64,000 bases of DNA from a virus: positions 186,001 to 250,000 of the IMG/VR virus record IMGVR_UViG_3300032093_000002, one strand, 5' to 3'. The notes under the pieces were generated by a model. The model made no database searches and had not been told where the DNA came from. It saw only the letters and a list, made by a program, of their open reading frames with translations. The position numbers and the translations under genes are program-made. Positions 1-64,000 of this stretch are shown one piece after another (position 1 is the stretch's first letter; the number at the start of each line of letters is the position of its first letter).

Positions 1-196
1 TTTTTTTTAAATTTTGAAATTTTTCAGGAATGAAATTTGAAAATGAATGCTCATAATACTTAAAATCCAAGTATTCCTCTTTGTCTTTTTGAGAATATCT
101 GAAAAAATTGTAGTCTTCGAAAATTTTTTTGGTGATTCTAGTTGCACATCTTTCGTGTGCTAACCATACAACCTGATGCTCGGGTGAAATATTCAT
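1..196 (-). CDS. Sulfotransferase-like protein, N-terminal part only
   Basis: Only the first ~65 residues are in the window; the gene runs off the left edge. The start (MNISPEHQVVWLAHERCATR) resembles the N-termini of the sulfotransferase-like proteins at 4774-5406, 36672-37289 and 37292-37876, where a W-x-P-x-KTGS-like segment would contact the PAPS 5'-phosphosulfate. Here the corresponding stretch reads HERCATR, a variant of the nucleotide-binding loop. Its ATG overlaps the stop of the upstream gene as TAATG, which fixes the start and implies translational coupling. Function is inferred from the family resemblance only. Confidence 0.6.
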   Translation of the reverse strand, partial: MNISPEHQVVWLAHERCATRITKKIFEDYNFFRYSQKDKEEYLDFKYYEHSFSNFIPEKFQNLKK

Positions 197-411
197 TATT
201 TTATGAAATTATTCAAATTATTCAAAGTATAAACAGAATCATAAGGGTCGTAACAATAATCCCATAAGGATTTGTTTTTGATGAAAGGGTGTGGTTGACC
301 CTTTGACCATTTTTTTCCTAATTCATAATCATTTCTACACCAAGTTAGTTTTCTATTTGGTGTTTCTACAAAAAATGAACGAATTTTTTGAATTAATCTG
401 AAAAAAGACAT
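196..411 (-). CDS. Hypothetical protein, 71 aa
   Basis: Start chosen at MSFFRLIQKIRSF because an earlier in-frame ATG would overlap the neighbouring gene. The protein is basic at the N-terminus and Trp/Tyr rich at the C-terminus (LWDYCYDPYDSVYTL). No family recognised. It lies in a minus-strand run and is coupled by TAATG to the partial sulfotransferase-like gene downstream, so it may belong to the same modification unit. Confidence 0.55.
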   Translation of the reverse strand: MSFFRLIQKIRSFFVETPNRKLTWCRNDYELGKKWSKGQPHPFIKNKSLWDYCYDPYDSVYTLNNLNNFIK

Positions 412-421
412 GTAAAACGAA

Positions 422-613
422 TTATCTATATAAGTTTTTTGTATTATTAAATATTTTTTTTGCCTCAACCTCCAATAATCTTATTTTTTGTTCGTCTGAA
501 GGGGAAACCTCAAAGTTTTGAGCTTTGATTTGTCTAATCTGTTCTTGAATTCTTTCATATTGAAACAAATATTGGTTATAAAGTTGAGCTTTTTGGTCGT
601 TACTTAAATTCAT
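422..613 (-). CDS. Small coiled-coil protein, 63 aa
   Basis: The sequence (YERIQEQIRQIKAQ, then DEQKIRLLEVEAKKIF) is charged, helical and heptad-like, so a short coiled coil is likely. No family recognised. It sits 10 nt upstream of the next gene in the same direction. A role as a small structural or adaptor protein is a guess. Confidence 0.6.
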   Translation of the reverse strand: MNLSNDQKAQLYNQYLFQYERIQEQIRQIKAQNFEVSPSDEQKIRLLEVEAKKIFNNTKNLYR

Positions 614-657
614 AGTTCATTTTTTTTTAAAGGTAGTTTTTTTTCACTCTAAGTAAA

Positions 658-942
658 TTAACTACTGGTTTTTGTTTCATCGTATACCTGGTTGACCTTA
701 TCCAATATTTTGAAAAAATTGTTTTTTGTTGAAGACTTGGTCTTTTTTCCACCTTTGAACAAGGAATTGAGTTCTTTGAGTTTATCTATTGAATCCTCAA
801 TTGAATCTTCAACACTCGAGTTACCGTTGTCAGTATTGTAATTTACTGGTTGAACATATATGTCTAAATCCATAGCAGCACTGTTGGAACCAGTCTCAAA
901 TAAACGGTTGTATTGTTCTTTGGTGATGAGTATTTTTTTCAT
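658..942 (-). CDS. Leader-A tagged hypothetical protein, 94 aa
   Basis: ATG at 942 is preferred over the upstream TTG. The N-terminus MKKILITKEQYNRLFE matches leader A, and L-F-E followed by TG would be the predicted prohead-protease cut. The body is acidic and Ser-rich (SSVEDSIEDSIDKLKEL), then a Lys-rich patch GGKKTKSSTKNN. It looks like a small internal or scaffold-like protein. Its body has no recognised homologue. Confidence 0.7.
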   Translation of the reverse strand: MKKILITKEQYNRLFETGSNSAAMDLDIYVQPVNYNTDNGNSSVEDSIEDSIDKLKELNSLFKGGKKTKSSTKNNFFKILDKVNQVYDETKTSS

Positions 943-947
943 CAATA

Positions 948-1313
948 TTAGATGACTCTCAATATTGTGTTAATTACAGTATCTGAATTTAATTCAGACC
1001 AATCAAGAAGTTTTTCTTCTCCGTCCGATGAGACAACGATATGATTAGCATAATCAATATCCCCATATAGTTCAACTCCTGTAACATTTGCTAAATTCAA
1101 ATAAACACCGTCATTAGCTCTGAAGATTACTTTGAAGTCTCCTACAAGGTTTGAGCATTCAACATCTGAAAAAACGTTGAATGATTTGTCTGTTGACACA
1201 TTCAGAATTTCGAGAGTGATGTCTTCAGTTTCACCTGAAGGATTATGGATGAAGTCCTCACCAACTTGCTTGATGAATTTATCTGATTCGTTTCTTGAAA
1301 AAATTGTTGCCAT
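948..1313 (-). CDS. Hypothetical protein, 121 aa
   Basis: An acidic beta-rich protein with no signal peptide or membrane segment; N-terminus MATIFSRNESDKFIKQVGED. A TATTTAT box lies 17 nt before the ATG. It is followed after 5 nt by the leader-A gene at 658-942, with which it may be co-transcribed. No family recognised; alternating hydrophobic residues suggest a beta-sandwich structural protein. Confidence 0.7.
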   Translation of the reverse strand: MATIFSRNESDKFIKQVGEDFIHNPSGETEDITLEILNVSTDKSFNVFSDVECSNLVGDFKVIFRANDGVYLNLANVTGVELYGDIDYANHIVVSSDGEEKLLDWSELNSDTVINTILRVI

Positions 1314-1330
1314 TTTAAAATGTTTTCTTT

Positions 1331-1337
1331 ATAAATA
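1331..1337 (-). promoter_or_regulatory. TATTTAT box of 948-1313
   Basis: 17 nt before the ATG. AT-rich surroundings. Confidence 0.45.
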
Positions 1338-1550
1338 TCATTGTTTTACTTTGGAGTTATTATCCTTGGACTTAGAGTCCATCCATTCGAACCAAAAAGC
1401 CATAAAAACTATGAAATTTAATCCAAATGACATGAATATTTCTATCAAATCATCATATACGTTCATAGTCAAATGAACATGACCTACCATCCAAAAAGGA
1501 ATGGATAGTTTGGATGCAACATATTTTATGAAAAATCTCAGAAAAGCCAT
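1338..1550 (-). CDS. Small membrane protein, 70 aa
   Basis: One or two hydrophobic segments (roughly residues 14-30 and 38-56, including FGLNFIVFMAFWFEW) followed by a charged C-terminal tail SKSKDNNSKVKQ. It lies just upstream of 948-1313 on the same strand and is divergent from the 1587 plus-strand gene. Holin or envelope roles are possible but nothing specific supports either. Confidence 0.55.
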   Translation of the reverse strand: MAFLRFFIKYVASKLSIPFWMVGHVHLTMNVYDDLIEIFMSFGLNFIVFMAFWFEWMDSKSKDNNSKVKQ

Positions 1551-1565
1551 TAATAATAACTATTG

Positions 1566-1572
1566 TATTTAT
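1566..1572 (+). promoter_or_regulatory. TATTTAT box of 1587-2657
   Basis: 14 nt before the ATG; one of few on the plus strand, showing the motif follows gene direction. Confidence 0.6.
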
Positions 1573-1586
1573 TATATAGAATAATC

Positions 1587-2657
1587 ATGCAAAGAACAGA
1601 AATAAAGAAGGTTTTAAGGGAAGCACTCGGGGTTCCTCACAACATTGTTGAGGTGAGTAAAAATGCCTACCAAAGAATCTTGAATTGGGTTAAGAGATTA
1701 GATTCAAAAGATTTTGAATATGGTCAAGGTGTCTCAATGAATTTCAGAGTTGATTATCAAATTGCAGACTTCAGGTTTACAACACTAAAAGTGAAACTCG
1801 GGGTTGATGAGCACCCAAAAATCAAAACACCCGAAATAATGTCTATGGCAATCCGTAGTCAATCAAGAAAAACCGAGGATATGAGACTTGAACCAATCAA
1901 GAATAAAACCGTGGATTTAGTAATCGTGATGTTGGTTCCGACTGATTTCAATTACGAAGAATTACCAGTATATTTTGAAAAAAATAAAAACGAGATTATT
2001 GAAAATCTTTCACACGAGTTCAAACATGCCTACGACCACTTCAAAAAACTTTATGACAACCCCATTCAGAGGGCAGAATATCAATCATCTATAAATTTAG
2101 GTTTCAATTTTGAACCCTTAGATATTTTTGTTCATGATATATATTTTTCCTCCGCAAATGAAAATTTGGTCAGACCTAGTGAAATATCTGCAGCAATACA
2201 AACAGGTCAAATTTCGCAGAAAGACTTCTTAGAGTTTTTGAGAAGTAATGATACCTACAAGAATTTGAAAAGAATTAAAGACTTTAATATTCAGGACTTT
2301 GAAAATAGAATACTGAAAGATGAGAAAGGTCTGAACAAATTACTAAGGAAAGTTGGTGAAAAACCCAAGTTGATGACACCTGAGGAAAAGTTAGAAAGTA
2401 TATACAAACTTCTTTATTCTGTAATTTCCCAAAAGAAAATAATAAGTTTTGCAGAAATGATTAAGACTAATTTTTTAGAGGAACTTTTGGGTTTTCAAGA
2501 TGAAAAAAAGAAAGTTTTTGATAAGTTTGTATCGAGAGTTTCGAGATTCGAAAATCCCAAAGACTTTGTAAAGTATTATGAGAAATTCTTCAATTATATT
2601 GGAGACAAAATGATTCGTAAAATATCCAAACTTTACGCCATCACTCAGAAAAAATAA
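1587..2657 (+). CDS. Leader-F tagged zincin-like protein, 356 aa
   Basis: Start at the ATG 14 nt after a plus-strand TATTTAT box; this gives the leader MQRTEIKKVLREAL, with L-R-E before A as the predicted cleavage site. Residues 143-147 read HEFKH, an HExxH zinc-binding motif preceded by a helix, typical of zincin metallopeptidases; the third ligand is not assignable by eye. The C-terminal 150 residues are Lys/Phe rich and helical. It is isolated in a minus-strand region and overlaps the end of the convergent gene by 17 nt. Function as a peptidase is inferred only from the motif. Confidence 0.75.
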   Translation: MQRTEIKKVLREALGVPHNIVEVSKNAYQRILNWVKRLDSKDFEYGQGVSMNFRVDYQIADFRFTTLKVKLGVDEHPKIKTPEIMSMAIRSQSRKTEDMRLEPIKNKTVDLVIVMLVPTDFNYEELPVYFEKNKNEIIENLSHEFKHAYDHFKKLYDNPIQRAEYQSSINLGFNFEPLDIFVHDIYFSSANENLVRPSEISAAIQTGQISQKDFLEFLRSNDTYKNLKRIKDFNIQDFENRILKDEKGLNKLLRKVGEKPKLMTPEEKLESIYKLLYSVISQKKIISFAEMIKTNFLEELLGFQDEKKKVFDKFVSRVSRFENPKDFVKYYEKFFNYIGDKMIRKISKLYAITQKK

Positions 2658-3099
2658 AATTTTCGACAACGACAAATTTATTATTTTTCTGAAGGTTTAA
2701 GAACCTTTTTACGACATCATAACTGAAACCGAATCTATTACCCAAATTCCAAGTTCCCTTTTTTTTCTCGTTGGATTCGAGAATAATTTCAACAATATAA
2801 GAAAGGTTTGAGGTTCTTCTCATTGAACTGTGAATTCTGATACCGAATTTTATTTCAAACCATTCCTTCAATATTTTCGATAGAATTTTCATGTCGATAG
2901 AAAAAAGGTTAGAATATAACGTAAAAAATTTTTGATTGAATTCTAAAGAACCCGCCGAGGTAACATTGAAAAACCAATCCTGATTATCGGGGTCAACAAT
3001 CCATAAATTCATTCCATTCGGAACTACTACTTTATTACCTAAGTCTTGTTCAAGTTTTTTGAGAATTATTCTCTTAAGTTTAACGTTGACATCCGACAT
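2641..3099 (-). CDS. Hypothetical protein, 152 aa
   Basis: ATG at 3099 preferred to the upstream TTG. N-terminus MSDVNVKLKRIILKKLEQDLG is amphipathic. A segment ILKEWFEIKFGIRI resembles the (I/V)xxWFxxxF motif shared by a family of small tagged proteins in this window (8879, 9211, 50693, 51003), so it may be a distant, untagged relative. Convergent with the zincin-like gene, overlapping its 3' end. Confidence 0.7.
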   Translation of the reverse strand: MSDVNVKLKRIILKKLEQDLGNKVVVPNGMNLWIVDPDNQDWFFNVTSAGSLEFNQKFFTLYSNLFSIDMKILSKILKEWFEIKFGIRIHSSMRRTSNLSYIVEIILESNEKKKGTWNLGNRFGFSYDVVKRFLNLQKNNKFVVVENFIFSE

Positions 3100-3127
3100 C
3101 AAATTAAATGTAATAAATTTTTGTAGA

Positions 3128-3844
3128 TTAAGTCAAATCAGTTGAAATCTTTTTACTCAATGTTGCATAAATCGGGGATGCAATATTTTTTACTTGATTT
3201 GCAATCTGCCCAACTAACGCCTCATATTTACCACCTGTAGCGTATCTAAGACCCCTCTTGTTTACAAAATTTTTAATCAAATCAGCACCTGAGGTTGTAT
3301 CTGTCAAATAACTTCTTGCAATCAAATCAAAATATGCTTGAATTCCTGATTGAACTGTGTTATGAAAAATGTTTTTACCGCTATTAACGTTCCCTACATT
3401 GAATGGATTTTTTGTTCGGATTGGTCTTGAGGATGGATTTTTATCGAACCCTCCTTCTGCCGCTAATTGAGAAAGTGCCAATTCCACGGGAACGTATCTT
3501 CCGTATTTGGTTTGAGCATTTTTTGCTCCGTCGGCTAACATTGAACCTGTTATTCCCAAAAGGTTGTGTTTCCTTGTTGAAATAAATTTATCTGCAATAC
3601 TTTTATAAGTTTCATATTCTGCAGGATTATTTAAATTCATCACAGGGAATTCACCTGTAGGCACGTTCAAATTTGTTTTGGTGTCTATATTTGATGAAGG
3701 GGAAGATGACGTATCAGTTTGATTTGGTTTTGTTGTCGAGAGAAACGTATCTAAAATCCCTTTACTGTCTTTTGAACCTATCAATGATTTAAGAATCAAG
3801 TCTGTAAGGTCTTGCTCCGATATTAAAAATTTCTTTTTTCCCAT
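3128..3844 (-). CDS. Leader-A tagged glucosaminidase-like lytic protein, 238 aa
   Basis: N-terminus MGKKKFLISEQDLTDLILKS is a leader-A variant. A Ser/Thr/Asn-rich linker (about residues 35-65) is followed by a domain with VELALSQLAAEGGFD and then NPFNVGNV, the pattern of FlgJ/Bax-type endo-beta-N-acetylglucosaminidases (catalytic Glu in the A-A-E-G segment, then the N-x-F-x-x-G core). It would cleave peptidoglycan glycan strands. TATTTAT box 4 nt before the ATG. Family assignment is by motif; the enzyme could instead be a lysozyme-fold relative. Confidence 0.7.
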   Translation of the reverse strand: MGKKKFLISEQDLTDLILKSLIGSKDSKGILDTFLSTTKPNQTDTSSSPSSNIDTKTNLNVPTGEFPVMNLNNPAEYETYKSIADKFISTRKHNLLGITGSMLADGAKNAQTKYGRYVPVELALSQLAAEGGFDKNPSSRPIRTKNPFNVGNVNSGKNIFHNTVQSGIQAYFDLIARSYLTDTTSGADLIKNFVNKRGLRYATGGKYEALVGQIANQVKNIASPIYATLSKKISTDLT

Positions 3845-3848
3845 GTTT

Positions 3849-3855
3849 ATAAATA
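3849..3855 (-). promoter_or_regulatory. TATTTAT box of 3128-3844
   Basis: 4 nt before the ATG, directly after the terminator of the upstream gene. Confidence 0.6.
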
Positions 3856-3859
3856 TAAT

Positions 3860-3884
3860 AAAAAACCCTCTTTTCAGAGGGTAA
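3860..3884 (-). terminator. Intrinsic terminator after 3888-4298
   Basis: ACCCTCT..AGAGGGT with T-run. Confidence 0.75.
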
Positions 3885-3887
3885 TTT

Positions 3888-4298
3888 TTAATCGATTACT
3901 TCAGTTAGAAAATATCTTAGATTATATCCCTCTGAGACATTTATAATTGAAATGACAGCGGTTTTCGTTTCCTTGTGGACTAAAACATCTACCTTAACCA
4001 TTTGGTCTTCTCTCAAATCTTTTGCAGTGTATCTGTATCCCGAAAGACTTTTAGTATTCATCTCTTCCTTGGTGTTTTCATATACTTTGAAAATCGAAGG
4101 TTTTTTTGCTTGAAAAGAAATAAATTGGGGTTCCACAACAACTGTTATACTTACATCTGAATTTTTGGAATATAAGACCCATTCCTTATTTGTATTATCA
4201 TATGTATACATCTCGGTGAGAGTTGCTTTGTAATAGGTTTGTGCAGTCAAAATGAAGGTAGACAAAACCAAAATTAGTGTTATGAAAAATTTTCTCAT
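3888..4298 (-). CDS. Exported protein of unknown function, 136 aa
   Basis: A clear signal peptide (Arg-Lys, hydrophobic core of about 14 residues, then FILTAQ) with the cut expected before Q, a style common in Bacteroidota. The mature part is beta-rich (YKATLTEMYTYDN). Not tagged with any phage leader, so it is probably made in the infected cell and exported. It precedes a strong terminator and follows the cyclophilin gene by 2 nt, suggesting co-transcription. Confidence 0.8.
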   Translation of the reverse strand: MRKFFITLILVLSTFILTAQTYYKATLTEMYTYDNTNKEWVLYSKNSDVSITVVVEPQFISFQAKKPSIFKVYENTKEEMNTKSLSGYRYTAKDLREDQMVKVDVLVHKETKTAVISIINVSEGYNLRYFLTEVID

Positions 4299-4300
4299 TA

Positions 4301-4732
4301 TTAGATTATTGAAATTGAATTTATTTTGTCTCCTGGTTGGATTTGGTCGACAATATCGAGTCCCTCAACAACTTTTCCGAAACAAGTGTGGTTTCTATCA
4401 AGATGTTGGGTATTTTGTCTATTATGACATATGAAGAATTGAGAACCTCCTGTGTTTCTACCTGCATGTGCCATAGATAAAACACCTTTGTCATGAAATT
4501 GATTTGGAGCCGAGACTTCACAGTGGATTGAATATCCAGGTCCACCAGTTCCATCCCCTTTCGGACATCCTCCTTGGATAACAAATCCTGGAATAACTCT
4601 ATGAAAATTTAGACCATCATAAAACTTCTTTTCGATTAAATCTATAAAGTTTTTTACGGTAATTGGTGTTGCGTCATCATACAATCTGGCAACCATGTCC
4701 CCTTTTTGGGTTGAAATTTTTACTTTTGTCAT
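4301..4732 (-). CDS. Cyclophilin-type peptidyl-prolyl cis-trans isomerase, 143 aa
   Basis: Contains the cyclophilin core in order: TVKNFIDLIEKKFYDGLNFHRVIPGF split by short gaps, then GGCPKGDGTGG, GVLSMAHAGRNTGGSQFFI and HLDRNHTCFGKVVEG. The catalytic Arg (FHRVIP) and the FFI segment are present. Length matches minimal single-domain bacterial PpiB. No signal peptide, so it acts in the cytoplasm. Cyclophilins are unusual in phages; acquisition from a host is likely. Confidence 0.93.
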   Translation of the reverse strand: MTKVKISTQKGDMVARLYDDATPITVKNFIDLIEKKFYDGLNFHRVIPGFVIQGGCPKGDGTGGPGYSIHCEVSAPNQFHDKGVLSMAHAGRNTGGSQFFICHNRQNTQHLDRNHTCFGKVVEGLDIVDQIQPGDKINSISII

Positions 4733-4773
4733 AATATATAAAATTTAAAAAATTGTTTGGAGATTGACAAGTT

Positions 4774-5406
4774 TTACTTCAAAATAGGTTTATAATCTAA
4801 CTCATCAAAGTATTTTTGAAACCTCTGATAAACATCACTAACCATATCCGTTGTAAAAAAATCTTCAATGTTATAATTTTCAATTTTGGTTGGATTTTTC
4901 TTTTTTCTACAAAGCTCTTCTAAAAATCCTGATTTAGCAAATTTACTTTCGGATATAAACGAAATCTTCATGTAGTCGGAAAACAAGTGTTCGAGCCTTA
5001 TAAAGTAATCAGGTTTTCTCTCTGTAAAATCCATTCCCGAAAACCATAAACTTTCTGTATCGTCGATGTTCGTGATATAAAATTTATAAAACTCACTTTT
5101 TGTAATCAATTTTTCTCTTTGTCTATAGGTGTAAAGAAAAGATGAAAAAATTCGATTTAAGGGATTACGAGCAGTACAAATCAATTTATAATTCTGATGA
5201 TTTTCAAAAAGATTTAAATTGTGGTGATGAACAGGAAATTCTGAATAATCGTGATTTATTTTCCTATCGTAATTTGATAAATAAGATACAAAATTCAAAC
5301 AGGAAAAAATTACATTTGCATGGACTGAGCCTGTTTTTGCTGGAGACCAAAAGAAATATCCATGTTCTTCAGAAATGTTAATCCAATATTTTTTATCGTT
5401 TAGCAA
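4774..5406 (-). CDS. Sulfotransferase-like protein, 210 aa
   Basis: N-terminal YFFWSPAKTGSVHANVIF has the P-x-KTGS loop that binds the 5'-phosphosulfate of PAPS in sulfotransferases, and CTARNPLNRIFSSFLYTYR matches the 3'-phosphate-binding segment (R-x-P..R..S). The C-terminal half has YFIRLEHLFSDYMKI, shared with the genes at 36672 and 37292. It would add sulfate to a carbohydrate or similar acceptor. Acceptor unknown; the enzyme assignment is by these two motifs. Confidence 0.75.
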   Translation of the reverse strand: MLNDKKYWINISEEHGYFFWSPAKTGSVHANVIFSCLNFVSYLSNYDRKINHDYSEFPVHHHNLNLFENHQNYKLICTARNPLNRIFSSFLYTYRQREKLITKSEFYKFYITNIDDTESLWFSGMDFTERKPDYFIRLEHLFSDYMKISFISESKFAKSGFLEELCRKKKNPTKIENYNIEDFFTTDMVSDVYQRFQKYFDELDYKPILK

Positions 5407-5411
5407 TTGAT

Positions 5412-5756
5412 TTACTTTGGGAAAATATAGGCTCTTTTTTTCAAAATTGAAATATCTGGTTTATTAAATTCATGATTACTTTCCCATTCGAGAATGAACA
5501 ATTGATTCATAAAAAAATCAAATTTCACTTTATCAATTGATAGATATTGCAATGCATTGAATAAATCTTCACTCACACAATTATTGAATTCTCTTATTAA
5601 AACTGTGGACATTTTGTTTGAAAGGAATATGTCTTTACGAGTGGAGAGCAATTGAATTTTTCCCAAGACATTACCGTCTGTGGATAGAGAGATAATTGTA
5701 GGTCCTATTGTAATTGGACCAATTGAAAAAAACTTTTCAAAATTTTGTCCTATCAT
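5412..5756 (-). CDS. Hypothetical protein, 114 aa
   Basis: A soluble mixed alpha/beta protein with an unusual repeat-like start (SIGPITIGPTIISL). It ends 5 nt before the sulfotransferase-like gene begins and probably shares its transcript. No family, signal peptide or leader recognised. Confidence 0.65.
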   Translation of the reverse strand: MIGQNFEKFFSIGPITIGPTIISLSTDGNVLGKIQLLSTRKDIFLSNKMSTVLIREFNNCVSEDLFNALQYLSIDKVKFDFFMNQLFILEWESNHEFNKPDISILKKRAYIFPK

Positions 5757-5778
5757 ACAATAAAAATAAAAAATAAAT

Positions 5779-6774
5779 TTATTTTTTCAAATGATTAAAT
5801 TCGTATTCTATAAGGGAAGATTGAGGTAACTCCTTATTATATGTATACCTTGGACCTATGAAAGACCTTAACTGACCATTCAATTTTGTTTTTACGACTT
5901 TCTCCACATCTTGAATTGTTACATCTCCCATTTCCCCTTTAAGATAATTTTTTGTGGTCTTCTGACCTTTTCCACCAACCAAATCCAATACATCGTATAT
6001 GTCAACAATTACTTTTAACTTATCGGATGAATCATCAATTGAATTGATTTTGAATTTTGCGATAAAAGGGGTATTTTGCATTTCTTCATCCCACGCCCAC
6101 GAATATTGTTTGGCTGAGGACATTCTTTTATTCTGAAATTCTGATTCCTTAGATTTGAGTGATTTTTTTTTGTTTCGAATAATATCATCATGGGTCCCAT
6201 CTCTTTGCAACGTTTTCATTTCTTCTTTTGTAAGTAAAAAAACTTTTCCATCCAAATTTTCATTCCATGCAACTGGATTCGAATTACTCATTTGTCTACC
6301 TGTTGAAGACGAATAATGTTCAGCAACCTCATACCATCTATCATTTTTGTAAATATAAATCGGATACCACCCATATGATTTTACAATATAATAAGGAGTT
6401 CTGTTGTCATCGAAAGACCAAAAACCCTCAAGATTCGTACCTTTGAAGGGGAGTTGGGCTATGGTATATGAATTGGCTTTTGTGTTTGAAGTCCACTTTC
6501 CTTTCATTTTTCTTGGGTCAACAAAATTTTCTTTCGTAAGATTTTTATAATCGCCGTCTTTTCTGTAATTAAGAAGATAAAGTTCGAGGAGGTATAATTC
6601 ATGTCCTTCCGGTAGACCCATGTATTGAGAAACATTTTTGATTACATCCAAAAGTTTAGCACGTGTCTTGTGTTTTTTCTTTTCCTCGTTGAGAAACTTA
6701 AATAATTTTATAACTTTTGGTTCGAGAACTTTATCAAATTGTTCAAAAAGTCTATTTGAAATTTTATACTTCAT
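5779..6774 (-). CDS. Leader-A tagged hypothetical protein, 331 aa
   Basis: N-terminus MKYKISNRLFEQFDKVLE followed by P is a leader-A variant with L-E/V-L-E as possible cleavage residues. TATTTAT box 5 nt before the ATG. The middle has a Trp/Tyr-rich segment (YGWYPIYIYKNDRWYEVAEH) that looks like a beta structure, followed by a Lys-rich helical region. No enzyme motif seen. Possibly a cargo or internal virion protein. Confidence 0.75.
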   Translation of the reverse strand: MKYKISNRLFEQFDKVLEPKVIKLFKFLNEEKKKHKTRAKLLDVIKNVSQYMGLPEGHELYLLELYLLNYRKDGDYKNLTKENFVDPRKMKGKWTSNTKANSYTIAQLPFKGTNLEGFWSFDDNRTPYYIVKSYGWYPIYIYKNDRWYEVAEHYSSSTGRQMSNSNPVAWNENLDGKVFLLTKEEMKTLQRDGTHDDIIRNKKKSLKSKESEFQNKRMSSAKQYSWAWDEEMQNTPFIAKFKINSIDDSSDKLKVIVDIYDVLDLVGGKGQKTTKNYLKGEMGDVTIQDVEKVVKTKLNGQLRSFIGPRYTYNKELPQSSLIEYEFNHLKK

Positions 6775-6779
6775 AGAAT

Positions 6780-6786
6780 ATAAATA
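6780..6786 (-). promoter_or_regulatory. TATTTAT box of 5779-6774
   Basis: 5 nt before the ATG. Confidence 0.6.
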
Positions 6787-6838
6787 CCATAATCCCCCAC
6801 AAATAAATTATGGTTAAATAACCGAAAGGGGTTTAAGA

Positions 6839-7291
6839 TTAATTCGGAAACTTACAGTTGAATGTTTCACCAACCTTAATTGCCAATTCTTTAGAATATA
6901 GCTTAGTTTTTTCGTAATCGAAGGAAGAATCTTTTTTTAAAATTCTATTACAATCGGTATAAACTTTGAAAGAACCCAAATCAAGTTCAATGAGTTTGTT
7001 TGTAGTTTGAACGGCACTTCTTACCGGATAATTACCTGCGAATTTTTTTTCATCTGTATCATAAAAAAATTTAATATTAACAGGTTCTAATTTAGGTTGT
7101 GACGGTGAGGATGTGGTGGATTGAGTTGCCGTAGTTGCAGATGAACCACCCAACTTTATTTGTTGACCATATTCATATCTTGGGCTAGTTGTGGATTGTG
7201 TTGTTGATTTGATTTGGTCACCATATGTTGTGGTTGTTCCTTGTTCGGAAATCAATTTTTTATATTGTGCCTCAGTAATTATGTATTTCAT
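6839..7291 (-). CDS. Leader-A tagged protein with Ser/Thr-rich linker, 150 aa
   Basis: MKYIITEAQYKKLISE followed by Q is a near-perfect leader A with predicted cleavage after I-S-E. Residues ~18-75 are a low-complexity Thr/Ser/Gln linker containing two YGxQIK repeats. A compact C-terminal domain (KFFYDTDEKKFAGNYPV) follows, with Cys at two positions. It lies 4 nt downstream of the gene at 7296 and may be co-transcribed with it. Confidence 0.75.
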   Translation of the reverse strand: MKYIITEAQYKKLISEQGTTTTYGDQIKSTTQSTTSPRYEYGQQIKLGGSSATTATQSTTSSPSQPKLEPVNIKFFYDTDEKKFAGNYPVRSAVQTTNKLIELDLGSFKVYTDCNRILKKDSSFDYEKTKLYSKELAIKVGETFNCKFPN

Positions 7292-7295
7292 ATTT

Positions 7296-8162
7296 TTAGT
7301 ATTCTACTCTAATTTTTTTATAACCTGAATCATTCAACAACTTGGTGACTTGTTGTTTGAAATCACTTTTACTGGCATTCCAAGGTGCTGTTGATTTGAA
7401 CACAATTTTCAAACTACTCATAGTTTCTTTAGGTTCAAACTTCATCGAGTGAACATATTTACCGTAAGGAAGTGAACGAATTTTTGTTTTAATTTCTTTA
7501 TTCAGAACGGTTTTGACCCAAGAATCCAAGTTTTTGTATTCTGTTCCCAATCTATCAATATCTAAATGACCATGGTTTGGATTTCCGAATTCCACACCCA
7601 AAAAACTCTCGGCAAATTTTGTAAACTCTCTCTCGAGGTTGCTAGGATAAACACTTCGAGTCTCTTCACTTTTAACCATTTCAGGAAAATCTAAGACCAC
7701 TTTGAAGTTAACTTTATAAGGAGAATTTTCTATTAATTCGATGTTTGCCCATGGAGGTAGATTCAATTCATCAATGAAATACTTGATGGGTCTTTTGAAT
7801 CTTTCGGTAAATTTTTCATATTTTCTTTTCGATGGTAATTTGTATAAACCCTTTTTTACGATTGATTGAACAATACGAGGTATACTCCATCTACTTATTT
7901 CAAAATTGTCATTGGAAAACATGGGGTCATCACCAATTAGTTCTTGGATAAATTTCTTTCCATATTTTTCTAATAGATATGATATTGGTGCATCTTTTTC
8001 TGAGTCAGGAAGATTTGTGTTTACCCAATTTCTGAACATTATGAAAAGAGCATCATAATAATCTAAATCGTCCACATAATTGAAATCGACGGTATTGTTT
8101 TCTTCCATAATTGAATGAATCAAAGATACAAGTTCTGACTCAGATAACCTTAACTTCTTCAT
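7296..8162 (-). CDS. Leader-A tagged hypothetical protein, 288 aa
   Basis: MKKLRLSESELVSLIHSIMEE is intermediate between leaders A and B, with I-M-E as a candidate cut. TATTTAT box 5 nt upstream. The body is mixed alpha/beta with basic patches and ends in TKLLNDSGYKKIRVEY. The two halves each carry a predicted (V/I)xFKxxxxFPE-like strand, so an internal duplication is possible. No enzymatic motif recognised. Confidence 0.75.
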   Translation of the reverse strand: MKKLRLSESELVSLIHSIMEENNTVDFNYVDDLDYYDALFIMFRNWVNTNLPDSEKDAPISYLLEKYGKKFIQELIGDDPMFSNDNFEISRWSIPRIVQSIVKKGLYKLPSKRKYEKFTERFKRPIKYFIDELNLPPWANIELIENSPYKVNFKVVLDFPEMVKSEETRSVYPSNLEREFTKFAESFLGVEFGNPNHGHLDIDRLGTEYKNLDSWVKTVLNKEIKTKIRSLPYGKYVHSMKFEPKETMSSLKIVFKSTAPWNASKSDFKQQVTKLLNDSGYKKIRVEY

Positions 8163-8167
8163 ATTAA

Positions 8168-8174
8168 ATAAATA
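8168..8174 (-). promoter_or_regulatory. TATTTAT box of 7296-8162
   Basis: 5 nt before the ATG. Confidence 0.6.
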
Positions 8175-8175
8175 C

Positions 8176-8466
8176 TCATAAAATCATCCATCTTATAGAC
8201 CTCGTGAATAATTCAGGAAACCCGAAAGAGGAAATAACCTGTCTTATGTTGTCTTCATGTTTATTTAAAAGTGAATCCATGTCCCCATCATATTGTTTTT
8301 TTACTTTACCTGGAACTCCTAACATAATTGTAACCATACTTGGTCTACCACCCATGGTTAAATGGTCAACTATAAAATCAAAATCTATAATTTCACCATC
8401 TGTGATAGTTTGAATCATTTTTGCGATTTTTTCTCTTTGTTTCAATATGTCATCGAAAGTATTCAC
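8176..8466 (-). CDS. Hypothetical protein, 96 aa, GTG start
   Basis: The start codon is GTG and overlaps the TAG stop of the upstream gene (TAGTG), so translation is coupled. The sequence FDDILKQREKIAKMIQ is helical; a central IDFDFIVDHLTMGG and MVTIMLGVPG are beta-like. It ends 13 nt before the next start. No family recognised. Confidence 0.7.
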   Translation of the reverse strand: MNTFDDILKQREKIAKMIQTITDGEIIDFDFIVDHLTMGGRPSMVTIMLGVPGKVKKQYDGDMDSLLNKHEDNIRQVISSFGFPELFTRSIRWMIL

Positions 8467-8867
8467 TAAATTTCTTTGGCTTTTGCATTTAAGGTTCCAC
8501 CGGCATCAAAACTACTAAATTTCAATCCGGCATATTTCATCAACTCGGTCATTTTTGCCCTTAGTTCGTGGAAATAAAGTTCACCGTATGCTTTCTTTGT
8601 CATTTCTGCACTTATGTTTCCGCCATCCCATCCTAAATCAATTAATGGTTGGTTATCAATCGTCAGAGAACAATCATAGTCTATAAAATTTTCAACCATG
8701 GAATATGGTCCTATACTCCTAACTTGTTTAACTTCAACTACCTTATGAGTTTCAAATTCAAGAACATATGGATATGACGTGGGCATCAGTGAATCCCATA
8801 TCTTTTTCAATGGCTTTGTATAGTCTGCAACTATTTCTTCCTGTTTATATTCACTATTCCAACCCAT
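8466..8867 (-). CDS. Hypothetical protein, 133 aa
   Basis: Soluble alpha/beta protein with no leader. It contains DYDCSLTIDNQPLIDLGWDGG and a conserved-looking GTLNAKAKEI tail. Member of a four-gene run (8176-9585) of similar-sized proteins joined by short overlaps, all presumably on one transcript starting at the box at 9591. Function unknown. Confidence 0.7.
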   Translation of the reverse strand: MGWNSEYKQEEIVADYTKPLKKIWDSLMPTSYPYVLEFETHKVVEVKQVRSIGPYSMVENFIDYDCSLTIDNQPLIDLGWDGGNISAEMTKKAYGELYFHELRAKMTELMKYAGLKFSSFDAGGTLNAKAKEI

Positions 8868-8878
8868 TTTGTTTTTTT

Positions 8879-9211
8879 TTAAAAAGTAACGCTTTCTGCA
8901 TCTTGTTTAAATTCATCATTAAACCAATCGATAATGAATGTCATTCCCTCACTTCCGAAATAATCCTCCAACGTTATAAATAAATCTTGGTCCAATACCA
9001 ATTCTTTTTTCCAAACATAATAACGGGCAAAAGTTTCAGGTTGACCATTGTGATATGATTTTTTGTCCTTGTTATAATATCTGATGTATGTATCATCCCC
9101 ATCACTATAGGTGGCAACCTTAGCATTTTCGTCACTAAAATTTGGTCTAACTAAATTAATCATAGTTTTAATTAGTCTTACCAATCTATCTTTTGATATT
9201 GTATAATCCAT
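8879..9211 (-). CDS. Leader-A variant small protein of the WF family, 110 aa
   Basis: MDYTISKDRLVRLIKTMINL is a leader-A variant without a clear (L/I)xE cut. The C-terminus GMTFIIDWFNDEFKQDAESV carries the (I/V)xxWFxxxF motif shared with 9211, 32152, 50693 and 51003. It overlaps the upstream gene's stop by 1 nt. These look like diverged paralogues of one small structural or cargo family. Confidence 0.75.
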   Translation of the reverse strand: MDYTISKDRLVRLIKTMINLVRPNFSDENAKVATYSDGDDTYIRYYNKDKKSYHNGQPETFARYYVWKKELVLDQDLFITLEDYFGSEGMTFIIDWFNDEFKQDAESVTF

Positions 9212-9585
9212 TAAAAATCAATTTTTTTTACAGGTAATTCGAATCTTTCTTTGAACCATATCTTGAATGGTGCTCTCCAAGTATCTCCGAAATATCCATC
9301 TAGTATCCTTTCATATTGGGTTTCAAGTGAAACTGTTGGACATATGTCACGTGCATTACTTCCTTGTGTGAAATACTCACAGAAATAATATCTAAAACAT
9401 ATGTCATCACCCGCATCAAAATCACCTCGATAATATTCTATTAAAGTATCAGATTCAAATTCTTCACCCGTCTCATCATCATATTCATACGGATGATGCC
9501 AATTGATGTCCTCGAGTGGAAACAATTCATCTAAGTAATTGATGATTGTTTGTTTGAGTCTTGATTCAGAAATAGTGTATTTCAT
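9211..9585 (-). CDS. Leader-A variant small protein of the WF family, 124 aa
   Basis: MKYTISESRLKQTIINYLDE begins as leader A and is preceded by a TATTTAT box at 5 nt. The middle is acidic (YEYDDETGEEFESD). The C-terminus APFKIWFKERFELPVKKIDF shows the WF motif in its clearest form. It heads the 8176-9585 gene run. Confidence 0.8.
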   Translation of the reverse strand: MKYTISESRLKQTIINYLDELFPLEDINWHHPYEYDDETGEEFESDTLIEYYRGDFDAGDDICFRYYFCEYFTQGSNARDICPTVSLETQYERILDGYFGDTWRAPFKIWFKERFELPVKKIDF

Positions 9586-9590
9586 AATTT

Positions 9591-9597
9591 ATAAATA
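9591..9597 (-). promoter_or_regulatory. TATTTAT box of 9211-9585
   Basis: 5 nt before the ATG; starts the four-gene run to 8176. Confidence 0.65.
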
Positions 9598-9613
9598 TCC
9601 ATTAAAAAAAACT

Positions 9614-9640
9614 AAAATCCCCACCTTGTGAGTGGGGACC
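9614..9640 (-). terminator. Intrinsic terminator after 9661-10017
   Basis: TCCCCAC..GTGGGGA stem, T-run; near-identical to the one at 10053. Confidence 0.75.
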
Positions 9641-9660
9641 TAATTTATCTTAATTAATCA

Positions 9661-10017
9661 TTAATTATATTGACCTCTTTCATCCCACATATTCAAACAC
9701 TCATAACCTTGTTCCTCAAAATTGTTTTCAGTGTCTATTAAGTTCACATTCTTTAATTCATCAAATGAACATAAATCAATACCATCAAAATCAGCGAAAT
9801 CACAATCCCTCAGGGATAAGTATGTCAAAGTGCTTGGTAAGTTTGTTAATATTTTTCTAACTTGTTTTGAACTTGCACCCACCATCAAAACAAGCCCATT
9901 TTTTTTATCGAACTGATAATGTGGCTCATCTAATCTATACTCATCTTGTTCTTTAATTACCTTTTTTACTAATCTTATCATGTCAGATTCTGTTAATCTT
10001 ACTATTTTCTTCGACAT
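9661..10017 (-). CDS. Leader-B tagged leucine-rich-repeat-like protein, 118 aa
   Basis: MSKKIVRLTESDMIRLVKKV followed by I-K-E and Q is leader B with a textbook I-x-E cut site at residue 23. The body has LPSTLTYLSLRDCDFADFDG and FDELKNVNLIDTEN, spaced like two to three leucine-rich repeats, which would serve protein binding. TATTTAT box 15 nt upstream and its own terminator downstream make it a single-gene unit. Confidence 0.8.
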   Translation of the reverse strand: MSKKIVRLTESDMIRLVKKVIKEQDEYRLDEPHYQFDKKNGLVLMVGASSKQVRKILTNLPSTLTYLSLRDCDFADFDGIDLCSFDELKNVNLIDTENNFEEQGYECLNMWDERGQYN

Positions 10018-10032
10018 ATTATTATTTTGATA

Positions 10033-10039
10033 ATAAATA
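10033..10039 (-). promoter_or_regulatory. TATTTAT box of 9661-10017
   Basis: 15 nt before the ATG, with an A-rich spacer typical of leader-B genes. Confidence 0.6.
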
Positions 10040-10052
10040 TCTCAAATAAATA

Positions 10053-10080
10053 AAAATCCCCACCTTGTGAGTGGGGATTA
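10053..10080 (-). terminator. Intrinsic terminator after 10087-10338
   Basis: Same stem and loop (CTTGTGAG) as at 9614, suggesting a duplicated intergenic cassette. Confidence 0.75.
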
Positions 10081-10086
10081 GTTAGT

Positions 10087-10338
10087 TTACTCTTCAGTAA
10101 CGTCAGGTTTGCCCTTGTTAATCCATTTGTCGATTGAACCGATTCCGAAAGAACCGAGAACCAACCATAAAAATGCATTGAAGATGAATTCATTGATAAC
10201 AAGGTCTTTTCCTAAAGAACCAGTTACGATGTCTGCAATCGCAAACCCTGTCATCATTACAAAAGCTAAAAATCCAACGACACTTTTTTCATTGATTGAG
10301 TTGTTGTCGTTAAACAACTGTGAGAAAAATTTTTTCAT
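10087..10338 (-). CDS. Small two-TM membrane protein, holin candidate, 83 aa
   Basis: Charged N-terminus with a Lys/Asn-rich stretch, then two hydrophobic segments at about residues 20-39 and 50-68, and a charged tail (DKWINKGKPDVTEE). Size and topology fit small class II holins, which permeabilise the inner membrane for lysis. No lysin is adjacent, so the role is only suggested. TATTTAT box 21 nt upstream; terminators on both sides. Confidence 0.65.
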   Translation of the reverse strand: MKKFFSQLFNDNNSINEKSVVGFLAFVMMTGFAIADIVTGSLGKDLVINEFIFNAFLWLVLGSFGIGSIDKWINKGKPDVTEE

Positions 10339-10359
10339 ATTTTGGTAATTTACTTACCA

Positions 10360-10366
10360 ATAAATA
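10360..10366 (-). promoter_or_regulatory. TATTTAT box of 10087-10338
   Basis: 21 nt before the ATG. Confidence 0.5.
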
Positions 10367-10399
10367 TTTTTGTATTGACGAAGGACAATCATTTAAATA

Positions 10400-10430
10400 A
10401 AAAATCCCCTCAAGATTTATGAAGGGATTA
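10400..10430 (-). terminator. Intrinsic terminator after 10449-10766
   Basis: ATCCCCT..AGGGAT stem with T-run. Confidence 0.65.
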
Positions 10431-10448
10431 CAATTACAATTTCTTATT

Positions 10449-10766
10449 CTAAAAATATTTTTTTGCTTCAGTTCTTGCCAAATTGTCAAAATAGTTATCA
10501 ACATCTTTATTATTACCCAAATAAGCTAATATACCATTTTTTATAGGCACAACCTCATTTCCCTCATCGTAAGTAATTTTACCATTTTTAATAGTATAAC
10601 AGTGATATTGTAAATAATTGGTCTTACCCTTTAATTTAACTTCAACTTTCATACAAACCACTTGATTGCCTTGCCTGTTCATATATCGTCTTTCCAGTTC
10701 AATATTGACAGTTGCACCAATTCGATTTAAAAATTTAATTATTGATATGACAAAATCTCTATCCAT
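10449..10766 (-). CDS. Hypothetical protein, 105 aa
   Basis: MDRDFVISIIKFLNRIGATV is a helical start that weakly recalls the leaders but lacks the TE/SE core. The body is beta-rich (VVCMKVEVKLKGKTNYLQYH). TATTTAT box 6 nt before the ATG and a terminator downstream. No family recognised. Confidence 0.7.
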   Translation of the reverse strand: MDRDFVISIIKFLNRIGATVNIELERRYMNRQGNQVVCMKVEVKLKGKTNYLQYHCYTIKNGKITYDEGNEVVPIKNGILAYLGNNKDVDNYFDNLARTEAKKYF

Positions 10767-10772
10767 GAAAAA

Positions 10773-10779
10773 ATAAATA
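10773..10779 (-). promoter_or_regulatory. TATTTAT box of 10449-10766
   Basis: 6 nt before the ATG; overlaps the end of the upstream gene region. Confidence 0.55.
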
Positions 10780-11130
10780 TTAATTGTAGTCCTCTTCTGG
10801 ACAGGTCATACGATAAATTTCGAATAGATATTCACCAAACCAATCTTTAACAACATCAGTAACATAACTATAAACATCATCATAATCATCCCCTAAGGAA
10901 TCGACAAAATCTTCATCTTTGGTCAGGAAATCATCTATCGCTATTCTAATTACATTATCTGCATAATCGAACTCATCTCCGAAATCATCACACAATGTTG
11001 GAAAATCTAATTCTGCATTACGAATGAAGGGTTCGATATTATCTTTAGATAATCGTCTCCTTAATCTTATTTGATAGTCTTCGATTAAAAAATTGTATTG
11101 GGTTTCGGATATGATAAATTTTTTGGACAT
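10780..11130 (-). CDS. Leader-A tagged acidic protein, 116 aa
   Basis: MSKKFIISETQYNFLIE followed by DY is a leader that merges the leader B start with the leader A core; L-I-E is a possible cut. The rest is very acidic (many DD and DDYDD runs) and ends with VVKDWFGEYLFEIYRM, echoing the WF motif. TATTTAT box 5 nt upstream. Possibly a DNA-mimic-like or internal acidic protein; that is speculation from composition. Confidence 0.75.
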   Translation of the reverse strand: MSKKFIISETQYNFLIEDYQIRLRRRLSKDNIEPFIRNAELDFPTLCDDFGDEFDYADNVIRIAIDDFLTKDEDFVDSLGDDYDDVYSYVTDVVKDWFGEYLFEIYRMTCPEEDYN

Positions 11131-11135
11131 TAATT

Positions 11136-11142
11136 ATAAATA
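11136..11142 (-). promoter_or_regulatory. TATTTAT box of 10780-11130
   Basis: 5 nt before the ATG. Confidence 0.6.
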
Positions 11143-11147
11143 TTCAA

Positions 11148-11969
11148 CTAAAAATTAATACCCGCTCCGAACTGTCCGTATTTTACCACGGGGTCATAAT
11201 CTAATTTCAGAGTGAAGTTTTTAAAATCCTTCATACCACCAAATTTGAATGTGACAAAGTTGTCTTTCGATTTGGGAAAAGTTATTTCCCCAACATCATC
11301 TTTTCCTCTATAGAGTATTCTTTCATTTGCAAGTCCAACCATAGCATGAACTCCAAATCTATTAATCCTCTTTCCTGCTCCGATATAAAAACTATTTTGT
11401 TTGACTAAATCTGAGATGAGAGGGAAATCTACTAAATTAATGGTCCCATACGGAAAATATGTTGAACGGTCTCTTCGATATGTTGTGTTGAAATCAAAAA
11501 CGAAATAACCTTTATTACCTATTGTAAAAAACGCACCCATCTGATTATTTGTGGTATGGTGAAGACCAAAACTCATGATTGGTTTTTTTCCTCTAATTGT
11601 GTCACGCCTTCCGTCGTTGTAGTAATAAATTCTTGCTGGTTGTCTATAACCCCAATCATTAAAATACCACATAGGTGAAAAACTATTCCACCCAAATGTC
11701 GGTGCTCCCCACATATTCCATCTATTCCATCCCCATCCATCAAACCATGGGTCACGAACCACAACAGGCTGGTTAGACCTTGGTTTATTGAATTCAGTTG
11801 GAGTAGAGTTTCTCCAATTACTTGTTGTATTCGATGATGTTGTCGAAGTTCTCGAAGTTGACTGTGTACTTGATTGTGATGGCGGAGATGTTCTCCAAGA
11901 TGATGTTTGAGAGAATACGAACAATGGCATCAATAATACCATTTCAAAAATCAGAATAAGCTTTCTCAT
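11148..11969 (-). CDS. Exported, probably outer-membrane beta-barrel protein, 273 aa
   Basis: Signal peptide (MRKLILIFEMVLLMPLFVFS then Q) followed by a Ser/Thr-rich linker to about residue 60, a Trp/Gly-rich stretch and a C-terminal half with alternating hydrophobic strands ending GAGINF. The terminal Phe is typical of outer-membrane barrels. It would act in the host envelope, perhaps in surface remodelling or superinfection exclusion. TATTTAT box 20 nt upstream. Function is not established. Confidence 0.75.
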   Translation of the reverse strand: MRKLILIFEMVLLMPLFVFSQTSSWRTSPPSQSSTQSTSRTSTTSSNTTSNWRNSTPTEFNKPRSNQPVVVRDPWFDGWGWNRWNMWGAPTFGWNSFSPMWYFNDWGYRQPARIYYYNDGRRDTIRGKKPIMSFGLHHTTNNQMGAFFTIGNKGYFVFDFNTTYRRDRSTYFPYGTINLVDFPLISDLVKQNSFYIGAGKRINRFGVHAMVGLANERILYRGKDDVGEITFPKSKDNFVTFKFGGMKDFKNFTLKLDYDPVVKYGQFGAGINF

Positions 11970-11989
11970 AGTAAATTGATTTTATATCT

Positions 11990-11996
11990 ATAAATA
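11990..11996 (-). promoter_or_regulatory. TATTTAT box of 11148-11969
   Basis: 20 nt before the ATG of the exported barrel protein. Confidence 0.5.
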
Positions 11997-12019
11997 TAAT
12001 ATAAAAAAATCAATTTTGA

Positions 12020-12484
12020 TTAATTACATGAATTCATAAAATCTTTAGCCTGTGAAATCAAAGATTTTACTTTGACAGAATAAGTGCCAGCCTTACATTG
12101 TGGTTTAGGACAATAAACTCTATCTAATAATTTATAATAATCTTCCTCACCACCTATACTTTCAATTTTTCTAAAATCCTGCCATAACTTGTAATCTTCA
12201 ACAGATTGTTTCCAATTGTCATATCTTGCGTGACCCCTATATTCACCAGTAGCCGTCTTCGGTCTAATTTTGGCGTATTTCATACCAAAACAATTATTAT
12301 TGGCTTTGAATATTTCACTTTCGAAATGACCTGTTTCTAATATTGCTTGGGCAATTGCTATTTCAGGAAACCTGATTCCTGAATTCTTCACATAACATGC
12401 AAATTCTGATGGAGAAAAGTTCTCCACTTCTGAATCAACACCCATGATTTCTTTAATTCTTGTTATGTCCTCGTAAAGATTCAT
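12020..12484 (-). CDS. Leader-C tagged glucosaminidase, 154 aa
   Basis: MNLYEDITRIKEIMGVDSE is leader C with D-S-E at its end. The body has the FlgJ/LytD glucosaminidase signature: FPEIAIAQAILETGHFES (catalytic Glu), NNCFGMKY, then YDNWKQSVEDYKLWQDF. It would hydrolyse the glycan strands of peptidoglycan. Length fits a bare catalytic domain with no binding modules. TATTTAT box 4 nt before the ATG. A tagged muralytic enzyme is consistent with delivery at cell entry. Confidence 0.85.
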   Translation of the reverse strand: MNLYEDITRIKEIMGVDSEVENFSPSEFACYVKNSGIRFPEIAIAQAILETGHFESEIFKANNNCFGMKYAKIRPKTATGEYRGHARYDNWKQSVEDYKLWQDFRKIESIGGEEDYYKLLDRVYCPKPQCKAGTYSVKVKSLISQAKDFMNSCN

Positions 12485-12488
12485 AAAA

Positions 12489-12495
12489 ATAAATA
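12489..12495 (-). promoter_or_regulatory. TATTTAT box of 12020-12484
   Basis: 4 nt before the ATG; lies in the 11-nt gap to the upstream gene. Confidence 0.6.
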
Positions 12496-12822
12496 TTAGT
12501 CTAAACTACTGTTGATAACATTCCCGTCAGTTCCCACTACAACGAATCCGACCCTGTAATTTCGTGGGATATCAAAATAAGGAAGATACTTCATCGTATG
12601 ATAATCAACCAAATAATGGGGGTCTAATTCCCTCTGGTACATATTATCTTTTGTCATCTCTGAATCATTTACATAAATCCTTAATATCAATCTATTGATA
12701 TCCCCAATCTCATAAACTTCAATATGGTCAATCATTGGATAGATACTCATAATGACAGATGAGTTCAATAACTTTGTTATTGGTTTGTTAATGTATTTTT
12801 CCAAAAATTGTTTATCCACCAT
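12496..12822 (-). CDS. Hypothetical protein, 108 aa
   Basis: MVDKQFLEKYINKPITKLLN start, then beta-rich stretches with VGFVVVGTDGNVINSS at the end. TATTTAT box 5 nt upstream. It ends 11 nt before the leader-C glucosaminidase, so the two may share a transcript. Not recognised. Confidence 0.7.
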   Translation of the reverse strand: MVDKQFLEKYINKPITKLLNSSVIMSIYPMIDHIEVYEIGDINRLILRIYVNDSEMTKDNMYQRELDPHYLVDYHTMKYLPYFDIPRNYRVGFVVVGTDGNVINSSLD

Positions 12823-12827
12823 ATAGA

Positions 12828-12834
12828 ATAAATA
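12828..12834 (-). promoter_or_regulatory. TATTTAT box of 12496-12822
   Basis: 5 nt before the ATG. Confidence 0.6.
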
Positions 12835-12846
12835 GAAATAAAAATA

Positions 12847-12873
12847 AAAAACCCCTCCTTGTGAGAGGGGTTT
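12847..12873 (-). terminator. Intrinsic terminator after 12877-13284
   Basis: AACCCCTC..GAGGGGTT stem. Confidence 0.75.
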
Positions 12874-12876
12874 GTG

Positions 12877-13284
12877 TTAAAATCTTTTTTTTGTTCGAAG
12901 TTTTATTGGACCATCTTTTTGATATCTGTTCCAATAATCTCTTCCTGGTTTAGAAACATCCGAACCAATCCTGTCTTCTTGTCCGAAACTCCATTTATTT
13001 CTCGGTACATCCCTTTGGGTAATGTTCTTATACATTTCAAAGTCATCTGGTCCAAACTCAATTTCTTCATCATAATCAAATTCTTCAGGGTCAACAGGTC
13101 TATCGTCTTCATCAAACCAACTGTCTCTGTGACCTAAAATACCCCTGTTTTCAGGTTTCATTTTCATGAAGTGTCTTTTAGGCATTTCAGTTCCCATATC
13201 CAACGAATCAAGTTCATGTTCTTTTAAAACTCTTTTAACCAATCTTATCAAATCAGATTCGGTCAATCTTACTATTTTTGACAT
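12877..13284 (-). CDS. Leader-B tagged charged protein, 135 aa
   Basis: The ATG at 13284, 15 nt after a TATTTAT box, gives a complete leader B ending V-L-K-E before HELD. The body is disordered-looking: very acidic (FDEDDRPVDPEEFDYDEEIE) then basic (RTKKRF). Upstream in-frame ATGs lie before the box and are rejected. A strong terminator follows. No function assigned. Confidence 0.8.
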   Translation of the reverse strand: MSKIVRLTESDLIRLVKRVLKEHELDSLDMGTEMPKRHFMKMKPENRGILGHRDSWFDEDDRPVDPEEFDYDEEIEFGPDDFEMYKNITQRDVPRNKWSFGQEDRIGSDVSKPGRDYWNRYQKDGPIKLRTKKRF

Positions 13285-13299
13285 ATAAATTATTTTATT

Positions 13300-13306
13300 A
13301 TAAATA
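13300..13306 (-). promoter_or_regulatory. TATTTAT box of 12877-13284
   Basis: 15 nt before the leader-B ATG; decides that start over an upstream ATG. Confidence 0.62.
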
Positions 13307-13321
13307 CTATTTGAAATAAAA

Positions 13322-13350
13322 AAAAATCCCCTCACTTAGGAGGGGGGTTC
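13322..13350 (-). terminator. Intrinsic terminator after 13367-13762
   Basis: CCCCTC..GAGGGG stem with T-run. Confidence 0.7.
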
Positions 13351-13366
13351 TTAAAATTATGTTTGA

Positions 13367-13762
13367 CTACTTCCAACTATCCAAATTTAATGTCCTAATT
13401 TGAGAAATTATTTGGTCATTTATTTTGTTGTAAGAATTGAAATGATAAATTGAGTTATCAATTAAATTCATGAGAGCTTGTTTTCTTGGTTGTGGCATGT
13501 TCAGACCAGATACCTTATTTTTAAGGGATGCCAACTCAGTCATAACTTTGACATTCGGCTCATCTAATTTTTTTAATTTCTTAATCAGTCTATCGAGTCT
13601 TGACAAGTTCTGAAAATAATCCATTCCATATCCTCTTTTAACACCCTTAACACCTCTATAAAAATCACCCAATGCGTCGAACGGACCTTCGTTTGTTTCT
13701 TGTTCTTGTAAAACTTTCTTTACAATTCTATTTAAATCTGATTCAGTTAGTTTTTTTGCCAT
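13367..13762 (-). CDS. Leader-B tagged helical protein, 131 aa
   Basis: MAKKLTESDLNRIVKKVLQE followed by QE is leader B with predicted cleavage after L-Q-E. TATTTAT box 5 nt upstream. The body is helical with RLDRLIKKLKKLDEP and a coiled-coil-like middle. No domain recognised. Terminator downstream, so it is a one-gene unit or the last gene of the 13367-14075 run. Confidence 0.78.
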   Translation of the reverse strand: MAKKLTESDLNRIVKKVLQEQETNEGPFDALGDFYRGVKGVKRGYGMDYFQNLSRLDRLIKKLKKLDEPNVKVMTELASLKNKVSGLNMPQPRKQALMNLIDNSIYHFNSYNKINDQIISQIRTLNLDSWK

Positions 13763-13767
13763 GTAGA

Positions 13768-13774
13768 TAAATAT
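13768..13774 (-). promoter_or_regulatory. TATTTAT box of 13367-13762
   Basis: 5 nt before the ATG; sits at the 3' end of the upstream gene. Confidence 0.58.
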
Positions 13775-13775
13775 A

Positions 13776-14075
13776 TCAGACTTTTGACTTTGTCATGTCA
13801 TCGACAAACTCGGGAAATTTTTTTCTAATACATTCATCCAATTGTTTAGCTTCCTCTTTGAAAGATTTACTTGAGGGAAGAAATCGTGAAATGAAATTAA
13901 CGATAAGTCTAATGAAACCTCTATTTTTCTTCCCGTCCATATTGGTCAAAGATGCCATCTTTTTTAGATTCAAATCTCTGATGCAATCGTTTATAACATC
14001 TTCCATGTTATGGTATTTCTGCATCATATCTACTGAAGGTGTGGTGATGAGACTATTGGATTCTTTATTTTTCAT
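13776..14075 (-). CDS. Hypothetical protein, 99 aa
   Basis: Soluble, basic in the middle (GRKNRGFI-like stretch KKNRGFIRLIVNF), with a possible amphipathic helix RLIVNFISRFL. No leader. It lies 5 nt after the gene at 14081 and 13 nt before the tagged gene at 13762, in the same direction. Confidence 0.65.
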   Translation of the reverse strand: MKNKESNSLITTPSVDMMQKYHNMEDVINDCIRDLNLKKMASLTNMDGKKNRGFIRLIVNFISRFLPSSKSFKEEAKQLDECIRKKFPEFVDDMTKSKV

Positions 14076-14080
14076 ACGTT

Positions 14081-14671
14081 TTAAATTACTTCATAATCAA
14101 TGTTACCGTAATTGTCATAGTCATCATTTTCATCATGAGTTGAACCATCGAGGTCTTCTTGAACTTTTCTATATGCTTCACAAGATGACCTAGCCATCAC
14201 AGTATGAGTCCAAGTTTGAACACATGTTCTTGAAGCTTGAATTGTATATTCTTCTTCTTCGTTATCCTCCCAACCTTCTTCATCCTCACAGTCGTCAGTG
14301 ATAATTTCTTTTGTTTCCTCAGGAACTCTTTTGAAGTTATCAATTGCCTCTGTTAGTTTGTTTCTAAATTCAATGAGTTCTTTTAGAGAATAAAACTTGA
14401 ATGAATAACTTGAAGCTTTGGAACCGTCCATTCCAATTTCAATATATTCTTTTGAACCTTCCTCTGCCCCATCGTAGTGATAGACAGTAAGGTTTGCCCC
14501 ATTGTCATATTCAAGTGTTCCATTATCCACGAATAGATAGTTTAGGTCCCACTCATCAGGATTGGATTCAACCATTTCTTTATACTCGGTCTCGAGTTCT
14601 CTAATTTGATTCAGAGCTTTTGAGAATTTTTTCTCAAAGGAGGTTTTCCATTTTTTTGAATATTCTGCCAT
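14081..14671 (-). CDS. Acidic hypothetical protein, 196 aa
   Basis: N-terminal helix rich in Lys/Glu (KKWKTSFEKKFSKALNQIR), a beta-rich middle and a strongly acidic C-terminal third (DDCEDEEGWEDNEEEEY), followed by TCVQTWTHTVMARSSCEAYR. No domain recognised. Tight spacing to 14674 suggests an operon. Confidence 0.7.
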   Translation of the reverse strand: MAEYSKKWKTSFEKKFSKALNQIRELETEYKEMVESNPDEWDLNYLFVDNGTLEYDNGANLTVYHYDGAEEGSKEYIEIGMDGSKASSYSFKFYSLKELIEFRNKLTEAIDNFKRVPEETKEIITDDCEDEEGWEDNEEEEYTIQASRTCVQTWTHTVMARSSCEAYRKVQEDLDGSTHDENDDYDNYGNIDYEVI

Positions 14672-14673
14672 AA

Positions 14674-14988
14674 TTAAAAAATTAAATCGTTTGATTTTAG
14701 TTCATCCCACTCTTCATTATCAAGAATCTCTACCTCGTCTTCTTGATTATCGGATTCATATCTTAAAATATTTTTCTTCTCACATAATTCTCTATAATCT
14801 TGACCATAATAAGTATTAACGAACCATTCACGGATTACTTCATCCCAGTCTCCACCACCGTGACCTTCTAAAATATCATCGATTGTTTCGAAACCATAAT
14901 CTTTGTAAAATTCCAAAAGTTGTTCTTCGGTTGGCTCTACAGCAAATGATGTATTAACATGGACTAACGCTTTGGGTATTGTGCTCAT
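14674..14988 (-). CDS. Acidic hypothetical protein, 104 aa
   Basis: N-terminus is beta-like, the rest acidic and helical with GGGDWDEVIREWFVNTYYG, again close to the WF motif. It ends 2 nt before the next gene's start codon region. No function inferred. Confidence 0.68.
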   Translation of the reverse strand: MSTIPKALVHVNTSFAVEPTEEQLLEFYKDYGFETIDDILEGHGGGDWDEVIREWFVNTYYGQDYRELCEKKNILRYESDNQEDEVEILDNEEWDELKSNDLIF

Positions 14989-15034
14989 AGTGTTTTTATT
15001 TTCAATAATATTATAAAATTTAGAATTTTCAAAT

Positions 15035-15391
15035 CTACTCGTAAGATTTTACGGATGGAAGGCTAGAATATTCACAATAAAGCTCTTCTCGTTTCTTTAT
15101 GAGCTCTTTTTTTACCTCATCAGGAAAATACACTCCATCAGATTCCATGTCCGCAATAGTCCTATAAACGGTTTCATACACGTCTAATTTTTTATCGGCC
15201 TGTTCTTTCGTTAACGGAGGGGAGTCAAAAAGTTTACCCATAAACTTTGTTAGGTTTGCTCTTGGTCCTGACTCTTGTGATGGGGTTATCCCCATTTCTG
15301 CTCTATTAAGTTCTTTGATTGTAAGACCAATGAAAATTGCAAATAAAGTAGTTACAATAGTCGAAAGAATTACAATGTCTAAGTTTTCCAT
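15035..15391 (-). CDS. Membrane-anchored protein, 118 aa
   Basis: One N-terminal transmembrane segment (IVILSTIVTTLFAIFIGLTI, residues ~5-24) and a soluble helical tail with KLFDSPPLTKEQADKKLDVY. First of a cluster of four consecutive small membrane proteins (15035-15847). Could serve as an i-spanin-like or holin-accessory protein, but no lysin is next to it. Confidence 0.75.
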   Translation of the reverse strand: MENLDIVILSTIVTTLFAIFIGLTIKELNRAEMGITPSQESGPRANLTKFMGKLFDSPPLTKEQADKKLDVYETVYRTIADMESDGVYFPDEVKKELIKKREELYCEYSSLPSVKSYE

Positions 15392-15392
15392 T

Positions 15393-15566
15393 TTATTTTC
15401 TTTTTGAATTGATGAAATTTAATAATCCCAACATAGTTGGAGGCCATAGTCCGATGAAAATTGCTTTAAGTTGGTCTCCGTTAGTGAGATAGATATACTC
15501 AGAGACAAAAATACACACAACACACAGAATTAGGATTCCGAGTTCAGAGACTGAAAATTTATTCAT
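15393..15566 (-). CDS. Small membrane protein, 57 aa
   Basis: Two hydrophobic segments, ILILCVVCIFVSEYIYL and AIFIGLWPPTMLGLLNF, ending in NSKRK. Start fixed by a TAATG overlap with the stop of the upstream mini-gene and 1 nt spacing to 15035-15391. Coupled translation suggests that the four membrane proteins are made together. Confidence 0.7.
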   Translation of the reverse strand: MNKFSVSELGILILCVVCIFVSEYIYLTNGDQLKAIFIGLWPPTMLGLLNFINSKRK

Positions 15567-15670
15567 TATTTATAGTTTTTAATTGAATTGTTAACATCTT
15601 CGATTGTTATGATGACCAAGTAGGTAACAATCAAGATTACAAAAAGTTTTGTAAGTCCTATACCAATCAT
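15566..15670 (-). CDS. Single-TM mini-protein, 34 aa
   Basis: MIGIGLTKLFVILIVTYLVI is one transmembrane helix followed by a short polar tail (TIEDVNNSIKNYK). Its stop overlaps the next start as TAATG. Very short, but the coupling on both sides and clean hydrophobic profile support it. Confidence 0.6.
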   Translation of the reverse strand: MIGIGLTKLFVILIVTYLVIITIEDVNNSIKNYK

Positions 15671-15673
15671 ATA

Positions 15674-15847
15674 TTATTTTTTTTCTTGTAAAGCCTCAAC
15701 TAAAACCCAACCGAAAAACATAATTCCGATGGGAAGATTCAAAGATACACCAAAAGAAACAGATAATCCAATCCCGATGATTATTTTTATGAATCGAAGA
15801 CCATCACTGATAATCCGTTTTGCCCAAAAGTTATAAAAGTTATTCAT
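15674..15847 (-). CDS. Small membrane protein, 57 aa
   Basis: N-terminal amphipathic NNFYNFWAKRIISDGLRF followed by two short hydrophobic stretches (IIIGIGLSVSFGVSL and IGIMFFGWVLVEAL) and a Lys tail. It heads the 15035-15847 membrane cluster and is 3 nt from the next gene. Holin-like topology; function unknown. Confidence 0.65.
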   Translation of the reverse strand: MNNFYNFWAKRIISDGLRFIKIIIGIGLSVSFGVSLNLPIGIMFFGWVLVEALQEKK

Positions 15848-15892
15848 ATATTTTCTTTTAATTATAAAAAATATATTTTAGAATAACAAATA

Positions 15893-15917
15893 AAAAACCC
15901 CTCACAATGGAAGGGTT
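15893..15917 (-). terminator. Intrinsic terminator after 15940-16965
   Basis: ACCC..GGGT with A/T-rich flanks. Confidence 0.6.
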
Positions 15918-15939
15918 CAATTTTTTTTTTATTGAATAC

Positions 15940-16965
15940 TTAAACGTTATAAGTTGTATTTTGATTGTTCGGCGGATTGTTTTTTGCGTATGCATTAAAT
16001 CTATTTAAAACATTTTGAATAGTTTGACCTGAATTCATAATACTCATCATTATCCAGAACGCGTTTACATCACCTGTATTAACTATTTTTACGAAGTCTT
16101 CCACCGTGATATCTTGACCAGGTTTTACCCCTATTATGTTTCTTATCCCATATAATCTTGATAAGATTTCAGTATCTTCATAGATATATTCTTTTTTATT
16201 ATTTCTCAACAATCGTAGGTAACTGTTTATTAGGTCGACAGGTTTTTTTATCCCCTGCGCTCTTAAATCATACGCGTATTTATACCATTTATCTTTCTCG
16301 GCTTTAGTTAATTCTGACTTACGGGCTTCAGTTTCTGAACCGAAAAGGGACCCCAAACTTGTCCATATAGATTCTTTTTTGTTTCTATCAATTTTCAAAT
16401 CAACATCTATTTTTTGTTTAGGGTGGAATGGTTTCACATTATAAAGAATGTGTTGAATTTCATGAATTAAAATTCCGAGAGGGTCTTCGGTGTTGTTTGC
16501 ACAATTAATATAAATAATCCCTTCAAAAGGGCTATAACCCATCACTGTATTTGGTCTAACGTGGGCAATTGAATCACTTCTCGGGTCTGAATAATATTGA
16601 AATCGCAAATCAGACAAAGCCTCGTTATAATCTTTGAATATCTCAGAGGCTTCGTTTGTAGAAATTTTCCAATTTTTTGCAAATTTATTTAAAGTGACAG
16701 GACTTCTCAACCAATCTTTCCACCAATTTACCGCCTGACTTAATGTTGTTGTATTGTAACTCTTCATACAGTTGTCTCTTTCTTTTGCAAAATCCGCACG
16801 TCCTGCAATATTATTGTTTACATAAGTAGAACTTGCTGGTAAACGGGGTTGACCAAATTTCAAAGGTGGTATAGATGGGGTTGGTTTTTTTTGTTCGTCC
16901 AAATTATTGGATATTGCACCACCCATGAGTTCTTTAACTCGTGATATATTTTCATTCAAATTCAT
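15940..16965 (-). CDS. Leader-C tagged zincin-like protein, 341 aa
   Basis: ATG at 16965 sits 5 nt after a TATTTAT box; leader MNLNENISRVKELMG continues to N-L-D-E before QKK. Residues 168-172 read HEIQH inside ILIHEIQHILYN, an HExxH zinc site in a helix. A Glu about 45 residues later (SLFGSETEARKSE) could be the third ligand, as in gluzincin-like proteins. Peptidase activity is inferred. Its own terminator follows. Confidence 0.75.
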   Translation of the reverse strand: MNLNENISRVKELMGGAISNNLDEQKKPTPSIPPLKFGQPRLPASSTYVNNNIAGRADFAKERDNCMKSYNTTTLSQAVNWWKDWLRSPVTLNKFAKNWKISTNEASEIFKDYNEALSDLRFQYYSDPRSDSIAHVRPNTVMGYSPFEGIIYINCANNTEDPLGILIHEIQHILYNVKPFHPKQKIDVDLKIDRNKKESIWTSLGSLFGSETEARKSELTKAEKDKWYKYAYDLRAQGIKKPVDLINSYLRLLRNNKKEYIYEDTEILSRLYGIRNIIGVKPGQDITVEDFVKIVNTGDVNAFWIMMSIMNSGQTIQNVLNRFNAYAKNNPPNNQNTTYNV

Positions 16966-16970
16966 CAATT

Positions 16971-16977
16971 ATAAATA
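16971..16977 (-). promoter_or_regulatory. TATTTAT box of 15940-16965
   Basis: 5 nt before the ATG; rules out the TTG start 3 nt earlier. Confidence 0.62.
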
Positions 16978-17008
16978 TTACAACAATAAATTATGGCGGA
17001 ATGAGATG

Positions 17009-18001
17009 TTATATCAAACGTTCGAATGAATTTTTTACCCTTTGTTTAAAAGAAGGGTTTTCCATATCAGGTGGAATTTGAAGTTCACCGGAACCTATCG
17101 TAATTATACTTTTACCATCAGAGGGTAACCAAATACTTTTTTGGTGGGGCTTTATAAATTTTTCAATTTCAAAAATATCAGGTTCCTTGAAATTAATACA
17201 ACCCTTACTCATTTTCCTTCTTTTACAACTCTGAGGGGAAAGGTCCGCGGTTGTTAAAGCATCTATTCTTGGTCTTTTTTTCGTTCCATGAAATGCAGTT
17301 ACAGTTTCGTTACCATCAAAGGTTTCAAATGACATGTATTTCTCTCCATAAGTTGCAATGTCTGATTGTCTCGCAATCTCATCTTCCAAAGTATCTTTGA
17401 TTCCTGCAGTTCTTCTGAATATTCCAGCAGGGGTACTTTGTTCAGGCCATCTATCCTCTGTAGGAGCAAAACATTGCTCCATTCTCTTAACAAACCCTTC
17501 CATCCCTTCTTTTTTCAAATTTGCAACACTGTCCTTAAATTTATTCCAAACCTGTTTATAAAAATCTTGAACAACAAACTTGTCGCTTTGGTCCTCTTTA
17601 CCTGTTAAAACCAAAAATGTTCTAACAAGTTCATATCCAGGATTGAATAGATAAATTCTGGCTTGAGAATCATCCAATATGGTAAATTTCTCATTTCCCA
17701 TTATTTTATTTTTTCTGAGATAATCAACTTGGTCTTGAACTTGTTTGGATGCACTTGGTATTTTGTTAGTGAATAGTCGTTCAACCTTAGACTTTTCGGC
17801 AAACGCTTTACTAACAACAGACGGGTCTATCTTTTGGGGATACTTTCCGTCTTTTATTCGAGGGAAAACCCTCGAGGCTTCTACTGAACCCATAGGTGAT
17901 GACACGGGTCCACCTTGATTGAACAAACCTTCTTTTGTATAAAAAGGGGAAGTTTGTTCCAATAAAAAATTGTATTGTGATTCTGTGATTAGATATTTCA
18001 T
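17009..18001 (-). CDS. Leader-A tagged L,D-transpeptidase-like protein, 330 aa
   Basis: MKYLITESQYNFLLE followed by QT is leader A with L-L-E cut; the ATG is 5 nt after a TATTTAT box. The C-terminal third holds FHGT (His ~238) and MSKGCINF (Cys ~268), matching the YkuD fold's H...S-x-GC catalytic pattern. Such enzymes act on mDAP stem peptides in the periplasm. The N-terminal 200 residues are a unique helical region. Family assignment by motif; the S-K-G-C variant differs from the usual S-H-G-C. Confidence 0.75.
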   Translation of the reverse strand: MKYLITESQYNFLLEQTSPFYTKEGLFNQGGPVSSPMGSVEASRVFPRIKDGKYPQKIDPSVVSKAFAEKSKVERLFTNKIPSASKQVQDQVDYLRKNKIMGNEKFTILDDSQARIYLFNPGYELVRTFLVLTGKEDQSDKFVVQDFYKQVWNKFKDSVANLKKEGMEGFVKRMEQCFAPTEDRWPEQSTPAGIFRRTAGIKDTLEDEIARQSDIATYGEKYMSFETFDGNETVTAFHGTKKRPRIDALTTADLSPQSCKRRKMSKGCINFKEPDIFEIEKFIKPHQKSIWLPSDGKSIITIGSGELQIPPDMENPSFKQRVKNSFERLI

Positions 18002-18006
18002 CAACA

Positions 18007-18037
18007 ATAAATATCACGACCCCATTGTCTGAGATTT
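18007..18037 (-). promoter_or_regulatory. Extended promoter repeat of 17009-18001
   Basis: TATTTAT 5 nt before the ATG, preceded by a GGGGTCGTGA-type extension shared with 18662, 19239 and 19840. Confidence 0.65.
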
Positions 18038-18041
18038 AATT

Positions 18042-18656
18042 TTAAACTTTTGATATTGTTTGATTAAATTGGTCTGAATTAATTTGTTGAGAAATATAAT
18101 TAGAAAGAAGTTGCTTGTATTTTTGTTCACCGAATTTTTGAATGTATCTATCTTTGTATTTGGTTATTGATGGTTCCACGGATTTTAATAAACCTTCGAT
18201 AGTTTTTAGTTCTGCTTGGATGACATTTTTATTTGTTGCAACCTTTTTCACCACTTGGACCTCAACTGGAGTTAATCTTGTTTTGGAAAGTAATTTTTCT
18301 GCCAACGCAACCGACCCTCTAACACCAACCTGATTTAGTTCAGGTATGAGACCCAAAAGTTTACCCGATAAAGGGATTAAAGAAAATAGAGTAATAATGG
18401 TTGCAGCTTTCTTATTTCCTTCTTGGAAATGTCTTGCAGCATCTCCAAGCCCAACCATAGATGATATAAATGGTCCAATAACAGGAATTAGAACAGAAAC
18501 AATACCCAAAAAAACATTCATGTCATGACTCGTCAAAGCTTTGTCCCAACCTTTTACAACGCTTTTTTGTTGACCTTGGGGAACATAATTTCCCCAACCC
18601 GTCATGCTCTGTTCTGAAATTAATTTTAATTGTCTTTCAGTTATGATGTACTTCAT
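18042..18656 (-). CDS. Leader-A tagged membrane-inserting protein, 204 aa
   Basis: MKYIITERQLKLISE followed by QS is leader A with I-S-E cut; TATTTAT box 5 nt upstream. Residues ~45-115 contain two hydrophobic Gly/Pro-rich stretches (FLGIVSVLIPVIGPFISSMV and ATIITLFSLIPLSGKLLGLI) separated by a charged turn. The same pattern is in 22945-23595, so they are paralogues. The charged C-terminal half is helical. A pore or membrane-association role after delivery is inferred only from hydrophobicity. Confidence 0.75.
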   Translation of the reverse strand: MKYIITERQLKLISEQSMTGWGNYVPQGQQKSVVKGWDKALTSHDMNVFLGIVSVLIPVIGPFISSMVGLGDAARHFQEGNKKAATIITLFSLIPLSGKLLGLIPELNQVGVRGSVALAEKLLSKTRLTPVEVQVVKKVATNKNVIQAELKTIEGLLKSVEPSITKYKDRYIQKFGEQKYKQLLSNYISQQINSDQFNQTISKV

Positions 18657-18661
18657 AACAA

Positions 18662-18697
18662 ATAAATATCACGACCCAATTATATGAGATGGTCTAT
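18662..18697 (-). promoter_or_regulatory. Extended promoter repeat of 18042-18656
   Basis: Box 5 nt before the ATG; upstream GGGTCGTGA and GACCATCTCA blocks match the neighbouring copies, and the latter overlaps the end of the upstream gene. Confidence 0.65.
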
Positions 18698-19233
18698 TTA
18701 AGGACATACACCCAAGCGTTTTGCTTGTAATTACCGAATTTTTTGAGTGCTGCGGTTGTTCTGTGCCAACCTTCCAATAAGTCATACTTTCCGTCCTTTG
18801 TTTCAACCACGATAATTGGTTCAGAAGACAAACCACCCTTTTCCAAATTAGATTGTTGAAAATCGTGTCTTTCGGTGTCTTTGGTAATGTCAGTTCTTCT
18901 GAAACCTTCAATCTTTTTTCTCAAATCTTTCTGAACAAACTCTGTGAATGATTCCAACGACAAATCCAATATTTTATTTTCCCAATGACCTTTACCGTGC
19001 CCTTCAACAAAACTAACGAGATAACTTCTCACAAGGTCTTTATATTCTTCAGGACTTTCATCTTTTATGTCTTTTGTGTTTCTATACAACCAATCTCTTA
19101 AAACATATTCAGGCCAATCAATTCCCGTAATTTCTTTACTCTTATTTCTAAGATAATTCATATAACCTTCACGAGTTTCAACAATAATCCCCATCAATTC
19201 TTTTACTCGTGATATATTTTCGTTCAAGTTCAT
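18694..19233 (-). CDS. Leader-C tagged ParB/Srx-like protein, 179 aa
   Basis: Of two adjacent ATGs the second gives the usual 5-nt spacing and starts MNLNENISRVKELMGIIVE, then TR; cut after I-V-E. The C-terminus has PIIVVETKDGKYDLLEGWHR followed by TTAALKKFG, the ParB-like pattern (strand, D/E-G-x-HR, helix). ParB-fold proteins bind nucleotides or DNA ends. It is followed by a paralogous gene at 19274, and the two share promoter-region repeats. Activity unknown. Confidence 0.72.
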   Translation of the reverse strand: MNLNENISRVKELMGIIVETREGYMNYLRNKSKEITGIDWPEYVLRDWLYRNTKDIKDESPEEYKDLVRSYLVSFVEGHGKGHWENKILDLSLESFTEFVQKDLRKKIEGFRRTDITKDTERHDFQQSNLEKGGLSSEPIIVVETKDGKYDLLEGWHRTTAALKKFGNYKQNAWVYVLK

Positions 19234-19238
19234 CATCA

Positions 19239-19275
19239 ATAAATATCACGACCCACTTGTCTGAGATGGTCAACT
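19239..19275 (-). promoter_or_regulatory. Extended promoter repeat of 18694-19233
   Basis: Same GACCATCTCAGACAAG/GGGTCGTGA arrangement; 5-nt spacing supports the second of two ATGs. Confidence 0.65.
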
Positions 19276-19834
19276 AATTGAAAAGTCTTTGGATATTATC
19301 AACGTATGGAGAATTATTTGGCTCATTGACCCAAACATACGCTTTTAATGGCTTGTTTTTCATTTTTGCCAAGAAAACTCTATGAGCGCCGTCAACAACT
19401 TCATAACCCTTATCATTTTTTCTTAACGTTATTGGTGGGAGTTTACCAAAATTGACTTTCCTCGGGTCTGACGGGTTTTCTCTGAAATATTTATCTGATT
19501 TACCTGAAACATAGTCATCAAATTTTTGTTGTCTATCAATAACAAATTCATCTTCTAAATTAATTTCATTTGGGTCAACAAGTATCGGTCCCGTTAAAAC
19601 CCAATCTTTGATTTCGTAAATTGTTCTTCTCCATTCTGCAAACGGTAACCCCATTTCATCATTATATTGATAGTCGATTATTTCCTTTTGTTCAGGAAAC
19701 ATTTTCAAAAGCAAATTATAAATCTCCTCAGATTTTTCTCGGGTAACAATTTTATTGACAAAGTCCCAATCAAATTCTTCAGATACCAAACCCATCAATT
19801 CTTTTACTCGTGATATATTCTCGTTCAGATTCAT
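19274..19834 (-). CDS. Leader-C tagged ParB/Srx-like protein, 186 aa
   Basis: ATG at 19834, leader MNLNENISRVKELMGLVSE then EF. C-terminal PPITLRKNDKGYEVVDGAHR followed by VFLAKMKNKPLKAYVWV is the ParB-like beta-strand, D-G-x-HR and helix signature. It is a diverged tandem copy of 18694-19233. The N-terminal ~110 residues are helical and may provide specificity. Confidence 0.72.
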   Translation of the reverse strand: MNLNENISRVKELMGLVSEEFDWDFVNKIVTREKSEEIYNLLLKMFPEQKEIIDYQYNDEMGLPFAEWRRTIYEIKDWVLTGPILVDPNEINLEDEFVIDRQQKFDDYVSGKSDKYFRENPSDPRKVNFGKLPPITLRKNDKGYEVVDGAHRVFLAKMKNKPLKAYVWVNEPNNSPYVDNIQRLFN

Positions 19835-19839
19835 CAACA

Positions 19840-19870
19840 ATAAATATCACGACCAATTTGTTTAAGATGG
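19840..19870 (-). promoter_or_regulatory. Extended promoter repeat of 19274-19834
   Basis: Box 5 nt before the ATG; GGTCGTGA extension conserved, upstream block partly diverged. Confidence 0.62.
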
Positions 19871-20758
19871 TGTCTGAACAATGTCTTTGAACTTGTCCAA
19901 ATACACAGTTCTTTCAGAATCAACATTTATTAGTTGTGTGTTAGGTGATAAATAATTATCCTTCACTTTAATATAATACTGACCGTCATCTACTATACCG
20001 AGTTTTGAAATAAACTCATCAATAAACTTTTTGTTCGAGGTCGACTTCGACAACAAACCTTCCAACCCTTTCTTGGTCAAAATTGTGGAAGGGTCTCCTG
20101 TCTTTTCTGATGGTCTTTCTTTCGTGGCTTCATACTTTCCCAAATATTGTTCCAAAACCATTTCAATATCTCGGCTGTCGTATTTAAAGTTGGGGTCTGT
20201 TTTTGCTATTTCATTTCTCTTAGAAACATTTTCCACCAATAGATAAATTGGGGTATGTAATAGAATTTCTTTGAAGGTTACATTCGGTAAATATTTTTGC
20301 AATTGGTTGTCGACAGTATCCACAAATATCTTTTTCCAAGGCCCTGTTTTGATTTCTTGAGCGACATACCATAATCTTGCGTCAGTTCCCTTAAGATATT
20401 CCTTTTCGAATGGATTTTCAGGAACAGTATCACCATTTTCACGATAAATACCCGAAACAATTCCAGCATCTTCTCTTTCTTTTGCCCACTGTCTTATATT
20501 TGGATGGTCCAATTTAAGTCTTCTTTCCTCACCTTCTCTCCCTTCTTCACCCGTCCCACTAAAATCATCAGAAGCAATCACAACCCATTGATTTGGGTCC
20601 TTGGATTCATAATAAGGAACAGCATTCATTTGTTTCAACAAATAAGATTTACCCGCAGAAGAAGTTCCATCCAATAAGACTACCGATTTATCATCAGCTT
20701 GTTCAACCAGCAATCCCATCACTTCCTTAATTCTTTTTATATTTTCGTGTAAATTCAT
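19862..20758 (-). CDS. Leader-C tagged zeta-toxin/CPT-like P-loop kinase, 298 aa
   Basis: Leader MNLHENIKRIKEVMGLLVE before Q, then KSVVLLDGTSSAGKSYLL: a Walker A (GTSSAGKS, residues 31-38) directly behind the leader. VVIASDDF gives an Asp pair suited to a phosphoryl-acceptor site, as in zeta toxins and chloramphenicol-type phosphotransferases. Substrate unknown: UDP-GlcNAc (as zeta toxins use) is one possibility. If cargo, it would act on the new host at once. TATTTAT box 4 nt upstream. Confidence 0.75.
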   Translation of the reverse strand: MNLHENIKRIKEVMGLLVEQADDKSVVLLDGTSSAGKSYLLKQMNAVPYYESKDPNQWVVIASDDFSGTGEEGREGEERRLKLDHPNIRQWAKEREDAGIVSGIYRENGDTVPENPFEKEYLKGTDARLWYVAQEIKTGPWKKIFVDTVDNQLQKYLPNVTFKEILLHTPIYLLVENVSKRNEIAKTDPNFKYDSRDIEMVLEQYLGKYEATKERPSEKTGDPSTILTKKGLEGLLSKSTSNKKFIDEFISKLGIVDDGQYYIKVKDNYLSPNTQLINVDSERTVYLDKFKDIVQTPS

Positions 20759-20762
20759 AACA

Positions 20763-20795
20763 ATAAATATACCGACCCATTTGTTTAGATGGTGA
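20763..20795 (-). promoter_or_regulatory. Extended promoter repeat of 19862-20758
   Basis: Box 4 nt before the ATG; extension reads GGGTCGGTA, a diverged copy of the series. Confidence 0.6.
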
Positions 20796-20830
20796 TAATG
20801 AGGTGGTCACAATGAAGGGACAAGGACCGA

Positions 20831-20893
20831 ACCGACGAAGTCGGTCGGGGACCGTCGGCCGAAAAAACGGGGGAAAATACCGACGGAGTCGGT
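20831..20893 (-). other. GC-rich twin hairpins
   Basis: ACCGAC-GAA-GTCGGT at 20831-20845 and ACCGAC-GGA-GTCGGT at 20879-20893. They fill the 176-nt gap between 20935-21228 and 19862-20758. Confidence 0.6.
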
Positions 20894-20934
20894 TTCCGTT
20901 TGCGAATATCTGGTTAAAATAAGAAAAAAAGATA

Positions 20935-21228
20935 CTACATCTTAAATGCATCATGACAAAGGAGCTCATCCTCAAAATAAATGTCCAAGCTGCAAACACC
21001 ACCCCCACCAAAGTACTGAGAAAGTTCGGTCATTCTTGTCATAAGTCTTCTCATAAGATGATGACAAGAAATCATTCCTGTTTGCTTGTCAGCAGGTTTC
21101 AAATAAACTTTAACAGTTATTATACCCAATGCCCAATTTTTACCGACCCAAATGTTTTCAATTTCGGGGAATTCATCAATTAAGATGGAATCAAATAATT
21201 TCTGATATGAAGATGGGGGAACTTTCAT
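20935..21228 (-). CDS. Hypothetical protein, 97 aa
   Basis: ATG 5 nt after a TATTTAT box. The start MKVPPSSYQKLFDSILIDEF is followed by beta-rich GIITVKVYLKPADKQTG. The general plan (helix, then VxVYL strand) recalls 27734-28228 and the WF proteins. Between this gene and 20758 lies a GC-rich hairpin island. No function inferred. Confidence 0.7.
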   Translation of the reverse strand: MKVPPSSYQKLFDSILIDEFPEIENIWVGKNWALGIITVKVYLKPADKQTGMISCHHLMRRLMTRMTELSQYFGGGGVCSLDIYFEDELLCHDAFKM

Positions 21229-21233
21229 CAATA

Positions 21234-21240
21234 ATAAATA
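21234..21240 (-). promoter_or_regulatory. TATTTAT box of 20935-21228
   Basis: 5 nt before the ATG; supports it over the TTG 3 nt earlier. Confidence 0.58.
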
Positions 21241-21255
21241 CTACACGCACATGTC

Positions 21256-21447
21256 TTATATTTCGTGAACATCACGATTACTCATATTTTGCAAATCTCT
21301 AAATAATTTGTCATACTGCTCCCTCCCCAACCTAACATACATGGCTTTCATAACATCAGACATTTTTCCAAGCTTTATAACTTCCTGTTCATACTTGTCC
21401 ATAAATCCCTCGGGGAGACTATATGATTTATTAATCTTCGGTTCCAT
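21256..21447 (-). CDS. Small hypothetical protein, 63 aa
   Basis: Start at MEPKINKSYSLPEGFMDKYE because a GGAGG sequence lies about 14 nt upstream inside the preceding gene; an earlier ATG (21483) is possible. The protein is helical and charged and ends RDVHEI. Last gene of an eight-gene overlapping run (21256-22684). Confidence 0.6.
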   Translation of the reverse strand: MEPKINKSYSLPEGFMDKYEQEVIKLGKMSDVMKAMYVRLGREQYDKLFRDLQNMSNRDVHEI

Positions 21448-21628
21448 GTATTTTATTTTTTCCTCCCAATAACTCTCTTTCAAGTTTTAAATTTTGTTCC
21501 TTCACCAATTTATCAATTATTCCTTGAACACCTTGTTTTGAGACCTTAGTAGATTTCATTACTCTTTTCATAAGCTCAATATCAATTTCGTTGGATATTT
21601 TCCTCGTCAATAATTCCTCTATTGTCAT
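21431..21628 (-). CDS. Small helical protein with C-terminal LGGxxxIH, 65 aa
   Basis: Charged helical protein, TIEELLTRKISNEIDIELMK, ending LLGGKNKIHGTED. The codons for GGKNKIH contain GGAGG and the ATG of the next gene. It overlaps both neighbours. The LGGxxxIH ending recurs at 21914, 22101 and 22392. Confidence 0.65.
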   Translation of the reverse strand: MTIEELLTRKISNEIDIELMKRVMKSTKVSKQGVQGIIDKLVKEQNLKLERELLGGKNKIHGTED

Positions 21629-21936
21629 TTTATAATTAATTTTAATAAGTCAGATAAAACCTTTATATTATTCCTTTCTCCAAACCAATCTCTAACATAT
21701 TTCCATGACTCCGTGTTTTCAACAGGAAAATATCCTTCGATTTTTTTACATAAAGAATCAGACCTATAAACTTTAACTTGGTCACTTTTGACTTGAAACC
21801 ATAATATCAAAACACCACTATCCGACTTTATCTCATAGGTGTCGGTCCACGTCCTAAGTGGACTATACATAATCTCACAAGTAGTCCCTCCCCCAACATA
21901 ATCATCCAAAAATTTATAAATCTTTTCTTTCATATC
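21625..21936 (-). CDS. Hypothetical protein, 103 aa
   Basis: Start chosen at MKEKIYKFLDDYVGGG, inside the upstream gene's end. Contains TWTDTYEIKSDSGVLILWFQ and ESWKYVRDWFGERNNIKVL, the latter near the WF motif. Overlaps the downstream gene by 4 nt (ATGA), so translation is coupled. Confidence 0.65.
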   Translation of the reverse strand, partial: DMKEKIYKFLDDYVGGGTTCEIMYSPLRTWTDTYEIKSDSGVLILWFQVKSDQVKVYRSDSLCKKIEGYFPVENTESWKYVRDWFGERNNIKVLSDLLKLIIK

Positions 21937-22129
21937 TCGAATGTATCTGATTATTTGACCCAAGTTCGAGCCTATTTGAAATTGATTCCATTATTTGTGT
22001 ATATTCAAATTGAAGTTCCTCCTCGTGGTCCTCATAATACTCCTCACCCTTGGCGGAATATCTTCCACCAATAATTTTAAGAGCATAAGCATGGGGGAAT
22101 CTACCCTTGTTGTGAATTGTTAATTGCAT
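21914..22129 (-). CDS. Small hypothetical protein, 71 aa
   Basis: MQLTIHNKGRFPHAYALKII then GGRYSAKGEEYYEDHEEELQ; C-terminus LELGSNNQIHSRYERKDL is a looser copy of the LGGxxxIH ending. Starts within the end of the gene at 22101. No family recognised. Confidence 0.62.
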   Translation of the reverse strand: MQLTIHNKGRFPHAYALKIIGGRYSAKGEEYYEDHEEELQFEYTQIMESISNRLELGSNNQIHSRYERKDL

Positions 22130-22292
22130 TTACCCTATGAATATGTTTATTCCCTCCCATTTTACCCCTTTCAATGTCTCGTCTCATGTTTTTCAAAGTG
22201 GTATAATATTTTCCGTTGATGGATTTATTATACCTTGCCTCAAGAACCTCGACCTTCGAATACTCCTCGTATCTTGTCTTCGCATCTCTCAT
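22101..22292 (-). CDS. Small basic protein with GGxxxIH motif, 63 aa
   Basis: Highly charged, Arg/Lys rich (DAKTRYEEYSKVEVLEARYN), then GKMGGNKHIHRVNAIN. The GG codons read GGAGGG about 15-20 nt before the next ATG. It overlaps the stop of the mini-gene upstream as TAATG. Nucleic-acid binding is possible from charge. Confidence 0.62.
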   Translation of the reverse strand: MRDAKTRYEEYSKVEVLEARYNKSINGKYYTTLKNMRRDIERGKMGGNKHIHRVNAINNSQQG

Positions 22293-22390
22293 TACTTTTC
22301 AATTTTCATTTTCCATATAATATAAACAATTCCCCCAACAACCACAAGACATGCAATCCCAATCAACATATAAAATATTTCACTATCCAT
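22292..22390 (-). CDS. Single-TM mini-protein, 32 aa
   Basis: MDSEIFYMLIGIACLVVVGG then IVYIIWKMKIEK: one transmembrane helix and a short basic tail. TAATG overlap with the next gene and 1 nt from the upstream stop. Similar in type to 22586-22684. Confidence 0.6.
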   Translation of the reverse strand: MDSEIFYMLIGIACLVVVGGIVYIIWKMKIEK

Positions 22391-22391
22391 A

Positions 22392-22589
22392 TCATTCTAT
22401 TTTATGAATTTTTTTATCTCCCCCTAAATTCAGTGCCCTACATTCAATGAGGTCCAACCTTTTTTTATATTCCTTCCAAAGAAGTTCATTGAAGTCTTTT
22501 CTGAAATCATAACTTTCTTGTTTGAGACCTAACTCCTCCAATCTCTGAAGCTCATAAAGATAAGGAAAGATATTTCTTGGAAATTTCAT
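22392..22589 (-). CDS. Small helical protein with C-terminal LGGxxxIH, 65 aa
   Basis: Helical (PYLYELQRLEELGLKQESYD), ending ALNLGGDKKIHKIE. The GGD codons are purine-rich (GGGGGAGA) ahead of the next start codon. ATGA overlap with the upstream mini-gene. Unknown function. Confidence 0.62.
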   Translation of the reverse strand: MKFPRNIFPYLYELQRLEELGLKQESYDFRKDFNELLWKEYKKRLDLIECRALNLGGDKKIHKIE

Positions 22590-22684
22590 TTATCATCTTT
22601 TTTATCAAACAAATACTCATGAAGTATTGTCCCCCCAAATATGAGAATAGCAACCCCAAAGAAAATTATCAATGAATAATCCAT
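22586..22684 (-). CDS. Single-TM mini-protein, 32 aa
   Basis: MDYSLIIFFGVAILIFGGTI then LHEYLFDKKDDK: one transmembrane helix, short charged tail. Its TGA overlaps the next ATG. First gene of the eight-gene run; no TATTTAT box is seen upstream. Confidence 0.6.
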   Translation of the reverse strand: MDYSLIIFFGVAILIFGGTILHEYLFDKKDDK

Positions 22685-22894
22685 ATACTATTTTTTTGCA
22701 AACATAGACCTTTTACAAAAAATTTCCAAAAATTTTTTTTTGACTATAAAGGGGTAAATAAAAAAAGAGGGGTCTTGTCTATGGAACGTAGTGGAATACT
22801 TGTTTTAGAAACATATTTCCAATTTTACAAAATAGAAGGTTTCCATTTTACATATTATAAAGGAATTGGAAATATAATTCCAATTCCCACAAAT

Positions 22895-22925
22895 AAAAAA
22901 CCCCTCTGTATGAAGTAGGGGTTTA
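22895..22925 (-). terminator. Intrinsic terminator after 22945-23595
   Basis: AACCCCT..AGGGGTT stem and T-run. Confidence 0.7.
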
Positions 22926-22944
22926 ATAAGTATAATTGTTTTTA

Positions 22945-23595
22945 CTATGCCAACATTGTTTGAACATCTTTGATTTGTGTATTGAAGTCATCAATATAAG
23001 GTTTCAACTCTTTTGATTTATTTGATAAAGCTGCGAGTTTGCTTGAGACAATAGCGAGAGCATCTGCGGCTTTTGATTTGAATATTTTTACAAGAGCAAT
23101 CATGAAGGAATATTTCCAAGGTTCTTTTGCTAAGTTGAAACCTGCAGATTTTATTATACCCATGTTTTTCATAATCACACGAAGTTCAAACGGTGTCTTT
23201 TTTAATAAAGATTTTACTTCCACTCTCGCAGCAATGTTTGAGGCATTACCTCCAACAGGAATTAGTGACGAAGCAAATGTAACAACCGCCAATAAAGACA
23301 TTTCAATTTTTTCTTCAGTTGTCTTTGCAAAGAAATACCTAACAACATATGTGAGAGCATGTGTAACATCAATACCAATTGATATTAGATTACCAATTCC
23401 TGGTACAGCATCAACCAAACCTGAAACAATATCAGCATAATCATCAGCATCCAAATTTGGACCCAACTTACCCAATTTATTCTGAGCTGCGACTTGATTA
23501 TCAACCTTCTTTAATTCACGTCTTTCGTAATCTGTTGAATAACCTTGTTCCATCATGATGGTCTTCAATTGAGATTCTGTGATAATGTATTTCAT
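22945..23595 (-). CDS. Leader-A tagged membrane-inserting protein, 216 aa
   Basis: MKYIITESQLKTIMME followed by QG is leader A with M-M-E cut; TATTTAT box 6 nt upstream. Residues ~50-120 hold hydrophobic stretches DAVPGIGNLISIGIDVTHAL and SLLAVVTFASSLIPVGG, aligning with 18042-18656. The C-terminal half is Lys/Ala rich and helical. Probably a paralogue that associates with membranes after release. Function otherwise unknown. Confidence 0.75.
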   Translation of the reverse strand: MKYIITESQLKTIMMEQGYSTDYERRELKKVDNQVAAQNKLGKLGPNLDADDYADIVSGLVDAVPGIGNLISIGIDVTHALTYVVRYFFAKTTEEKIEMSLLAVVTFASSLIPVGGNASNIAARVEVKSLLKKTPFELRVIMKNMGIIKSAGFNLAKEPWKYSFMIALVKIFKSKAADALAIVSSKLAALSNKSKELKPYIDDFNTQIKDVQTMLA

Positions 23596-23601
23596 ATTAC
23601 A

Positions 23602-23608
23602 ATAAATA
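23602..23608 (-). promoter_or_regulatory. TATTTAT box of 22945-23595
   Basis: 6 nt before the ATG. Confidence 0.6.
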
Positions 23609-23619
23609 CTTTGGGAAAT

Positions 23620-23650
23620 AAAAAACCCCCTTCGTGAATGAAGAGGGTCT
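23620..23650 (-). terminator. Cassette terminator after 23673-24146
   Basis: ACCCCCTTC..GAAGAGGGT stem, first of seven near-identical copies to 27080. Confidence 0.75.
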
Positions 23651-23672
23651 TGTTATAGAAATTATTTTTTTT

Positions 23673-24146
23673 TTAAATCCCAATACAACTTAACAATGCT
23701 TTTACATCTTTCGCTGGGTCAGAACCTAAACCACCTTGGTCTTCAGGTAATCCTGTTAAAAAGATTACAATTAGTGAAGATAATGCCAACACACCTCCAG
23801 CAACCAATCCAACAGGGTTTGCAATTAACATAGCAACGATTCCAAGAGCATAAGCTCCAGCACTTGTAGTTAAAAACATTAAACTTGTGAGTTGTTTTGA
23901 TGTGATACATTTTTTGATTTTTTCCTGTATTTTAGGGTCAGGTTTTGCACCACTTTCAAATTTTTGTATTGCCGCATCAATCATTGATTGTGCTTCAGCT
24001 GATTCGGTCAAATATGGTTTTACATCACCTTGTTTAGTTTCAACCAATTGTTTGAACTTCTCGTTGTAAACTCTCATTCCACCTTTATGTTGTTCACGGA
24101 TGGCGTTTTTTTCTTCTTCAGAAATATTGTTTAAAATGTGTTTCAT
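23673..24146 (-). CDS. Tagged membrane protein, 157 aa
   Basis: The start MKHILNNISEEEKNAIREQH differs from leaders A-D but ends in the same I-x-E before Q. TATTTAT box 15 nt upstream. Two hydrophobic segments near residues 97-140 (MFLTTSAGAYALGIVAMLIA and LVAGGVLALSSLIVIFL). It is one of a set of tagged membrane proteins at 22.9-24.7 kb with matching terminators. Confidence 0.7.
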   Translation of the reverse strand: MKHILNNISEEEKNAIREQHKGGMRVYNEKFKQLVETKQGDVKPYLTESAEAQSMIDAAIQKFESGAKPDPKIQEKIKKCITSKQLTSLMFLTTSAGAYALGIVAMLIANPVGLVAGGVLALSSLIVIFLTGLPEDQGGLGSDPAKDVKALLSCIGI

Positions 24147-24161
24147 AATTTTAATTTTATT

Positions 24162-24168
24162 ATAAATA
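24162..24168 (-). promoter_or_regulatory. TATTTAT box of 23673-24146
   Basis: 15 nt before the ATG. Confidence 0.58.
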
Positions 24169-24179
24169 TATTCGGAAAT

Positions 24180-24210
24180 AAAAAACCCCCTTCGTAATTG
24201 AAGAGGGTCT
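24180..24210 (-). terminator. Cassette terminator after 24231-24737
   Basis: CCCCTTCGTAATTGAAGAGG core identical to the copies at 25172 and 26360. Confidence 0.75.
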
Positions 24211-24230
24211 TGTTATTTTGAAATGTTTTA

Positions 24231-24737
24231 TTAGAGCGGACCATATTTTCTCATTCTTCTTGATGCTTGTCTACATTCCTTACTCGTTCTTGTGTTGCCA
24301 CCAATCAATTTGATTAGTTTAACAACCAACATTAAAATGATAATACCTGCAAACACCTGAATGAAAACAACAGGGATTGCCATTGCACCAATTGTTACAA
24401 TCTCTCCCACTTGTTCACTTTGAGTTTTTCTTTTGAAAATTGATTTAACCTTTTTGATTAACTCCTTAACATCTTTGGCTGAAGTCAGACCATCGATTTG
24501 TTCTTTGATTTTCTGAAGCATTGTCTTTTGTTTCTCATCCGCAGTTGGAGGAGTTTCAAGTGGACAATCGTTCAACGCAAATTCAATATCTTCAGTCGAT
24601 ACGGGTTCTTCCCCAACTGTTGATAGTTCATTATTAATCACGTCAAGAACTTGAGATTCATCTTCTTTCAATAATCTCTTTTCCAATCTGATGTTGGCTT
24701 CTTGTATGTGTCTGATTTTACTATAACTTCTATTCAT
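24231..24737 (-). CDS. Leader-D tagged membrane protein, 168 aa
   Basis: MNRSYSKIRHIQEANIRLEK then RLLKE before DESQ is leader D, with L-L-K-E as the cut region; shared with 26399-26695. TATTTAT box 14 nt upstream. An acidic middle is followed by a transmembrane segment (GAMAIPVVFIQVFAGIIILM) and a short basic tail. Located in the terminator-cassette array. Confidence 0.75.
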   Translation of the reverse strand: MNRSYSKIRHIQEANIRLEKRLLKEDESQVLDVINNELSTVGEEPVSTEDIEFALNDCPLETPPTADEKQKTMLQKIKEQIDGLTSAKDVKELIKKVKSIFKRKTQSEQVGEIVTIGAMAIPVVFIQVFAGIIILMLVVKLIKLIGGNTRTSKECRQASRRMRKYGPL

Positions 24738-24751
24738 AATTTGATTTTATA

Positions 24752-24758
24752 ATAAATA
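24752..24758 (-). promoter_or_regulatory. TATTTAT box of 24231-24737
   Basis: 14 nt before the leader-D ATG. Confidence 0.58.
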
Positions 24759-24785
24759 CAAAATTTTCCCAAAAATTTTTAAATG

Positions 24786-24816
24786 AAAAAACCCCCTTCG
24801 AAATTGAAGAGGGTCT
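24786..24816 (-). terminator. Cassette terminator after 24839-25138
   Basis: One-base variant of the repeated terminator, loop AAATT. Confidence 0.75.
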
Positions 24817-24838
24817 TGTTCTATAATTCACAATGATG

Positions 24839-25138
24839 TTATTCATCAAACATTGATTCCAATTCTTTAACAACCTCCTTTGCATAATCAATAATCTCAT
24901 CGGCTTGTTCATCAGTCAAATCGTCGTCTTGATAAGCCTCATGCATTATTTTATAAATTTCATTAATACATCTTTCAACCTCATCCAAATCCTCCTCCTC
25001 ATCCATTGCGTGATTTGCAACCATATCAATTACTTTAAAATAATCTTCAGTAGGGTCATCCTCTCTTCTTTGTTCCTTTACTATCTTATTAACCAATCTT
25101 GTTAAGTCAGATTCTGTGAGTTTTACTATCTTTTTCAT
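24839..25138 (-). CDS. Leader-B tagged acidic protein, 99 aa
   Basis: MKKIVKLTESDLTRLVNKIV followed by K-E and Q is leader B. TATTTAT box 5 nt upstream. The rest is acidic and helical (MDEEEDLDEVERCINEIYKI). No domain recognised. Own terminator; typical cassette. Confidence 0.78.
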   Translation of the reverse strand: MKKIVKLTESDLTRLVNKIVKEQRREDDPTEDYFKVIDMVANHAMDEEEDLDEVERCINEIYKIMHEAYQDDDLTDEQADEIIDYAKEVVKELESMFDE

Positions 25139-25143
25139 ATGAA

Positions 25144-25150
25144 ATAAATA
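25144..25150 (-). promoter_or_regulatory. TATTTAT box of 24839-25138
   Basis: 5 nt before the ATG. Confidence 0.6.
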
Positions 25151-25171
25151 TCCCAAAAATTTTAAAATGAA

Positions 25172-25202
25172 AAAACCCCCTTCGTAATTGAAGAGGGTTT
25201 TG
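25172..25202 (-). terminator. Cassette terminator after 25229-25669
   Basis: Preceded by the repeated CCCAAAAATTTTAAAATGA stretch. Confidence 0.75.
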
Positions 25203-25228
25203 TTCTATAAATTAAGATTATTAGTATC

Positions 25229-25669
25229 TTACAAACTTTGTATCAATTTGAATACTTGACCCCTATTCATATTTTCAGTTTTAATTAATTTGGGTTTCTC
25301 GTCCCCAACCCTTGTATAATATTCAACTTTGTATGGTCCATTAATGTCTTTTAGTCCACTAAAATATATTTTTTTGAATTCATAATTAGGGTGATTATTT
25401 TTACTCAATTGTATAAAATCCCCTTCATCATCCGAAAAATTTTCAACTTTGTTGTTTCCTTTTGCCATACTAATAAGGTTCTCGGTATAGATATTTAGTT
25501 TCTGTTTTTTTACATTATTATATCCCTTTTCTCTAAGTATATTTTTAATTTTATTTAAAAAACCACCATATATATCATTTTCACCATCAGTCTTTGTATT
25601 TTGTTCTTTAATAACTTTATTAACCAAACGAATCAAATCGTTTTCTGTTAATCTTATAATCTTTGACAT
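25229..25669 (-). CDS. Leader-B tagged protein, paralogue of 27103, 146 aa
   Basis: MSKIIRLTENDLIRLVNKVI then K-E before Q is leader B. TATTTAT box 15 nt upstream. The C-terminal GPYKVEYYTRVGDEKPKLIK then TENMNRGQVFKLIQ aligns with GPFVVEYFKGGKKIKTEKLD in 27103-27486, so both carry the same beta-rich domain. Function unknown. Confidence 0.78.
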   Translation of the reverse strand: MSKIIRLTENDLIRLVNKVIKEQNTKTDGENDIYGGFLNKIKNILREKGYNNVKKQKLNIYTENLISMAKGNNKVENFSDDEGDFIQLSKNNHPNYEFKKIYFSGLKDINGPYKVEYYTRVGDEKPKLIKTENMNRGQVFKLIQSL

Positions 25670-25684
25670 AGAATTTATTTTCCA

Positions 25685-25691
25685 ATAAATA
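25685..25691 (-). promoter_or_regulatory. TATTTAT box of 25229-25669
   Basis: 15 nt before the leader-B ATG. Confidence 0.6.
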
Positions 25692-25731
25692 TACCAAAAA
25701 AGGAGAATTTTTTCCCAAAAATTTTAAAATA

Positions 25732-25762
25732 AAAAACCCCCTTCTTTTCAGAAGAGGGTCTT
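25732..25762 (-). terminator. Cassette terminator after 25780-26295
   Basis: Loop differs (CTTTTCAG) but stem and flanks match. Confidence 0.72.
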
Positions 25763-25779
25763 GTTTTAAAAAAATATAA

Positions 25780-26295
25780 TTAAATTAAAGAGAGCTTAAT
25801 TTTTACACCATTACCCGCGTCAATAGTTGCACTTTTTCCTTGATTACCAGCCAAAGATTGTAATCCCGCATTTAGTTTGTCTTGAGGTACTCTAAATTTC
25901 ATCCATCCATCGGAGGTCAGAGCGTCGGTAGGAATTAATTCTTTCATGATTTTTTTCATAGCATTACCTGATGGTTGAGCTTCTCCCAGTAATGTTCCTT
26001 GTCTGTCTCTTCTAACATTTCTCAAAATTACATTAAAAGGCACGTTAGGTAAAAATGAACCTGGGTCATACACCCCTTTTACACTGTATTTGTAAGTTGT
26101 GTTTGGAATGTTCTGTCCTTTGTTGTCTCTTTGTGAAAGATAAATTGTACCAGTTCCGTCGCTTGAAGCATTAACCAAAGCTGGAGTTGCAAGAACAGTT
26201 AACAAAGGAACTTGAGCCATAGGTGCTTGTTCTTTTATAACTCTCTTAACCAAATTCAACAAGTCGGATTCAGTTAATTTTATAATTTTCGACAT
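25780..26295 (-). CDS. Leader-B tagged hypothetical protein, 171 aa
   Basis: MSKIIKLTESDLLNLVKRVI then K-E before Q is leader B. TATTTAT box 15 nt upstream. A hydrophobic stretch (VPLLTVLATPALVNASS) follows the predicted cut, then Gly-rich beta segments and a C-terminus DAGNGVKIKLSLI. The segment after the cut could insert in or associate with a membrane. Confidence 0.75.
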   Translation of the reverse strand: MSKIIKLTESDLLNLVKRVIKEQAPMAQVPLLTVLATPALVNASSDGTGTIYLSQRDNKGQNIPNTTYKYSVKGVYDPGSFLPNVPFNVILRNVRRDRQGTLLGEAQPSGNAMKKIMKELIPTDALTSDGWMKFRVPQDKLNAGLQSLAGNQGKSATIDAGNGVKIKLSLI

Positions 26296-26310
26296 ATAAC
26301 TTATTTTACT

Positions 26311-26317
26311 ATAAATA
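26311..26317 (-). promoter_or_regulatory. TATTTAT box of 25780-26295
   Basis: 15 nt before the leader-B ATG. Confidence 0.6.
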
Positions 26318-26359
26318 GACCCAAAAAGGACAATTTTTTCCCAAAAAATTTTTTTAAGA

Positions 26360-26390
26360 AAAAACCCCCTTCGTAATTGAAGAGGGTCTT
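26360..26390 (-). terminator. Cassette terminator after 26399-26695
   Basis: Core identical to 24180. Confidence 0.75.
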
Positions 26391-26398
26391 ATTTCAGA

Positions 26399-26695
26399 TT
26401 AACTTTGACCGAATCGTCTGTAGTATCTTATTTCATAATATCTTTTATCCTTACAATCTATTCTTGTTCTAGAACCATACTCATATGAGGGAATACAAAA
26501 ACCTGATTTAATATTTTTTATTAGTTCTTCAGTTGATTTAACCGCATTAGGGTCTGATTTTATTGTTTGAGGAGTTGATTGTTCAGAAAGATTGTGCATA
26601 CCAAATCTACTTTCAGGTTGTTCCTTCAATAATCTTTTTTCCAACATTAAATTTGATTCCTGAATATGTCTTATTTTACTGAAACTTCTATTCAT
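26399..26695 (-). CDS. Leader-D tagged small protein, 98 aa
   Basis: Start at MNRSFSKIRHIQESNLMLEK then RLLKE before QP, 14 nt after a TATTTAT box. After the leader there is a polar region with a tail rich in Arg, Tyr and two Cys (SRTRIDCKDKRYYEIRYYRR). Probably a nucleic-acid or surface-binding domain; not recognised. Confidence 0.72.
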   Translation of the reverse strand: MNRSFSKIRHIQESNLMLEKRLLKEQPESRFGMHNLSEQSTPQTIKSDPNAVKSTEELIKNIKSGFCIPSYEYGSRTRIDCKDKRYYEIRYYRRFGQS

Positions 26696-26709
26696 AAAAT
26701 ATGTTTCCA

Positions 26710-26716
26710 ATAAATA
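26710..26716 (-). promoter_or_regulatory. TATTTAT box of 26399-26695
   Basis: 14 nt before the leader-D ATG; rejects the earlier in-frame Met, which overlaps the box. Confidence 0.6.
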
Positions 26717-26750
26717 CTCCCAAAAATTTTTTTCTCAGTTGAAGGATAAA

Positions 26751-27002
26751 TTAAATCAAATGGTCGTGTTTTAGAAAAAGAATATAACCTTCAATATCTC
26801 TCAATACTTGGTTTACATTCCTACCCGACAAATGATAAAACCCATGTTTACTTTTTTTGATTGTTATAAGTTCCCCATTTGAAAAATATATTCTTTTCGG
26901 TGACCTTCTAACAACCGAGACCTTATTACTCCCATTCATATAATGGTCCCCAACATTACAATCCAAAATAAACTGATGTGATTTTATCCATAAATTTTCC
27001 AT
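26751..27002 (-). CDS. Hypothetical protein, 83 aa
   Basis: An untagged, His/Lys-rich protein (MENLWIKSHQFILDCNVGDH) with SPKRIYFSNGELITIKKSKH. It is the only gene in the 22.9-27.5 kb array without leader or TATTTAT box, so it may be a later insertion. No family recognised. Confidence 0.6.
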   Translation of the reverse strand: MENLWIKSHQFILDCNVGDHYMNGSNKVSVVRRSPKRIYFSNGELITIKKSKHGFYHLSGRNVNQVLRDIEGYILFLKHDHLI

Positions 27003-27051
27003 AACACAAAAATAAGAAATGTTCTTTTTTTTCCCAAAAATTTCAAATTAA

Positions 27052-27080
27052 AAAACCCCCTTCGTTTCGGAAGAGGGTCA
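27052..27080 (-). terminator. Cassette terminator after 27103-27486
   Basis: Loop CGTTTCGG variant of the same family; last copy of the array. Confidence 0.72.
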
Positions 27081-27102
27081 TGTTTATAGTTAAATTTCTT
27101 TA

Positions 27103-27486
27103 TTACCCAAAGTTTTGGAGAAGTTGCCCAATTTTATATCCATCCAATTTTTCTGTTTTGATTTTTTTTCCACCTTTAAAATATTCTACAACGAAAGGTC
27201 CGAACATACTATAGTTATTCAAATAAATTATTGTAGATTCTGGACTTGTCCCCGTGTCACTTAAAATCAATTTTTTTTGACCTCCTTCATCATAAAAATC
27301 AACCGTGTAAGGTCTCTTGTACATTGATAAAAGTGAATAATTGCTTTTAATAAGTTTGAATCCTTTCTTTAAAAAATCTTTTTTTACCATTTGTAAAAAA
27401 GATTCTAAAGTCTCTGATTGTTCTTGAATTACTCTTTTCGCCAAACGAACCAAATCTTGTTCTGTAAGTTTTATAACTTTTGACAT
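27103..27486 (-). CDS. Leader-B tagged protein, paralogue of 25229, 127 aa
   Basis: Start at 27486 gives MSKVIKLTEQDLVRLAKRVI then Q-E before QS, 15 nt after a TATTTAT box. Body is beta-rich with GPFVVEYFKGGKKIKTEKLD matching 25229-25669. It is the last tagged minus-strand gene before the non-coding strand-switch region. Confidence 0.78.
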   Translation of the reverse strand: MSKVIKLTEQDLVRLAKRVIQEQSETLESFLQMVKKDFLKKGFKLIKSNYSLLSMYKRPYTVDFYDEGGQKKLILSDTGTSPESTIIYLNNYSMFGPFVVEYFKGGKKIKTEKLDGYKIGQLLQNFG

Positions 27487-27501
27487 ATAAATAATTTTAT
27501 T

Positions 27502-27508
27502 ATAAATA
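27502..27508 (-). promoter_or_regulatory. TATTTAT box of 27103-27486
   Basis: 15 nt before the leader-B ATG. Confidence 0.6.
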
Positions 27509-27596
27509 TACCGAAAAAGGACAATTTTTCCCAAAAATTTTTTTTGCGTTATTCAAGGTATTATCCCCCCCAAAACTGACATTTTGACCTACATAA

Positions 27597-27656
27597 GGGG
27601 GGATACGGGGGGAGGGGGGCCCCCATAGGGGGGTATGCCCCCATGCCGAAGGGGGG
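27597..27656 (+). other. G-tract with five G6 runs
   Basis: Runs of six G at 27597, 27607, 27614, 27628 and 27651, interleaved with C5 runs. Very GC-rich for an otherwise AT-rich window. Intramolecular quadruplex or strong hairpins could form. Confidence 0.6.
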
Positions 27657-27708
27657 TGTTGTGGATAAATAGTTATTCCCACCCCCTATACATTTATCAA
27701 CAGATAGG

Positions 27709-27743
27709 ATGTGGAAAAGTTAATTTGGTTTTGTCAGAATGTC
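27709..27743 (+). repeat. ATGTGGAAAA..ATGTC repeat, copy 1
   Basis: Begins ATGTGGAAAAGTTAATTTGG and ends GAATGTC. Same spacing as copies at 29316 and 29383. A DnaA-box-like TGTGGATAA is nearby at 27659. Confidence 0.5.
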
Positions 27744-28228
27744 CGATTTCGTTCAGTGAATACTGCGTCAGATGGTATCTCTTTTATCTCGGGGATAATC
27801 CATGACCCCACCACGAAGCTTCTACCTTTACGTATCTTAAGGTCTTCGGGGATTGCGTTAGATGTGGATACAGATTTCATTGTCTTCTCCACGTCGGCTT
27901 GTATATCTTGTGTCTGTTCTCTATCCACATTAAACATTGTGGCGAGGTATGAGGTTTCATAAGTGTTTGGGAGGTGATGACCAAGTCTTTTATCCAAATA
28001 ATATCTTAGGTATGATACCATTGGCCACCCCGTTTGTTTTTGTAGGATGAAGGGGTCCACGAACACGTCGAGGAAGATGAGGTTATATTGGTTTATCTCC
28101 TCATCACTTGGGACCCTGATATCTATAATCCATGGGTATTCCCTTTTAAGAATCCTTTTGATTAACTTATACTCATAGGAGCTTTCCACTTCATCTTTGG
28201 TTACATAGTTATGTTGTTCGACAGGCAT
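27734..28228 (-). CDS. Hypothetical protein, 164 aa
   Basis: Charged, helical start (KDEVESSYEYKLIKRILKRE) then DIRVPSDEEINQYNLIFLDV. The plan of a helix followed by a beta strand region with VFVDP recalls 20935-21228. TATTTAT box 25 nt upstream, farther than usual. Base composition here is higher in GC than in the surrounding minus genes, a sign of different origin. Confidence 0.7.
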   Translation of the reverse strand: MPVEQHNYVTKDEVESSYEYKLIKRILKREYPWIIDIRVPSDEEINQYNLIFLDVFVDPFILQKQTGWPMVSYLRYYLDKRLGHHLPNTYETSYLATMFNVDREQTQDIQADVEKTMKSVSTSNAIPEDLKIRKGRSFVVGSWIIPEIKEIPSDAVFTERNRTF

Positions 28229-28253
28229 TAAAAAAAATAAATTTGGTTATATC

Positions 28254-28260
28254 ATAAATA
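28254..28260 (-). promoter_or_regulatory. TATTTAT box of 27734-28228
   Basis: 25 nt before the ATG, a weak match in position. Confidence 0.4.
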
Positions 28261-28273
28261 CTTCGGACCTTTG

Positions 28274-28474
28274 TTATGTCTGAAGCGGGAGTGTATGGAC
28301 GGGCTGGGGAATAACCCTTGGAGCTGAATCAGAGGTAGCTTGCTTATACCCCATGGATAAGATTTCTTTTGGTGGAATGAAATAATTGTCGTATCTTTGC
28401 CTTATGTTATATCTTAAAACCCCGACCATCACGATGACCACCCCATATATTAGGGACGTGGTTGGTGAGACCAT
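28274..28474 (-). CDS. Small membrane protein, 66 aa, tentative
   Basis: MVSPTTSLIYGVVIVMVGVL is a transmembrane segment, then RYNIRQRYDNYFIPPKEILS and a Pro-rich tail. It overlaps the 5' end of the plus-strand zincin-like gene by ~40-70 nt. The clean hydrophobic segment and polar tail look protein-like, but it may be an antisense shadow. Confidence 0.35.
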   Translation of the reverse strand: MVSPTTSLIYGVVIVMVGVLRYNIRQRYDNYFIPPKEILSMGYKQATSDSAPRVIPQPVHTLPLQT

Positions 28475-28802
28475 TATGTGGTGTGAGAAGAACATGGGAA
28501 AAAAAAGGAAGAGGACCAAACTTAAGTTTAGGGTTCTGACTCAGACCCATGGGGAAAATTGTTATGGGATGTATGACCCCAAAAAGAATACCATCATCGT
28601 CCACAGAAATATGTGTCAGTCGGTGAGAGATGTGGTGAAGGTTGTCATTCATGAGTATACCCATTTTCTTCAGGACCTTCGTGGATATTCGAAGGTATTA
28701 AGGGAAGTTGGATATAGAAGACACCCACAAGAAGTTGAGGCGAGGGGGAATGAAAAATTGTTTTCGAAATGTTGGACCGATATAAAAAATAACTTATGTT
28801 AA
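28434..28802 (+). CDS. Zincin-like metalloprotein, 122 aa
   Basis: Residues 73-77 are HEYTH inside VVIHEYTHFLQDLRGY, an HExxH zinc motif; basic N-terminal (KKRKRTKLKFRV). Start uncertain: an ATG at 28404 adds ten residues. A SprT- or WLM-like minimal metallopeptidase domain is possible; the third ligand may be a later Glu (VEARGNEK). Followed by an overlapping mini-gene. Confidence 0.7.
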   Translation: MTTPYIRDVVGETIMWCEKNMGKKRKRTKLKFRVLTQTHGENCYGMYDPKKNTIIVHRNMCQSVRDVVKVVIHEYTHFLQDLRGYSKVLREVGYRRHPQEVEARGNEKLFSKCWTDIKNNLC

Positions 28803-28927
28803 GAATTATTTATTTTCTTATTCTTGGGTTTCTGTTTGTTTGGGGTTGGAATCATATCCCGAACTTTATGGCTTACCTTTTCGTGGGAGCCCTTGTTGCA
28901 TTTTTCATCAAACAAACAAAAGATTAA
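28796..28927 (+). CDS. Small membrane protein, 43 aa
   Basis: MLRIIYFLILGFLFVWGWNH then FMAYLFVGALVAFFI: two hydrophobic segments and a polar end (KQTKD). Overlaps the 3' end of the zincin-like gene. Followed directly by another membrane mini-gene. Confidence 0.6.
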   Translation: MLRIIYFLILGFLFVWGWNHIPNFMAYLFVGALVAFFIKQTKD

Positions 28928-29011
28928 ATGAGACGATTTTTAAAAGCCCTTCTTGTTGGCTACATTATCCTTGGTGTGTGGGATATTCTCTTTGGAAAAA
29001 AGAAACCTTAG
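28928..29011 (+). CDS. Single-TM mini-protein, 27 aa
   Basis: MRRFLKALLVGYIILGVWDI then LFGKKKP: one short transmembrane helix with basic ends. The ATG follows the preceding stop with no gap (TAAATG). Overlaps the convergent gene's stop by 4 nt. Confidence 0.5.
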   Translation: MRRFLKALLVGYIILGVWDILFGKKKP

Positions 29012-29289
29012 AGCCCCGCCCCTCTTATTAACTCCCTACACTTCTCTATTATCTGAGTTGGGGTAATGGACTCGTCTTTCGTATAGAGTCCCTCCACTTT
29101 TGCATCCACGCATGCCCATGCGTTTAGTCCGATAGGTTTTCTTACAAACCCCGTCTTTGCCTTCTCGAAATATAAAATCCCTAAGTGTTCCCTCAGGTCC
29201 CCGAGCTTGAAACTTACCTCCACCGATATTCGGTCAGGGGTAATCAGTGTGATATCAAATGACAGTTTGTCCATGGTCCCATTAAACAT
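29008..29289 (-). CDS. Hypothetical protein, 93 aa
   Basis: Beta-rich start (DKLSFDITLITPDRISVEVS) followed by FKLGDLREHLGILYFEKA. No TATTTAT box; one copy of the TGTGGAAAACTT repeat lies ~30-65 nt upstream and may hold a different promoter type. Unknown function. Confidence 0.6.
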   Translation of the reverse strand: MFNGTMDKLSFDITLITPDRISVEVSFKLGDLREHLGILYFEKAKTGFVRKPIGLNAWACVDAKVEGLYTKDESITPTQIIEKCRELIRGAGL

Positions 29290-29315
29290 AGTTTAGGAAC
29301 ATATAAAAATAAAGA

Positions 29316-29352
29316 ATGTGGAAAACTTCTTTTGGTCCTGACGCTATGTCAG
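29316..29352 (+). repeat. ATGTGGAAAA..ATGTC repeat, copies 2 and 3
   Basis: Begins ATGTGGAAAACTTCTTTTGG and ends CTATGTCAG; a further short TGTGGAAAACTTTT follows at 29353. Confidence 0.5.
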
Positions 29353-29382
29353 TGTGGAAAACTTTTCTTTCGTTGGGGGTAA

Positions 29383-29418
29383 ATGTGGATAACTTTTTTT
29401 GATTTTGTCATAATGTCA
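29383..29418 (+). repeat. ATGTGGATAA..ATGTC repeat, copy 4
   Basis: Begins ATGTGGATAACTTTTTTTGA: TGTGGATAA is an exact DnaA box (complement TTATCCACA). Ends TAATGTCAG. Confidence 0.5.
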
Positions 29419-29802
29419 GGGGAGCGTTGCATAGGGGATAATCCCCTCGACCCATTTTCCCCCACTTTTCCCCACCACTCATTCCCACATTTTCCCACCA
29501 CTTATGGTCATGTAGATAGTGTAAAGACCACTTTTTCCCCTCTCACGGTATCAGGAAGACCAGTTTTTTAATATGTATGTTTCTTAGCAAAAAAAGGAAG
29601 ATTAAGTATGAGACGGGGGGAGTGAACGTAGTGAACCTTTAATGTGTATTAATTAACCTTCAACGAGAGGGACATTTTGTCTCCCTGTAGCGATGGACAA
29701 GTAGTATATGGTGGTAAAATGTGGAGGTAAAAAGTTATAGATATGATTATAGTTTATCACGATAGTGTTGTATATTGTAATCATGTTTATAACTTATCAT
29801 AT

Positions 29803-29876
29803 ATCGTTTCGTTATACGATATGTCATTATATCGTGTGAATATACGATTGTCTATAATATCGTTTCATTAGACGAT
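29803..29876. repeat. Three palindromes with exact 28-bp period
   Basis: Units ATCGT-N8-ACGAT begin at 29803, 29831 and 29859, each 18 bp, 8-bp spacer, 28 bp apart. The period equals almost three helical turns, so bound proteins would align on nearly one face. Partial half-sites lie farther left but off phase. Could be an operator array or an iteron-type origin. Confidence 0.7.
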
Positions 29877-29978
29877 TATGTAATCACCATCTCATCTGTC
29901 CCCTCACTGAGTGGGGGGAACTTATGGGTGGGGGAAAAGTCAAGTTCATATACTGTGTAGTCTTACTTTTTTATGTAA

Positions 29979-30000
29979 AAGTAAAGTTATAACTTTACTT
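29979..30000. promoter_or_regulatory. Perfect 22-bp palindrome, likely operator
   Basis: Half-site AAGTAAAGTTA is followed at once by its exact reverse complement. It ends 21 bp before the ATG of the T5orf172-HTH protein. A perfect palindrome right before a gene encoding an HTH protein is typical of autorepression. Confidence 0.7.
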
Positions 30001-30021
30001 AAATGGGTGATACTTATTACT

Positions 30022-30480
30022 ATGATATACTTTATAGAAAATTTAGAAACCAAACACATTAAAATTGGTTTCACTACAGATATTAAAAATAGACTAAGTA
30101 ACTTACAGACATCTTCACCATATGAGTTAAAAGTGTTAGCGGTTTGTGAAGGAAATGATAAAACCGAAAAAGAATTACATATTAAATTTAACGATTACCA
30201 TACCAGAGGAGAGTGGTTTAATCCTAATAAAGAATTGATTGACTATATCAGTCAGTTCCCCCCATATAAGTCAGATAACAAACAACACGGTAATTTAGCT
30301 AGTCTAAGAAAACAGAAGAAGATGAGTATGGAAGAAGTTGGTAAAAAAATGAAGATAAGTAAACAAGCTGTTTCAGATATCGAAAAGAGATACGAATATG
30401 GTAATATAACAATCAAAAACCTTAGGTCATATCTTGATGCTATTGGTTATGATGTTACTATAGTTTTCTCGCCGAAATAA
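30022..30480 (+). CDS. T5orf172 (GIY-YIG-like) domain fused to XRE-type HTH, 152 aa
   Basis: Start at the ATG 21 nt after a perfect 22-bp palindrome. Residues 1-85 carry YFIENLETKHIKIGFTTDIK, RLSNLQTSSPYELKVLAVC and EKELHIKFNDYHTRGEWF, the T5orf172 form of the GIY-YIG nuclease fold. Residues ~95-150 have SLRKQKKMSMEEVGKKMKIS then KQAVSDIEKR, an XRE helix-turn-helix. So a nuclease-like domain with its own DNA reader, likely repressing itself through the palindrome. It resembles a small mobile-element-type gene. Confidence 0.8.
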   Translation: MIYFIENLETKHIKIGFTTDIKNRLSNLQTSSPYELKVLAVCEGNDKTEKELHIKFNDYHTRGEWFNPNKELIDYISQFPPYKSDNKQHGNLASLRKQKKMSMEEVGKKMKISKQAVSDIEKRYEYGNITIKNLRSYLDAIGYDVTIVFSPK

Positions 30481-30572
30481 GATTATACAACAAGTGAGTG
30501 AATGAAGGACACTCCCGAACCTTTAGGTGAGGGATGTATTGTGTCCGTAGTGAATGAACTTGTTGTATAATC
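30481..30572. repeat. Structured repeat, copy 1
   Basis: A 14-bp perfect inverted repeat (GATTATACAACAAG / its complement) encloses GGACAC..GTGTCC, TCCC..GGGA and ACC..GGT helices. It fills the whole gap between two convergent T5orf172 genes. Confidence 0.7.
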
Positions 30573-31324
30573 TAAACTTGATAAACTTCATATGAGATAG
30601 GGATAGATAGTGATTGTTTGATGTTATCAATCATGCCCGTTCTTTGTTTAACATTTCCCCATGTAATGAAGAAAAGACCATTTTCTAACTGAATGAAGCT
30701 ATTTCTGTTCATTTTTTTTGGGTCTGAAGTCATAGACGAAGGGAGTTCATCTTTTGTCTTTTTGAAGTAATTGGGTAACTTGGTAAGTAAAACTTCAGGT
30801 GAGAAATTGGTTGAGAGATACTGACCAAGAAGAACATATCTATCAATAGTTGTATCCGCGACAAATTCAGTATTATCAATAAAGATTTTGATTGAAGACC
30901 TGACTTTTTTGATATTTTCTAAAATCTCAATTTTTTGAGTTTGAGTGGTCCCTGAATCTGAGACAATTGATTCAGTTAAATCAAGTTCAAGTGTTTCGGG
31001 AAAATAATTGGTAAGTTTAGTAATTTTTTTGTGTAATAAATCCTCATCATCACAATCAAACCATTCAGTGGTAATACTTTTTCTATCGTTATATTCTTTA
31101 GTAACTCTATATTCTTCGAAACATGCGTGGAGGGCCTTTTCTAAGGAACTCATGTGATTAGTTTGGAATATACGTATAAACACAACGTCCACAGGCATGT
31201 GTGTAGAATTTAACGCGGTTTCTCGGGATTTATAATCTATGGACCGACCTAACTTATAATAATTCGTTATAAAATTACCAAGATGGTCAACCATTCTTCC
31301 AATGTAACAATAACCTTGACTCAT
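30572..31324 (-). CDS. T5orf172-domain protein, homing-endonuclease-like, 250 aa
   Basis: Residues ~1-110 hold YKLGRSIDYKSRETALNSTH, SSLEKALHACFEEYRV and TEWFDCDDEDL, the T5orf172/GIY-YIG-like signature. The remaining ~140 residues are helical with no known motif. It is bracketed by two copies of a structured repeat (30481-30572, touching its stop codon, and 31464-31564, upstream of its start), as expected for a mobile unit. Convergent with the other T5orf172 gene. Confidence 0.75.
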   Translation of the reverse strand: MSQGYCYIGRMVDHLGNFITNYYKLGRSIDYKSRETALNSTHMPVDVVFIRIFQTNHMSSLEKALHACFEEYRVTKEYNDRKSITTEWFDCDDEDLLHKKITKLTNYFPETLELDLTESIVSDSGTTQTQKIEILENIKKVRSSIKIFIDNTEFVADTTIDRYVLLGQYLSTNFSPEVLLTKLPNYFKKTKDELPSSMTSDPKKMNRNSFIQLENGLFFITWGNVKQRTGMIDNIKQSLSIPISYEVYQV

Positions 31325-31379
31325 AAATTATTTTATGAGCTAAAATAAAAAATATTTTTCTTCTTACAAAAAATTATTT

Positions 31380-31402
31380 TACCCCCTCACTTATGCGGGG
31401 GG
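31380..31402. terminator. ACCCCC/GGGGGGT hairpin in divergent region
   Basis: Strong GC stem; U-rich on the minus side, but it lies upstream of the minus gene, so its terminator role is unclear. Confidence 0.35.
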
Positions 31403-31463
31403 TTTATTAGGTGGGGGGTTATCTTTAATCTTGTATGAATCAACAAGGATTACTTAACAGTTC

Positions 31464-31564
31464 GATTATACAATTAAAGAGTGAAGTGAATGAGGACACT
31501 TCCGAACCGAAGGTGAGGAATGTATTTGTGTCCGATATGAACTGAACGAATTAATTGGATAATC
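31464..31564. repeat. Structured repeat, copy 2
   Basis: Same nested helices as copy 1 with compensatory changes: outer stem AATTAA/TTAATT instead of AACAAG/CTTGTT, inner TTCC/GGAA instead of TCCC/GGGA. A T-run follows on the plus strand. Lies between divergent genes. Confidence 0.7.
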
Positions 31565-31575
31565 TTTTTTTACTA

Positions 31576-31582
31576 TATTTAT
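31576..31582 (+). promoter_or_regulatory. TATTTAT box of 31587-31835
   Basis: Overlaps the first ATG and lies 4 nt before the second; decides for the second start. Confidence 0.55.
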
Positions 31583-31586
31583 GGAT

Positions 31587-31835
31587 ATGGGAGAAGCACT
31601 TCAGAAGATATTAGAACAATTGATTGTAAAGAAGTATAATTCACTTATTGGAGTGGATGTTTCTAACTTTTATATGAATGAGGATTGGTATAGAATTACT
31701 TATTATTTTAATCCACCACTTGAGCATAAAGATGCTATTGAGATTATGGAAGAGACCGCGACTTTATATAAAATGCTTGGTCCGAGTGGTAAGGGAGACA
31801 TAATCGTTGATTTTAAAAAAGTTGAGGATAAATGA
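31587..31835 (+). CDS. Hypothetical protein, 82 aa
   Basis: The second ATG (31587) is chosen because the TATTTAT box at 31576 then has the usual 4-nt spacing; ATG at 31581 overlaps the box. A helical acidic start (MGEALQKILEQLIVKKYNSL) then YFNPPLEHKDAIEIMEETAT. First gene of a plus-strand run with 31832 and 32152; 4-nt overlap to the next. Confidence 0.7.
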   Translation: MGEALQKILEQLIVKKYNSLIGVDVSNFYMNEDWYRITYYFNPPLEHKDAIEIMEETATLYKMLGPSGKGDIIVDFKKVEDK

Positions 31836-32149
31836 CCGTCGAACAAGAAGTAAATAGGATTGTTAAATTTGTTAAGGAATTATATTCCCCCTATGATGTT
31901 TATGTTCAGGGCAGTAAAATGGGTAAGTATAGTATCATATTTTACTTCGAGGAAATCGACGACAGGTATATTGTTAATCCGCAGCATAAGGACCAAAAAC
32001 AACATAAAGCCAACATGTTTAAACGCGAAATTAGAGACCAAATATATAACTTCTTCGGAATCAAAACCACGGGACTGCAACCAAATGATTATTTTTCCCC
32101 ACACGAAGAACACCCTATAACAATCGTTGTAACCTATGTAAATAAATAA
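31832..32149 (+). CDS. Hypothetical protein, 105 aa
   Basis: Starts with TVEQEVNRIVKFVKELYSPY, then beta-like YDVYVQGSKMGKYSIIFYFE. C-terminus TIVVTYVNK. Related in plan to other small minus-strand proteins of this window (helix, then VxV/YxIxF strands). ATGA overlap with the preceding gene. Confidence 0.7.
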   Translation: MTVEQEVNRIVKFVKELYSPYDVYVQGSKMGKYSIIFYFEEIDDRYIVNPQHKDQKQHKANMFKREIRDQIYNFFGIKTTGLQPNDYFSPHEEHPITIVVTYVNK

Positions 32150-32151
32150 TC

Positions 32152-32535
32152 ATGAGATATATTATAACACAAACACAACTTCATTCTTTGATATACAGAT
32201 ACTTGAATGAAATGTTCTCTAACAAAGACTTTAGAAAAGAAATTAATCCATATGTAAAAGACGGTAATACATGGAGGATTAATATGTTTGATAATGATGG
32301 TAATGAACTCATGAACTATTTTTGGTTTGGGCCAGGTAATTCTTGGGACGACGACGAAGATACTCCTCCACACAATGGTGTTGGTAGTCTTCACATCCAC
32401 CACAGAATTGTTGATGCACTGAAAAAGACATTCTCCATTAGAGAAAGCAAGGTTCTTGATATCGTTGCTGATTGGGTTAGTGAGACTTTGGGTGGTGATA
32501 TTGATGAGATTGACATTTACCCCACCAAAAACTAA
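32152..32535 (+). CDS. Leader-A tagged WF-family protein, 127 aa
   Basis: MRYIITQTQLHSLIYRYLNE is leader A. The body is Asp/Asn rich with NYFWFGPGNSWDDDEDTPPH and a C-terminal DIVADWVSETLGGDIDEIDI, a variant of the WF motif. It is the only leader-A gene found on the plus strand, showing that the tag moves with its gene. Convergent with 32532. Confidence 0.75.
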   Translation: MRYIITQTQLHSLIYRYLNEMFSNKDFRKEINPYVKDGNTWRINMFDNDGNELMNYFWFGPGNSWDDDEDTPPHNGVGSLHIHHRIVDALKKTFSIRESKVLDIVADWVSETLGGDIDEIDIYPTKN

Positions 32536-32828
32536 TATTCTAACTTCTTATTAAAATCTAATACCGTAGAGACTTCTCCTGTCCATCCATCGGCAAGATA
32601 ACCGTTTTTCAAATTCTTGATTGCATATATTGCTTCCGATTCTGTTTTGAATACAATTGCTGTGGTGTGACAATCACCCCATCCACAAACCATTTCTTTG
32701 ATTGTATACCATCTTTCCCAAAAGAATAAAAACTTCTTCTTAACTTGTATGGTATATTGTTCTTTTTGGACATCACACCTTTCATAATAAGTGTGTTTTA
32801 CGGTTCTAAATAATGGAATGTTTTTCAT
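32532..32828 (-). CDS. Hypothetical protein, 98 aa
   Basis: Start at MKNIPLFRTVKHTYYERCDV. Contains EQYTIQVKKKFLFFWERWYT and VCGWGDCHTTAIVFKTESEA: aromatic beta-rich protein with four Cys that could bind a metal. Terminator upstream at 32861. Not recognised. Confidence 0.65.
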   Translation of the reverse strand: MKNIPLFRTVKHTYYERCDVQKEQYTIQVKKKFLFFWERWYTIKEMVCGWGDCHTTAIVFKTESEAIYAIKNLKNGYLADGWTGEVSTVLDFNKKLEY

Positions 32829-32860
32829 ATGTTCAAATCTAATATTGAATATGAAAAAGA

Positions 32861-32888
32861 AAACCCCCACATTTCTGTGAGGGTTAAT
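32861..32888 (-). terminator. Intrinsic terminator after 32890-33264
   Basis: ACCCCCAC..GTGAGGGT stem. Confidence 0.65.
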
Positions 32889-32889
32889 T

Positions 32890-33264
32890 TTATTGATGTT
32901 CGAAAGTAAGAGTTATATCACCCCCATCTTCGAATTCATTCCACGCTAATAGTGTTTCCCCGCCGTTTGATGTTTGGGTCCACGACTTGCCATTTGCAGT
33001 TGCTGTCATTTTAAGTGTTTGAACTCCATCAGCCATCCATCCTCTATCGACATAGACTCCCGCCTCAGGACCAAATGAAAGATTCCCTTGCATATACCAT
33101 ACGTTTGGTTCCACCCAAAACAATAATGATTTGGTATTATGAACTTCCTGAGATGACCATTGTGTCTCTGAGTTTGCTCCGATGGTTGTATTACCAAGAC
33201 CCACACCGTCTATGGTTAAATTATATTCGGTGTTGTTTTGAATTGTTACATTTGCTTGCCACAT
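32890..33264 (-). CDS. Beta-sandwich protein, 124 aa
   Basis: MWQANVTIQNNTEYNLTIDG then VGLGNTTIGANSETQWSSQE; alternating beta strands with Asn/Thr/Trp content suggest a lectin- or aegerolysin-like sandwich. C-terminus DGGDITLTFEHQ. No signal peptide. Followed by a terminator. The family is a guess from strand pattern only. Confidence 0.6.
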   Translation of the reverse strand: MWQANVTIQNNTEYNLTIDGVGLGNTTIGANSETQWSSQEVHNTKSLLFWVEPNVWYMQGNLSFGPEAGVYVDRGWMADGVQTLKMTATANGKSWTQTSNGGETLLAWNEFEDGGDITLTFEHQ

Positions 33265-33265
33265 A

Positions 33266-33373
33266 TTATTTAAAGTTTTTTAGAACCTCATGGTTCTTGT
33301 TTATTCTTTTCATCGTTTTAATCCCTGAGCGTTTGCTTCTCATAGGTCTCGGTTTTTTCTTTTTCTGTGCCAT
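33266..33373 (-). CDS. Highly basic mini-protein, 35 aa
   Basis: MAQKKKKPRPMRSKRSGIKT then MKRINKNHEVLKNFK: about half Lys/Arg. The start overlaps the stop of the C39-like gene as TAATG. It could bind DNA or RNA or be a head-condensing peptide; only composition supports this. Confidence 0.5.
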   Translation of the reverse strand: MAQKKKKPRPMRSKRSGIKTMKRINKNHEVLKNFK

Positions 33374-34047
33374 TATTTTTTTATTTTTACACAGTTTGGG
33401 TATCTTTTCCCAAACATCGTTTTCATACCCTTTTGGGTGTATCCTTTCCAGCATCTCTCTTTCAGTTCTCCTTCTGTTTGTTCCATCTTTTGACCCGACT
33501 TAGGTCTTATGACAATTATTTGTCCGACGTATAAGTTTTGTGGATTGATTGGCGTTTCGTAAAAGTCAAACCAACATCTTCTGAAGTCAGTTTTACTGAC
33601 AACCCTCATTTCTTCTAAGTAAGGGTCAAGTATGAATAAGTTATCATCATTATACCCTATAACAACTGAAGAGTGACCTTCAGGTGGGTCACCACAAAAC
33701 CAATCAACAATTACAGGGACGTTAGCATCAACCAACTTAATAACTTCATCAATTGTAGAATTATTTTTAAGATAAACATCAAATCCGAGTGCCTCTGCAG
33801 CACATGCCATATCTTCACTTTTACACCCCAATTCATAGGTATGGTCACAAATCTCCGCAATATCTTTTTCACTCATGTTTTTTCCGTAGTAACCAAATAC
33901 CATCCTGAGTGATGCGGGTCCACAGGTGCTATCATCTGATTGCAAAAAATGAGGAACCTCCAATAACTTTGTTGGTTGTTGATTAACTTGTTCAACAATT
34001 TCAGTTATAATTTGGACTAATTTTTCTTCAGTTAATCTTATCTTCAT
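33373..34047 (-). CDS. Leader-A tagged C39-like cysteine peptidase, 224 aa
   Basis: MKIRLTEEKLVQIITEIVEQ is a leader A/B hybrid ending I-V-E-Q. The C39 triad is visible: Cys42 in DDSTCGPASLRM, His125 in PPEGHSSVVIGY, Asp141 in LFILDPY. Such peptidases usually cut after Gly-Gly leaders; here no transporter is attached. C-terminal tail GYTQKGMKTMFGKRYPNCVK is a small Cys-ended module. The gene is 10 nt after the fusion gene at 34058 and probably shares its promoter. Confidence 0.85.
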   Translation of the reverse strand: MKIRLTEEKLVQIITEIVEQVNQQPTKLLEVPHFLQSDDSTCGPASLRMVFGYYGKNMSEKDIAEICDHTYELGCKSEDMACAAEALGFDVYLKNNSTIDEVIKLVDANVPVIVDWFCGDPPEGHSSVVIGYNDDNLFILDPYLEEMRVVSKTDFRRCWFDFYETPINPQNLYVGQIIVIRPKSGQKMEQTEGELKERCWKGYTQKGMKTMFGKRYPNCVKIKK

Positions 34048-34057
34048 TCCTTTTTAT

Positions 34058-35395
34058 TTATAACATACCATCAATACTCGAACCAATAGATTGATAAATA
34101 GGATGATTCGAATGTGGCTCAATTTTACCTATCGGTGGTTCAATCAAGGTTGCCCCCTGTTGTTTAAATTGTTTATAGTAATTTCTCACTTCTTTTTCTG
34201 TTATGTTTTTCAATCCACCCCATCCCCAAGAACCTTGAACGACGTAAAAGTTAGCGTTTGGAAACTTTGATTTCAGAACGCTAAACAATCTGGGTATATC
34301 ATCCTTGGTAAATTTACCAAATCCCCCATTAGTCCCAATTACTATAATTACATTGGAAACGTCATTACTCTTGGGATATTGTGAAACTGCGTCTGTCAAC
34401 CATGAAACAGTTTTTCCACCTTCCCAAAGACCATCAATTCCACCTGATTTGGTCAACCTCGACGCTTTAGTTGTATTCATATCAACATATGGGACTTGTG
34501 AATCCCCAATAATGATATTTTTACCTTGAGAAATAGTATTCTTACCTTTAGTTATCGTCTTTTTGTTATTGGCTAAGTCTATGGCTTGTTCTAAATCCTT
34601 CACACCGAATTTTTGTGCTTGTGGTAAAAACCCTGTCATGACAAAAAGTTTTGGATTAGACATTAGCATTCGGTTCCAACCATTGTAGTTAGTTGTATAA
34701 TCCCATATTTTTTTAGTGTCACCCCAACCGTTTTGGTAAAGGTAACCTCCAACATTTCCACCTGTTCTATCGGCACCGTGAGCACAGTGTATGAGAACAT
34801 TACCTTGGCTAAGTAATGAATTAACTTTATCTTGGTCTTTAGTAGATGAAAGTTTAAAGAATTTAACCCCTTTTGATTCTGCTAAATTCTTTTCTGATTG
34901 TATTGTTGTCATCGGGTGTGTCGAGTAATGTCTTGAATCACGACCGTCTCCGTTGAATCTGATGATAGTTTTTATTCGGTATTTGTCGATAAGCTCTGAC
35001 AAATAATCTTTACCATTAAGTGTTACAGGTATCTGTGCAGAACGGTAATTATTTTTCCCATCAGGAATCAAGTGAAAATTGAACTCTTTACTGAGTGTCT
35101 CATCTTTTACATCACCAATATATTTCTGCGCAATTTGTTCTCTTCGATTGTTGAAAACCTCTGGTTTCATTCCAGCTTTAAATGCCTCGTGTGCCGCCTT
35201 TGTGAATGGACCATACTTCCCGTCAACACCATCCTTGTTCGGACCAAACTTTCCAATGTAATATTTCTTTGATGTTAAGAAATTTTGTAAATCCTTAATT
35301 TTAGGGTCAACGTCATAGGATATTTCGAAACTTTCGTCTTCGACCGCTTCCCCCATGAGAACTCTGATTCTTCGTATGTTTTCTTGCAGATTCAT
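34058..35395 (-). CDS. Leader-C tagged fusion: peptidoglycan-binding, cysteine phosphatase, SGNH hydrolase, 445 aa
   Basis: ATG at 35395 follows a TATTTAT box by 6 nt; leader MNLQENIRRIRVLMGEAVE then D, cut after A-V-E. Residues ~30-75 fit a PG_binding_1 helical module (GPNKDGVDGKYGPFTKAAH). Residues 203-210 are HCAHGADR in LIHCAHGADRTGG, the HCx5R phosphatase loop. Residues 297-431 hold GDSQ (Ser299), GTNGG (Asn356) and a late His431, the SGNH/GDSL blocks. Three catalytic or binding modules in one tagged protein are unusual; activity of each is inferred from motifs. It may act on envelope glycans and phosphate esters. Confidence 0.78.
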   Translation of the reverse strand: MNLQENIRRIRVLMGEAVEDESFEISYDVDPKIKDLQNFLTSKKYYIGKFGPNKDGVDGKYGPFTKAAHEAFKAGMKPEVFNNRREQIAQKYIGDVKDETLSKEFNFHLIPDGKNNYRSAQIPVTLNGKDYLSELIDKYRIKTIIRFNGDGRDSRHYSTHPMTTIQSEKNLAESKGVKFFKLSSTKDQDKVNSLLSQGNVLIHCAHGADRTGGNVGGYLYQNGWGDTKKIWDYTTNYNGWNRMLMSNPKLFVMTGFLPQAQKFGVKDLEQAIDLANNKKTITKGKNTISQGKNIIIGDSQVPYVDMNTTKASRLTKSGGIDGLWEGGKTVSWLTDAVSQYPKSNDVSNVIIVIGTNGGFGKFTKDDIPRLFSVLKSKFPNANFYVVQGSWGWGGLKNITEKEVRNYYKQFKQQGATLIEPPIGKIEPHSNHPIYQSIGSSIDGML

Positions 35396-35401
35396 CCAAA
35401 A

Positions 35402-35408
35402 ATAAATA
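35402..35408 (-). promoter_or_regulatory. TATTTAT box of 34058-35395
   Basis: 6 nt before the leader-C ATG; rules out a far upstream start. Confidence 0.62.
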
Positions 35409-35447
35409 TCTGAGGTCCAAACAATTGTTTTGAATATTTCTTTGTTA

Positions 35448-35454
35448 TATTTAT
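35448..35454 (+). promoter_or_regulatory. TATTTAT box of 35460-35735
   Basis: 5 nt before the ATG, divergent from the box at 35402 with 39 nt between. Confidence 0.6.
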
Positions 35455-35459
35455 TAATA

Positions 35460-35735
35460 ATGGAAAACAAACATGATAAAATTGTTTCGGTTCTCGAAAA
35501 CTTCCTCAATCAATGGGATGTTGAAGGGATATGTGGTTTCTTCATTGATAAGGAACTTGATGAGCACGATAATATTTGGGTATACATTATTCTGAACATC
35601 GACTTTGTCCAATCAATTCAAACAAAACCTGAATTTGTTGCAAAGAGAATGAGAAACGGTGTCAAAGAATCTATAAAAAATTTTACGGGAATTGATGTGA
35701 TGGTCGGTTCTACGGCAAAAAAGTGTGACGAATAA
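35460..35735 (+). CDS. Hypothetical protein, 91 aa
   Basis: ATG 5 nt after a plus-strand TATTTAT box. Acidic helix (NKHDKIVSVLENFLNQWDVE), then beta-like VYIILNIDFVQSIQ and basic end TGIDVMVGSTAKKCDE. No domain recognised. Divergent from the fusion gene at 34058. Confidence 0.7.
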   Translation: MENKHDKIVSVLENFLNQWDVEGICGFFIDKELDEHDNIWVYIILNIDFVQSIQTKPEFVAKRMRNGVKESIKNFTGIDVMVGSTAKKCDE

Positions 35736-35743
35736 GTATTGAT

Positions 35744-36493
35744 ATGTTAATTTACGAAAAAAAAGATATAGAAATAAATGAACTTCACAGGTCTAGAGGC
35801 CATTTCGAAACTCAACCATTAGAGGATTTTTTAAAGATGATGAGTGAGAAATTGAAGTTCAAAGAATTTTCCAAATTAGCAAAAAAATATTACATTGATA
35901 AATTGGGTTATCAGCCTACAAAAATCACCGATTACAAACTCCTCGACTTATACAATTACTTCGGATTAAGGCAACAAACCAAGCCAAGAGAACTTACTCG
36001 ATACGACTCATTAACGGGTTTCGCTTACTACTTAGCAAAAAAAATATTCAATCTCAAATCAGCAGGATTAGGTTTGAGTTATTTTATCAATAAAAACGGG
36101 AGTGAGAAAGAGTTTTATTTTTTTGACCCAATGTTTCAAATTTTTGTAGGTAAAATTTCGACAGATGAGGCGAATATGAAAGGTAATTCATTAACTGTTC
36201 AAACATCTGCAGCCGAGAGAAAATTAATCGGGATGGGTTATGGTCTTAAAATGTATCTTTCGATACTTGAGAACTGTGATTACCTTATGAGTAGTTCGGT
36301 GTTGTTCACAGGTTCATTCAGAATATGGTCGAAAGTTTTACCAAAATATTCGAATGTTTGGTATAAGGATAGTTCAAGTGATACTGGTAAATCCAAAAAC
36401 GATTTTGTAAAAATAAATCCTGAGGAGGAATTCAAAAAATCAGGTGGAGATATCGATTACTTTGTTGCATCGATTTATCACAAAAAAATCTAA
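35744..36493 (+). CDS. GNAT-like acetyltransferase, tentative, 249 aa
   Basis: N-terminal 110 residues are helical and Lys rich. The centre has SAAERKLIGMGYGLKMYLSI then LENCDYLMSSSVLFTGSFRI, like the GNAT motif A (R/Q-x-x-G-x-G/A) followed by a helix and S-S-V strand. The exact acetyl-CoA motif is imperfect. Starts 8 nt after the previous gene. Confidence 0.55.
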   Translation: MLIYEKKDIEINELHRSRGHFETQPLEDFLKMMSEKLKFKEFSKLAKKYYIDKLGYQPTKITDYKLLDLYNYFGLRQQTKPRELTRYDSLTGFAYYLAKKIFNLKSAGLGLSYFINKNGSEKEFYFFDPMFQIFVGKISTDEANMKGNSLTVQTSAAERKLIGMGYGLKMYLSILENCDYLMSSSVLFTGSFRIWSKVLPKYSNVWYKDSSSDTGKSKNDFVKINPEEEFKKSGGDIDYFVASIYHKKI

Positions 36494-36675
36494 TCTTTTT
36501 TCTCCTTATTCGTAATTTTGAAATTACAAACCCGCTTTCCATTGATTGTTGGCATACCAAATTCATCAACACCGATTGTCTTGACCGTGGTTCTTCTATT
36601 TCTAAATCTACCCGTGTAAATTATATCACCAACCTTAATCGGAATAAAAATTCCTGTTTGTTTCTTATCACTCAT
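36490..36675 (-). CDS. Small beta protein, 61 aa
   Basis: Compact basic sequence IPIKVGDIIYTGRFRNRRTT then VKTIGVDEFGMPTINGKRVC, like an SH3-type or KOW-type barrel. ATGA-like overlap with the sulfotransferase-like gene upstream and 3-nt overlap with the convergent gene. Unknown role. Confidence 0.65.
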   Translation of the reverse strand: MSDKKQTGIFIPIKVGDIIYTGRFRNRRTTVKTIGVDEFGMPTINGKRVCNFKITNKEKKD

Positions 36676-37289
36676 ATTTTTGGTTCATAACCCAATTTAT
36701 CAAAATACCAACGATTTTTTTCGTATAAGTATTCAATCATATCATCTGTATAACATTCTTTTAAATCCAACTCCCTGTGGGACTCATTTTTGAGTTTTCC
36801 ACAAAGCTCTTTCAATAAACCTGATTTGGAAAGATTACTATCTGATATGAATGGAATTTTTACGTAATCTTCATATAAACTCTCGGTTCTGACATAAAAA
36901 TCAGGAACTCTAGGAACTTCGACAGTCCCTGAAAGAAAATAATCAAATGATGTGCTCCTGATGTAATTCGAAAAAAATTCCTTGAATCCTTTTGGACTGA
37001 TTTCCTTAACTTGGTTTTGGAATTTGTAGGCTGAGACCAATCTTGTGAGTGGGTTTCTAGCCGTGCAAATGAGAGAGTAGTTTTCGTGACCGTCAAACAA
37101 ATCCGTGTTGTGGAAATGACCTGGAAAATTGGATTTCCTCTTAACTTCAGACCTATCTGAACTGCACTCCATGAAAGTGAAAGGTAGACAACTGAATACT
37201 GTTACCGCATGGTGTGAACCTGTTTTGGGTGGTGTCCAAAGAAATGATTTCATTTCCTCAGATATATTTAACAATTTAGTTGTTCTCAT
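36672..37289 (-). CDS. Sulfotransferase-like protein, 205 aa
   Basis: SFLWTPPKTGSHHAVTVFSC carries the KTGS phosphosulfate-binding loop, and ICTARNPLTRLVSAYKFQNQ the R-N-P..R..S segment for the 3'-phosphate. Later FYVRTESLYEDYVKIPFISD matches 4774 and 37292. Paralogue pair with the next gene, 2 nt away. It would use PAPS to sulfate a glycan. Confidence 0.75.
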   Translation of the reverse strand: MRTTKLLNISEEMKSFLWTPPKTGSHHAVTVFSCLPFTFMECSSDRSEVKRKSNFPGHFHNTDLFDGHENYSLICTARNPLTRLVSAYKFQNQVKEISPKGFKEFFSNYIRSTSFDYFLSGTVEVPRVPDFYVRTESLYEDYVKIPFISDSNLSKSGLLKELCGKLKNESHRELDLKECYTDDMIEYLYEKNRWYFDKLGYEPKI

Positions 37290-37291
37290 TG

Positions 37292-37876
37292 TCAGAATGG
37301 ATAATCATAGTTTAACATACTACAGTAGTCTTGAGAACAGGAAAAAATAATATCTTTGATTTCCTGAGTGAAATATTTGTCAACGTCATTTATGACATCG
37401 GTATCATTATCTTTAATAGAACATAAATTTCTAATTTGAACTAATTTATCGAAATCGGAATTTGCTATGAAAGGTATTTTATTGTAATCATCATAAAGAT
37501 TTTCGATTCTGATAAAATAATCCGGAGTCCTTTCCTTAAATGGCCAAATTATACATCTCAATGTTGTTTTAGGAAAGTTCATATAAAAATAGTTCTGAAA
37601 ACTTTCAGGACTCCAAATATTCGGATTTTTGTGATTAAATTTATAAAAAGATAAAATTCTTGAAAATGGATTTCGAGCCGTAGATAAAAAAATATAATCT
37701 TTGTGTCCGCTTGGATAATCGAAGGAATGGTTATTGTTTAACGGGATTACTTTCAAACCATCAGGCGTTTTTTTGTAAGTTGAAAATCCGTAGTTTTTCA
37801 AAACTTTTACACAATGAACCGAACCTGTTCTAGCTTGTAACCAAACAAATGATTTATTAATTTCTGATATGTTCAT
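37292..37876 (-). CDS. Sulfotransferase-like protein, 194 aa
   Basis: [20 protein letters not shown] has a R-T-G-S variant of the loop and [20 protein letters not shown] the second segment. [20 protein letters not shown] is the shared C-terminal block. It overlaps the upstream UmuC-like gene by 4 nt (ATGA), so it is in that operon. Confidence 0.73.
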
Positions 37877-39081
37877 ACGAAAACTTTGGGTATTTCATCC
37901 CAAGATGTGGTATACTTTTGGGACATGAAATCTTGTCTCATCTCCCACTCTTTTTTTTTGTTTATGGGTGCCTGAACTAACTGTATTGAAGTTGTAAATA
38001 AAGTGGGTTGTTCTATATTCTCGGGCATAAGTTCATTAAATATAATTCCACATTTTTTATAATTCTTACTTGAGTTATAAATTTTCTTTAAGTGTGGATA
38101 TACCTGGCTCCATATTTCATCCACATCTCTTGTTTGTTTTTGAAATGTAATCTGTTTACTCGAGTAATGTTTTTCACCTTTATGAACATTTCCACTTAAA
38201 AATATGGTTGCTCGGTTTGGTGATATTTCATTATCAATAAGTTTTTTCACCCCGTTTTTAATATATGTATACATGGCCTCAGATAATTGATTAAAATCAT
38301 TTACGTCTTGTCCGAATGACCTTGTTGATGCTATGTTCTTTTTTAACTTTGGTAATGGTTTTACAGGATGACAATACATACCAAGAAGTTCACACTTTGT
38401 TCTAAGTCCATTTACATTCATCATTTTTCTGACAATACTATCAGACATCATAACAAATTGACCAACACTCTCAACTCCTAAGTTTTTTAATTTTTTATTC
38501 CACTGTCTACCAATACCCCAAACCTCATCTACAGATATTGTGTAAAGTGATTCCCTAAAATCATGCAAACTCCAATATGAACAAACACCATCGTATGATT
38601 GTTGTTGTTTGGCTATATGTGATGTAAGTTTGGCTAATGTCTTATTTGGACCGACACCTATTGAAACAGGAACTCCTGTAAGTCTTTTAACCTCATTACG
38701 AATAAGATGTAATCTATCTAAAAGTTCATCATCGGGTATATTAGAAAAATCCACAAAACACTCATCAATAGAATAGACCTCAACTTCTTTAGCATACTTC
38801 TTTATGGTTGTCATGACTCTGTCTGACATATCTCCATACAAGTTATAGTTTGATGAATAAACACAGAATCTATGTTCTTCCATGAAGTCTTTTTTCATAA
38901 AGAAAGGTTCACCCATTTTGATTCCAAGGGCTTTGGCTTCTTGAGAGCGGGCAATAACACAACCATCGTTGTTAGATAAAACAACTGTAGGTCTCCCAAT
39001 GGAGATTGGATTGAAAACTCTTTCACAACTAACGTAAAAATTGTTACAATCTACAATACCGATTTTTTTATTGGACTGCAT
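37873..39081 (-). CDS. umuC: UmuC-like Y-family DNA polymerase, 402 aa
   Basis: [20 protein letters not shown], then [20 protein letters not shown] (steric-gate/finger region) and [19 protein letters not shown] with the catalytic Asp-Glu are the UmuC core. The C-terminus has the little-finger region, and the length is close to E. coli UmuC. It would perform error-prone translesion synthesis with the UmuD-like partner three genes upstream. Start overlaps the thioesterase gene by 14 nt. Confidence 0.93.
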
Positions 39082-39448
39082 TTTTATCTATTTTAGGTTT
39101 TCCGTGTGGTTTTGGTTTTCCATTCTCATCTAAATTAACAAAAACAATTTTGTCAATTTTGATTACAGATTGTTTTGTCATTTTGTTTCTAACATCACAC
39201 GCAATTGTAATTGAGGTATTTCCAACATTAATCAGTTCCATACCAAATTCCACTATATCACCTACCACTGCGGTTGAAACAAAATTTATTTCACTCATCG
39301 CTTTGGTTACAATGTTTCTTTCTCCTAATTGACAGACAGCAAATATTGCAGCCTCTTCGTCAATCCACTTTAAAACTTGTCCTCCAAATAATGTTCCCCT
39401 AGCATTCAAATCACTCGGTTTAATTAACTTTCTTGTTCTATATTTCAT
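39068..39448 (-). CDS. Hotdog-fold acyl-CoA thioesterase-like protein, 126 aa
   Basis: [20 protein letters not shown] matches the hotdog thioesterase signature (N/T-x-F-G-G-x-x-M-x-W-x-D), and the rest follows YciA/BfiT-like length. It would hydrolyse acyl-CoA thioesters. Located between UmuC-like and a flavodoxin-like reductase gene with overlaps on both sides; metabolic role in phage is unclear. Transfer from a bacterium is probable. Confidence 0.85.
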
Positions 39449-40014
39449 TTTTTTAAATCTCCTCTTACATCTGATTTTACTTTATCGAGATAGACCAATC
39501 TCTCATTTTGACTCACGAATGGAACACTCCAAAACTGACGTGTCTTTGTTCTGAACCAACCAAAAACAAATGAATAAACCCCCATTACTAATCTTAGTTT
39601 AACTGAGTTTAGATATAAAGTAAGGACGGGTAATGATGGTGCACCATGAGTCAAATAAGTTCGAACCTTTTTATCCTTCAACAAAGGTTTTGGATATCCG
39701 TATTTTTTTGTGACTGGTATGAACTTGTATGCAAACCCTGGTGTGAATATTTGGTCAAAGAACGCCTCTAACATTGGTGTTGTCCTAAACCACCAAACAG
39801 GAGATATGAAATATATTCTATCTGTCCATGTAATTAAGTCTTTATATTCCCTAACTTTATCTTTACCAAAATCAAATGTCTTGTTTTCCGCATAGAGGTC
39901 TACAATATAGAAATCTTCTTTATTAGATTCTAAGGTATCTGCAATTGTTTTTTGTATTCCGTTGTAACAAAAACTCTGTTTGTCAGGATGTGCAATGATA
40001 ATTAAATTCTTCAT
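39445..40014 (-). CDS. Flavodoxin-fold NAD(P)H oxidoreductase (KefF/MdaB-like), 189 aa
   Basis: NLIIIAHPDKQSFCYNGIQK is the flavodoxin-like FMN/FAD phosphate-binding N-terminus of the NAD(P)H:quinone reductase family. YFISPVWWFRTTPMLEAFFD and KVRTYLTHGAPSLP are the conserved second and third blocks. Function would be two-electron quinone reduction or similar. It is 1-2 nt from the UmuD-like gene and overlaps the hotdog gene. Confidence 0.88.
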   Translation of the reverse strand: MKNLIIIAHPDKQSFCYNGIQKTIADTLESNKEDFYIVDLYAENKTFDFGKDKVREYKDLITWTDRIYFISPVWWFRTTPMLEAFFDQIFTPGFAYKFIPVTKKYGYPKPLLKDKKVRTYLTHGAPSLPVLTLYLNSVKLRLVMGVYSFVFGWFRTKTRQFWSVPFVSQNERLVYLDKVKSDVRGDLKK

Positions 40015-40015
40015 C

Positions 40016-40333
40016 TTATAACTTGTTTAAAATCCAAGAGACTCTCCCCCAAACATTCTCTTGTCCTTCGTATTTTCTAATTTTAAAATGGTCTTTCTCT
40101 GTGAGGACAACTAACTCACCTTCTGTAGGGTCAATAGAACGGTCTATGACGAGGATATTTCCTGTCTTGACTCCAAGTGTGTTTGGACCCATATAACGGA
40201 AATAAAAGGTCGTATACGTGTTCTGAATGATTAAATCATTGAGGTCTAAACGTTTGTCTACATAAGATTCGGCGGGAGATGCAAATCCTGTTGTTCTTGA
40301 CTTAATATTTAACTCTTTCGCAGTTGTATTCAC
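40016..40333 (-). CDS. UmuD-like protein lacking catalytic residues, 105 aa
   Basis: Retains the UmuD start TGFASPAESYVDKRLDLNDL and later GNILVIDRSIDPTEGELVVL. Where UmuD has G-D-S-M with the nucleophile Ser there is G-P-N-T, and where it has the Lys of F-T-V-K there is F-K-I-R. Both catalytic residues are therefore replaced, and the cleavage-site Cys-Gly is Thr-Gly. Length is short of the ~139 aa of E. coli UmuD. It probably pairs with the UmuC-like polymerase without self-cleavage. Confidence 0.8.
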   Translation of the reverse strand: MNTTAKELNIKSRTTGFASPAESYVDKRLDLNDLIIQNTYTTFYFRYMGPNTLGVKTGNILVIDRSIDPTEGELVVLTEKDHFKIRKYEGQENVWGRVSWILNKL

Positions 40334-40379
40334 GATACAAAAATAGTAAAATATTTTGTATCTTCAAATATATTGTCTA

Positions 40380-40997
40380 TTAAAATATCTCTCCTATGAG
40401 AACTTGTGGTTTGATTCCCATCGCAGCTGCAGTGCAAAGTCTTGTGTTACCAGCAACTAAATGGAATCTGTCACCAAATTTGAGTATTAGTGGTCTTTTG
40501 TAGTCACCACTTTGAAGGGCTTTTTTCAACTCTCGTGGGTCTTGTTTGTTATACTTTTTTGCAAGAGCCATTACTTTTTTCATCTCACCTTTTTTGATTT
40601 GATTACATTCCGTATTTTCAAGATTGTTCCAAACCTCGTCGGGTATTTTAACTTCGATGGCGTTGTCTAATGCACGATAAACATCTTCGACAGATATATC
40701 GATATTTTCGTCTCTATTCAAATCTTGAACTACTCTTTCTATTTCGTCCATTTCTGACTTCAAGTATCTTTTCCTTCTCTCCATAAAATAGTTGACCTCA
40801 TTTCTTAGGTCATCAAAATCTGAAATGCCAGCATCATAGACGTAATCTTCTAAGTCTTTGAATTTGTTAAATTTCAAATGTTTGAGGAGCTCAGGATGTT
40901 TTTTCACGTCATCAAGAAATTCCTGAACACCTGAAGAATCAGGTGATAACTCATTTATGAGTCTTTTAATTCTTAATATTTGTTCACGTAAAATCAC
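40380..40997 (-). CDS. Leader-F tagged ParB/Srx-like protein, 205 aa
   Basis: MILREQILRIKRLINELSPD is a leader-F start with I-N-E. C-terminal PLILKFGDRFHLVAGNTRLC then TAAAMG shows the ParB-like strand, G-N-T-R and helix. Third ParB-like gene in the window after 18694 and 19274. It overlaps the HExxH gene at 40994 by 4 nt. Confidence 0.7.
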   Translation of the reverse strand: MILREQILRIKRLINELSPDSSGVQEFLDDVKKHPELLKHLKFNKFKDLEDYVYDAGISDFDDLRNEVNYFMERRKRYLKSEMDEIERVVQDLNRDENIDISVEDVYRALDNAIEVKIPDEVWNNLENTECNQIKKGEMKKVMALAKKYNKQDPRELKKALQSGDYKRPLILKFGDRFHLVAGNTRLCTAAAMGIKPQVLIGEIF

Positions 40998-41395
40998 TCT
41001 CCGAATATTTTTTTTATATGTTGAGGAAATTGTTTTTGAAACTTTTTCAAAAAGACGGATGATAGAACACTCGCCATATTTTCTTCAGGACCTCCAATAT
41101 CTTGTATAGGTTCATCCTCAGGAACACCCATTGACTGATGTTGATATTCGTGAACCCATTCATGGGCTAACGTCCTTAAAATATCAATTAAAAGTCTACC
41201 TTTACAAAGAACAAAAATCTCACTTTCGGGCATTCTAACACCTGTTGTCATATTTTCATTTCTCTCATTTTCAAAATGAATATGAACGTCTTTTTTTAAT
41301 TTCAATTCATCTTGTAATAACTGACAAAAATCCTTAATTACATCAATTGAATCCGATAAATTTGATTTTGATATGTTTTTGAGACAAACTTTCAT
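40994..41395 (-). CDS. Zincin-like small metalloprotein, 133 aa
   Basis: Residues 78-82 are HEWVH in ILRTLAHEWVHEYQHQSMG, an HExxH helix. A Glu in the following GGPEENMAS may be the third ligand. TATTTAT box 4 nt upstream. Start MKVCLKNISKSNLSDSIDVI is not clearly a leader. Coupled with the ParB-like gene. Confidence 0.72.
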   Translation of the reverse strand: MKVCLKNISKSNLSDSIDVIKDFCQLLQDELKLKKDVHIHFENERNENMTTGVRMPESEIFVLCKGRLLIDILRTLAHEWVHEYQHQSMGVPEDEPIQDIGGPEENMASVLSSVFLKKFQKQFPQHIKKIFGE

Positions 41396-41399
41396 GTAA

Positions 41400-41406
41400 A
41401 TAAATA
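41400..41406 (-). promoter_or_regulatory. TATTTAT box of 40994-41395
   Basis: 4 nt before the ATG. Confidence 0.6.
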
Positions 41407-41617
41407 TCCATGAAAGGGAAAGGTCAGGGAGAAAGTTCAAAAATCAAAAAGTTATATGAATTTTGATTGGATGAGGGTTGGTCTGTTTTTGAATACTTGA
41501 GATTTGAATCTTGATTAAACAAAATCTTCATCGGATATCACATACTATAATTGTTGCTGGTTGACATGAAGCCAACTATCTCTCTGATTTTATCACAATC
41601 CCACCCGACCTTATAAC

Positions 41618-42046
41618 TTATATCTGAGTTGTTGCGTTGTGAGCATCTAACTCATCCTGTAACATTTCGATTTGGTCCTCGATATTTTTTATCATATTAT
41701 CCCTTGAGATAATATTGATGACACTTGTCTTATATTCAGTCTCATCGCTGTATCGGTTTTTACTTTTACCCTCTTCACAACTTAGAGCGGCTAGTTTTTG
41801 AGCCTGAGACTTGAGTTCGGACATCAAAAAAATCTTACCATATATTGGTTGGTTGGCAAGGTGTATTTTTTCTTTTAGACTTACCAACTCTGAAGACAAT
41901 TTGAAATATTCCATAAGCGCATCGTTAACATCATACGGTCTGTTCTGACCATCGGTAACAGTATTGTATGTATACACTTTTTGAAACGCGTCTCCGATTT
42001 TTTTTACAAGTTTGTTCTTGTATTTCAATGCTTGTTTAATATTCAT
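41618..42046 (-). CDS. Coiled-coil-like hypothetical protein, 142 aa
   Basis: Helical, charged sequence (KQALKYKNKLVKKIGDAFQK, later MIKNIEDQIEMLQDELDAHN) suggests an elongated coiled coil. No leader and no box. Lies between the ParB-like/zincin unit and the glycan genes. Confidence 0.65.
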   Translation of the reverse strand: MNIKQALKYKNKLVKKIGDAFQKVYTYNTVTDGQNRPYDVNDALMEYFKLSSELVSLKEKIHLANQPIYGKIFLMSELKSQAQKLAALSCEEGKSKNRYSDETEYKTSVINIISRDNMIKNIEDQIEMLQDELDAHNATTQI

Positions 42047-42087
42047 AAATTTGTATTTAGTTCAGAAGTATAGTGTATAAAGACATC

Positions 42088-43194
42088 TTAGTCAAGTTGC
42101 TTAACCAAATTTAACGCTTGTGCAATTATTTGGTGCATGTCGTAATAAACGTATGTTGCTAATCTACCACCAAAATAATAATTTGGTAAATCATTCGTCA
42201 ATTCTTTATACTTTTCGTAAATTAGGGTATTTCTATCGTCTCTTATTGGATAGTAAGGTTCATTCTCACCATTATAATCTGCAGGGAATTCATAACTAAT
42301 AATTGTTCCTTTTTGATTTTGTGGGTCAAACCACTTATGTTCTAATATTCTTGTGTATGGTGTTTCTCGGTCAGTATAGTTAACCACGGGAACCCCTTGA
42401 AAATTATCTTTTTCCAAACGTTTTGTTTCCCATTCCAAACTTCTATATTCTAAATTTCCATAAAGGTAGTCAAAAAATCTATCTATGGGACCTGTGTAGA
42501 TTACCTTTTGAGCTAGCGAATCATGATATAACTTCGATTCGAAGTAGTCTACCCCTAATTCAACATCACATTTCTGTAACATCTTTTCAAATATTTGAGT
42601 ATAACCTCCAATTGGCATCCCTGTATATTTGTCATTGAAGTAATTACTATCCCAAGTAAACCTTAAAGGTAATCTTTTGATAATTGACGGGGGTAGTTCC
42701 TGACAGTTTTTGTTCCATTGTTTTTCAGTATATCCCTTGATGAGTTTCTGATAAATTTCATCACCCACCATTGACATTGCCTGTTCTTCGAGATTGGTTA
42801 TCTTTCCCTTATATTTAATCTCCTCAATAATTTGTTTCGCTCTTTCAGGTTCGTTGACTTTCCAAAGTTGATTGAATGTCCACATGTTGAATGGTAATGT
42901 AAACATTTCGCCCTTGTAGTTCGCAATTACATTATGTGTGTATTGTCTAAACTCGGCAAATTGATTCACGTAATCCCAAATATGTTTGTCGTTGGTATGG
43001 AAAATATGTGCACCATATTTGTGAACGTGAATACCGTCCACGTTTTCAGTATAACAGTTTCCACCTATTACAGGTCTTTTATCAATTACCAAACATTTTT
43101 TTCCTTTCTTAGTTAGTTCGTAAGCACAAACGGAACCGAATGGTCCCGCCCCTACTATCAAATAATCATATTTTGGAAAATTCAATAAAATCAT
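42088..43194 (-). CDS. glf: UDP-galactopyranose mutase, 368 aa
   Basis: Dinucleotide-binding YDYLIVGAGPFGSVCAYELT, then RPVIGGNCYTENVDG, HKYGAHIFHTNDKHIW and PFNMWTFNQLW match Glf, an FAD enzyme that turns UDP-Galp into UDP-Galf. GGYTQIFEKML and the C-terminal GRLATYVYYDM agree. Full length. Overlaps the next gene by 4 nt; with the two glycosyltransferases it implies galactofuranose-containing glycan on the virion or host surface. Confidence 0.95.
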   Translation of the reverse strand: MILLNFPKYDYLIVGAGPFGSVCAYELTKKGKKCLVIDKRPVIGGNCYTENVDGIHVHKYGAHIFHTNDKHIWDYVNQFAEFRQYTHNVIANYKGEMFTLPFNMWTFNQLWKVNEPERAKQIIEEIKYKGKITNLEEQAMSMVGDEIYQKLIKGYTEKQWNKNCQELPPSIIKRLPLRFTWDSNYFNDKYTGMPIGGYTQIFEKMLQKCDVELGVDYFESKLYHDSLAQKVIYTGPIDRFFDYLYGNLEYRSLEWETKRLEKDNFQGVPVVNYTDRETPYTRILEHKWFDPQNQKGTIISYEFPADYNGENEPYYPIRDDRNTLIYEKYKELTNDLPNYYFGGRLATYVYYDMHQIIAQALNLVKQLD

Positions 43195-44345
43195 TTGAAA
43201 TCAAAATTGAAACTTTCAGAATCAATAACATGTTCCTCAGTTTTTCTTGTCAATCTCTCTTTGTATTCAACAAGAAAATTCCCTGTGTTGGTATAAGCCC
43301 TACTTTCAATTAAAAAGGATTTGACAGGGAAAGGGTTTTTTCTTTCAGGTTCCATCATCTTGTCGATTACCTGAATTGCTTCTTGAGTTTTACCTAATGA
43401 ATCATAATGGAATGCAAGATAAAGTAAGTTTTCATTTCTATCTTTACTAAACTCGCTCGCTAACTTGAAAACCTCCTCGGCTTTCGCATGTTCACCCAAG
43501 AAATCATAAGACCATCCCATAACAATCAAACCAAAGTAAGCCATCTCATCTTCATATTTTGGTTTTTTCTCAACACCCCAAACATGTGTCAATTCCATGA
43601 ATCTTTCATAATACCACAAAGACCTTCTAGCATATTCTTCTGAGTGTTTTCTTCCGAAAGGTAATTCGCTCGAGTTCCCATAACAATCAGCATAACTCTT
43701 AGCAATATACCAAAGGTGATAGTAATCTTCATGAACCTTGTTTCCTACAACTTTATCAATTTCCAGTTCGAGTGCATCTCTTAAAAACTTTCTTGGTGCC
43801 GCCCAAGTATCACCATCTTGTGAAACGATGTGTCTGAGCCCATAGGGCATGTTAATTCTTTGAAAATCTTCACCAATTTCAGGAAGATGAATTGTTTCGT
43901 GTCTTTTGTCGTGTGCAAAAAACCAAGGTAATTTAGCATTCCAAAACCAAGTTCTGAAATAATTTGTATCGCCGGCTTGTGCTGCAATATTGTAACTTTG
44001 TATTTGTGTGTTTTCTAAAATTGACCAATCGAAATCTGAATCAACATGAAGGGTCTCATCCGCATCCATCCTCAAAACCCAGTCACAACCATGTTCTGAT
44101 GAAAGACATTTTTGTAGGGTATGGTCTCTATTCCAACCAGGAAAATTCCAATCGATTTTATAAGTGAAACCTGGAATGTTTTTGGTTTGAAAAAAAACAT
44201 TAATTTTGGACTCTGTGTCATCGTTTCCATTACATTGGATTACATAGTAATCAATATAAGGTGCCACTGATTCTAACATTCTCATGATGGTTTTGGATTC
44301 ATTTCCAACCATCGAGTTCAATACAATTTTTGCTTTCTTATTCAT
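43191..44345 (-). CDS. Family-2 glycosyltransferase with TPR-like tail, 384 aa
   Basis: KIVLNSMVGNESKTIMRMLE is the GT-A nucleotide-binding start and WVLRMDADETLHVDSDF holds the DxD metal motif. C-terminal EKKPKYEDEMAYFGLIVMGW and LAFHYDSLGKTQEAIQVI are TPR-like. It would transfer a sugar, perhaps Galf, onto a protein or glycan. Overlaps both neighbours by ~4-8 nt. Confidence 0.85.
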   Translation of the reverse strand: MNKKAKIVLNSMVGNESKTIMRMLESVAPYIDYYVIQCNGNDDTESKINVFFQTKNIPGFTYKIDWNFPGWNRDHTLQKCLSSEHGCDWVLRMDADETLHVDSDFDWSILENTQIQSYNIAAQAGDTNYFRTWFWNAKLPWFFAHDKRHETIHLPEIGEDFQRINMPYGLRHIVSQDGDTWAAPRKFLRDALELEIDKVVGNKVHEDYYHLWYIAKSYADCYGNSSELPFGRKHSEEYARRSLWYYERFMELTHVWGVEKKPKYEDEMAYFGLIVMGWSYDFLGEHAKAEEVFKLASEFSKDRNENLLYLAFHYDSLGKTQEAIQVIDKMMEPERKNPFPVKSFLIESRAYTNTGNFLVEYKERLTRKTEEHVIDSESFNFDFK

Positions 44346-45585
44346 AAGTGTAGTTCATTACTCCTTCTTCGTCGAAGTATTTTTTTATTGGAACGTGGTT
44401 TTGAAATTTGTGGGAGTGTCCTCTCTCTTCATTCCAATACCAATCATCGAAACCAAGCTCTTTGATTCTATCATGAATCCTTTTGTCGTAGTGGTCTCTG
44501 ATTAATCTCGCCCTTCTGTTTATATCATAAGCATTGTTATCAACAGTGCTATTACGATTGTTGTATTGTAAGTATAACATTCTTTTCACGTGAATAAACC
44601 TTGTATGTAAGAATGTTCTGACAATCATTTCAAAGTCATCGGCTACCGGGGTTAGTTTGTTGTGACCACCGAGTTCATGATAGAGCTTTCTTTCCCACAT
44701 TCTTATGTGGTCGGGCATTGAGATGTTGAAACGGATTGTCAATGGATTGATATCTGGATACCAATGTGCCAGATACTTTTGTCCATCAGCATAAACCCAC
44801 GAGTGTCCTGCATAACCGAAGTCAAAAAAGTTATCAGGTCTAGCATACCAATTACCTGACCAATCATGGTCATAAGACTTCATTTCACCATCATCGTATA
44901 ACTCACATACATCAGTATACAAGAAACCAGCATCAGGGTATTTTTCGATTGCGTCATTACAAACCTCCAAACAATCACTTATGAGTGCATCATCGTGGTC
45001 CAATTCACAAAGCCAATCTCCATCACACAACATAGCCGCCCTGTTTTTAGCTAACCCTACATTACCCCCTGAAGTGGGATATATTTTGTGTATCTTTACT
45101 CTGTAATCAATGTTCGAAAATTCCTTCAACAAGTTCCAAGTCTCGTCATCTGGCGAATCATCAACAACAACCCATTCCCAATTTGTGAATGTTTGATTCT
45201 TCAAACTTTCATAAGTTCTCCTTATTCTCTCTCCTGTTTTATATGTTGGTGTAAAAATTGAGAATCTCGGTCTTTGATAGTCAGTATTTTTGAATACCGT
45301 TTGACAAACAACTATGTTTGCTAAAACGTTATCCTGAGGTAAGAATTCGTAATGAACATGTTTTTGTTTTAAGAAATAATGAGGAACTTCGATTTCATCT
45401 ATAAAGGACAGGATAACATCAGGTTGATATTTCGTATAATCCCCCGCCACATCATTGGTATAGGGTAATGCATAAATGGTGACTTCATCATAAAGTCTTT
45501 CCTCGAAGTAAATATCAGATTCTAAAATGAATTTCCCTGTGGAAACCCAACCGTAAACTATCGCACTAGGTTTTTTTGTCTTCAT
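44338..45585 (-). CDS. Family-2 glycosyltransferase, 415 aa
   Basis: After ~95 N-terminal residues, FSIFTPTYKTGERIRRTYES and VVVDDSPDDETWNLL then LCELDHDDALISDCLEVC are a GT2 domain with DHDD in place of DxD. The N-terminal region (IVYGWVSTGKFILESDIYFE) is a separate domain. Together with 43191 and Glf it forms a glycan unit. Overlaps the next gene by 20 nt. Confidence 0.85.
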   Translation of the reverse strand: MKTKKPSAIVYGWVSTGKFILESDIYFEERLYDEVTIYALPYTNDVAGDYTKYQPDVILSFIDEIEVPHYFLKQKHVHYEFLPQDNVLANIVVCQTVFKNTDYQRPRFSIFTPTYKTGERIRRTYESLKNQTFTNWEWVVVDDSPDDETWNLLKEFSNIDYRVKIHKIYPTSGGNVGLAKNRAAMLCDGDWLCELDHDDALISDCLEVCNDAIEKYPDAGFLYTDVCELYDDGEMKSYDHDWSGNWYARPDNFFDFGYAGHSWVYADGQKYLAHWYPDINPLTIRFNISMPDHIRMWERKLYHELGGHNKLTPVADDFEMIVRTFLHTRFIHVKRMLYLQYNNRNSTVDNNAYDINRRARLIRDHYDKRIHDRIKELGFDDWYWNEERGHSHKFQNHVPIKKYFDEEGVMNYTYE

Positions 45586-45886
45586 CTAAGTGGTGAATTG
45601 TTTCTTTGGATGGTCTATTCTTTTTATCTGAAGCTTTTTTCATCATTTTTTCAAACTGTCTTGCTTGGTCTTTGACCATTTCAGAATCAATTTTGTAAAT
45701 TCGACCATCCGTTCCATCTAAATTTAATCTTACACCTTCGGTTGTAAAGATGGAAATTGATTCATATCTACATAAATTATCGAAGTCCCATACCGTTGTG
45801 GAATGAAGTCCTTGAACCTCTCCTTTGTTGATTCCACCATATTTTGTGAAGTGAATGAATTTATCACCTTTTTTAAACATCTCCAT
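45566..45886 (-). CDS. Hypothetical protein, 106 aa
   Basis: FKKGDKFIHFTKYGGINKGE suggests an SH3-like barrel; the C-terminal half is Lys/Asp rich (FEKMMKKASDKKNRPSKETI). Start could be 45886 or 45880. Overlaps both neighbours. Unknown role in the glycan unit. Confidence 0.65.
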   Translation of the reverse strand: MEMFKKGDKFIHFTKYGGINKGEVQGLHSTTVWDFDNLCRYESISIFTTEGVRLNLDGTDGRIYKIDSEMVKDQARQFEKMMKKASDKKNRPSKETIHHLDEDKKT

Positions 45887-46205
45887 CTGAATCCCAATCT
45901 GTTAATACGAATTCTAATCTAACTGCCTCGATATGTCCATACCTATTTACCCAAGCATTTCCCTTGAGTCCACCACTCGAAGAAAAGTAAGTTGCTTTCG
46001 AACATTTCCCTTTTTTTGCCAATTCCATAGCATCTCTCAGCCTACCGACAGCAGATGATTTCAACATTTCGATTGTGGGTGTATTTGAATCAAAAGCCCA
46101 AGTCCATCGAAGAGTCTTCATAGCGATTTCACATTTACGGAAATCGAAATTGTCGAGAATCTCGGCAATCATTTTGTTTTCTTGCTCAATGATTTTGTTA
46201 CTCAT
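45873..46205 (-). CDS. Hypothetical protein, 110 aa
   Basis: NKIIEQENKMIAEILDNFDF is helical; later VGRLRDAMELAKKGKCSKAT then YFSSSGGLKGNAWVNRYGHI. C-terminus LEFVLTDWDSDGDV. Overlaps 45566 by 14 nt. No domain recognised. Confidence 0.65.
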   Translation of the reverse strand: MSNKIIEQENKMIAEILDNFDFRKCEIAMKTLRWTWAFDSNTPTIEMLKSSAVGRLRDAMELAKKGKCSKATYFSSSGGLKGNAWVNRYGHIEAVRLEFVLTDWDSDGDV

Positions 46206-46242
46206 GAGAAGAATAATAAAAAATAAAATTTATAAAGGAAAA

Positions 46243-46914
46243 TTACGGTTTTATGTATACCTTGGTGCCTGAAGGAATTGAGTTCAACATCCATTGAATT
46301 GCATTGTTTGAAACTCTAATACAACCGTTGGAACGAGGAGTTCCTAAGTTTTTCTCTTTGTTTGTTCCGTGGAAATATATGTTCCTTGAAAATGCGTTTT
46401 TGTTACATGGCTCTAACCCATCGAGTTCCAAAATACCTGTGAGAACCTCAGCCACGTGTCTTTGTCCCTTCTCATCCACTCTCATCGAGTCTTTGTCAGG
46501 ACCCAAAATTTTACCTGTTGGAGTTTTAGCCACAATCACCTCATATGGTTTTGCCTCAACTTTTCCTTTTACTTGTAACAAACCTGTTGGTGTTTCCTTA
46601 TTATCAGGACGATTGTTAAAACCATTCGCACCAGTTGATACAATAACAGTTTTGATTGCGGTTTTACCGTCTTGTGTGTAATACATTCTTTGTTCAGGTC
46701 CCCAAACTATCAGAAGTTTTTCTCCCTGTTTTATCATTCCCTTTTCAACCAATTCAGAATAAAGTTCTTTCCAATCTTCAGCTTCAATTATTTCAGGACT
46801 ACAATCGGTAACCTTTGGTTTCTCTTCTTCATCATCAAACCAAGTGCTCGGTTTATACCAAGCCTTTTGTTCTTGTAACTTCGCCAACTGTGATTTGGTT
46901 ATGATATACTTCAT
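46243..46914 (-). CDS. Leader-A tagged L,D-transpeptidase, 223 aa
   Basis: MKYIITKSQLAKLQE followed by QK is leader A with L-Q-E cut; TATTTAT box 4 nt upstream. The YkuD domain spans about residues 95-223 and ends YFHGTNKEKNLGTPRSNGCI: His182, Cys198 in the S-N-G-C-I-R motif. Such enzymes crosslink or remodel peptidoglycan in the periplasm. It is the clearest of two tagged L,D-transpeptidases in the window. Confidence 0.9.
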   Translation of the reverse strand: MKYIITKSQLAKLQEQKAWYKPSTWFDDEEEKPKVTDCSPEIIEAEDWKELYSELVEKGMIKQGEKLLIVWGPEQRMYYTQDGKTAIKTVIVSTGANGFNNRPDNKETPTGLLQVKGKVEAKPYEVIVAKTPTGKILGPDKDSMRVDEKGQRHVAEVLTGILELDGLEPCNKNAFSRNIYFHGTNKEKNLGTPRSNGCIRVSNNAIQWMLNSIPSGTKVYIKP

Positions 46915-46918
46915 AAAA

Positions 46919-46925
46919 ATAAATA
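46919..46925 (-). promoter_or_regulatory. TATTTAT box of 46243-46914
   Basis: 4 nt before the leader-A ATG. Confidence 0.62.
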
Positions 46926-46939
46926 CCTTTATTAACAAA

Positions 46940-46964
46940 AAAACCCCTCACTAAGGAGGGGTTT
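46940..46964 (-). terminator. Intrinsic terminator after 46982-47320
   Basis: AACCCCTC..GAGGGGTT stem. Confidence 0.72.
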
Positions 46965-46981
46965 GAATTTTACGTTTCGTT

Positions 46982-47320
46982 TTAGAAAAGTCTAAGGAGA
47001 TAACTTATAACTGCAGCTAAGCCAACAAGAGCTGGCATTTCTGTTTTGTTTCCACCCATCAAAGATAAGTGTAAAACAACAGCCGCACTCATGAAACAAC
47101 AAATAATAAAAGCACCGATAACAGATGTCATTGGAACTGAAAGGAGGATTGCTCCAATAAGTTCACCTACGCCTGTAATAACTCTATACTTTTCGAGTTT
47201 CATGTAAGCAAAATTTCCAACCATTTCTTGGGTTCCAACGATTTTTTCAATTGCTCCTTTACCTAAAAAAAGAGAGGTGACAACTGAAAGAACCCACCCG
47301 ATAATTGCGATAATACTCAT
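46982..47320 (-). CDS. DoxX-like membrane protein, 112 aa
   Basis: Four hydrophobic segments with GKGAIEKIVGTQEMVGNFAY and ITGVGELIGAILLSVP, the DoxX-like arrangement. Likely inner-membrane, perhaps redox-related in the bacterial family. Untagged, so it would be made after infection. Separate terminator follows the neighbouring gene. Confidence 0.75.
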   Translation of the reverse strand: MSIIAIIGWVLSVVTSLFLGKGAIEKIVGTQEMVGNFAYMKLEKYRVITGVGELIGAILLSVPMTSVIGAFIICCFMSAAVVLHLSLMGGNKTEMPALVGLAAVISYLLRLF

Positions 47321-47380
47321 AATGATTAATTTATTATGGGATTATAACCTGAAACCCTGAACAAGTAAAGTATTCCGATA

Positions 47381-47596
47381 TTATGAATTCATTTGTGAAA
47401 GGAACTCATGGATTATTTCTTGACACTCATCTTCATTACCAGCTTCATCGTCCCACATAATTTCAGATGAGTCCGCAGTCCAATCATCCCACTCATCCCA
47501 AGTGGCAACGATTGTGAATTTTCTTTCATCATCAGTTTCTCCATTAAACCAAACAGTTTTGGAAGTTGTTTTCGGTGAGTCAAAATCTATTTTCAT
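47381..47596 (-). CDS. Acidic small protein, 71 aa
   Basis: KIDFDSPKTTSKTVWFNGET then acidic tail SEIMWDDEAGNEDECQEIIH. Trp and Asp rich (WDEWDDW), a composition seen in DNA-mimic antirestriction proteins; that link is only compositional. No TATTTAT box; AT-rich upstream. Confidence 0.6.
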   Translation of the reverse strand: MKIDFDSPKTTSKTVWFNGETDDERKFTIVATWDEWDDWTADSSEIMWDDEAGNEDECQEIIHEFLSQMNS

Positions 47597-47637
47597 ATTA
47601 TTTATATTTTCACAAATATAGGAAAATTTTGTGACAA

Positions 47638-47662
47638 AAAAAACCCCTCTAATGAGGGGCTC
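47638..47662 (-). terminator. Intrinsic terminator after 47665-48063
   Basis: CCCCTCTAATGAGGGG stem and T-run. Confidence 0.7.
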
Positions 47663-47664
47663 TT

Positions 47665-47736
47665 TTACTTTTTACACCATCCGAAACATACTTTACCAAA
47701 AGTTATTTTCGTGATGAAATTACAGATTTGTTTCAT
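47665..47736 (-). CDS. Mini-protein with Cys, 23 aa, tentative
   Basis: KQICNFITKITFGKVCFGWC then KK: basic, three Cys. It begins 6 nt after the next gene ends and is followed by a strong hairpin. Too short for certainty. Confidence 0.4.
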   Translation of the reverse strand: MKQICNFITKITFGKVCFGWCKK

Positions 47737-47742
47737 GATTTA

Positions 47743-48063
47743 TTAAACTTTTCTTCTGTGTGGTTTACCATGATGTCTTTGACATTTGGAACACACAGGT
47801 TGTGGTTTATGTTGAGCCATTCTAATTCTTTGAGCCGCTCTCATTTGTTGCATTCTTTTGAATTGTTCTTCAGACATTGTTATAATGACTTTACCGTCTT
47901 TCTTTTCAATCTGAGGTCTTTCCATTTCCCATCTTTGTCGATGGTCTATAAAGTCTCTAAATTGATTAGGAAGAGGTCTTTGGCCTTGTGGTCTCATAGG
48001 CGGTTGAGCTGCTAGTGTAAGTGTGGCAAATACACCGAGCAGAATTAATGTGATTTTTTTCAT
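47743..48063 (-). CDS. Exported Met/Gln/Arg-rich protein, 106 aa
   Basis: Signal peptide KKITLILLGVFATLTLAAQP with cut expected before Q. Mature part is Pro/Arg rich with KVIITMSEEQFKRMQQMRAA, and ends with CSKCQRHHGKPHRRKV, a possible metal-binding C-x-x-C..H-H. Not tagged, so it acts in the periplasm of the infected cell. Overlaps 48060 by 4 nt. Confidence 0.75.
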   Translation of the reverse strand: MKKITLILLGVFATLTLAAQPPMRPQGQRPLPNQFRDFIDHRQRWEMERPQIEKKDGKVIITMSEEQFKRMQQMRAAQRIRMAQHKPQPVCSKCQRHHGKPHRRKV

Positions 48064-49625
48064 GTTATTGCTTTAAATTTTTCTGTACTTAAATAAGTAT
48101 TTTCCCAATAAGGTGGATTAATTTTTTTTGGACTTACTTTTTTCAAAAACTCACCATTGATATCATAAACGTTTACTTTGTCTGATGGCGTCCCTAATGA
48201 GAAATCAGCCTCGAAAATATACATGTTTCCATCTTTCGATTTGACCACGTCAGTCCAAAGACCACTTCGGTAACCCCCTCGAAAACTACCTTGGGAGCGA
48301 ATAGCTCCATTTGGAAAATAATAAGTCCATTTACCTAAGTAAGACTTAGTAGCTCCGATTTTACCCATGGCTTCAACTTTTCCTGTTCTTCCGAAAAAAA
48401 TAGTTTTACCATATGGGTAAGAATCCCGTTCGTCTCTCATGTTGGAAACATATCTAATTTTACCTGTACCAGTATAGCCCGTTTGAGTCATATCTGAATA
48501 ATTCATATTCTTATAAACTCCGTCCCAATCACCCATCATCCATATACCTATTCGTTTTCCGTTATTATTATATGTGCCTTTTCTGTAAATTTTTCCGTTT
48601 TTGAAATTCTCTTCATATTCACCTACTAAACCTCCACTTAAAGTGGTTCCCTTTTTCTCAATTTTTCCGTCGGAATAGTATTGAACAAAAGGCCCTTCTT
48701 CTTCACCATTTTTATAAGTCTTAATTCCCGCAAGTTGTCCTCCACCGTAAAAGTATTTCCACACACCCTGCTTTCTACCATTGTCGTCTTCGAAACCTTT
48801 ATCTTTAACGGGGATTTCAAATTGGCTTGGAAAATTTTCAGCTTCGATACTATATTTTGGAACCCTATCACCAACAAATTTGAAAAAATCTATTTGTTTT
48901 ATCTTATGCGTTTCATAGTCATTTTTGTCCATAAACTGACCTGACTCATGATGTAATTGATAAGGAGACCTCCTATCATCCAAATTAAAAAGTAAAAAAT
49001 AACTTGAACCCTTTGGGTCAGTCAGATAATTTTTGAAGTAACTATATTGACCTATGGTACATATATCAATTTTAGCACCTTTGTCTCTTCCTTTGCATCT
49101 TCCTAGAATGTCTCTATATAACTTCCAAACATCTTTGTTTACACCAAAAACTTCGAATACCTGATACTTGTAGTCGCCATTGTCATATATCCCCAAGTAT
49201 TTTATTCCACCTGAGGATTCCAACTTCTCGATATCATTTTGTGAAACAAAGTTATCTTTACCCTGTATTTCATCATAGACAATATTTCCTTCTCTAAGTT
49301 TAACAATCTCTTGCAAAAATTTCTTAACATCTTCGGCGGTCCTATACAGGTGAATGTCCTTGTATTCAAACTTTTTCTTATTTTTCTCGTATAGGTCGAA
49401 GTATTCTTTATACTTGTATACATCCTCGGCTTTGATAATACCAGTTCCCACCTTCTTTGTGAGCCAACTCAATAAATAAAATTTGTTACCCGTAACTTCA
49501 ACTATTTTATTGAAGTCATCTTCTGAAATGGGCTTTCCCTCACCTACATATTTGTTTTTGAGATTGAGAACATTTTGGTCAACTTGTTCTTTTAATACTT
49601 TCCAAATGAGGGAGCGTAGTTCCAT
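48060..49625 (-). CDS. Leader-F tagged MORN-repeat protein, 521 aa
   Basis: MELRSLIWKVLKE followed by QV is leader F with L-K-E cut; TATTTAT box 5 nt upstream. From about residue 280 onward, repeats such as GVWKYFYGGGQLAGIKTYKN then GEEEGPFVQYYSDGKIEKKG resemble MORN/MORN_2 beta hairpins, which bind membranes or proteins. N-terminal 280 residues are helical and unique. Largest tagged protein in the window. Confidence 0.75.
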   Translation of the reverse strand: MELRSLIWKVLKEQVDQNVLNLKNKYVGEGKPISEDDFNKIVEVTGNKFYLLSWLTKKVGTGIIKAEDVYKYKEYFDLYEKNKKKFEYKDIHLYRTAEDVKKFLQEIVKLREGNIVYDEIQGKDNFVSQNDIEKLESSGGIKYLGIYDNGDYKYQVFEVFGVNKDVWKLYRDILGRCKGRDKGAKIDICTIGQYSYFKNYLTDPKGSSYFLLFNLDDRRSPYQLHHESGQFMDKNDYETHKIKQIDFFKFVGDRVPKYSIEAENFPSQFEIPVKDKGFEDDNGRKQGVWKYFYGGGQLAGIKTYKNGEEEGPFVQYYSDGKIEKKGTTLSGGLVGEYEENFKNGKIYRKGTYNNNGKRIGIWMMGDWDGVYKNMNYSDMTQTGYTGTGKIRYVSNMRDERDSYPYGKTIFFGRTGKVEAMGKIGATKSYLGKWTYYFPNGAIRSQGSFRGGYRSGLWTDVVKSKDGNMYIFEADFSLGTPSDKVNVYDINGEFLKKVSPKKINPPYWENTYLSTEKFKAIT

Positions 49626-49630
49626 GTTTT

Positions 49631-49637
49631 ATAAATA
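49631..49637 (-). promoter_or_regulatory. TATTTAT box of 48060-49625
   Basis: 5 nt before the ATG. Confidence 0.6.
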
Positions 49638-49650
49638 CTTTGGACATAAA

Positions 49651-49675
49651 AAAACCCCCGATTTCTCGGGGGCCT
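49651..49675 (-). terminator. Intrinsic terminator after 49680-50264
   Basis: CCCCCGA..TCGGGGG stem with T-run. Confidence 0.75.
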
Positions 49676-49679
49676 TTAC

Positions 49680-49787
49680 TTATTTCTTGATTTTAGAAAC
49701 AAGCTTTAGAATATGTGGTCCCACCACAACTCCGACAACGACACCTAATAAAAAGTGCCAATGCCATAAAAATTCTAATTGTTCCAT
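49680..49787 (-). CDS. Single-TM mini-protein, 35 aa
   Basis: MEQLEFLWHWHFLLGVVVGV then VVGPHILKLVSKIKK: one transmembrane helix and Lys tail. Sits next to the terminator of the 49818 gene. Support is hydrophobicity and position only. Confidence 0.5.
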   Translation of the reverse strand: MEQLEFLWHWHFLLGVVVGVVVGPHILKLVSKIKK

Positions 49788-49817
49788 AGTTTTTTAAAAG
49801 GTTTAATTTTGTTTAGA

Positions 49818-50264
49818 CTATAAATGATAGTTCAGACCCAAACCTACAAGGTTGGAATGCTTACCATCTTTTACAGTTCTTAGAATTGATTGTTCTAAGC
49901 ACCACTTCTTGTTTATCTTGTATCCAATGGTAGGGACATAAGTAAATTGCCCTTTTTGTCCATCGAACAAAGTAACACCCCCGTCAAGACCAACATAAAG
50001 GTTCTTCTTAAGGTGCTTACGGTATCCAACTAAAACAGGCATTCTTACAAAAGACGCCTTGTCTTGCATGAACTGGAAAGATACATTCAAATTCTTTTTA
50101 TGAAAGTTAACTTTCTGACCCCATGCTTTGGAATCCCAACCAACATTTCCTGCTAACGGAGCGTTCACAGTTGCACCAACAGAGATATCCCATCCCTTTT
50201 TATCTTGTGCAAATGTTACTAGCGAACATACGAGAGCAAAAAATAACAAAAATTGTTTCTTCAT
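49818..50264 (-). CDS. Exported OmpW/OmpA-like beta-barrel protein, 148 aa
   Basis: Signal peptide KKQFLLFFALVCSLVTFAQD; mature part is a small beta barrel (WDISVGATVNAPLAGNVGWD, later VGYRKHLKKNLYVGLDGGVT) ending LVGLGLNYHL. TATTTAT box about 21 nt upstream. Likely inserted in the host outer membrane, e.g. for surface change. Family not specified. Confidence 0.75.
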   Translation of the reverse strand: MKKQFLLFFALVCSLVTFAQDKKGWDISVGATVNAPLAGNVGWDSKAWGQKVNFHKKNLNVSFQFMQDKASFVRMPVLVGYRKHLKKNLYVGLDGGVTLFDGQKGQFTYVPTIGYKINKKWCLEQSILRTVKDGKHSNLVGLGLNYHL

Positions 50265-50285
50265 TTTCGTTTTATTTAACGGTTT

Positions 50286-50292
50286 ATAAATA
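50286..50292 (-). promoter_or_regulatory. TATTTAT box of 49818-50264
   Basis: 21 nt before the ATG; a second box-like hit at 50349 lies before the terminator. Confidence 0.45.
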
Positions 50293-50293
50293 A

Positions 50294-50332
50294 AAAACCC
50301 ATCTTCACCTACAACTAAGTTGAGATGGGATG
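50294..50332 (-). terminator. Intrinsic terminator after 50379-52073 run
   Basis: ACCCATCT..AGATGGGAT stem with longer loop. Confidence 0.65.
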
Positions 50333-50378
50333 GGATTTATATTCTCTTATAAATATCTTTGAAAATCCGAAAATCGTC

Positions 50379-50696
50379 TTACATGAACCTTTTGACCCTG
50401 TAACCCATGTTACCCAAGTAATCCTTGAAAACCTCTTTTGTTCCTGTTTTGGATAGGTTAAACATGATTTTTACGAGTTCGAAAAGTTGGTCAGTAACGA
50501 ATAAAATTTGGTCACCTTTCTCATATGCCATCTTGTTTTCCTTACCTTTTCCGAACAAGACTAGGTTGTTAGTTTCCTCAGGAGAATAGTCCTCAAGGTA
50601 ACTGTCAAGAAATAAAAAAATCTTGTCATTTATTTTAGATTCTCCAACAATTCCAAGGAACTTGTTTAATCTATTTTCTGTGATGATGTATTTCAT
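50379..50696 (-). CDS. Leader-A tagged small protein, 105 aa
   Basis: MKYIITENRLNKFLGIVGES is leader A; followed by a WF-family-like end (LFELVKIMFNLSKTGTKEVF). It overlaps 50693 by 4 nt. First in a four-gene run of related tagged proteins (50379-51648). Confidence 0.78.
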   Translation of the reverse strand: MKYIITENRLNKFLGIVGESKINDKIFLFLDSYLEDYSPEETNNLVLFGKGKENKMAYEKGDQILFVTDQLFELVKIMFNLSKTGTKEVFKDYLGNMGYRVKRFM

Positions 50697-51001
50697 GGCT
50701 CTACGAATTCCACCTTAACATTGAATTTATTTTCGAACCATAGTTTAATTAAGAGTTTCATTTTTTCTTCACTCAAAGCAAACATATCGGTCATATTTTT
50801 TTGGAAGTGGCGGTTAACCCATAATCTTCCATCTGTGTGGTCAAATTCCATAATGTCCTCCCAATCGTCTTCACCATCCCCAATTTGGTGAGATACTACA
50901 ATATAAGGATGAAGTCGGTTAACAACCTTCCTTTCAATCAAATTGTTAAGGTAGTCGATAATAAACTGATTCAACCTATTTTCAGAAATAATGTATTTCA
51001 T
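50693..51001 (-). CDS. Leader-A tagged WF-family protein, 102 aa
   Basis: Start at MKYIISENRLNQFIIDYLNN; earlier in-frame ATGs lie in the previous gene. C-terminus MKLLIKLWFENKFNVKVEFV is a clean (I/V)xxWFxxxF. It lies 2 nt from the tagged gene at 51003. Confidence 0.78.
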   Translation of the reverse strand: MKYIISENRLNQFIIDYLNNLIERKVVNRLHPYIVVSHQIGDGEDDWEDIMEFDHTDGRLWVNRHFQKNMTDMFALSEEKMKLLIKLWFENKFNVKVEFVEP

Positions 51002-51002
51002 A

Positions 51003-51356
51003 TTACTCGTCTTCATTTTGGTCTTCTTCATGCATCCACTCAAAATTATCCATTGTGAGGGATTTATCATATCTCTCATTGAACCAATTTATTATGGTTT
51101 TGATGGCGTCGAGATTAGGAATTGAAAAAAGTTTAGTTAATTGAGTAACTAATCCATCACTAAGGTAAATCACTTCAAACTCTCTGTGTGGATGCATACT
51201 TGAATATTGAATTCTGTAAAGAATTTTGCTTGTATTATACTGTCCGTCTGCAAGATTAAACTCACCATCACCAATATCCCACTCCCACCAATCGATTGAA
51301 TCAAGATAAGATAATATCAAATTTTTTAACCTATTTTCTGTTATTACGTACTTCAT
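51003..51356 (-). CDS. Leader-A tagged WF-family protein, 117 aa
   Basis: MKYVITENRLKNLILSYLDS then acidic Trp-rich IDWWEWDIGDGEFNLADG. C-terminal AIKTIINWFNERYDKSLTMD has the WF motif. Overlaps 51331 by 26 nt. Paralogue of the neighbours. Confidence 0.78.
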   Translation of the reverse strand: MKYVITENRLKNLILSYLDSIDWWEWDIGDGEFNLADGQYNTSKILYRIQYSSMHPHREFEVIYLSDGLVTQLTKLFSIPNLDAIKTIINWFNERYDKSLTMDNFEWMHEEDQNEDE

Positions 51357-51648
51357 GGTTAATATTTCTTATTGTTGCGGTGGCTGAATGAACGGGAACT
51401 CCAACCATATCCTCAACGAACTGTGCAAGTTGGTGTTTAAAAAAATGAAAATCAGGACCCATAGTTCTTTCGGTAACATAAAATATTGGATGAAGAATAT
51501 AATAGGTTCCACCCATCATTGCTTTACCTTCTTCAATCGCAACCTCAGTTTTCATAACAGAGTTGTTTGTGAAAGTCTCAGCAACCTGTTTGATAATTTC
51601 TTTTATCCTATCGTTTTGTTGTTCTGTAATAATATATCTTTTCATCAT
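51331..51648 (-). CDS. Leader-A tagged small protein, 105 aa
   Basis: MMKRYIITEQQNDRIKEIIK is leader A. Body beta-rich (GGTYYILHPIFYVTERTMGP), ending VHSATATIRNINHEVRNNRK. Overlaps both neighbours by a few nt. Part of the 50379-52073 tag run. Confidence 0.75.
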   Translation of the reverse strand: MMKRYIITEQQNDRIKEIIKQVAETFTNNSVMKTEVAIEEGKAMMGGTYYILHPIFYVTERTMGPDFHFFKHQLAQFVEDMVGVPVHSATATIRNINHEVRNNRK

Positions 51649-52073
51649 ACTTTTGTCCAGGTCATTTCAAAAACCTCATATTCGAGTGGTGTTCCATAAT
51701 AGGCAATATCCAAATTGAAATAAGATTTGAGGTCCTTATATACTTCCCTCTTGGCAAGTAAAGACCAATTCCTATCCTTCTTTTGTTTGCTGAAGTCAAA
51801 GTAAAATTTGATGTTTGGTCTTTGAATGGAGAAACCTTCATTTCCATAATGAGTTCCTTTCTCCCCAATCTCAATCTTCACCAACTCATCCCCAAACTTA
51901 ACTTTAAAAAATTCTATAATCTTTGGAAGTATACGTTCGATACGAACTTTGTAGTCCTTAATAAATTGAATTCTCTCCTCTTTTGAAAGTTCATGAAACT
52001 TCTCCACCCAATCAGGTGTGTCTGATGTCAAAACAATTGCCTCCCTTAATATTTTTTTGATGAGTTCTCTCAT
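51645..52073 (-). CDS. Leader-F-like hypothetical protein, 142 aa
   Basis: MRELIKKILREAIVLTSDTP resembles leader F (I-L-R-E before A); TATTTAT box 4 nt upstream. Body helical then beta (FEVKFGDELVKIEIGEKG-like KVKFGDELVKIEIGEK). Heads the run that continues to 50379. No domain recognised. Confidence 0.7.
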   Translation of the reverse strand: MRELIKKILREAIVLTSDTPDWVEKFHELSKEERIQFIKDYKVRIERILPKIIEFFKVKFGDELVKIEIGEKGTHYGNEGFSIQRPNIKFYFDFSKQKKDRNWSLLAKREVYKDLKSYFNLDIAYYGTPLEYEVFEMTWTKV

Positions 52074-52077
52074 GATT

Positions 52078-52084
52078 ATAAATA
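52078..52084 (-). promoter_or_regulatory. TATTTAT box of 51645-52073
   Basis: 4 nt before the ATG; serves the run down to 50379. Confidence 0.6.
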
Positions 52085-52096
52085 CAAAACAAAATA

Positions 52097-52122
52097 AAAA
52101 ACCCCTCCTGATTGGAGAGGTT
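52097..52122 (-). terminator. Intrinsic terminator after 52128-52286
   Basis: AACCCCTCC..GGAGAGGTT stem. Confidence 0.68.
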
Positions 52123-52127
52123 TGAAA

Positions 52128-52286
52128 TTAATTGGATGGTTTGTCTGATTCGATTTTATTAACAACGTCTTTGAGGTGTCTTAGTAAAAGCTCGTGGTCA
52201 TAATCGTTTTTCTCACCATAAACTTTCAATTGCCCTGAGACGTAGTCTAAAGAAAAAATCGCATCTTTTACTTCTTGTTTTGTCAT
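52128..52286 (-). CDS. Small helical protein, 52 aa
   Basis: MTKQEVKDAIFSLDYVSGQL then KVYGEKNDYDHELLLRHLKD: helical, charged. Own terminators on both sides make it a short transcription unit. No leader, no box at the usual spacing. Unknown. Confidence 0.55.
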   Translation of the reverse strand: MTKQEVKDAIFSLDYVSGQLKVYGEKNDYDHELLLRHLKDVVNKIESDKPSN

Positions 52287-52326
52287 AGTTTAAAATTATA
52301 AAAAATTATTTCAAATAAACCAAATA

Positions 52327-52354
52327 AAAAAACCCCTCCTTATTGGAGGGGTTC
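52327..52354 (-). terminator. Intrinsic terminator after 52358-53107
   Basis: AACCCCTCC..GGAGGGGTT stem and T-run. Confidence 0.72.
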
Positions 52355-52357
52355 TTA

Positions 52358-53107
52358 TTACATTGCTCGAAGGATTGCTTCAGTCTCACCATCCCACTTT
52401 TTGATTTGGGATTTAGGAACCCAAAAAGTCAATTCACCAATTTCTTCCACCCGACGAAGATAATCTTGACGGAATCTTTCTGCTTCTGAAGCGTCCTTGA
52501 TATATTCCACACCCATATGACCCGCACAAATCTTACCGAGACCAGTCAACATAGAGAACTCATCTGTGAGAGTCTTCATGCAACATGTACAAACCTTACC
52601 ACGCTTGATAGTCAACTTACCTGTGAACTGTACCGCCTTTGGTGACACCGCCTTCACACGAGTGATGTCGATAAGGATGGGGTTAAACTGAAGACCGTAG
52701 GTCTCTTTGAGTTCCATACCCTTTTTACGACCAAGTTTAATGGTCTCACCTTCGGTAGGCCAGTTCATACGAATGGTCTTCTCCTTATCTTCTTCCTTCT
52801 GAATCTGAGCCACAGCGGCTGAGATTTGCTTTGAGGTAAGTGTACCCCACTTCTGAAATTTGGAGGCGATGTCCTTTACGAAAGGGTTCTCGCCCTTGTA
52901 GTCAACGATACGCTTCACATCCTCAGGAAGCTCTTCCTTGTTGATAACCTTAACTTCAGAGTTAAGAGCCTTCTCGGTGGCTTCGAGTTGCTTTGGGGTT
53001 AAACCTCCCCACTTCTTGAGAGCGTCTTTCATGTTGAGGATGAAACGGTTTTGACCTTGGTAGTTACGAACTTTGTCTTGAACTGAAACTTGGGTTGTGG
53101 TAGTCAT
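52358..53107 (-). CDS. DUF6011-like zinc protein with repeats, 249 aa
   Basis: Start at MTTTTQVSVQDKVRNYQGQN. Two copies of a YxGxNxFxxxxxxxxxKWGxLTxKQ-type repeat (residues ~15-100) are followed by a zinc-binding CTCCMKTLTDEFSMLTGLGK with later C-x-x-H (GKICAGHMG), as in DUF6011-type C4 motifs. Cytosolic; nucleic-acid or partner binding likely. It is 54 nt downstream of the methyltransferase partner gene. Confidence 0.7.
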   Translation of the reverse strand: MTTTTQVSVQDKVRNYQGQNRFILNMKDALKKWGGLTPKQLEATEKALNSEVKVINKEELPEDVKRIVDYKGENPFVKDIASKFQKWGTLTSKQISAAVAQIQKEEDKEKTIRMNWPTEGETIKLGRKKGMELKETYGLQFNPILIDITRVKAVSPKAVQFTGKLTIKRGKVCTCCMKTLTDEFSMLTGLGKICAGHMGVEYIKDASEAERFRQDYLRRVEEIGELTFWVPKSQIKKWDGETEAILRAM

Positions 53108-53160
53108 GGTGGATGTGTTTTGTGAATACAAAGATAATCATTTCACACAATTCACCAAAA

Positions 53161-54072
53161 TTATTTTTTTAAAAAACCAAGTTCATATACTAATGGTCTC
53201 ATTCTATCTTCCAAGTTCTTATATAACTGACGAAACTCTTTGAACTCTTCTTGGAAATATTCTTTCCACACAAGTTTAAGTTGAGCATACCCTGCATCCC
53301 AAGAGTTGAGATGATTTTCATCGTTTGCCATAACTTGACGAAGTTCCATAGACCTTTCAACAAGTTCTGTTGCTTTATCTAATACTGCTTTTGCATCAGG
53401 AGAAAGTTTGTCGTAGATTCTTTCTTCACCAAATAGAATTTTGTGAACATAACGGTCTGAAGATGTCCTTGCGTCGTTGTAAAGTTCATCATATCCGTTT
53501 TGGTCCGCAAGTTCTTTCATCTTGTCTAAGGACATCCAAAAGAATTCGTTTTTTATATCCCATAATTGGTCTTTGTATTCAACTTGACGAAGAGAAGATT
53601 GATTTGATTTAGACTCGAATAAAGAATAAACAACAGAATCATACTTGAATTGATTGAACAATTCATGTTGTTCATTTGGAGCGAGATATTCGTCCTTTTC
53701 GTTTTTCCAATCTGCAGTAATCATTCTTCGAACTGAAAATAATAATAAAGACTCTATAAAATTTTTTTGAGTAACTGAAAATCCATGACCAACACTACAG
53801 GTGCTTGTAAACAAAGCGACATCTTCCATGCTCTTTCCTACATTGTTGGCGGTAGAAAGTAAATAACCAAAACTATTAGGTAATAGTGAACCATACCCTT
53901 TTTGTTTCACTTTCAGAGATGAAGAAAGTTGAGGAGCATCTTTCGCCCCTTTTATTTGACCTTTCGCATAATCTTTTAGTGACTTGAGTTGGTCTGTATT
54001 ATAAACAAATTTGGTTGATTTATTTTCTATTTGAAAATCTTTATTTAATTCAAGTAAATCGTATGTAAACAT
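53161..54072 (-). CDS. Hypothetical protein next to the DNA methyltransferase, 303 aa
   Basis: Start chosen at MFTYDLLELNKDFQIENKST; the longer in-frame ORF overlaps the previous gene. Mostly helical and charged with a Ser/Lys-rich loop. It overlaps or follows the methyltransferase gene in the same direction and could be a partner subunit, but no domain is recognisable. Confidence 0.6.
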   Translation of the reverse strand: MFTYDLLELNKDFQIENKSTKFVYNTDQLKSLKDYAKGQIKGAKDAPQLSSSLKVKQKGYGSLLPNSFGYLLSTANNVGKSMEDVALFTSTCSVGHGFSVTQKNFIESLLLFSVRRMITADWKNEKDEYLAPNEQHELFNQFKYDSVVYSLFESKSNQSSLRQVEYKDQLWDIKNEFFWMSLDKMKELADQNGYDELYNDARTSSDRYVHKILFGEERIYDKLSPDAKAVLDKATELVERSMELRQVMANDENHLNSWDAGYAQLKLVWKEYFQEEFKEFRQLYKNLEDRMRPLVYELGFLKK

Positions 54073-54097
54073 TTTGTTTTTTTTGTAAAGATAGGAC

Positions 54098-55582
54098 TTA
54101 TTTTTTATTTGAGAAAATTGAAAATGAAAGTGCCCAAGAAGACACATCCGCGAAGTTGGATGAATCCATTATGTAACCTCCTGAAAATGAATATTCACCA
54201 AAAAAAAGTTTTCTAAATGTTTCGGAAGATGGTCCTGAAATCCATGTTAATGGAGAGAATATTGCAATATTCGTTTTGAACTCTTTTTGAATTCTATATA
54301 TGAATTGAAGGTAGAGTTGTTGAGCCGAATTTCCCATTTTTTCTTTAACCATGATTTCATTTATCTTAGTTTTACTTGCACCCGCCCTATCATGTCCCTC
54401 TTCTTTATAAGATGTTTTTTTCGAACCCGTGGTGTAGGGTGGATTCATCAATACAATAATCTCCTTACCTCCCTCAATCGCATTTCTCAAACCAATAGGG
54501 AGTTTCTCATAATCATCATTCAAGAAGTCATATTGAAACTTAACCGCTTCAGGGTTATATCCCATTTGATTTGCAGTATCAATATCTGCCTGAATTAAAG
54601 TTGAACAATAAAGTTCTTTGAACTTATAATCACGGGTAAGATTCCCCGTCCCCCAAGCAGGGTCCCAAACAATATATTTTTCTTTCCAATCTTCACCGAA
54701 CACTGATGTGATATATTCGTGGGCTTTGTCTACCCAAATTGAAGGTGTGAAGAACTCACCTTGTTTACGACGAACAGTATCTTCAACAATGCGGTCAACA
54801 ACAGCGGCTAACTTATGTTTCTGAGATGGCGTATAAGAAGACGAAAAGTGTCCGAAGAATGATTCGAAGGCTTCACGAGATACTACAGGAACCTCACCTA
54901 ACGCCTTTGAAACAACTGTCTTTCTTTTCTTGACAGGGTGAAGATAGTTGTCGTCCTTGTTCACCAAAATTTGAACAAATAGATTCGCTCTTTCATTGGT
55001 AGTGAACTTATTTTTTACAAGAACTTTTTCATCAAAATAACGGAATACCTCTGTAATGTTTTTGTCCGTAACGAGAACTTTTCTTTGAACATTATCAGTG
55101 AGGTCTTTAACCTTTTGAATACACTCAGGAAAATGATGAGAATCATAGACGAATGGTTTGATTGATTCGTCCTTCATCATGGTTAATACTAAATCAGTAA
55201 TTGAATGAGCAGATGAGGGTGGAACACTCCAATCCAAATCCATTTCTAAATACTTAATGATATCATTGACATGTAATGTTAAGCACTCGTTTCTATCCCC
55301 GATGAAAATTGTAGATGGAGGAACAATTCCTTTATCGTAGAAACGCTTTACATAGAAAACAGATTGAGCAAGAACTTTTACAAGTTCAGATTTGTTTGAC
55401 AAATTCAAATCATCTTTGAACTCCATAAGAGTTCTGACCTTGTGAGATTTGGAAACTCCGAATCCATCGCATCCAAAAGGAGATGTGATTTCCATATCCT
55501 TGAATTTCTTTTTGAATTCGTGTCGGTAGGAATTTTCAACATCTTTTTCATTGAGGGCTATTGCCAAACTTTTGGACATCAT
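54098..55582 (-). CDS. N6-adenine DNA methyltransferase, 494 aa
   Basis: GEFFTPSIWVDKAHEYI (motif X/F-x-TP), YIVWDPAWGTGNLTRDYKFK (motif I, D-P-x-x-G-x-G) and EIIVLMNPPYTTGS (motif IV NPPY) match type I/II N6-adenine methylases. The N-terminal ~200 residues are unique. TATTTAT box 4 nt before the first ATG. It likely methylates phage DNA to avoid host restriction; no restriction subunit is visible next to it. Confidence 0.88.
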   Translation of the reverse strand: MMSKSLAIALNEKDVENSYRHEFKKKFKDMEITSPFGCDGFGVSKSHKVRTLMEFKDDLNLSNKSELVKVLAQSVFYVKRFYDKGIVPPSTIFIGDRNECLTLHVNDIIKYLEMDLDWSVPPSSAHSITDLVLTMMKDESIKPFVYDSHHFPECIQKVKDLTDNVQRKVLVTDKNITEVFRYFDEKVLVKNKFTTNERANLFVQILVNKDDNYLHPVKKRKTVVSKALGEVPVVSREAFESFFGHFSSSYTPSQKHKLAAVVDRIVEDTVRRKQGEFFTPSIWVDKAHEYITSVFGEDWKEKYIVWDPAWGTGNLTRDYKFKELYCSTLIQADIDTANQMGYNPEAVKFQYDFLNDDYEKLPIGLRNAIEGGKEIIVLMNPPYTTGSKKTSYKEEGHDRAGASKTKINEIMVKEKMGNSAQQLYLQFIYRIQKEFKTNIAIFSPLTWISGPSSETFRKLFFGEYSFSGGYIMDSSNFADVSSWALSFSIFSNKK

Positions 55583-55586
55583 ATCT

Positions 55587-55593
55587 ATAAATA
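55587..55593 (-). promoter_or_regulatory. TATTTAT box of 54098-55582
   Basis: 4 nt before the first of two adjacent ATGs. Confidence 0.55.
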
Positions 55594-55621
55594 TTTGTGC
55601 AAATATAAGACACAAACCCTA

Positions 55622-56887
55622 TTATGCCAAAAGTTTTTTTCCTGCTCTTTCTCTATGAAACTTTATTGCAAACCTGTGAACCTCTTCTTGAATAACTCCG
55701 AGAACGGACCAATCCATTGGATGTTGTTTACCATCAGTTGTATGAACGGTCTGTGACCTGTGTTTTTGGTCTTTCGAAATTGATATCAAATCAATCCTGT
55801 TGGTAAGTCCAAGAGACTCAAATACCTTCTTTGCAACGTTTAATTGACCAATTCCCCCATCAATTAGAACAAGGTCAGGTAGTTGACCCTTTTCATCCAA
55901 GAGTCTCTTAAAACGTCTGTAAACCACTTCCTCGAATGACAGACAATCATTACCATTGTTTGACTCCTCACGAATGATATACTTACGGTATTCACTCTTG
56001 AGAGGTTTGTTATTCACATATCTTACAGAGGCCGCAACATTTGAGTCACCCTGATTGTGTGAGTTGTCAAACGCCTCGATAATCAAAGGAAGATTTTTAA
56101 GACCCAAAACCTTTTTTATACCAAAGGCAATCTTGTTATATTTCCTTACACGGATGGGTTCGAGTTTCTCTTCAAGTTTTTTGATTTGATTAACCCTGTT
56201 GAGGTAGTTGTCCGCCTTTTCGAACTCCAAGTTCTTGGCAAACTCATGCATTTTTCCTGTGAGAAACACCTTTAACATCTTATAATCAAGTTCGAATATC
56301 TTTCGAACAATTAATTGATACTTCAGATATTCAAGGTTCGATTCCAAGGCAATGCAGGGTGCGTTACAACGACCAATATGATACTCAAGACATGGTTTGA
56401 ATTTACCTGCCCCGATGTTTTCTTGATTCAAAGTATAGGAACAAGTTCTAAGTGGAAGGATGTCGTTGATAAGTTCCATAACTTCATACGCCCTTTGACC
56501 TGAGGTGAAGTTGATTCCACAGGTGTCCTCACCTTTCCCATGAGTTATTTGAAGTTTGGAGTATGGTCCACCAGTCAAAGACAAATGCCAAGTTCTTGAC
56601 TTATCATCTTTACCTTTGATGTTGAACTTGGGTTTGTAAATTTTGATGAGTTCTTCCTCCATGATGAGAGCCTCAGCCTCAGATGAAGCAATCTGATACT
56701 CAACGTCACGTATTTGTTCAACAAGGGTCCTTGTCTTCTTGTCATCGTGTTTCTTATTGAAATAAGACGCAACACGTTTGGGAAGGAACTTGGACATCCC
56801 CACATATATTACCTGGTCTTTGCCATCTTTGTAGATGTAACAACCAGGGTATTTGGGAGCTGATTTTATTTTTTCTTTGATGTCCAT
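55622..56887 (-). CDS. UvrC-like excinuclease subunit lacking HhH domain, 422 aa
   Basis: GIY-YIG domain PGCYIYKDGKDQVIYVGMSK, central UvrC region with AAxxLEFEKAD-like FAKNLEFEKADNYLNR, and C-terminal RNase H-like part with PDLVLIDGGIGQLNVAKKVF and EVHRFAIKFHRERAGK. UvrC proteins are usually ~600 aa with a C-terminal helix-hairpin-helix; this one ends just before it. It would cut on both sides of a lesion if UvrAB are host supplied. Confidence 0.9.
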   Translation of the reverse strand: MDIKEKIKSAPKYPGCYIYKDGKDQVIYVGMSKFLPKRVASYFNKKHDDKKTRTLVEQIRDVEYQIASSEAEALIMEEELIKIYKPKFNIKGKDDKSRTWHLSLTGGPYSKLQITHGKGEDTCGINFTSGQRAYEVMELINDILPLRTCSYTLNQENIGAGKFKPCLEYHIGRCNAPCIALESNLEYLKYQLIVRKIFELDYKMLKVFLTGKMHEFAKNLEFEKADNYLNRVNQIKKLEEKLEPIRVRKYNKIAFGIKKVLGLKNLPLIIEAFDNSHNQGDSNVAASVRYVNNKPLKSEYRKYIIREESNNGNDCLSFEEVVYRRFKRLLDEKGQLPDLVLIDGGIGQLNVAKKVFESLGLTNRIDLISISKDQKHRSQTVHTTDGKQHPMDWSVLGVIQEEVHRFAIKFHRERAGKKLLA

Positions 56888-57093
56888 TCTTTTCTGTGTT
56901 TGTAAAACCAATAGGAGTGAATGATGATAACGCACGAATTTACAACAATTGTCGGACCTGCCGAAATTCCGAATCCATAAACTAACCAAAAAATTGCGCC
57001 AACCGTGTTGACCGCTCTAAGACGGAAAACGTCCTCAATTAGGAATGAACCTAAAATGAGGACGCTCCCGATATATCCATATATTTCCCACAT
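56866..57093 (-). CDS. Small inner-membrane protein, YgjV/CBU_0592-like, 75 aa
   Basis: MWEIYGYIGSVLILGSFLIE then RLRAVNTVGAIFWLVYGFGI and PTIVVNSCVIIIHSYWFYKH: three hydrophobic segments, resembling small YgjV or CBU_0592-type families. The ATG overlaps the stop of 57093-57548 (ATGA). It overlaps the 5' end of the UvrC-like gene by 22 nt. Confidence 0.72.
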   Translation of the reverse strand: MWEIYGYIGSVLILGSFLIEDVFRLRAVNTVGAIFWLVYGFGISAGPTIVVNSCVIIIHSYWFYKHRKEWTSKKK

Positions 57094-57548
57094 CATTTCG
57101 CGAATGCTTTATCTGCCCAAGTCTTTGCTCCAACCAATGTCCACAAGTTCATATCACACATGTCAGGGAAACAAGTTCTCATGGTTCCAACGGTGATTAC
57201 CTTTAAGAAACCAAGGTCGATTGAATACCACTTACCACCTTTTGTAGTGTAAACGTTCATCCACTGACCGTATTCGTTCTTAACTTGAATGTTGACCAAA
57301 GAATTCTTGCCATATCCACGGATTACATCAACAGTTCCTTTGGTGTCGTGGATGTTGATAAACCCAGCTTTGCATTTGCCTGCGATGCGGAATTCATATT
57401 CTTTGTTGATATCTTTCAGGTGGTTTGAAACTGAAACGTCGAGAGATTTACCTTTAACGAAAGTTCTGAATGAACCGTAAAAAACGTCAGAAGAATAGGC
57501 GTTGTTGGTGTTGATGTTTACTGCGGGAAGGGTAGTGGTTTGTGTCAT
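57093..57548 (-). CDS. Hypothetical protein, 151 aa
   Basis: Start MTQTTTLPAVNINTNNAYSS; a Gly/Lys/Val rich beta protein with TVGTMRTCFPDMCDMNLWTL near the end, including two Cys. Codons for M, C and W look natural. No leader. Translationally coupled to the membrane gene downstream. Confidence 0.68.
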   Translation of the reverse strand: MTQTTTLPAVNINTNNAYSSDVFYGSFRTFVKGKSLDVSVSNHLKDINKEYEFRIAGKCKAGFINIHDTKGTVDVIRGYGKNSLVNIQVKNEYGQWMNVYTTKGGKWYSIDLGFLKVITVGTMRTCFPDMCDMNLWTLVGAKTWADKAFAK

Positions 57549-57605
57549 ATTGTTGTGTTTTGTTACACAAAGATAGGGAACCACAATTTACCAGCCAAAT
57601 ATATT

Positions 57606-58028
57606 TTAAACTTTATCACAAATGTGTGGTTGGAAACAAGCTTGTCCCCCACCTTCCACATATCCAATTCTTTCATTTATATTTGTTGAACGAAGGTATG
57701 GTGATTCTTGTCCACAGATTACACATCTGTCTTTCTCATCCATCTTTGGGTCTCCTTGGAGAACACATCCCAAATGGTCATATCCTACAAGATAATCATA
57801 TTCAACTTCAGAAGTATCTTTACCACAGATTGAACAAGTCCAAGGTCGAATGATTTTCTTTACACTTCCATCAGGAGCAATTTCCATCATGAAATGTTCA
57901 TCATCTTGAGGAGGACCCTCAAGGTTTCTTCTTTCTTGCCAGTATTTGTTTCTTGCAAGACCACCAAGTTCGAAGTCGTTAGGTGTGTTTAGGATTTCTT
58001 CTGCTGTTAGTGTTACAGTGATTCCCAT
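57606..58028 (-). CDS. Zinc-ribbon-like protein, 140 aa
   Basis: Two CxxC pairs, CSICGKDTSEVEYDYLVGYD and CVICGQESPYLRST, about 45 residues apart, with later C..H-I-C, fit one or two zinc ribbons. The N-terminal region (VTLTAEEILNTPNDFELGGL) is unique. Divergent from the plus-strand gene at 58089 with ~60 nt between. Unknown role. Confidence 0.68.
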   Translation of the reverse strand: MGITVTLTAEEILNTPNDFELGGLARNKYWQERRNLEGPPQDDEHFMMEIAPDGSVKKIIRPWTCSICGKDTSEVEYDYLVGYDHLGCVLQGDPKMDEKDRCVICGQESPYLRSTNINERIGYVEGGGQACFQPHICDKV

Positions 58029-58075
58029 ATGATTTGTTTTTTAAAAACTAAAGGAAAATATTCAAAAGACAAATC

Positions 58076-58082
58076 TATTTAT
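58076..58082 (+). promoter_or_regulatory. TATTTAT box of 58089-58502
   Basis: 6 nt before the ATG. Confidence 0.6.
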
Positions 58083-58088
58083 ATTAAT

Positions 58089-58502
58089 ATGGAAAAATTT
58101 TCTAAAGAATGGAAATATAGATACAAAGAAACGCTTACGGAAAAGTTCAAGTATCTTTTCCTAAGTGAAATGCACAAACACTTTGAGTTGATAAACCTCC
58201 AAGTGACAGACATTTCATATAATGGTGATGTAATGGAGGGAATGGATGTTGATGTCGAAATTGATTATCAGGGCGCTTGTGACGGAGACGCACACAGTGT
58301 TGGACATATGTTATCAATAATCTCAAACCAAGTGCATGAATTTTTTTTCAAACACCAAATCGACCCAGTAACCTTTAAGTTTAAAGGAGGTGATGTTGAT
58401 GGTTTAATTATTAATGACCCTATGATATTAGAATTCCATTACAAATTAGATGAACTACATAAAGTTCTTTTATACATAACGATGAACTATGACCAACAGT
58501 AA
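58089..58502 (+). CDS. Hypothetical protein, 137 aa
   Basis: ATG 6 nt after a plus-strand TATTTAT box. Start MEKFSKEWKYRYKETLTEKF is helical and basic; body has VDVEIDYQGACDGDAHSVGH and FEFHYKLDELHKVLLYITM-like tail. Overlaps the next gene by 14 nt. Confidence 0.7.
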   Translation: MEKFSKEWKYRYKETLTEKFKYLFLSEMHKHFELINLQVTDISYNGDVMEGMDVDVEIDYQGACDGDAHSVGHMLSIISNQVHEFFFKHQIDPVTFKFKGGDVDGLIINDPMILEFHYKLDELHKVLLYITMNYDQQ

Positions 58503-59346
58503 GATTTATAGATTAGCCAAAAGGATGTTTAGTGACTTTACTAAACCACCTCAGACTCCAAATGATGTTTACAACACATTGACGGGAGAAAAAAACTATT
58601 GGGATTACTTTAAGTATATGGGTCCTGACAACTTCATTAAATTATGTATTGCCACTTGGGGTGTTTCACAAAACATACCCCAAGAACAAATAGAAGAATG
58701 GTATGATAAAGTCTTTTTTGCAACAGTCTTTTCAACGGAAGACGAAACCTACTACGATGAATGTGGTATGTGTGATGGAGGAGGACATGTACGATGTGAT
58801 AACTGTAATGGAATAGGTGATTTGGAATGTGATGAGTGTGAGGGTGACCTTGAAGTCACTTGTCATTTTTGTGATGGTGATGGTAAAATAGATGGAGATG
58901 ACGGACCTGAGGACTGTGATGAGTGCGAAGGTAAAGGACAAAGGGAGTGTGACGAATGTAATGGAACAGGTAAGGTTACATGTCACATATGTGGTGGTGA
59001 TGGGGATGTATATTGTGATGATTGTAATGGTGATGGAAATCTCGAAACCGATGAAAAACTATTTGACATTCAATTTATAGTTTGTTGGAATAGAAACCTT
59101 TACGACTTATTCGAAATCAAAGAGGAAGAATTTGAAGAAGTTATACCAACAGATAGATTCTATAATAGTAAATCTATAATTATACTCGGAGAAGTGACAC
59201 AAGAACACGCTGAACTTTCTGATGAAGTAACCCCAGACCAAATATATTGTTTGGGACTTTATAATCAACTTCCAAATGTTAGATTTGAACCGAGAAAACC
59301 TAAATTCTTCACAACACCAAGTTGGGACATAAGCCATCTCCAATAA
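58489..59346 (+). CDS. DnaJ-type cysteine-rich zinc-finger protein, 285 aa
   Basis: Residues ~88-190 hold eight CxxC(x)GxG-type units: CGMCDGGG, CDNCNGIG, CDECEGD, CHFCDGDG, CDECEGKG, CDECNGTG, CHICGGDG, CDDCNGDG. DnaJ has four such units binding two zinc ions; eight would bind about four. No J domain. The C-terminal ~90 residues are acidic and unique. Probably a chaperone-like or assembly factor. Confidence 0.88.
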   Translation: MTNSKIYRLAKRMFSDFTKPPQTPNDVYNTLTGEKNYWDYFKYMGPDNFIKLCIATWGVSQNIPQEQIEEWYDKVFFATVFSTEDETYYDECGMCDGGGHVRCDNCNGIGDLECDECEGDLEVTCHFCDGDGKIDGDDGPEDCDECEGKGQRECDECNGTGKVTCHICGGDGDVYCDDCNGDGNLETDEKLFDIQFIVCWNRNLYDLFEIKEEEFEEVIPTDRFYNSKSIIILGEVTQEHAELSDEVTPDQIYCLGLYNQLPNVRFEPRKPKFFTTPSWDISHLQ

Positions 59347-59356
59347 TTTATATAGA

Positions 59357-59836
59357 ATGGATGTAAAATATTTTTTAAAGGTATTAGAAAAAGAGGGTTA
59401 TCCAAATCCTGACATTCAATCTATTGCCAAGATGGTTGGATACAACTTAGATTATTTTCTCCTTGGTATAAGAGACAGAGTTGGTGAGGAAGGTGTAATC
59501 GATTTTTGTGAAAAAGCAATAAATAAATTGCAAGGTGAAGATGGAGTCAGGGTTGACTTGGGTGGAGACGAATATTGTTACATAAAAATATTTCCACAAT
59601 ACTACGACGAGAGGGAATCGGAAAATGATGTGATTGCTAAAAGTAGTTGGGGCGATTCAAACATATTGAGTTCAGACCCAGAAACAGGTGATGAGAGCTA
59701 CTTTACAATTCAAGTAGTAATCGACAATACAGACATGGGTGGTTGGAGTGACTTGGACGAGTTATTGGACCACATCAAAGAACAAGCCTACAACATAGTA
59801 TTCCAAAACTGTGGTTTCGGTGTTTGGTGGGAATAA
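59357..59836 (+). CDS. Hypothetical protein, 159 aa
   Basis: MDVKYFLKVLEKEGYPNPDI start, then Asp/Glu/Gly rich YCYIKIFPQYYDERESENDV. No box at close spacing; starts 10 nt after the previous stop, so it is co-transcribed with 58489. Ends at a terminator that faces the convergent minus genes. Confidence 0.7.
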   Translation: MDVKYFLKVLEKEGYPNPDIQSIAKMVGYNLDYFLLGIRDRVGEEGVIDFCEKAINKLQGEDGVRVDLGGDEYCYIKIFPQYYDERESENDVIAKSSWGDSNILSSDPETGDESYFTIQVVIDNTDMGGWSDLDELLDHIKEQAYNIVFQNCGFGVWWE

Positions 59837-59863
59837 AAAAAAAAGGGGAGACCGAAGTCTCCC
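59835..59863 (-). terminator. Intrinsic terminator after 59906-60764 run
   Basis: GGGAGAC-TTCG-GTCTCCC (minus strand) followed by a ten-T run; classic UUCG-capped terminator. Confidence 0.85.
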
Positions 59864-59905
59864 AATAGGGGCTGAACGGTTTTGCCAGCCACTCCACCAC
59901 CAAGT

Positions 59906-60205
59906 TTAACGAACTTGGAAACCTTTTGGAAATAATGTGTTGGCTAAAGAGGTAAGAGCCTCAGAACTTAAATATCCAACAACATCATCGTTAGCTTCAG
60001 GTAAGTAATATTTTGTCACGAAATCACCAGTCTCACTGTCCATAATTGCAATTTCGAAATCATCTTTGAAATCACCATACAACCCTTGAGCACCCCCAAC
60101 AATTGAGAGTCCAATTTTTCCATCAGTCATATATGTCTGACGTGCACCCTCAACCATATTTCTATGGGGTTTGGAGTGTTCTATAATATTTTCAATCGTT
60201 ATCAT
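59906..60205 (-). CDS. Hypothetical protein, 99 aa
   Basis: MITIENIIEHSKPHRNMVEG then GLSIVGGAQGLYGDFKDDFE: compact alpha/beta. Ends in GFQVR. Last gene of a minus trio (59906-60764) with 4-nt overlaps. Unknown. Confidence 0.7.
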   Translation of the reverse strand: MITIENIIEHSKPHRNMVEGARQTYMTDGKIGLSIVGGAQGLYGDFKDDFEIAIMDSETGDFVTKYYLPEANDDVVGYLSSEALTSLANTLFPKGFQVR

Positions 60206-60486
60206 AATCCTTTGAGTAATTGTCTTAATTTGATTTCTAAAAGTTCTAATGTGTTCTTATCCTTTGCGGTTTTATTTGGTTTTTTCCTTAACGAATCTAT
60301 GAGTTCCTGTATAAAATCAGATTCACTTTTCTCTTGAACCACTTCGGCGTCCTGTATGTCACCCATAGGTTCATCTGCAGGTGTGTAAGGTAAGGAGCTT
60401 TTTTGCCCTTTTTTCTCACCCAATTTATAGGCACCATAAACCAAGGCACCAACTGCTACTATTTTTACTAAATCACTGAATTTCAT
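60202..60486 (-). CDS. Membrane-anchored small protein, 94 aa
   Basis: N-terminal TM segment LVKIVAVGALVYGAYKLGEK followed by a helical, Lys/Glu rich tail. It overlaps both neighbours by 4 nt (ATGA). It may anchor a complex at the inner membrane. Confidence 0.7.
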   Translation of the reverse strand: MKFSDLVKIVAVGALVYGAYKLGEKKGQKSSLPYTPADEPMGDIQDAEVVQEKSESDFIQELIDSLRKKPNKTAKDKNTLELLEIKLRQLLKGL

Positions 60487-60764
60487 TTTGTTACCTCCGC
60501 TTCGATTTTAGATTTATTAATAAGATGGTCAGTTAAAGAATAGAAATCAAGTTTAGTCATAACAATTGAATTAACCAAATGTTTGTGTGGGATATGAACC
60601 AAGAAATCCACACCATTGAAGAAGGTTAAATCAGTTTTCATCTCAATTGAACTTTGAACCATTTTAAGAAAAAGTTTGAACTGAATTTGATTAACAAAAG
60701 TTTCATCCAAAAGGGTTCCGAAAGTTTCATGTAGAATTTTGATGTTGAGACCTGACATGTTCAT
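60483..60764 (-). CDS. Hypothetical protein, 93 aa
   Basis: Hydrophobic-rich MNMSGLNIKILHETFGTLLD then VQSSIEMKTDLTFFNGVDFL. The start could also be the second Met (60758). Divergent from the fibre-like gene at 60873. Unknown. Confidence 0.65.
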   Translation of the reverse strand: MNMSGLNIKILHETFGTLLDETFVNQIQFKLFLKMVQSSIEMKTDLTFFNGVDFLVHIPHKHLVNSIVMTKLDFYSLTDHLINKSKIEAEVTK

Positions 60765-60859
60765 ATTCTTTAATTTCTACAAAGATAAACTTTTAAATTC
60801 AATTACCAAAAAAAATTACATTTTGGCTCCGTTTTTCAATCCTGAATGAAACTTGTTTG

Positions 60860-60866
60860 TATTTAT
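60860..60866 (+). promoter_or_regulatory. TATTTAT box of 60873-63008
   Basis: 6 nt before the ATG; removes nine residues from the longest ORF. Confidence 0.62.
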
Positions 60867-60872
60867 CTAAGT

Positions 60873-63008
60873 ATGTCAAATCCCGTTATAATTATTGGTC
60901 AACAAAGAATTGTAAAAAAAACTGAGAAAATTTCTTTTTCCAATCCTACTGACTCTGTCATAACAATAAATTATCAGAAGAGTTCGAATTTTCAGTGGGT
61001 TTACCAAGACGAAATACTACCTCAACAATCCAAAAGGATTTGGGCTGTTCCATCATCAATACAAATTCCAAATTACTTTTCTGAGAATTTAGTTAGTCAA
61101 GATGACGGAGATATATTAAACATGATACAGACATATTCTTTGGGGGATGTTGTGAATGTCAACACCGAATCTTGTTATGTATATGAATACCCATATCCGT
61201 TTCCAGTCACTTTAAGAATTTCAAGTGAATATGCCTTACCACCCAACGTTAATATAGATTATAGAATTGCAACATACAATCCTCCTTACATCGACCCAAC
61301 AGTGTTCAACGGTATTCCTTGGACAAATTTAGTAACGAATTTTCAAGTTGGTGAGTGTCCCAATTATAACTTAGCAGGAACTGTTTATATCTCTTCTCCT
61401 TCTTTGGCTATCCAATATAGAGTGAGGGACTTATCTGACAATAGATTGAATTACTATTACATTATTTACCCTGAAACCTGTTTCGGACCTGGAGAGGACC
61501 CTTGTAACATCAATTCAATACCTAGAATTTGGGACTTATTATTTTCTGGTTGTTCTATAGATGGTATTTCGATTTATTTATTTGAACCATCCCAAATTCC
61601 CTTCGCTCAAGATGTTTGGATGGTATTGAAATCTCCTCCAGGAAACATAACCAACTGCACTACCCCAACTCCAACATCGACCGTTACACAAACACCAACC
61701 AACACTCAAACACCAACAAATACTTCTACACAAACTCCAACGCCAACTAACACTCAAACACCTACCAACACCTCTACCCCGACTCCAACGCCAACTAACA
61801 CTCAAACACCTACCAACACTCAAACACCTACCAACACTCAAACACCTACACAGACCCCTCCTGTTTACTATTATTCAGCTCTTCTATGTGGGGACCCATC
61901 TTTCTTGAGATATTTCCGTTCGTCGAATCCAAATTTAACCGACAGTTGTTCTGTAATTTACGGTTATTGTGATGAGGCACCTCATACTGAATGTGGGGGA
62001 GTTCCTCAATGTTTTGATAATGTAAGCCCTTCGGTTGTCGTGAATTCGAATGATGTTTTAGAATGTTTCGATAGTTGTGAGTGTTGTCAGGGACTTTGTC
62101 CAACACCATCCCCAACTCCTACAATAAACCCGACCTCAACACCAACACCGACCACGACACCATCTCTAACCCCTACATTGACCTCAACTCCTACATTAAC
62201 TCCTACATCGACCTCGACCTCTACACCAACACCAACAACCAGTCCGACAGTCACAGGCACACTTACTCCTACACCAACACAAACGAGACTTGCCGATTGT
62301 TATCAAAAAATTTATTTCGATGTAACATTAACTGAAACTTTTTTCAGTTACACAGATTGTTGTAGTGGAGAAGTAAATATCCTGAGCGTTGAAGCTGGTG
62401 TTGATTCTTGGGGTGCACCCGAGGGTTGTATAGAATATGGTTCAGTAACTGTTATTTCAGGTGAGTTCAATAATTTGTATTATAATTCACCTTGTGCGTG
62501 TCCGACACCCACACCAACATTGACAGCCTCTAATACTCCAACTCCAACAACTACTAACACACCAACATTGACCGCTTCTAATACTCCAACTCCAACAACT
62601 ACTAGTACACCAACTAACTCACCAACAACTACCAACTCACCTACACCAACGCTTACACAGACTCCGACGGCCTCTGTAACTCAAACTCCTACACCAACAC
62701 AAACAGAACCAACAGTTACACAGTCTGTAACACCATCTCAAACACCTACGCAATCATTTGTATTTTACCCTTATTCAGTTACCTCAGGACAAACTTTTGT
62801 ATCGATAGATTGTAATCCTGTTGTTTTAACTCAGACCTTATATGCCGCAGAATCAAGTTGGTATACAATTACCAAATTTTATTCAGATTCAAACCTAACA
62901 ACACCATACAATGGTAATGACTTGTATTATACCAACAACACTTTAGGTTCCTCCGATTGGTATAGAATCGCAACGAATGGTTCAATAACTGATAGCTACG
63001 GTTGTTAA
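60873..63008 (+). CDS. Fibre-like protein with Thr-Pro repeat linkers, 711 aa
   Basis: ATG 6 nt after a plus-strand TATTTAT box. Three Thr/Pro/Asn/Ser-rich linkers (about residues 260-330, 410-470 and 545-630; nucleotides ~61650-61860, 62100-62290, 62500-62750) built from TPTNTQTPT-type repeats separate four globular parts. The linkers match extended, possibly O-glycosylated stalks of tail-fibre or surface proteins. Globular parts contain paired Cys (CSVIYGYCDEAPHTECGGVP), so disulfides are likely. Host-binding tips are inferred, not shown. Confidence 0.8.
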   Translation: MSNPVIIIGQQRIVKKTEKISFSNPTDSVITINYQKSSNFQWVYQDEILPQQSKRIWAVPSSIQIPNYFSENLVSQDDGDILNMIQTYSLGDVVNVNTESCYVYEYPYPFPVTLRISSEYALPPNVNIDYRIATYNPPYIDPTVFNGIPWTNLVTNFQVGECPNYNLAGTVYISSPSLAIQYRVRDLSDNRLNYYYIIYPETCFGPGEDPCNINSIPRIWDLLFSGCSIDGISIYLFEPSQIPFAQDVWMVLKSPPGNITNCTTPTPTSTVTQTPTNTQTPTNTSTQTPTPTNTQTPTNTSTPTPTPTNTQTPTNTQTPTNTQTPTQTPPVYYYSALLCGDPSFLRYFRSSNPNLTDSCSVIYGYCDEAPHTECGGVPQCFDNVSPSVVVNSNDVLECFDSCECCQGLCPTPSPTPTINPTSTPTPTTTPSLTPTLTSTPTLTPTSTSTSTPTPTTSPTVTGTLTPTPTQTRLADCYQKIYFDVTLTETFFSYTDCCSGEVNILSVEAGVDSWGAPEGCIEYGSVTVISGEFNNLYYNSPCACPTPTPTLTASNTPTPTTTNTPTLTASNTPTPTTTSTPTNSPTTTNSPTPTLTQTPTASVTQTPTPTQTEPTVTQSVTPSQTPTQSFVFYPYSVTSGQTFVSIDCNPVVLTQTLYAAESSWYTITKFYSDSNLTTPYNGNDLYYTNNTLGSSDWYRIATNGSITDSYGC

Positions 63009-64000
63009 AAAAACAAAAAACCCCACCAGTAGAAACTGACGGGGTTGGCAAAAAACTCTGAGAATACAAGTTTTGGTGAGAATCTTTGGAAGGATTATGA
63101 TTTCCCTTCGTTTCCACTTCCTTTTGAGAAGTAATCCTCAGTCACGGTCAATTAGATTAACCAATCCTTAAGTTGTGTACCACTCTCTCGTTACTCATCA
63201 CTCTTCGAGGTTGCCACCCCAATTAATCCTTGCGGGATTAGAGAACTTTCAAGAAAATCCTGTCGGGCTTGGGACCCTTCAAGGCTAAGAACATCTCTTA
63301 ACTATGTAGTGACCTGTCGCACACAACTGACGAGCACTTTTCCTTGTTTAATTTTGAGTTTGTTAAACCTTAATTAACAAAGTTGGTTTACGGATGATGA
63401 AAGTAGCGGCCCGTCTGAAGCCATGCCATCTTTTGGACGACACGATACTAAGCTACTCTCTGAAGTCTCCCGACCTCCATATTTTGAGTCAACTTCATAA
63501 CTAACCTCTTGGTAGAGAGAAAGTTAAGGTTCCATCAGCACCACCTGTTATGAAACTTACCTTGTTCGGTGTTAAGCCAACTCTAATATTGAATCACGCA
63601 ATTACTATGGTGGATGCCATAGTTTCTTACATTAATCCTTCAGGTTATTCTTATTGGTGTTCCCACCTCAATCAAACGACCCGTATCGCTTGATTACCCA
63701 ACCACGTTCCCTACAGTGTCACCCTCAGTACTAAAGGTCAGATAATATCCTGATTGCCTACTCGAGTTCCCTTTCGGAAACCGCAGACCTCCCAAACCAG
63801 GGAGTTCCACTTTATACTATTTTCATAGTTTATTTAATGACCATAGGCGGCCAATATCTTGAACAGAATGTCTCAGAATAAACCCGAAGGTTTCATCATC
63901 AACTAACTGTGAAGATAATATCTTAATTCAAAGAACTTTCAAATTTAAAGGGAAGAAGAATCTTGACGACCATCCGAAGTTGGAACACTTACAACTCCTC
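63009..64000 (-). ncRNA. 3' part of a giant structured non-coding RNA
   Basis: The last ~990 nt contain no ORF of 60 codons in six frames and end (on the minus strand) in a rho-independent terminator at 63017-63048. Read on the minus strand they fold into many good hairpins: 63670-63695 (10 bp), 63604-63623 (7 bp), 63765-63782 (stem with a GAAA loop), 63789-63804, 63656-63667 (GGAA loop), 63880-63893 (UUCG loop), 63360-63380, 63284-63302, 63224-63240, plus a longer pairing 63402-63407/63452-63457. The 5' end is beyond the window. Size, tetraloops and phage context recall GOLLD/ROOL-type ornate RNAs, but no class motif is identified with certainty. Confidence 0.75.
63017..63048 (-). terminator. 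Terminator of the giant ncRNA
   Basis: On the minus strand AACCCC and GGGGTT enclose CAGT-TTCT-ACTG, then a T-rich run. Confidence 0.8.

Follow-up and report, generated by a model that had tools for sequence, protein, structure and literature searches.

Introduction

Contractile injection systems use an N-terminal leader to load diverse cargo into a phage-like particle. In phage T4, the capsid-targeting sequence (CTS) at the N-terminus of certain head proteins is removed by gp21 after L/I-X-E, as established experimentally (PMC9026906, PMC5694885), and up to 19 proteins are processed in phage 201phi2-1 (PMC9026906).

Here we describe short N-terminal leaders carried by a much larger set of proteins. 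The window, i.e., the whole stretch of 64,000 nucleotides that was analysed, corresponds to positions 186,001-250,000 of the 317-kb record IMGVR_UViG_3300032093_000002, and genes were called on the whole record. The source is a T4-type jumbo phage of 317 kb, which probably infects Bacteroidota bacteria.

The tagged genes

The window contains 38 tagged genes, spanning 658-942 to 51645-52073, and about 22 more lie outside it, giving about 60 genome-wide (classes A-F); from 180 to 240 kb of the record, successive 20-kb bins hold 18, 16 and 9 of them. Among 360 N-termini, 70 pairs had an ungapped BLOSUM62 score of at least 50, against 3-5 for the control, internal windows of the same proteins, and the N-terminal likeness is not due to chance. 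The same method recovered the known IPII/IPIII targeting sequence in T4, the positive control, and found no leader-type N-terminal clusters in the negative controls crAss001 and phi14:2.

The members in the window other than the small class-A proteins are listed below; a slash marks the candidate cleavage junction.

658-942, minus strand: 94 aa, leader A, MKKILITKEQYNRLFE/T
1587-2657, plus strand: 356 aa, leader E, MQRTEIKKVLRE/A; G005 orthologue, MKILKESELRLSIKKVLLE/R
3128-3844, minus strand: 238 aa, A/B-type leader, MGKKKFLISEQDLTDLILKSL, its end without a clear cleavage motif
5779-6774, minus strand: 331 aa, leader A, MKYKISNRLFE/Q
6839-7291, minus strand: 150 aa, leader A, MKYIITEAQYKKLISE/Q
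7296-8162, minus strand: 288 aa, leader B, MKKLRLSESELVSLIHSIMEE/N; G005 orthologue, MAKILTLQESQLINMVKTIVE/Q
9661-10017, minus strand: 118 aa, leader B, ...LVKKVIKE/Q
10780-11130, minus strand: 116 aa, leader A, MSKKFIISETQYNFLIE/D
12020-12484, minus strand: glucosaminidase (PF01832, 7.7e-14), leader C, MNLYEDITRIKEIMGVDSE
12877-13284, minus strand: 135 aa, leader B, ...LVKRVLKE/H
13367-13762, minus strand: 131 aa, leader B, ...IVKKVLQE/Q
15940-16965, minus strand: 341 aa, leader C, MNLNENISRVKELMGGAISNNLDE/Q
17009-18001, minus strand: 330 aa (weak YkuD match, E 0.015), leader A, MKYLITESQYNFLLE/Q
18042-18656, minus strand: 204 aa, leader A, MKYIITERQLKLISE/Q
18694-19233, minus strand: 179 aa, leader C, ...MGIIVE/T
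19274-19834, minus strand: 186 aa, leader C, ...MGLVSE/E
19862-20758, minus strand: P-loop protein, 298 aa (Walker A GTSSAGKS; weak CPT match), leader C, ...MGLLVE/Q
22945-23595, minus strand: 216 aa, leader A, MKYIITESQLKTIMME/Q
23673-24146, minus strand: 157 aa, leader F, MKHILNNISEEEKNAIRE/Q
24231-24737, minus strand: 168 aa, leader D, ...LEKRLLKE/D
24839-25138, minus strand: 99 aa, leader B, ...LVNKIVKE/Q
25229-25669, minus strand: 146 aa, leader B, ...LVNKVIKE/Q
25780-26295, minus strand: 171 aa, leader B, ...LVKRVIKE/Q
26399-26695, minus strand: 98 aa, leader D, ...LEKRLLKE/Q
27103-27486, minus strand: 127 aa, leader B, ...LAKRVIQE/Q
33373-34047, minus strand: C39-type peptidase (PF13529, 1.2e-18), leader MKIRLTEEKLVQIITEIVE/Q
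34058-35395, minus strand: 445 aa, leader C, ...LMGEAVE/D, then a PG_binding_1-like module
40380-40997, minus strand: 205 aa, GTG start, C-like leader, MILREQILRIKRLINE/L
46243-46914, minus strand: L,D-transpeptidase/carboxypeptidase (PF03734, 9.8e-21), leader A, MKYIITKSQLAKLQE/Q
48060-49625, minus strand: MORN-repeat protein, 521 aa, leader E, MELRSLIWKVLKE/Q
51645-52073, minus strand: 142 aa, leader E, MRELIKKILRE/A

The bodies of the class A-D proteins are unrelated by blastp (40 body families among 42 proteins), so that, as expected of a CTS, a short N-terminal peptide is common to otherwise different proteins. In relatives, the body encoded at 3128-3844 also forms one domain of a 541-aa protein that has no tag, and their homologues of the glucosaminidase bear Sec-like or TM N-termini in place of the leader.

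The preliminary description had counted about 38 leader-bearing proteins, with many of the leaders ending in (L/I/V)-x-E then Q, and both points are borne out by the gene calls and by the motif frequencies given below. A short class E (MRELIKKILRE/A type) and class F (NISEEEK..IREQ) are best kept apart from the other leader classes. Among the bodies that it had named, the cell-wall enzymes, the C39-type protein and the P-loop protein were recovered, and the "zincin-like" and "membrane-inserting" ones were not confirmed.

Sequence properties of the leaders

The motif [LIVMF]xE falls within residues 11-30 in 38/42 class A-D proteins, compared with 36% both for N-termini of untagged proteins and for internal segments, and its extended form [LIVMF]xEQ in 45% of class A-D proteins versus 2.7% and 2.1%, respectively. 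The peptide thus ends in L/I-x-E, with the exception of a few small class-A members; in the protein at 3128-3844, [LIVMF]xE occurs at residue 10 only. The small class-A proteins, about seven in number, form a distinct and probably fast-evolving group:

8879-9211, minus strand: 110 aa, MDYTISKDRLVRLIKTMINL, without cleavage motif
9211-9585, minus strand: 124 aa, MKYTISESRLKQTIINYLDE/L
32152-32535, plus strand: 127 aa, MRYIITQTQLHSLIYRYLNE/M
50379-50696, minus strand: 105 aa, MKYIITENRLNKFLGIVGE/S
50693-51001, minus strand: 102 aa, MKYIISENRLNQFIIDYLNNLIE/R
51003-51356, minus strand: 117 aa, MKYVITENRLKNLILSYLDSIDWW, without cleavage motif
51331-51648, minus strand: 105 aa, MMKRYIITEQQNDRIKE/I or VAE/T

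About four of them lack a clear cleavage site, and two have no [LIVMF]xE anywhere in their first 34 residues. That 4/42 class A-D proteins, small class-A members among them, lack the motif at residues 11-30 counts against a capsid-targeting role.

At least five leader families occur in this one genome. The residue after the Glu (P1') is mostly Gln, whereas T4 sites and the capsid protein have Ala; the core-protein site discussed below also reads E/Q. The prevalence of Gln over the Ala of T4 sites is a second observation that speaks against capsid targeting, and a third is that hydrophobic-x-Glu is frequent in amphipathic helices generally. On inspection of T4 N-termini, classes A-D have no sequence similarity to MKTYQEFIAE, only the form of the motif being common to both, and homology of the peptide itself is therefore less likely, homology of the mechanism being unaffected. 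A class C pattern search returned only five stretches, and a tblastn search of cultured phages found nothing when leader B was the only query, this peptide being too short.

Prohead protease, capsid and core protein

The genome encodes a complete T4-type head cassette: a gp21-type prohead protease (Peptidase_S77, PF03420, E 1.5e-22), the capsid protein gp23, the gp20 portal and the gp17 terminase. In gp23, the N-terminal T4-style site LINE/A is kept in 78/78 relatives read. The gp22-like prohead core protein, assigned by position and composition and having no Pfam match, carries the site ..VKESL[SNT]E/Q, which is kept in 46/46 relatives.

When a leader B profile was scanned over the 92,155 15-mers of the whole proteome, its best matches, leader-bearing N-termini aside, were this core protein (residues 35-49) and the head-cassette protein 97465. 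Such similarity is not a general rule, since gp22 does not stand out when the T4 proteome is scanned with the CTS.

Orthologues and exchange of leaders

The gene of one tagged protein, G000:96560, adjoins the capsid gene. Among 35 orthologues, P1 is Glu in 35/35 and P3 is L, I or M, P2 varies freely over ten residues (2.7 bits), and the linker after the Glu is hypervariable. A Glu that never changes, preceded by a hydrophobic position and flanked by such freedom at P2 and in the linker, is the signature of a protease site. In the AlphaFold model of this family, the leader is a separate, less certain helix (residues 9-26), followed by a confident helical body (30-92) and a poor C-terminus. Environmental class-B proteins (n=96, in 47 body families) have Glu at the same position in 93/96 cases, and the search pattern had ended five residues upstream of it.

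In addition, one and the same body is found behind different leaders. The PG-binding module of the protein at 34058-35395 and two others sits behind A, C and E leaders; the protein 182084 has leader E here and leader B on its G005 counterpart; and PPK2 bears leader C here, as do most of 53 distinct PPK2 sequences, 38 of which match the strict motif, whereas in LR756502 it has another leader, MINNFIKFINE/E.

Proposed mechanism

We think it fairly likely that the leaders are capsid-targeting sequences of the T4 type whose clients, about four in T4, have multiplied massively to about 60. The leader, a short amphipathic helix, would bind the prohead core late in infection, probably next to the conserved N-terminal helix of the gp22-like protein that resembles leader B. 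The shell would then close around core and cargo, the S77 protease would cleave after hydrophobic-x-Glu in capsid protein, core and leaders alike, and the freed bodies could leave the head with the DNA at the next infection. The sequences themselves establish the leaders, the selection acting on them, their modularity and the statistics of the cleavage motif, along with the protease and the cassette of head genes, whereas packaging, cleavage, core docking, ejection and the functions of individual bodies are what we infer; since the tags end in the cut site of the phage's own head protease, the enzymes are probably packed in the particle, which would probably hold a large enzyme set, far more than in any phage known to do so.

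The preliminary description had proposed capsid loading, with a prohead protease expected in the rest of the genome; this protease is present in the cassette described above. The proposal is supported in part: it gains from this protease, the conserved Glu with free P2, the exchange of leaders, the likeness to the core protein, the association with S77 in other contigs and the T4 control, and loses where members lack the motif. Literature searches agree with its statement that no such system with this many members is described for a Bacteroidota phage, and the phenomenon itself extends beyond Bacteroidota.

Alternative explanations

An unlikely alternative is that the leaders are uncleaved docking peptides for another part of the virion (tail tube lumen, baseplate, outer shell or whiskers), as in contractile injection systems. 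Its precedent is Pectobacterium phage CBB, another S77 phage, in which the N-terminal tag MLPFxRxxEYGN occurs on at least 10 different proteins, seven of which (CBB_536, 537, 548, 549, 551, 552 and 553, in a cluster at 344-355 kb) were found in virions by mass spectrometry (PMC5259590). The CBB tag is probably an outer docking tag, and the lectin-like and Kelch bodies of its virion proteins, suggestive of decoration on the outside, count against the capsid-targeting reading. The invariant Glu, free P2 and hypervariable linker seen here are, however, signatures of a protease site, leader B resembles the core protein, and the tagged bodies are enzymes, not domains for binding or decoration.

Somewhat less probable still, the leaders might direct proteins to a place in the infected cell other than the virion (membrane, lysis complex or replication compartment) or to a phage-encoded partner. 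Tagged genes are indeed very numerous, and the bodies include cell-wall enzymes without Sec signals, such as the glucosaminidase, whose homologues have Sec-like N-termini. Against this, the leaders are not hydrophobic: the maximum 11-residue hydropathy in the first 30 residues of classes A-D is 1.35, below the cut of 2.3 for a Sec-like N-terminus, and Sec signals do exist on other proteins of the phage. Such an address would also leave the core-protein similarity, the conserved Glu and the link to S77 unexplained.

It is improbable that the common N-termini have no targeting function and are left over from gene duplication, or from recombination at homologous 5' ends, or mark diverged whole-length paralogues, as in the MRWxQLTE cluster of Atu_ph07 and perhaps among the small class-A proteins, which may be one diverged family. 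The 40 body families speak against this, as does the retention of the same leader across orthologues despite variable linkers. Moreover, class B leaders have pS 0.62 and pN 0.26, and class C leaders 0.69 and 0.16; they are not recent DNA copies and are kept as peptides with synonymous sites near saturation.

Trimming of double-glycine-type leaders by the phage C39 peptidase (33373-34047), suggested by the place of its gene in the cluster and by the amphipathic helices, is very improbable, given that the leaders end in hydrophobic-x-Glu and not in a Gly-Gly or Gly-Ala cleavage site (GG near the leader end in only 2/60 N-termini) and that the C39 protein is itself tagged. Sec signals, double-glycine leaders and recent duplication were accordingly rejected on hydropathy, GG count and pS, respectively.

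Other phages and contigs

S77 was found in 23/30 leader-bearing contigs versus 2/24 random contigs, the two sets being unmatched in contig size. Rhodothermus phage RM378 has S77 and no leader-type clusters, and Microcystis phage Mel-JY01 has S77 and mostly paralogous clusters, so a genome with S77 need not have a leader set. No leader-type clusters were seen in the G003 and G004 fragments. The Atu_ph07 MRWxQLTE cluster was rejected as a leader set, its members being whole-length paralogues; its region (CDS 31-76, numbering inferred from accession order) is rich in MS-detected proteins (PMC6102473).

In LR756502.1, a 642-kb uncultured phage, 86 proteins in the first 381 kb bear another such leader, about 19% of the genes examined; this is a large share for cargo and counts against capsid targeting. 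In the related Flavobacterium phage immuto, leader G is also found on a gene between portal and protease, and a head-cassette protein carries HFIAEA.

A further reading, to which we give somewhat less than even chances, is an open-ended address-tag system in large T4-type phages, in which any body with an interchangeable leader, some leaders imitating the prohead core protein, would be loaded into the head and trimmed. Dozens of pre-made proteins per genome (about 60 in this phage and, for LR756502.1, 86 within its first 381 kb), including polyphosphate kinase and cell-wall enzymes, would then act at the moment of infection. In this reading, the prevalent Glu/Gln junction may also leave a mature N-terminal Gln, matching the Bacteroidota pyroglutamate rule if the bodies are released into the periplasm. 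If capsid targeting is true, an N-terminal tag reveals packaged and delivered jumbo-phage proteins from sequence alone, so far the province of proteomics only; the number of proteins that a phage head is known to deliver rises from a handful to dozens; a ready-made tag family becomes available for loading proteins into capsids; and the widespread environmental N-termini MKYIITESQ, LTESDLxRIVKRV and MKHLKxYKIFE become a testable class.

Comparison with known systems

The leaders resemble the T4 CTS (IPI, IPII, IPIII, Alt) in being short N-terminal peptides on unrelated bodies with an L/I-x-E end, in a phage with an S77-family protease, a core of gp22 type, a gp23 shell and a gp20 portal; in T4, the bodies evolve fast and are injected. 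The leaders differ in number (about 60 clients versus about four), in having several families and in P1', and among the candidate cargo bodies here are cell-wall enzymes, PPK2 and a C39 peptidase. The phages phiKZ, 201phi2-1 and SPN3US likewise cut many head or ejection proteins after Glu with a gp21-like protease; however, they belong to a different lineage, the motif is S/A-x-E, and their propeptides are mostly long and not common to unrelated bodies. Contractile injection systems hold cargo in the tube lumen and not the head, with the leader uncut. The CBB tag is similar in that an S77-bearing jumbo phage has it at the N-terminus of different proteins, of which seven are virion-confirmed, and dissimilar in having no conserved Glu and in its Kelch and laminin-G-like bodies. 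Immuto and LR756502.1 have their own leader families with hydrophobic-x-Glu ends on unrelated bodies, enzymes of HAD and PPK2 type among them, together with S77, and differ in leader sequence and in a P1' of Ser, Asn or Ala instead of Gln.

Genome Context of the Leaders

Gene calling over the entire virus record (317,210 bases, of which the window covers bases 186,001-250,000) gave 372 genes. The prohead protease that the preliminary description looked to elsewhere in the genome is present, in a head cassette at 97.4-115.8 kb, outside the window.

Components of the head cassette
gp23-type capsid protein, PF07068, 4.2e-71
Peptidase_S77 (S77) prohead protease, 1e-21
T4-type portal, 3.5e-76
T4-type terminase, 3.4e-13
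acidic protein of 525 residues, at the gp22 (core/scaffold) position

Among cultured phages, Microcystis phage Mel-JY01 and Flavobacterium phage immuto have the closest capsid proteins (~42% identity over 55%). Most Sec-like N-termini of the phage have A/S/G as the last residue and Gln next, i.e., they follow the Bacteroidetes Q-rule (PMC5837995, PMC10653852), and for this reason the host is probably a bacteroidote.

Leader Classes

Tagged genes number about 60 genome-wide and 38 in the window, the latter counted from gene calls and matching the earlier estimate.

Leader classes (x, any residue)
A: MKYIITExQ..
B: KIVRLTESDLxRLVKKVIKEQ
C: MNLNENISRVKELMG
D: MNRSYSKIRHIQE
E: short, M(x)LIKKxLxE
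F: NISEEEKNAIREQ

The best explanation is that the leaders are capsid-targeting peptides of the T4 type: they would dock on the prohead core and be cleaved off by S77, and the tagged proteins would be packaged in the head and then ejected. The strongest rival is that they are docking tags that stay uncleaved: phage CBB shows that virion proteins can be marked by a common N-terminal tag, 7/8 of one cluster having been found by published mass spectrometry. The CBB proteins look like outer decorations, and their tag like an outer docking tag. This tag, MLPFxRxxEYGN, occurs on ten different proteins of the Pectobacterium phage (L178, 343.5-355.5 kb), seven of which are confirmed virion components.

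An unbiased comparison of N-terminal 28-mers gave 70 pairs with a score >=50, versus 3-5 for internal segments, and the 42 proteins of classes A-D have 40 body families. Because synonymous differences are near saturation while the amino acids are kept (pS 0.62 and pN 0.26 for leader B; 0.69 and 0.16 for leader C), selection acts on the leader peptide itself, and recent copying of DNA does not account for the leaders. Small proteins of about 105-127 aa with MKYIITExR N-termini, mostly without the EQ site (window 8879-9585, 32152-32535, and 50379-51648), probably form a separate, fast-evolving family.

A Putative Cleavage Site

T4 gp21 cleaves after L/I-X-E (PMC9026906). Within residues 11-30, [LIVMF]xE is found in 38/42 class A-D proteins versus 36% each for untagged N-termini and internal segments, membership being set by N-terminal similarity and not by the motif, although the Glu lies inside the compared stretch. 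The motif followed by Gln occurs in 45%, versus 2.7% and 2.1%, respectively. A stricter check used a search pattern ending five residues ahead of the Glu; among the 96 class-B proteins considered, which are environmental and fall in 47 body families, this residue was in place in 93/96 and P3 was hydrophobic in 96/96.

For the tagged protein 96560, whose gene adjoins the capsid gene, 35/35 orthologues have Glu at P1, P3 is L/I/M, and P2 is any of ten residues, followed by a linker differing in length and sequence and then a strongly conserved body. This pattern has the appearance of a protease site, and a conserved Glu with a free P2 favors the head interior over an uncleaved tag. Gln at P1', also exposed by the phage's Sec signal peptides, occupies nearly half of class A-D sites and is absent from immuto leaders; it may hint that the mature N-termini of the cargo are destined for the periplasm.

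Exchange of Leaders and Bodies

Within one genome, a PG-binding-like module stands behind leaders A (51544), E (182084), and C (220058), and protein 182084 carries leader B in contig G005. The glucosaminidase at window 12020 has leader C here and Sec-like or TM N-termini in relatives; protein 115855 has a leader here and none in relatives. PPK2 (1.4e-70) bears leader C in this phage, as it does in most of the 53 distinct sequences from the environment (strict motif in 38/53, several others having apparently truncated starts), but MINNFIKFINE/E (slash, proposed cut) in LR756502, a 642-kb uncultured phage. Since leaders swap on one body and bodies behind one leader, the sequences argue that different leaders share one job. 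PPK2 with leader C lies at G000:161848-162954 of the whole record, outside the window, and at L537-L616; this viral polyphosphate kinase 2 is a candidate for packaging in the head, as an energy or nucleotide enzyme.

Confident body assignments concern a minority of tagged proteins: C39 peptidase (1.2e-18), YkuD L,D-transpeptidase/carboxypeptidase (9.8e-21), glucosaminidase (7.7e-14), PPK2, PG-binding, and MORN repeats. A ParB-like PHROG is matched by 1/38 window proteins (1.2e-5). Environmental class-B proteins add LysM and endolysin matches. Cell-wall enzymes could plausibly be carried pre-made and released at entry, and so could a polyphosphate kinase; enzyme-type bodies again favor the head interior over outer docking.

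At least six small proteins share a W.P.KTGS/RTGT motif near the N-terminus and are possibly sulfotransferase-like P-loop proteins.

Proteins with the W.P.KTGS/RTGT motif
window 4774-5406
window 36672-37289
window 37292-37876
G000:135559
G000:185489
G000:127821

Links to the Head

HLINE/A occurs at about residue 60 of the capsid protein and is kept in 78/78 relatives read; FLTE/A of T4 gp23 is at the equivalent place. The conserved starting segment of the core protein ends in VKESL[SNT]E/Q in 46/46 relatives examined, and a variable acidic region follows. When the leader B profile was scanned across all 92,155 15-mers of the proteome, the top scores were leader-bearing N-termini (one, 98990, included through an alternative start), and the next two were the core segment KEEINQLVKESLSEQ and NESLRGLIKRVLKEE in protein 97465, whose gene is near the capsid gene. 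Head-cassette proteins hold ~6% of residues, so both would fall there by chance about 1 in 250 times, by a post hoc estimate. This likeness to the core protein also speaks for the interior and against the uncleaved tag. The head-cassette protein 97465 (G000:97465-98358) has FINE/A at its extreme N-terminus and the leader-like segment at residue 223, which suggests two processing sites. Leader G of immuto (MKKSxLxxIIKEEL) begins scattered proteins; a gene lying between those of the portal and the protease also encodes a protein with it, of 73 residues.

Occurrence in Other Phages

As a positive control, the N-terminal comparison recovered MKTYQEFIAE/A of T4 IPII/IPIII. Immuto has separate leader sets of its own, 20/122 genes of the fragment G005 are leader-bearing, and LR756502 has a cluster of 86 MKHLKxYKIFE/S proteins in its first 381 kb (by simple pattern 83, with 57 body families and Glu within residues 8-15 in 78); its S77 match is sub-threshold only (E 1.8e-5). 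Clustered proteins of LR756502.1 (L631-L650, L536) start MKHLKxYKIFE/S or MKHLKKYNE/S, and 25 of the 86 are related small proteins whose leader ends at the same Glu.

S77 was found in 23/30 leader-bearing contigs >100 kb versus 2/24 random contigs, which are smaller, and in 12/13 leader-bearing contigs >195 kb. The same N-terminal comparison gave no leader clusters in crAss001 and phi14:2, where S77 was not detected, and no comparable set in RM378 and Mel-JY01, where S77 is present; the leader system is thus an elaboration and not obligatory in S77 phages.

HAD-type phosphatases in three distant phages have leader-like N-termini.

HAD-type phosphatases
G000:46125-46955, MRKEITE/G..
LR756502.1:113187-114269, MDILRFDQFIRE/S..
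immuto 109856-110455, MGNLADLLLEE/S..

Comparison with Known Systems

Agrobacterium phage Atu_ph07 (L678, 41.8-50.6 kb) encodes about nine paralogous proteins in tandem, all starting MRWxQLTE/, in a region with many virion-protein products; by eye they look ADP-ribosyltransferase-like (YRGM..SxFxTG..YG) and reminiscent of the tagged T4 Alt. T4 internal proteins are diverse injected defence proteins with only the capsid-targeting sequence in common (PMC3012670). The leaders described here resemble that family in genome features and motif form and differ in leader sequence, and packaging here is predicted only. In the literature found, counts of processed head proteins reach at most 19 (201phi2-1). 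A T4-type mechanism, if confirmed, is already known in kind; what is new, as far as literature searches show, is the scale, the cargo, the presence of several leader families together, and the way in which the core protein is apparently imitated.
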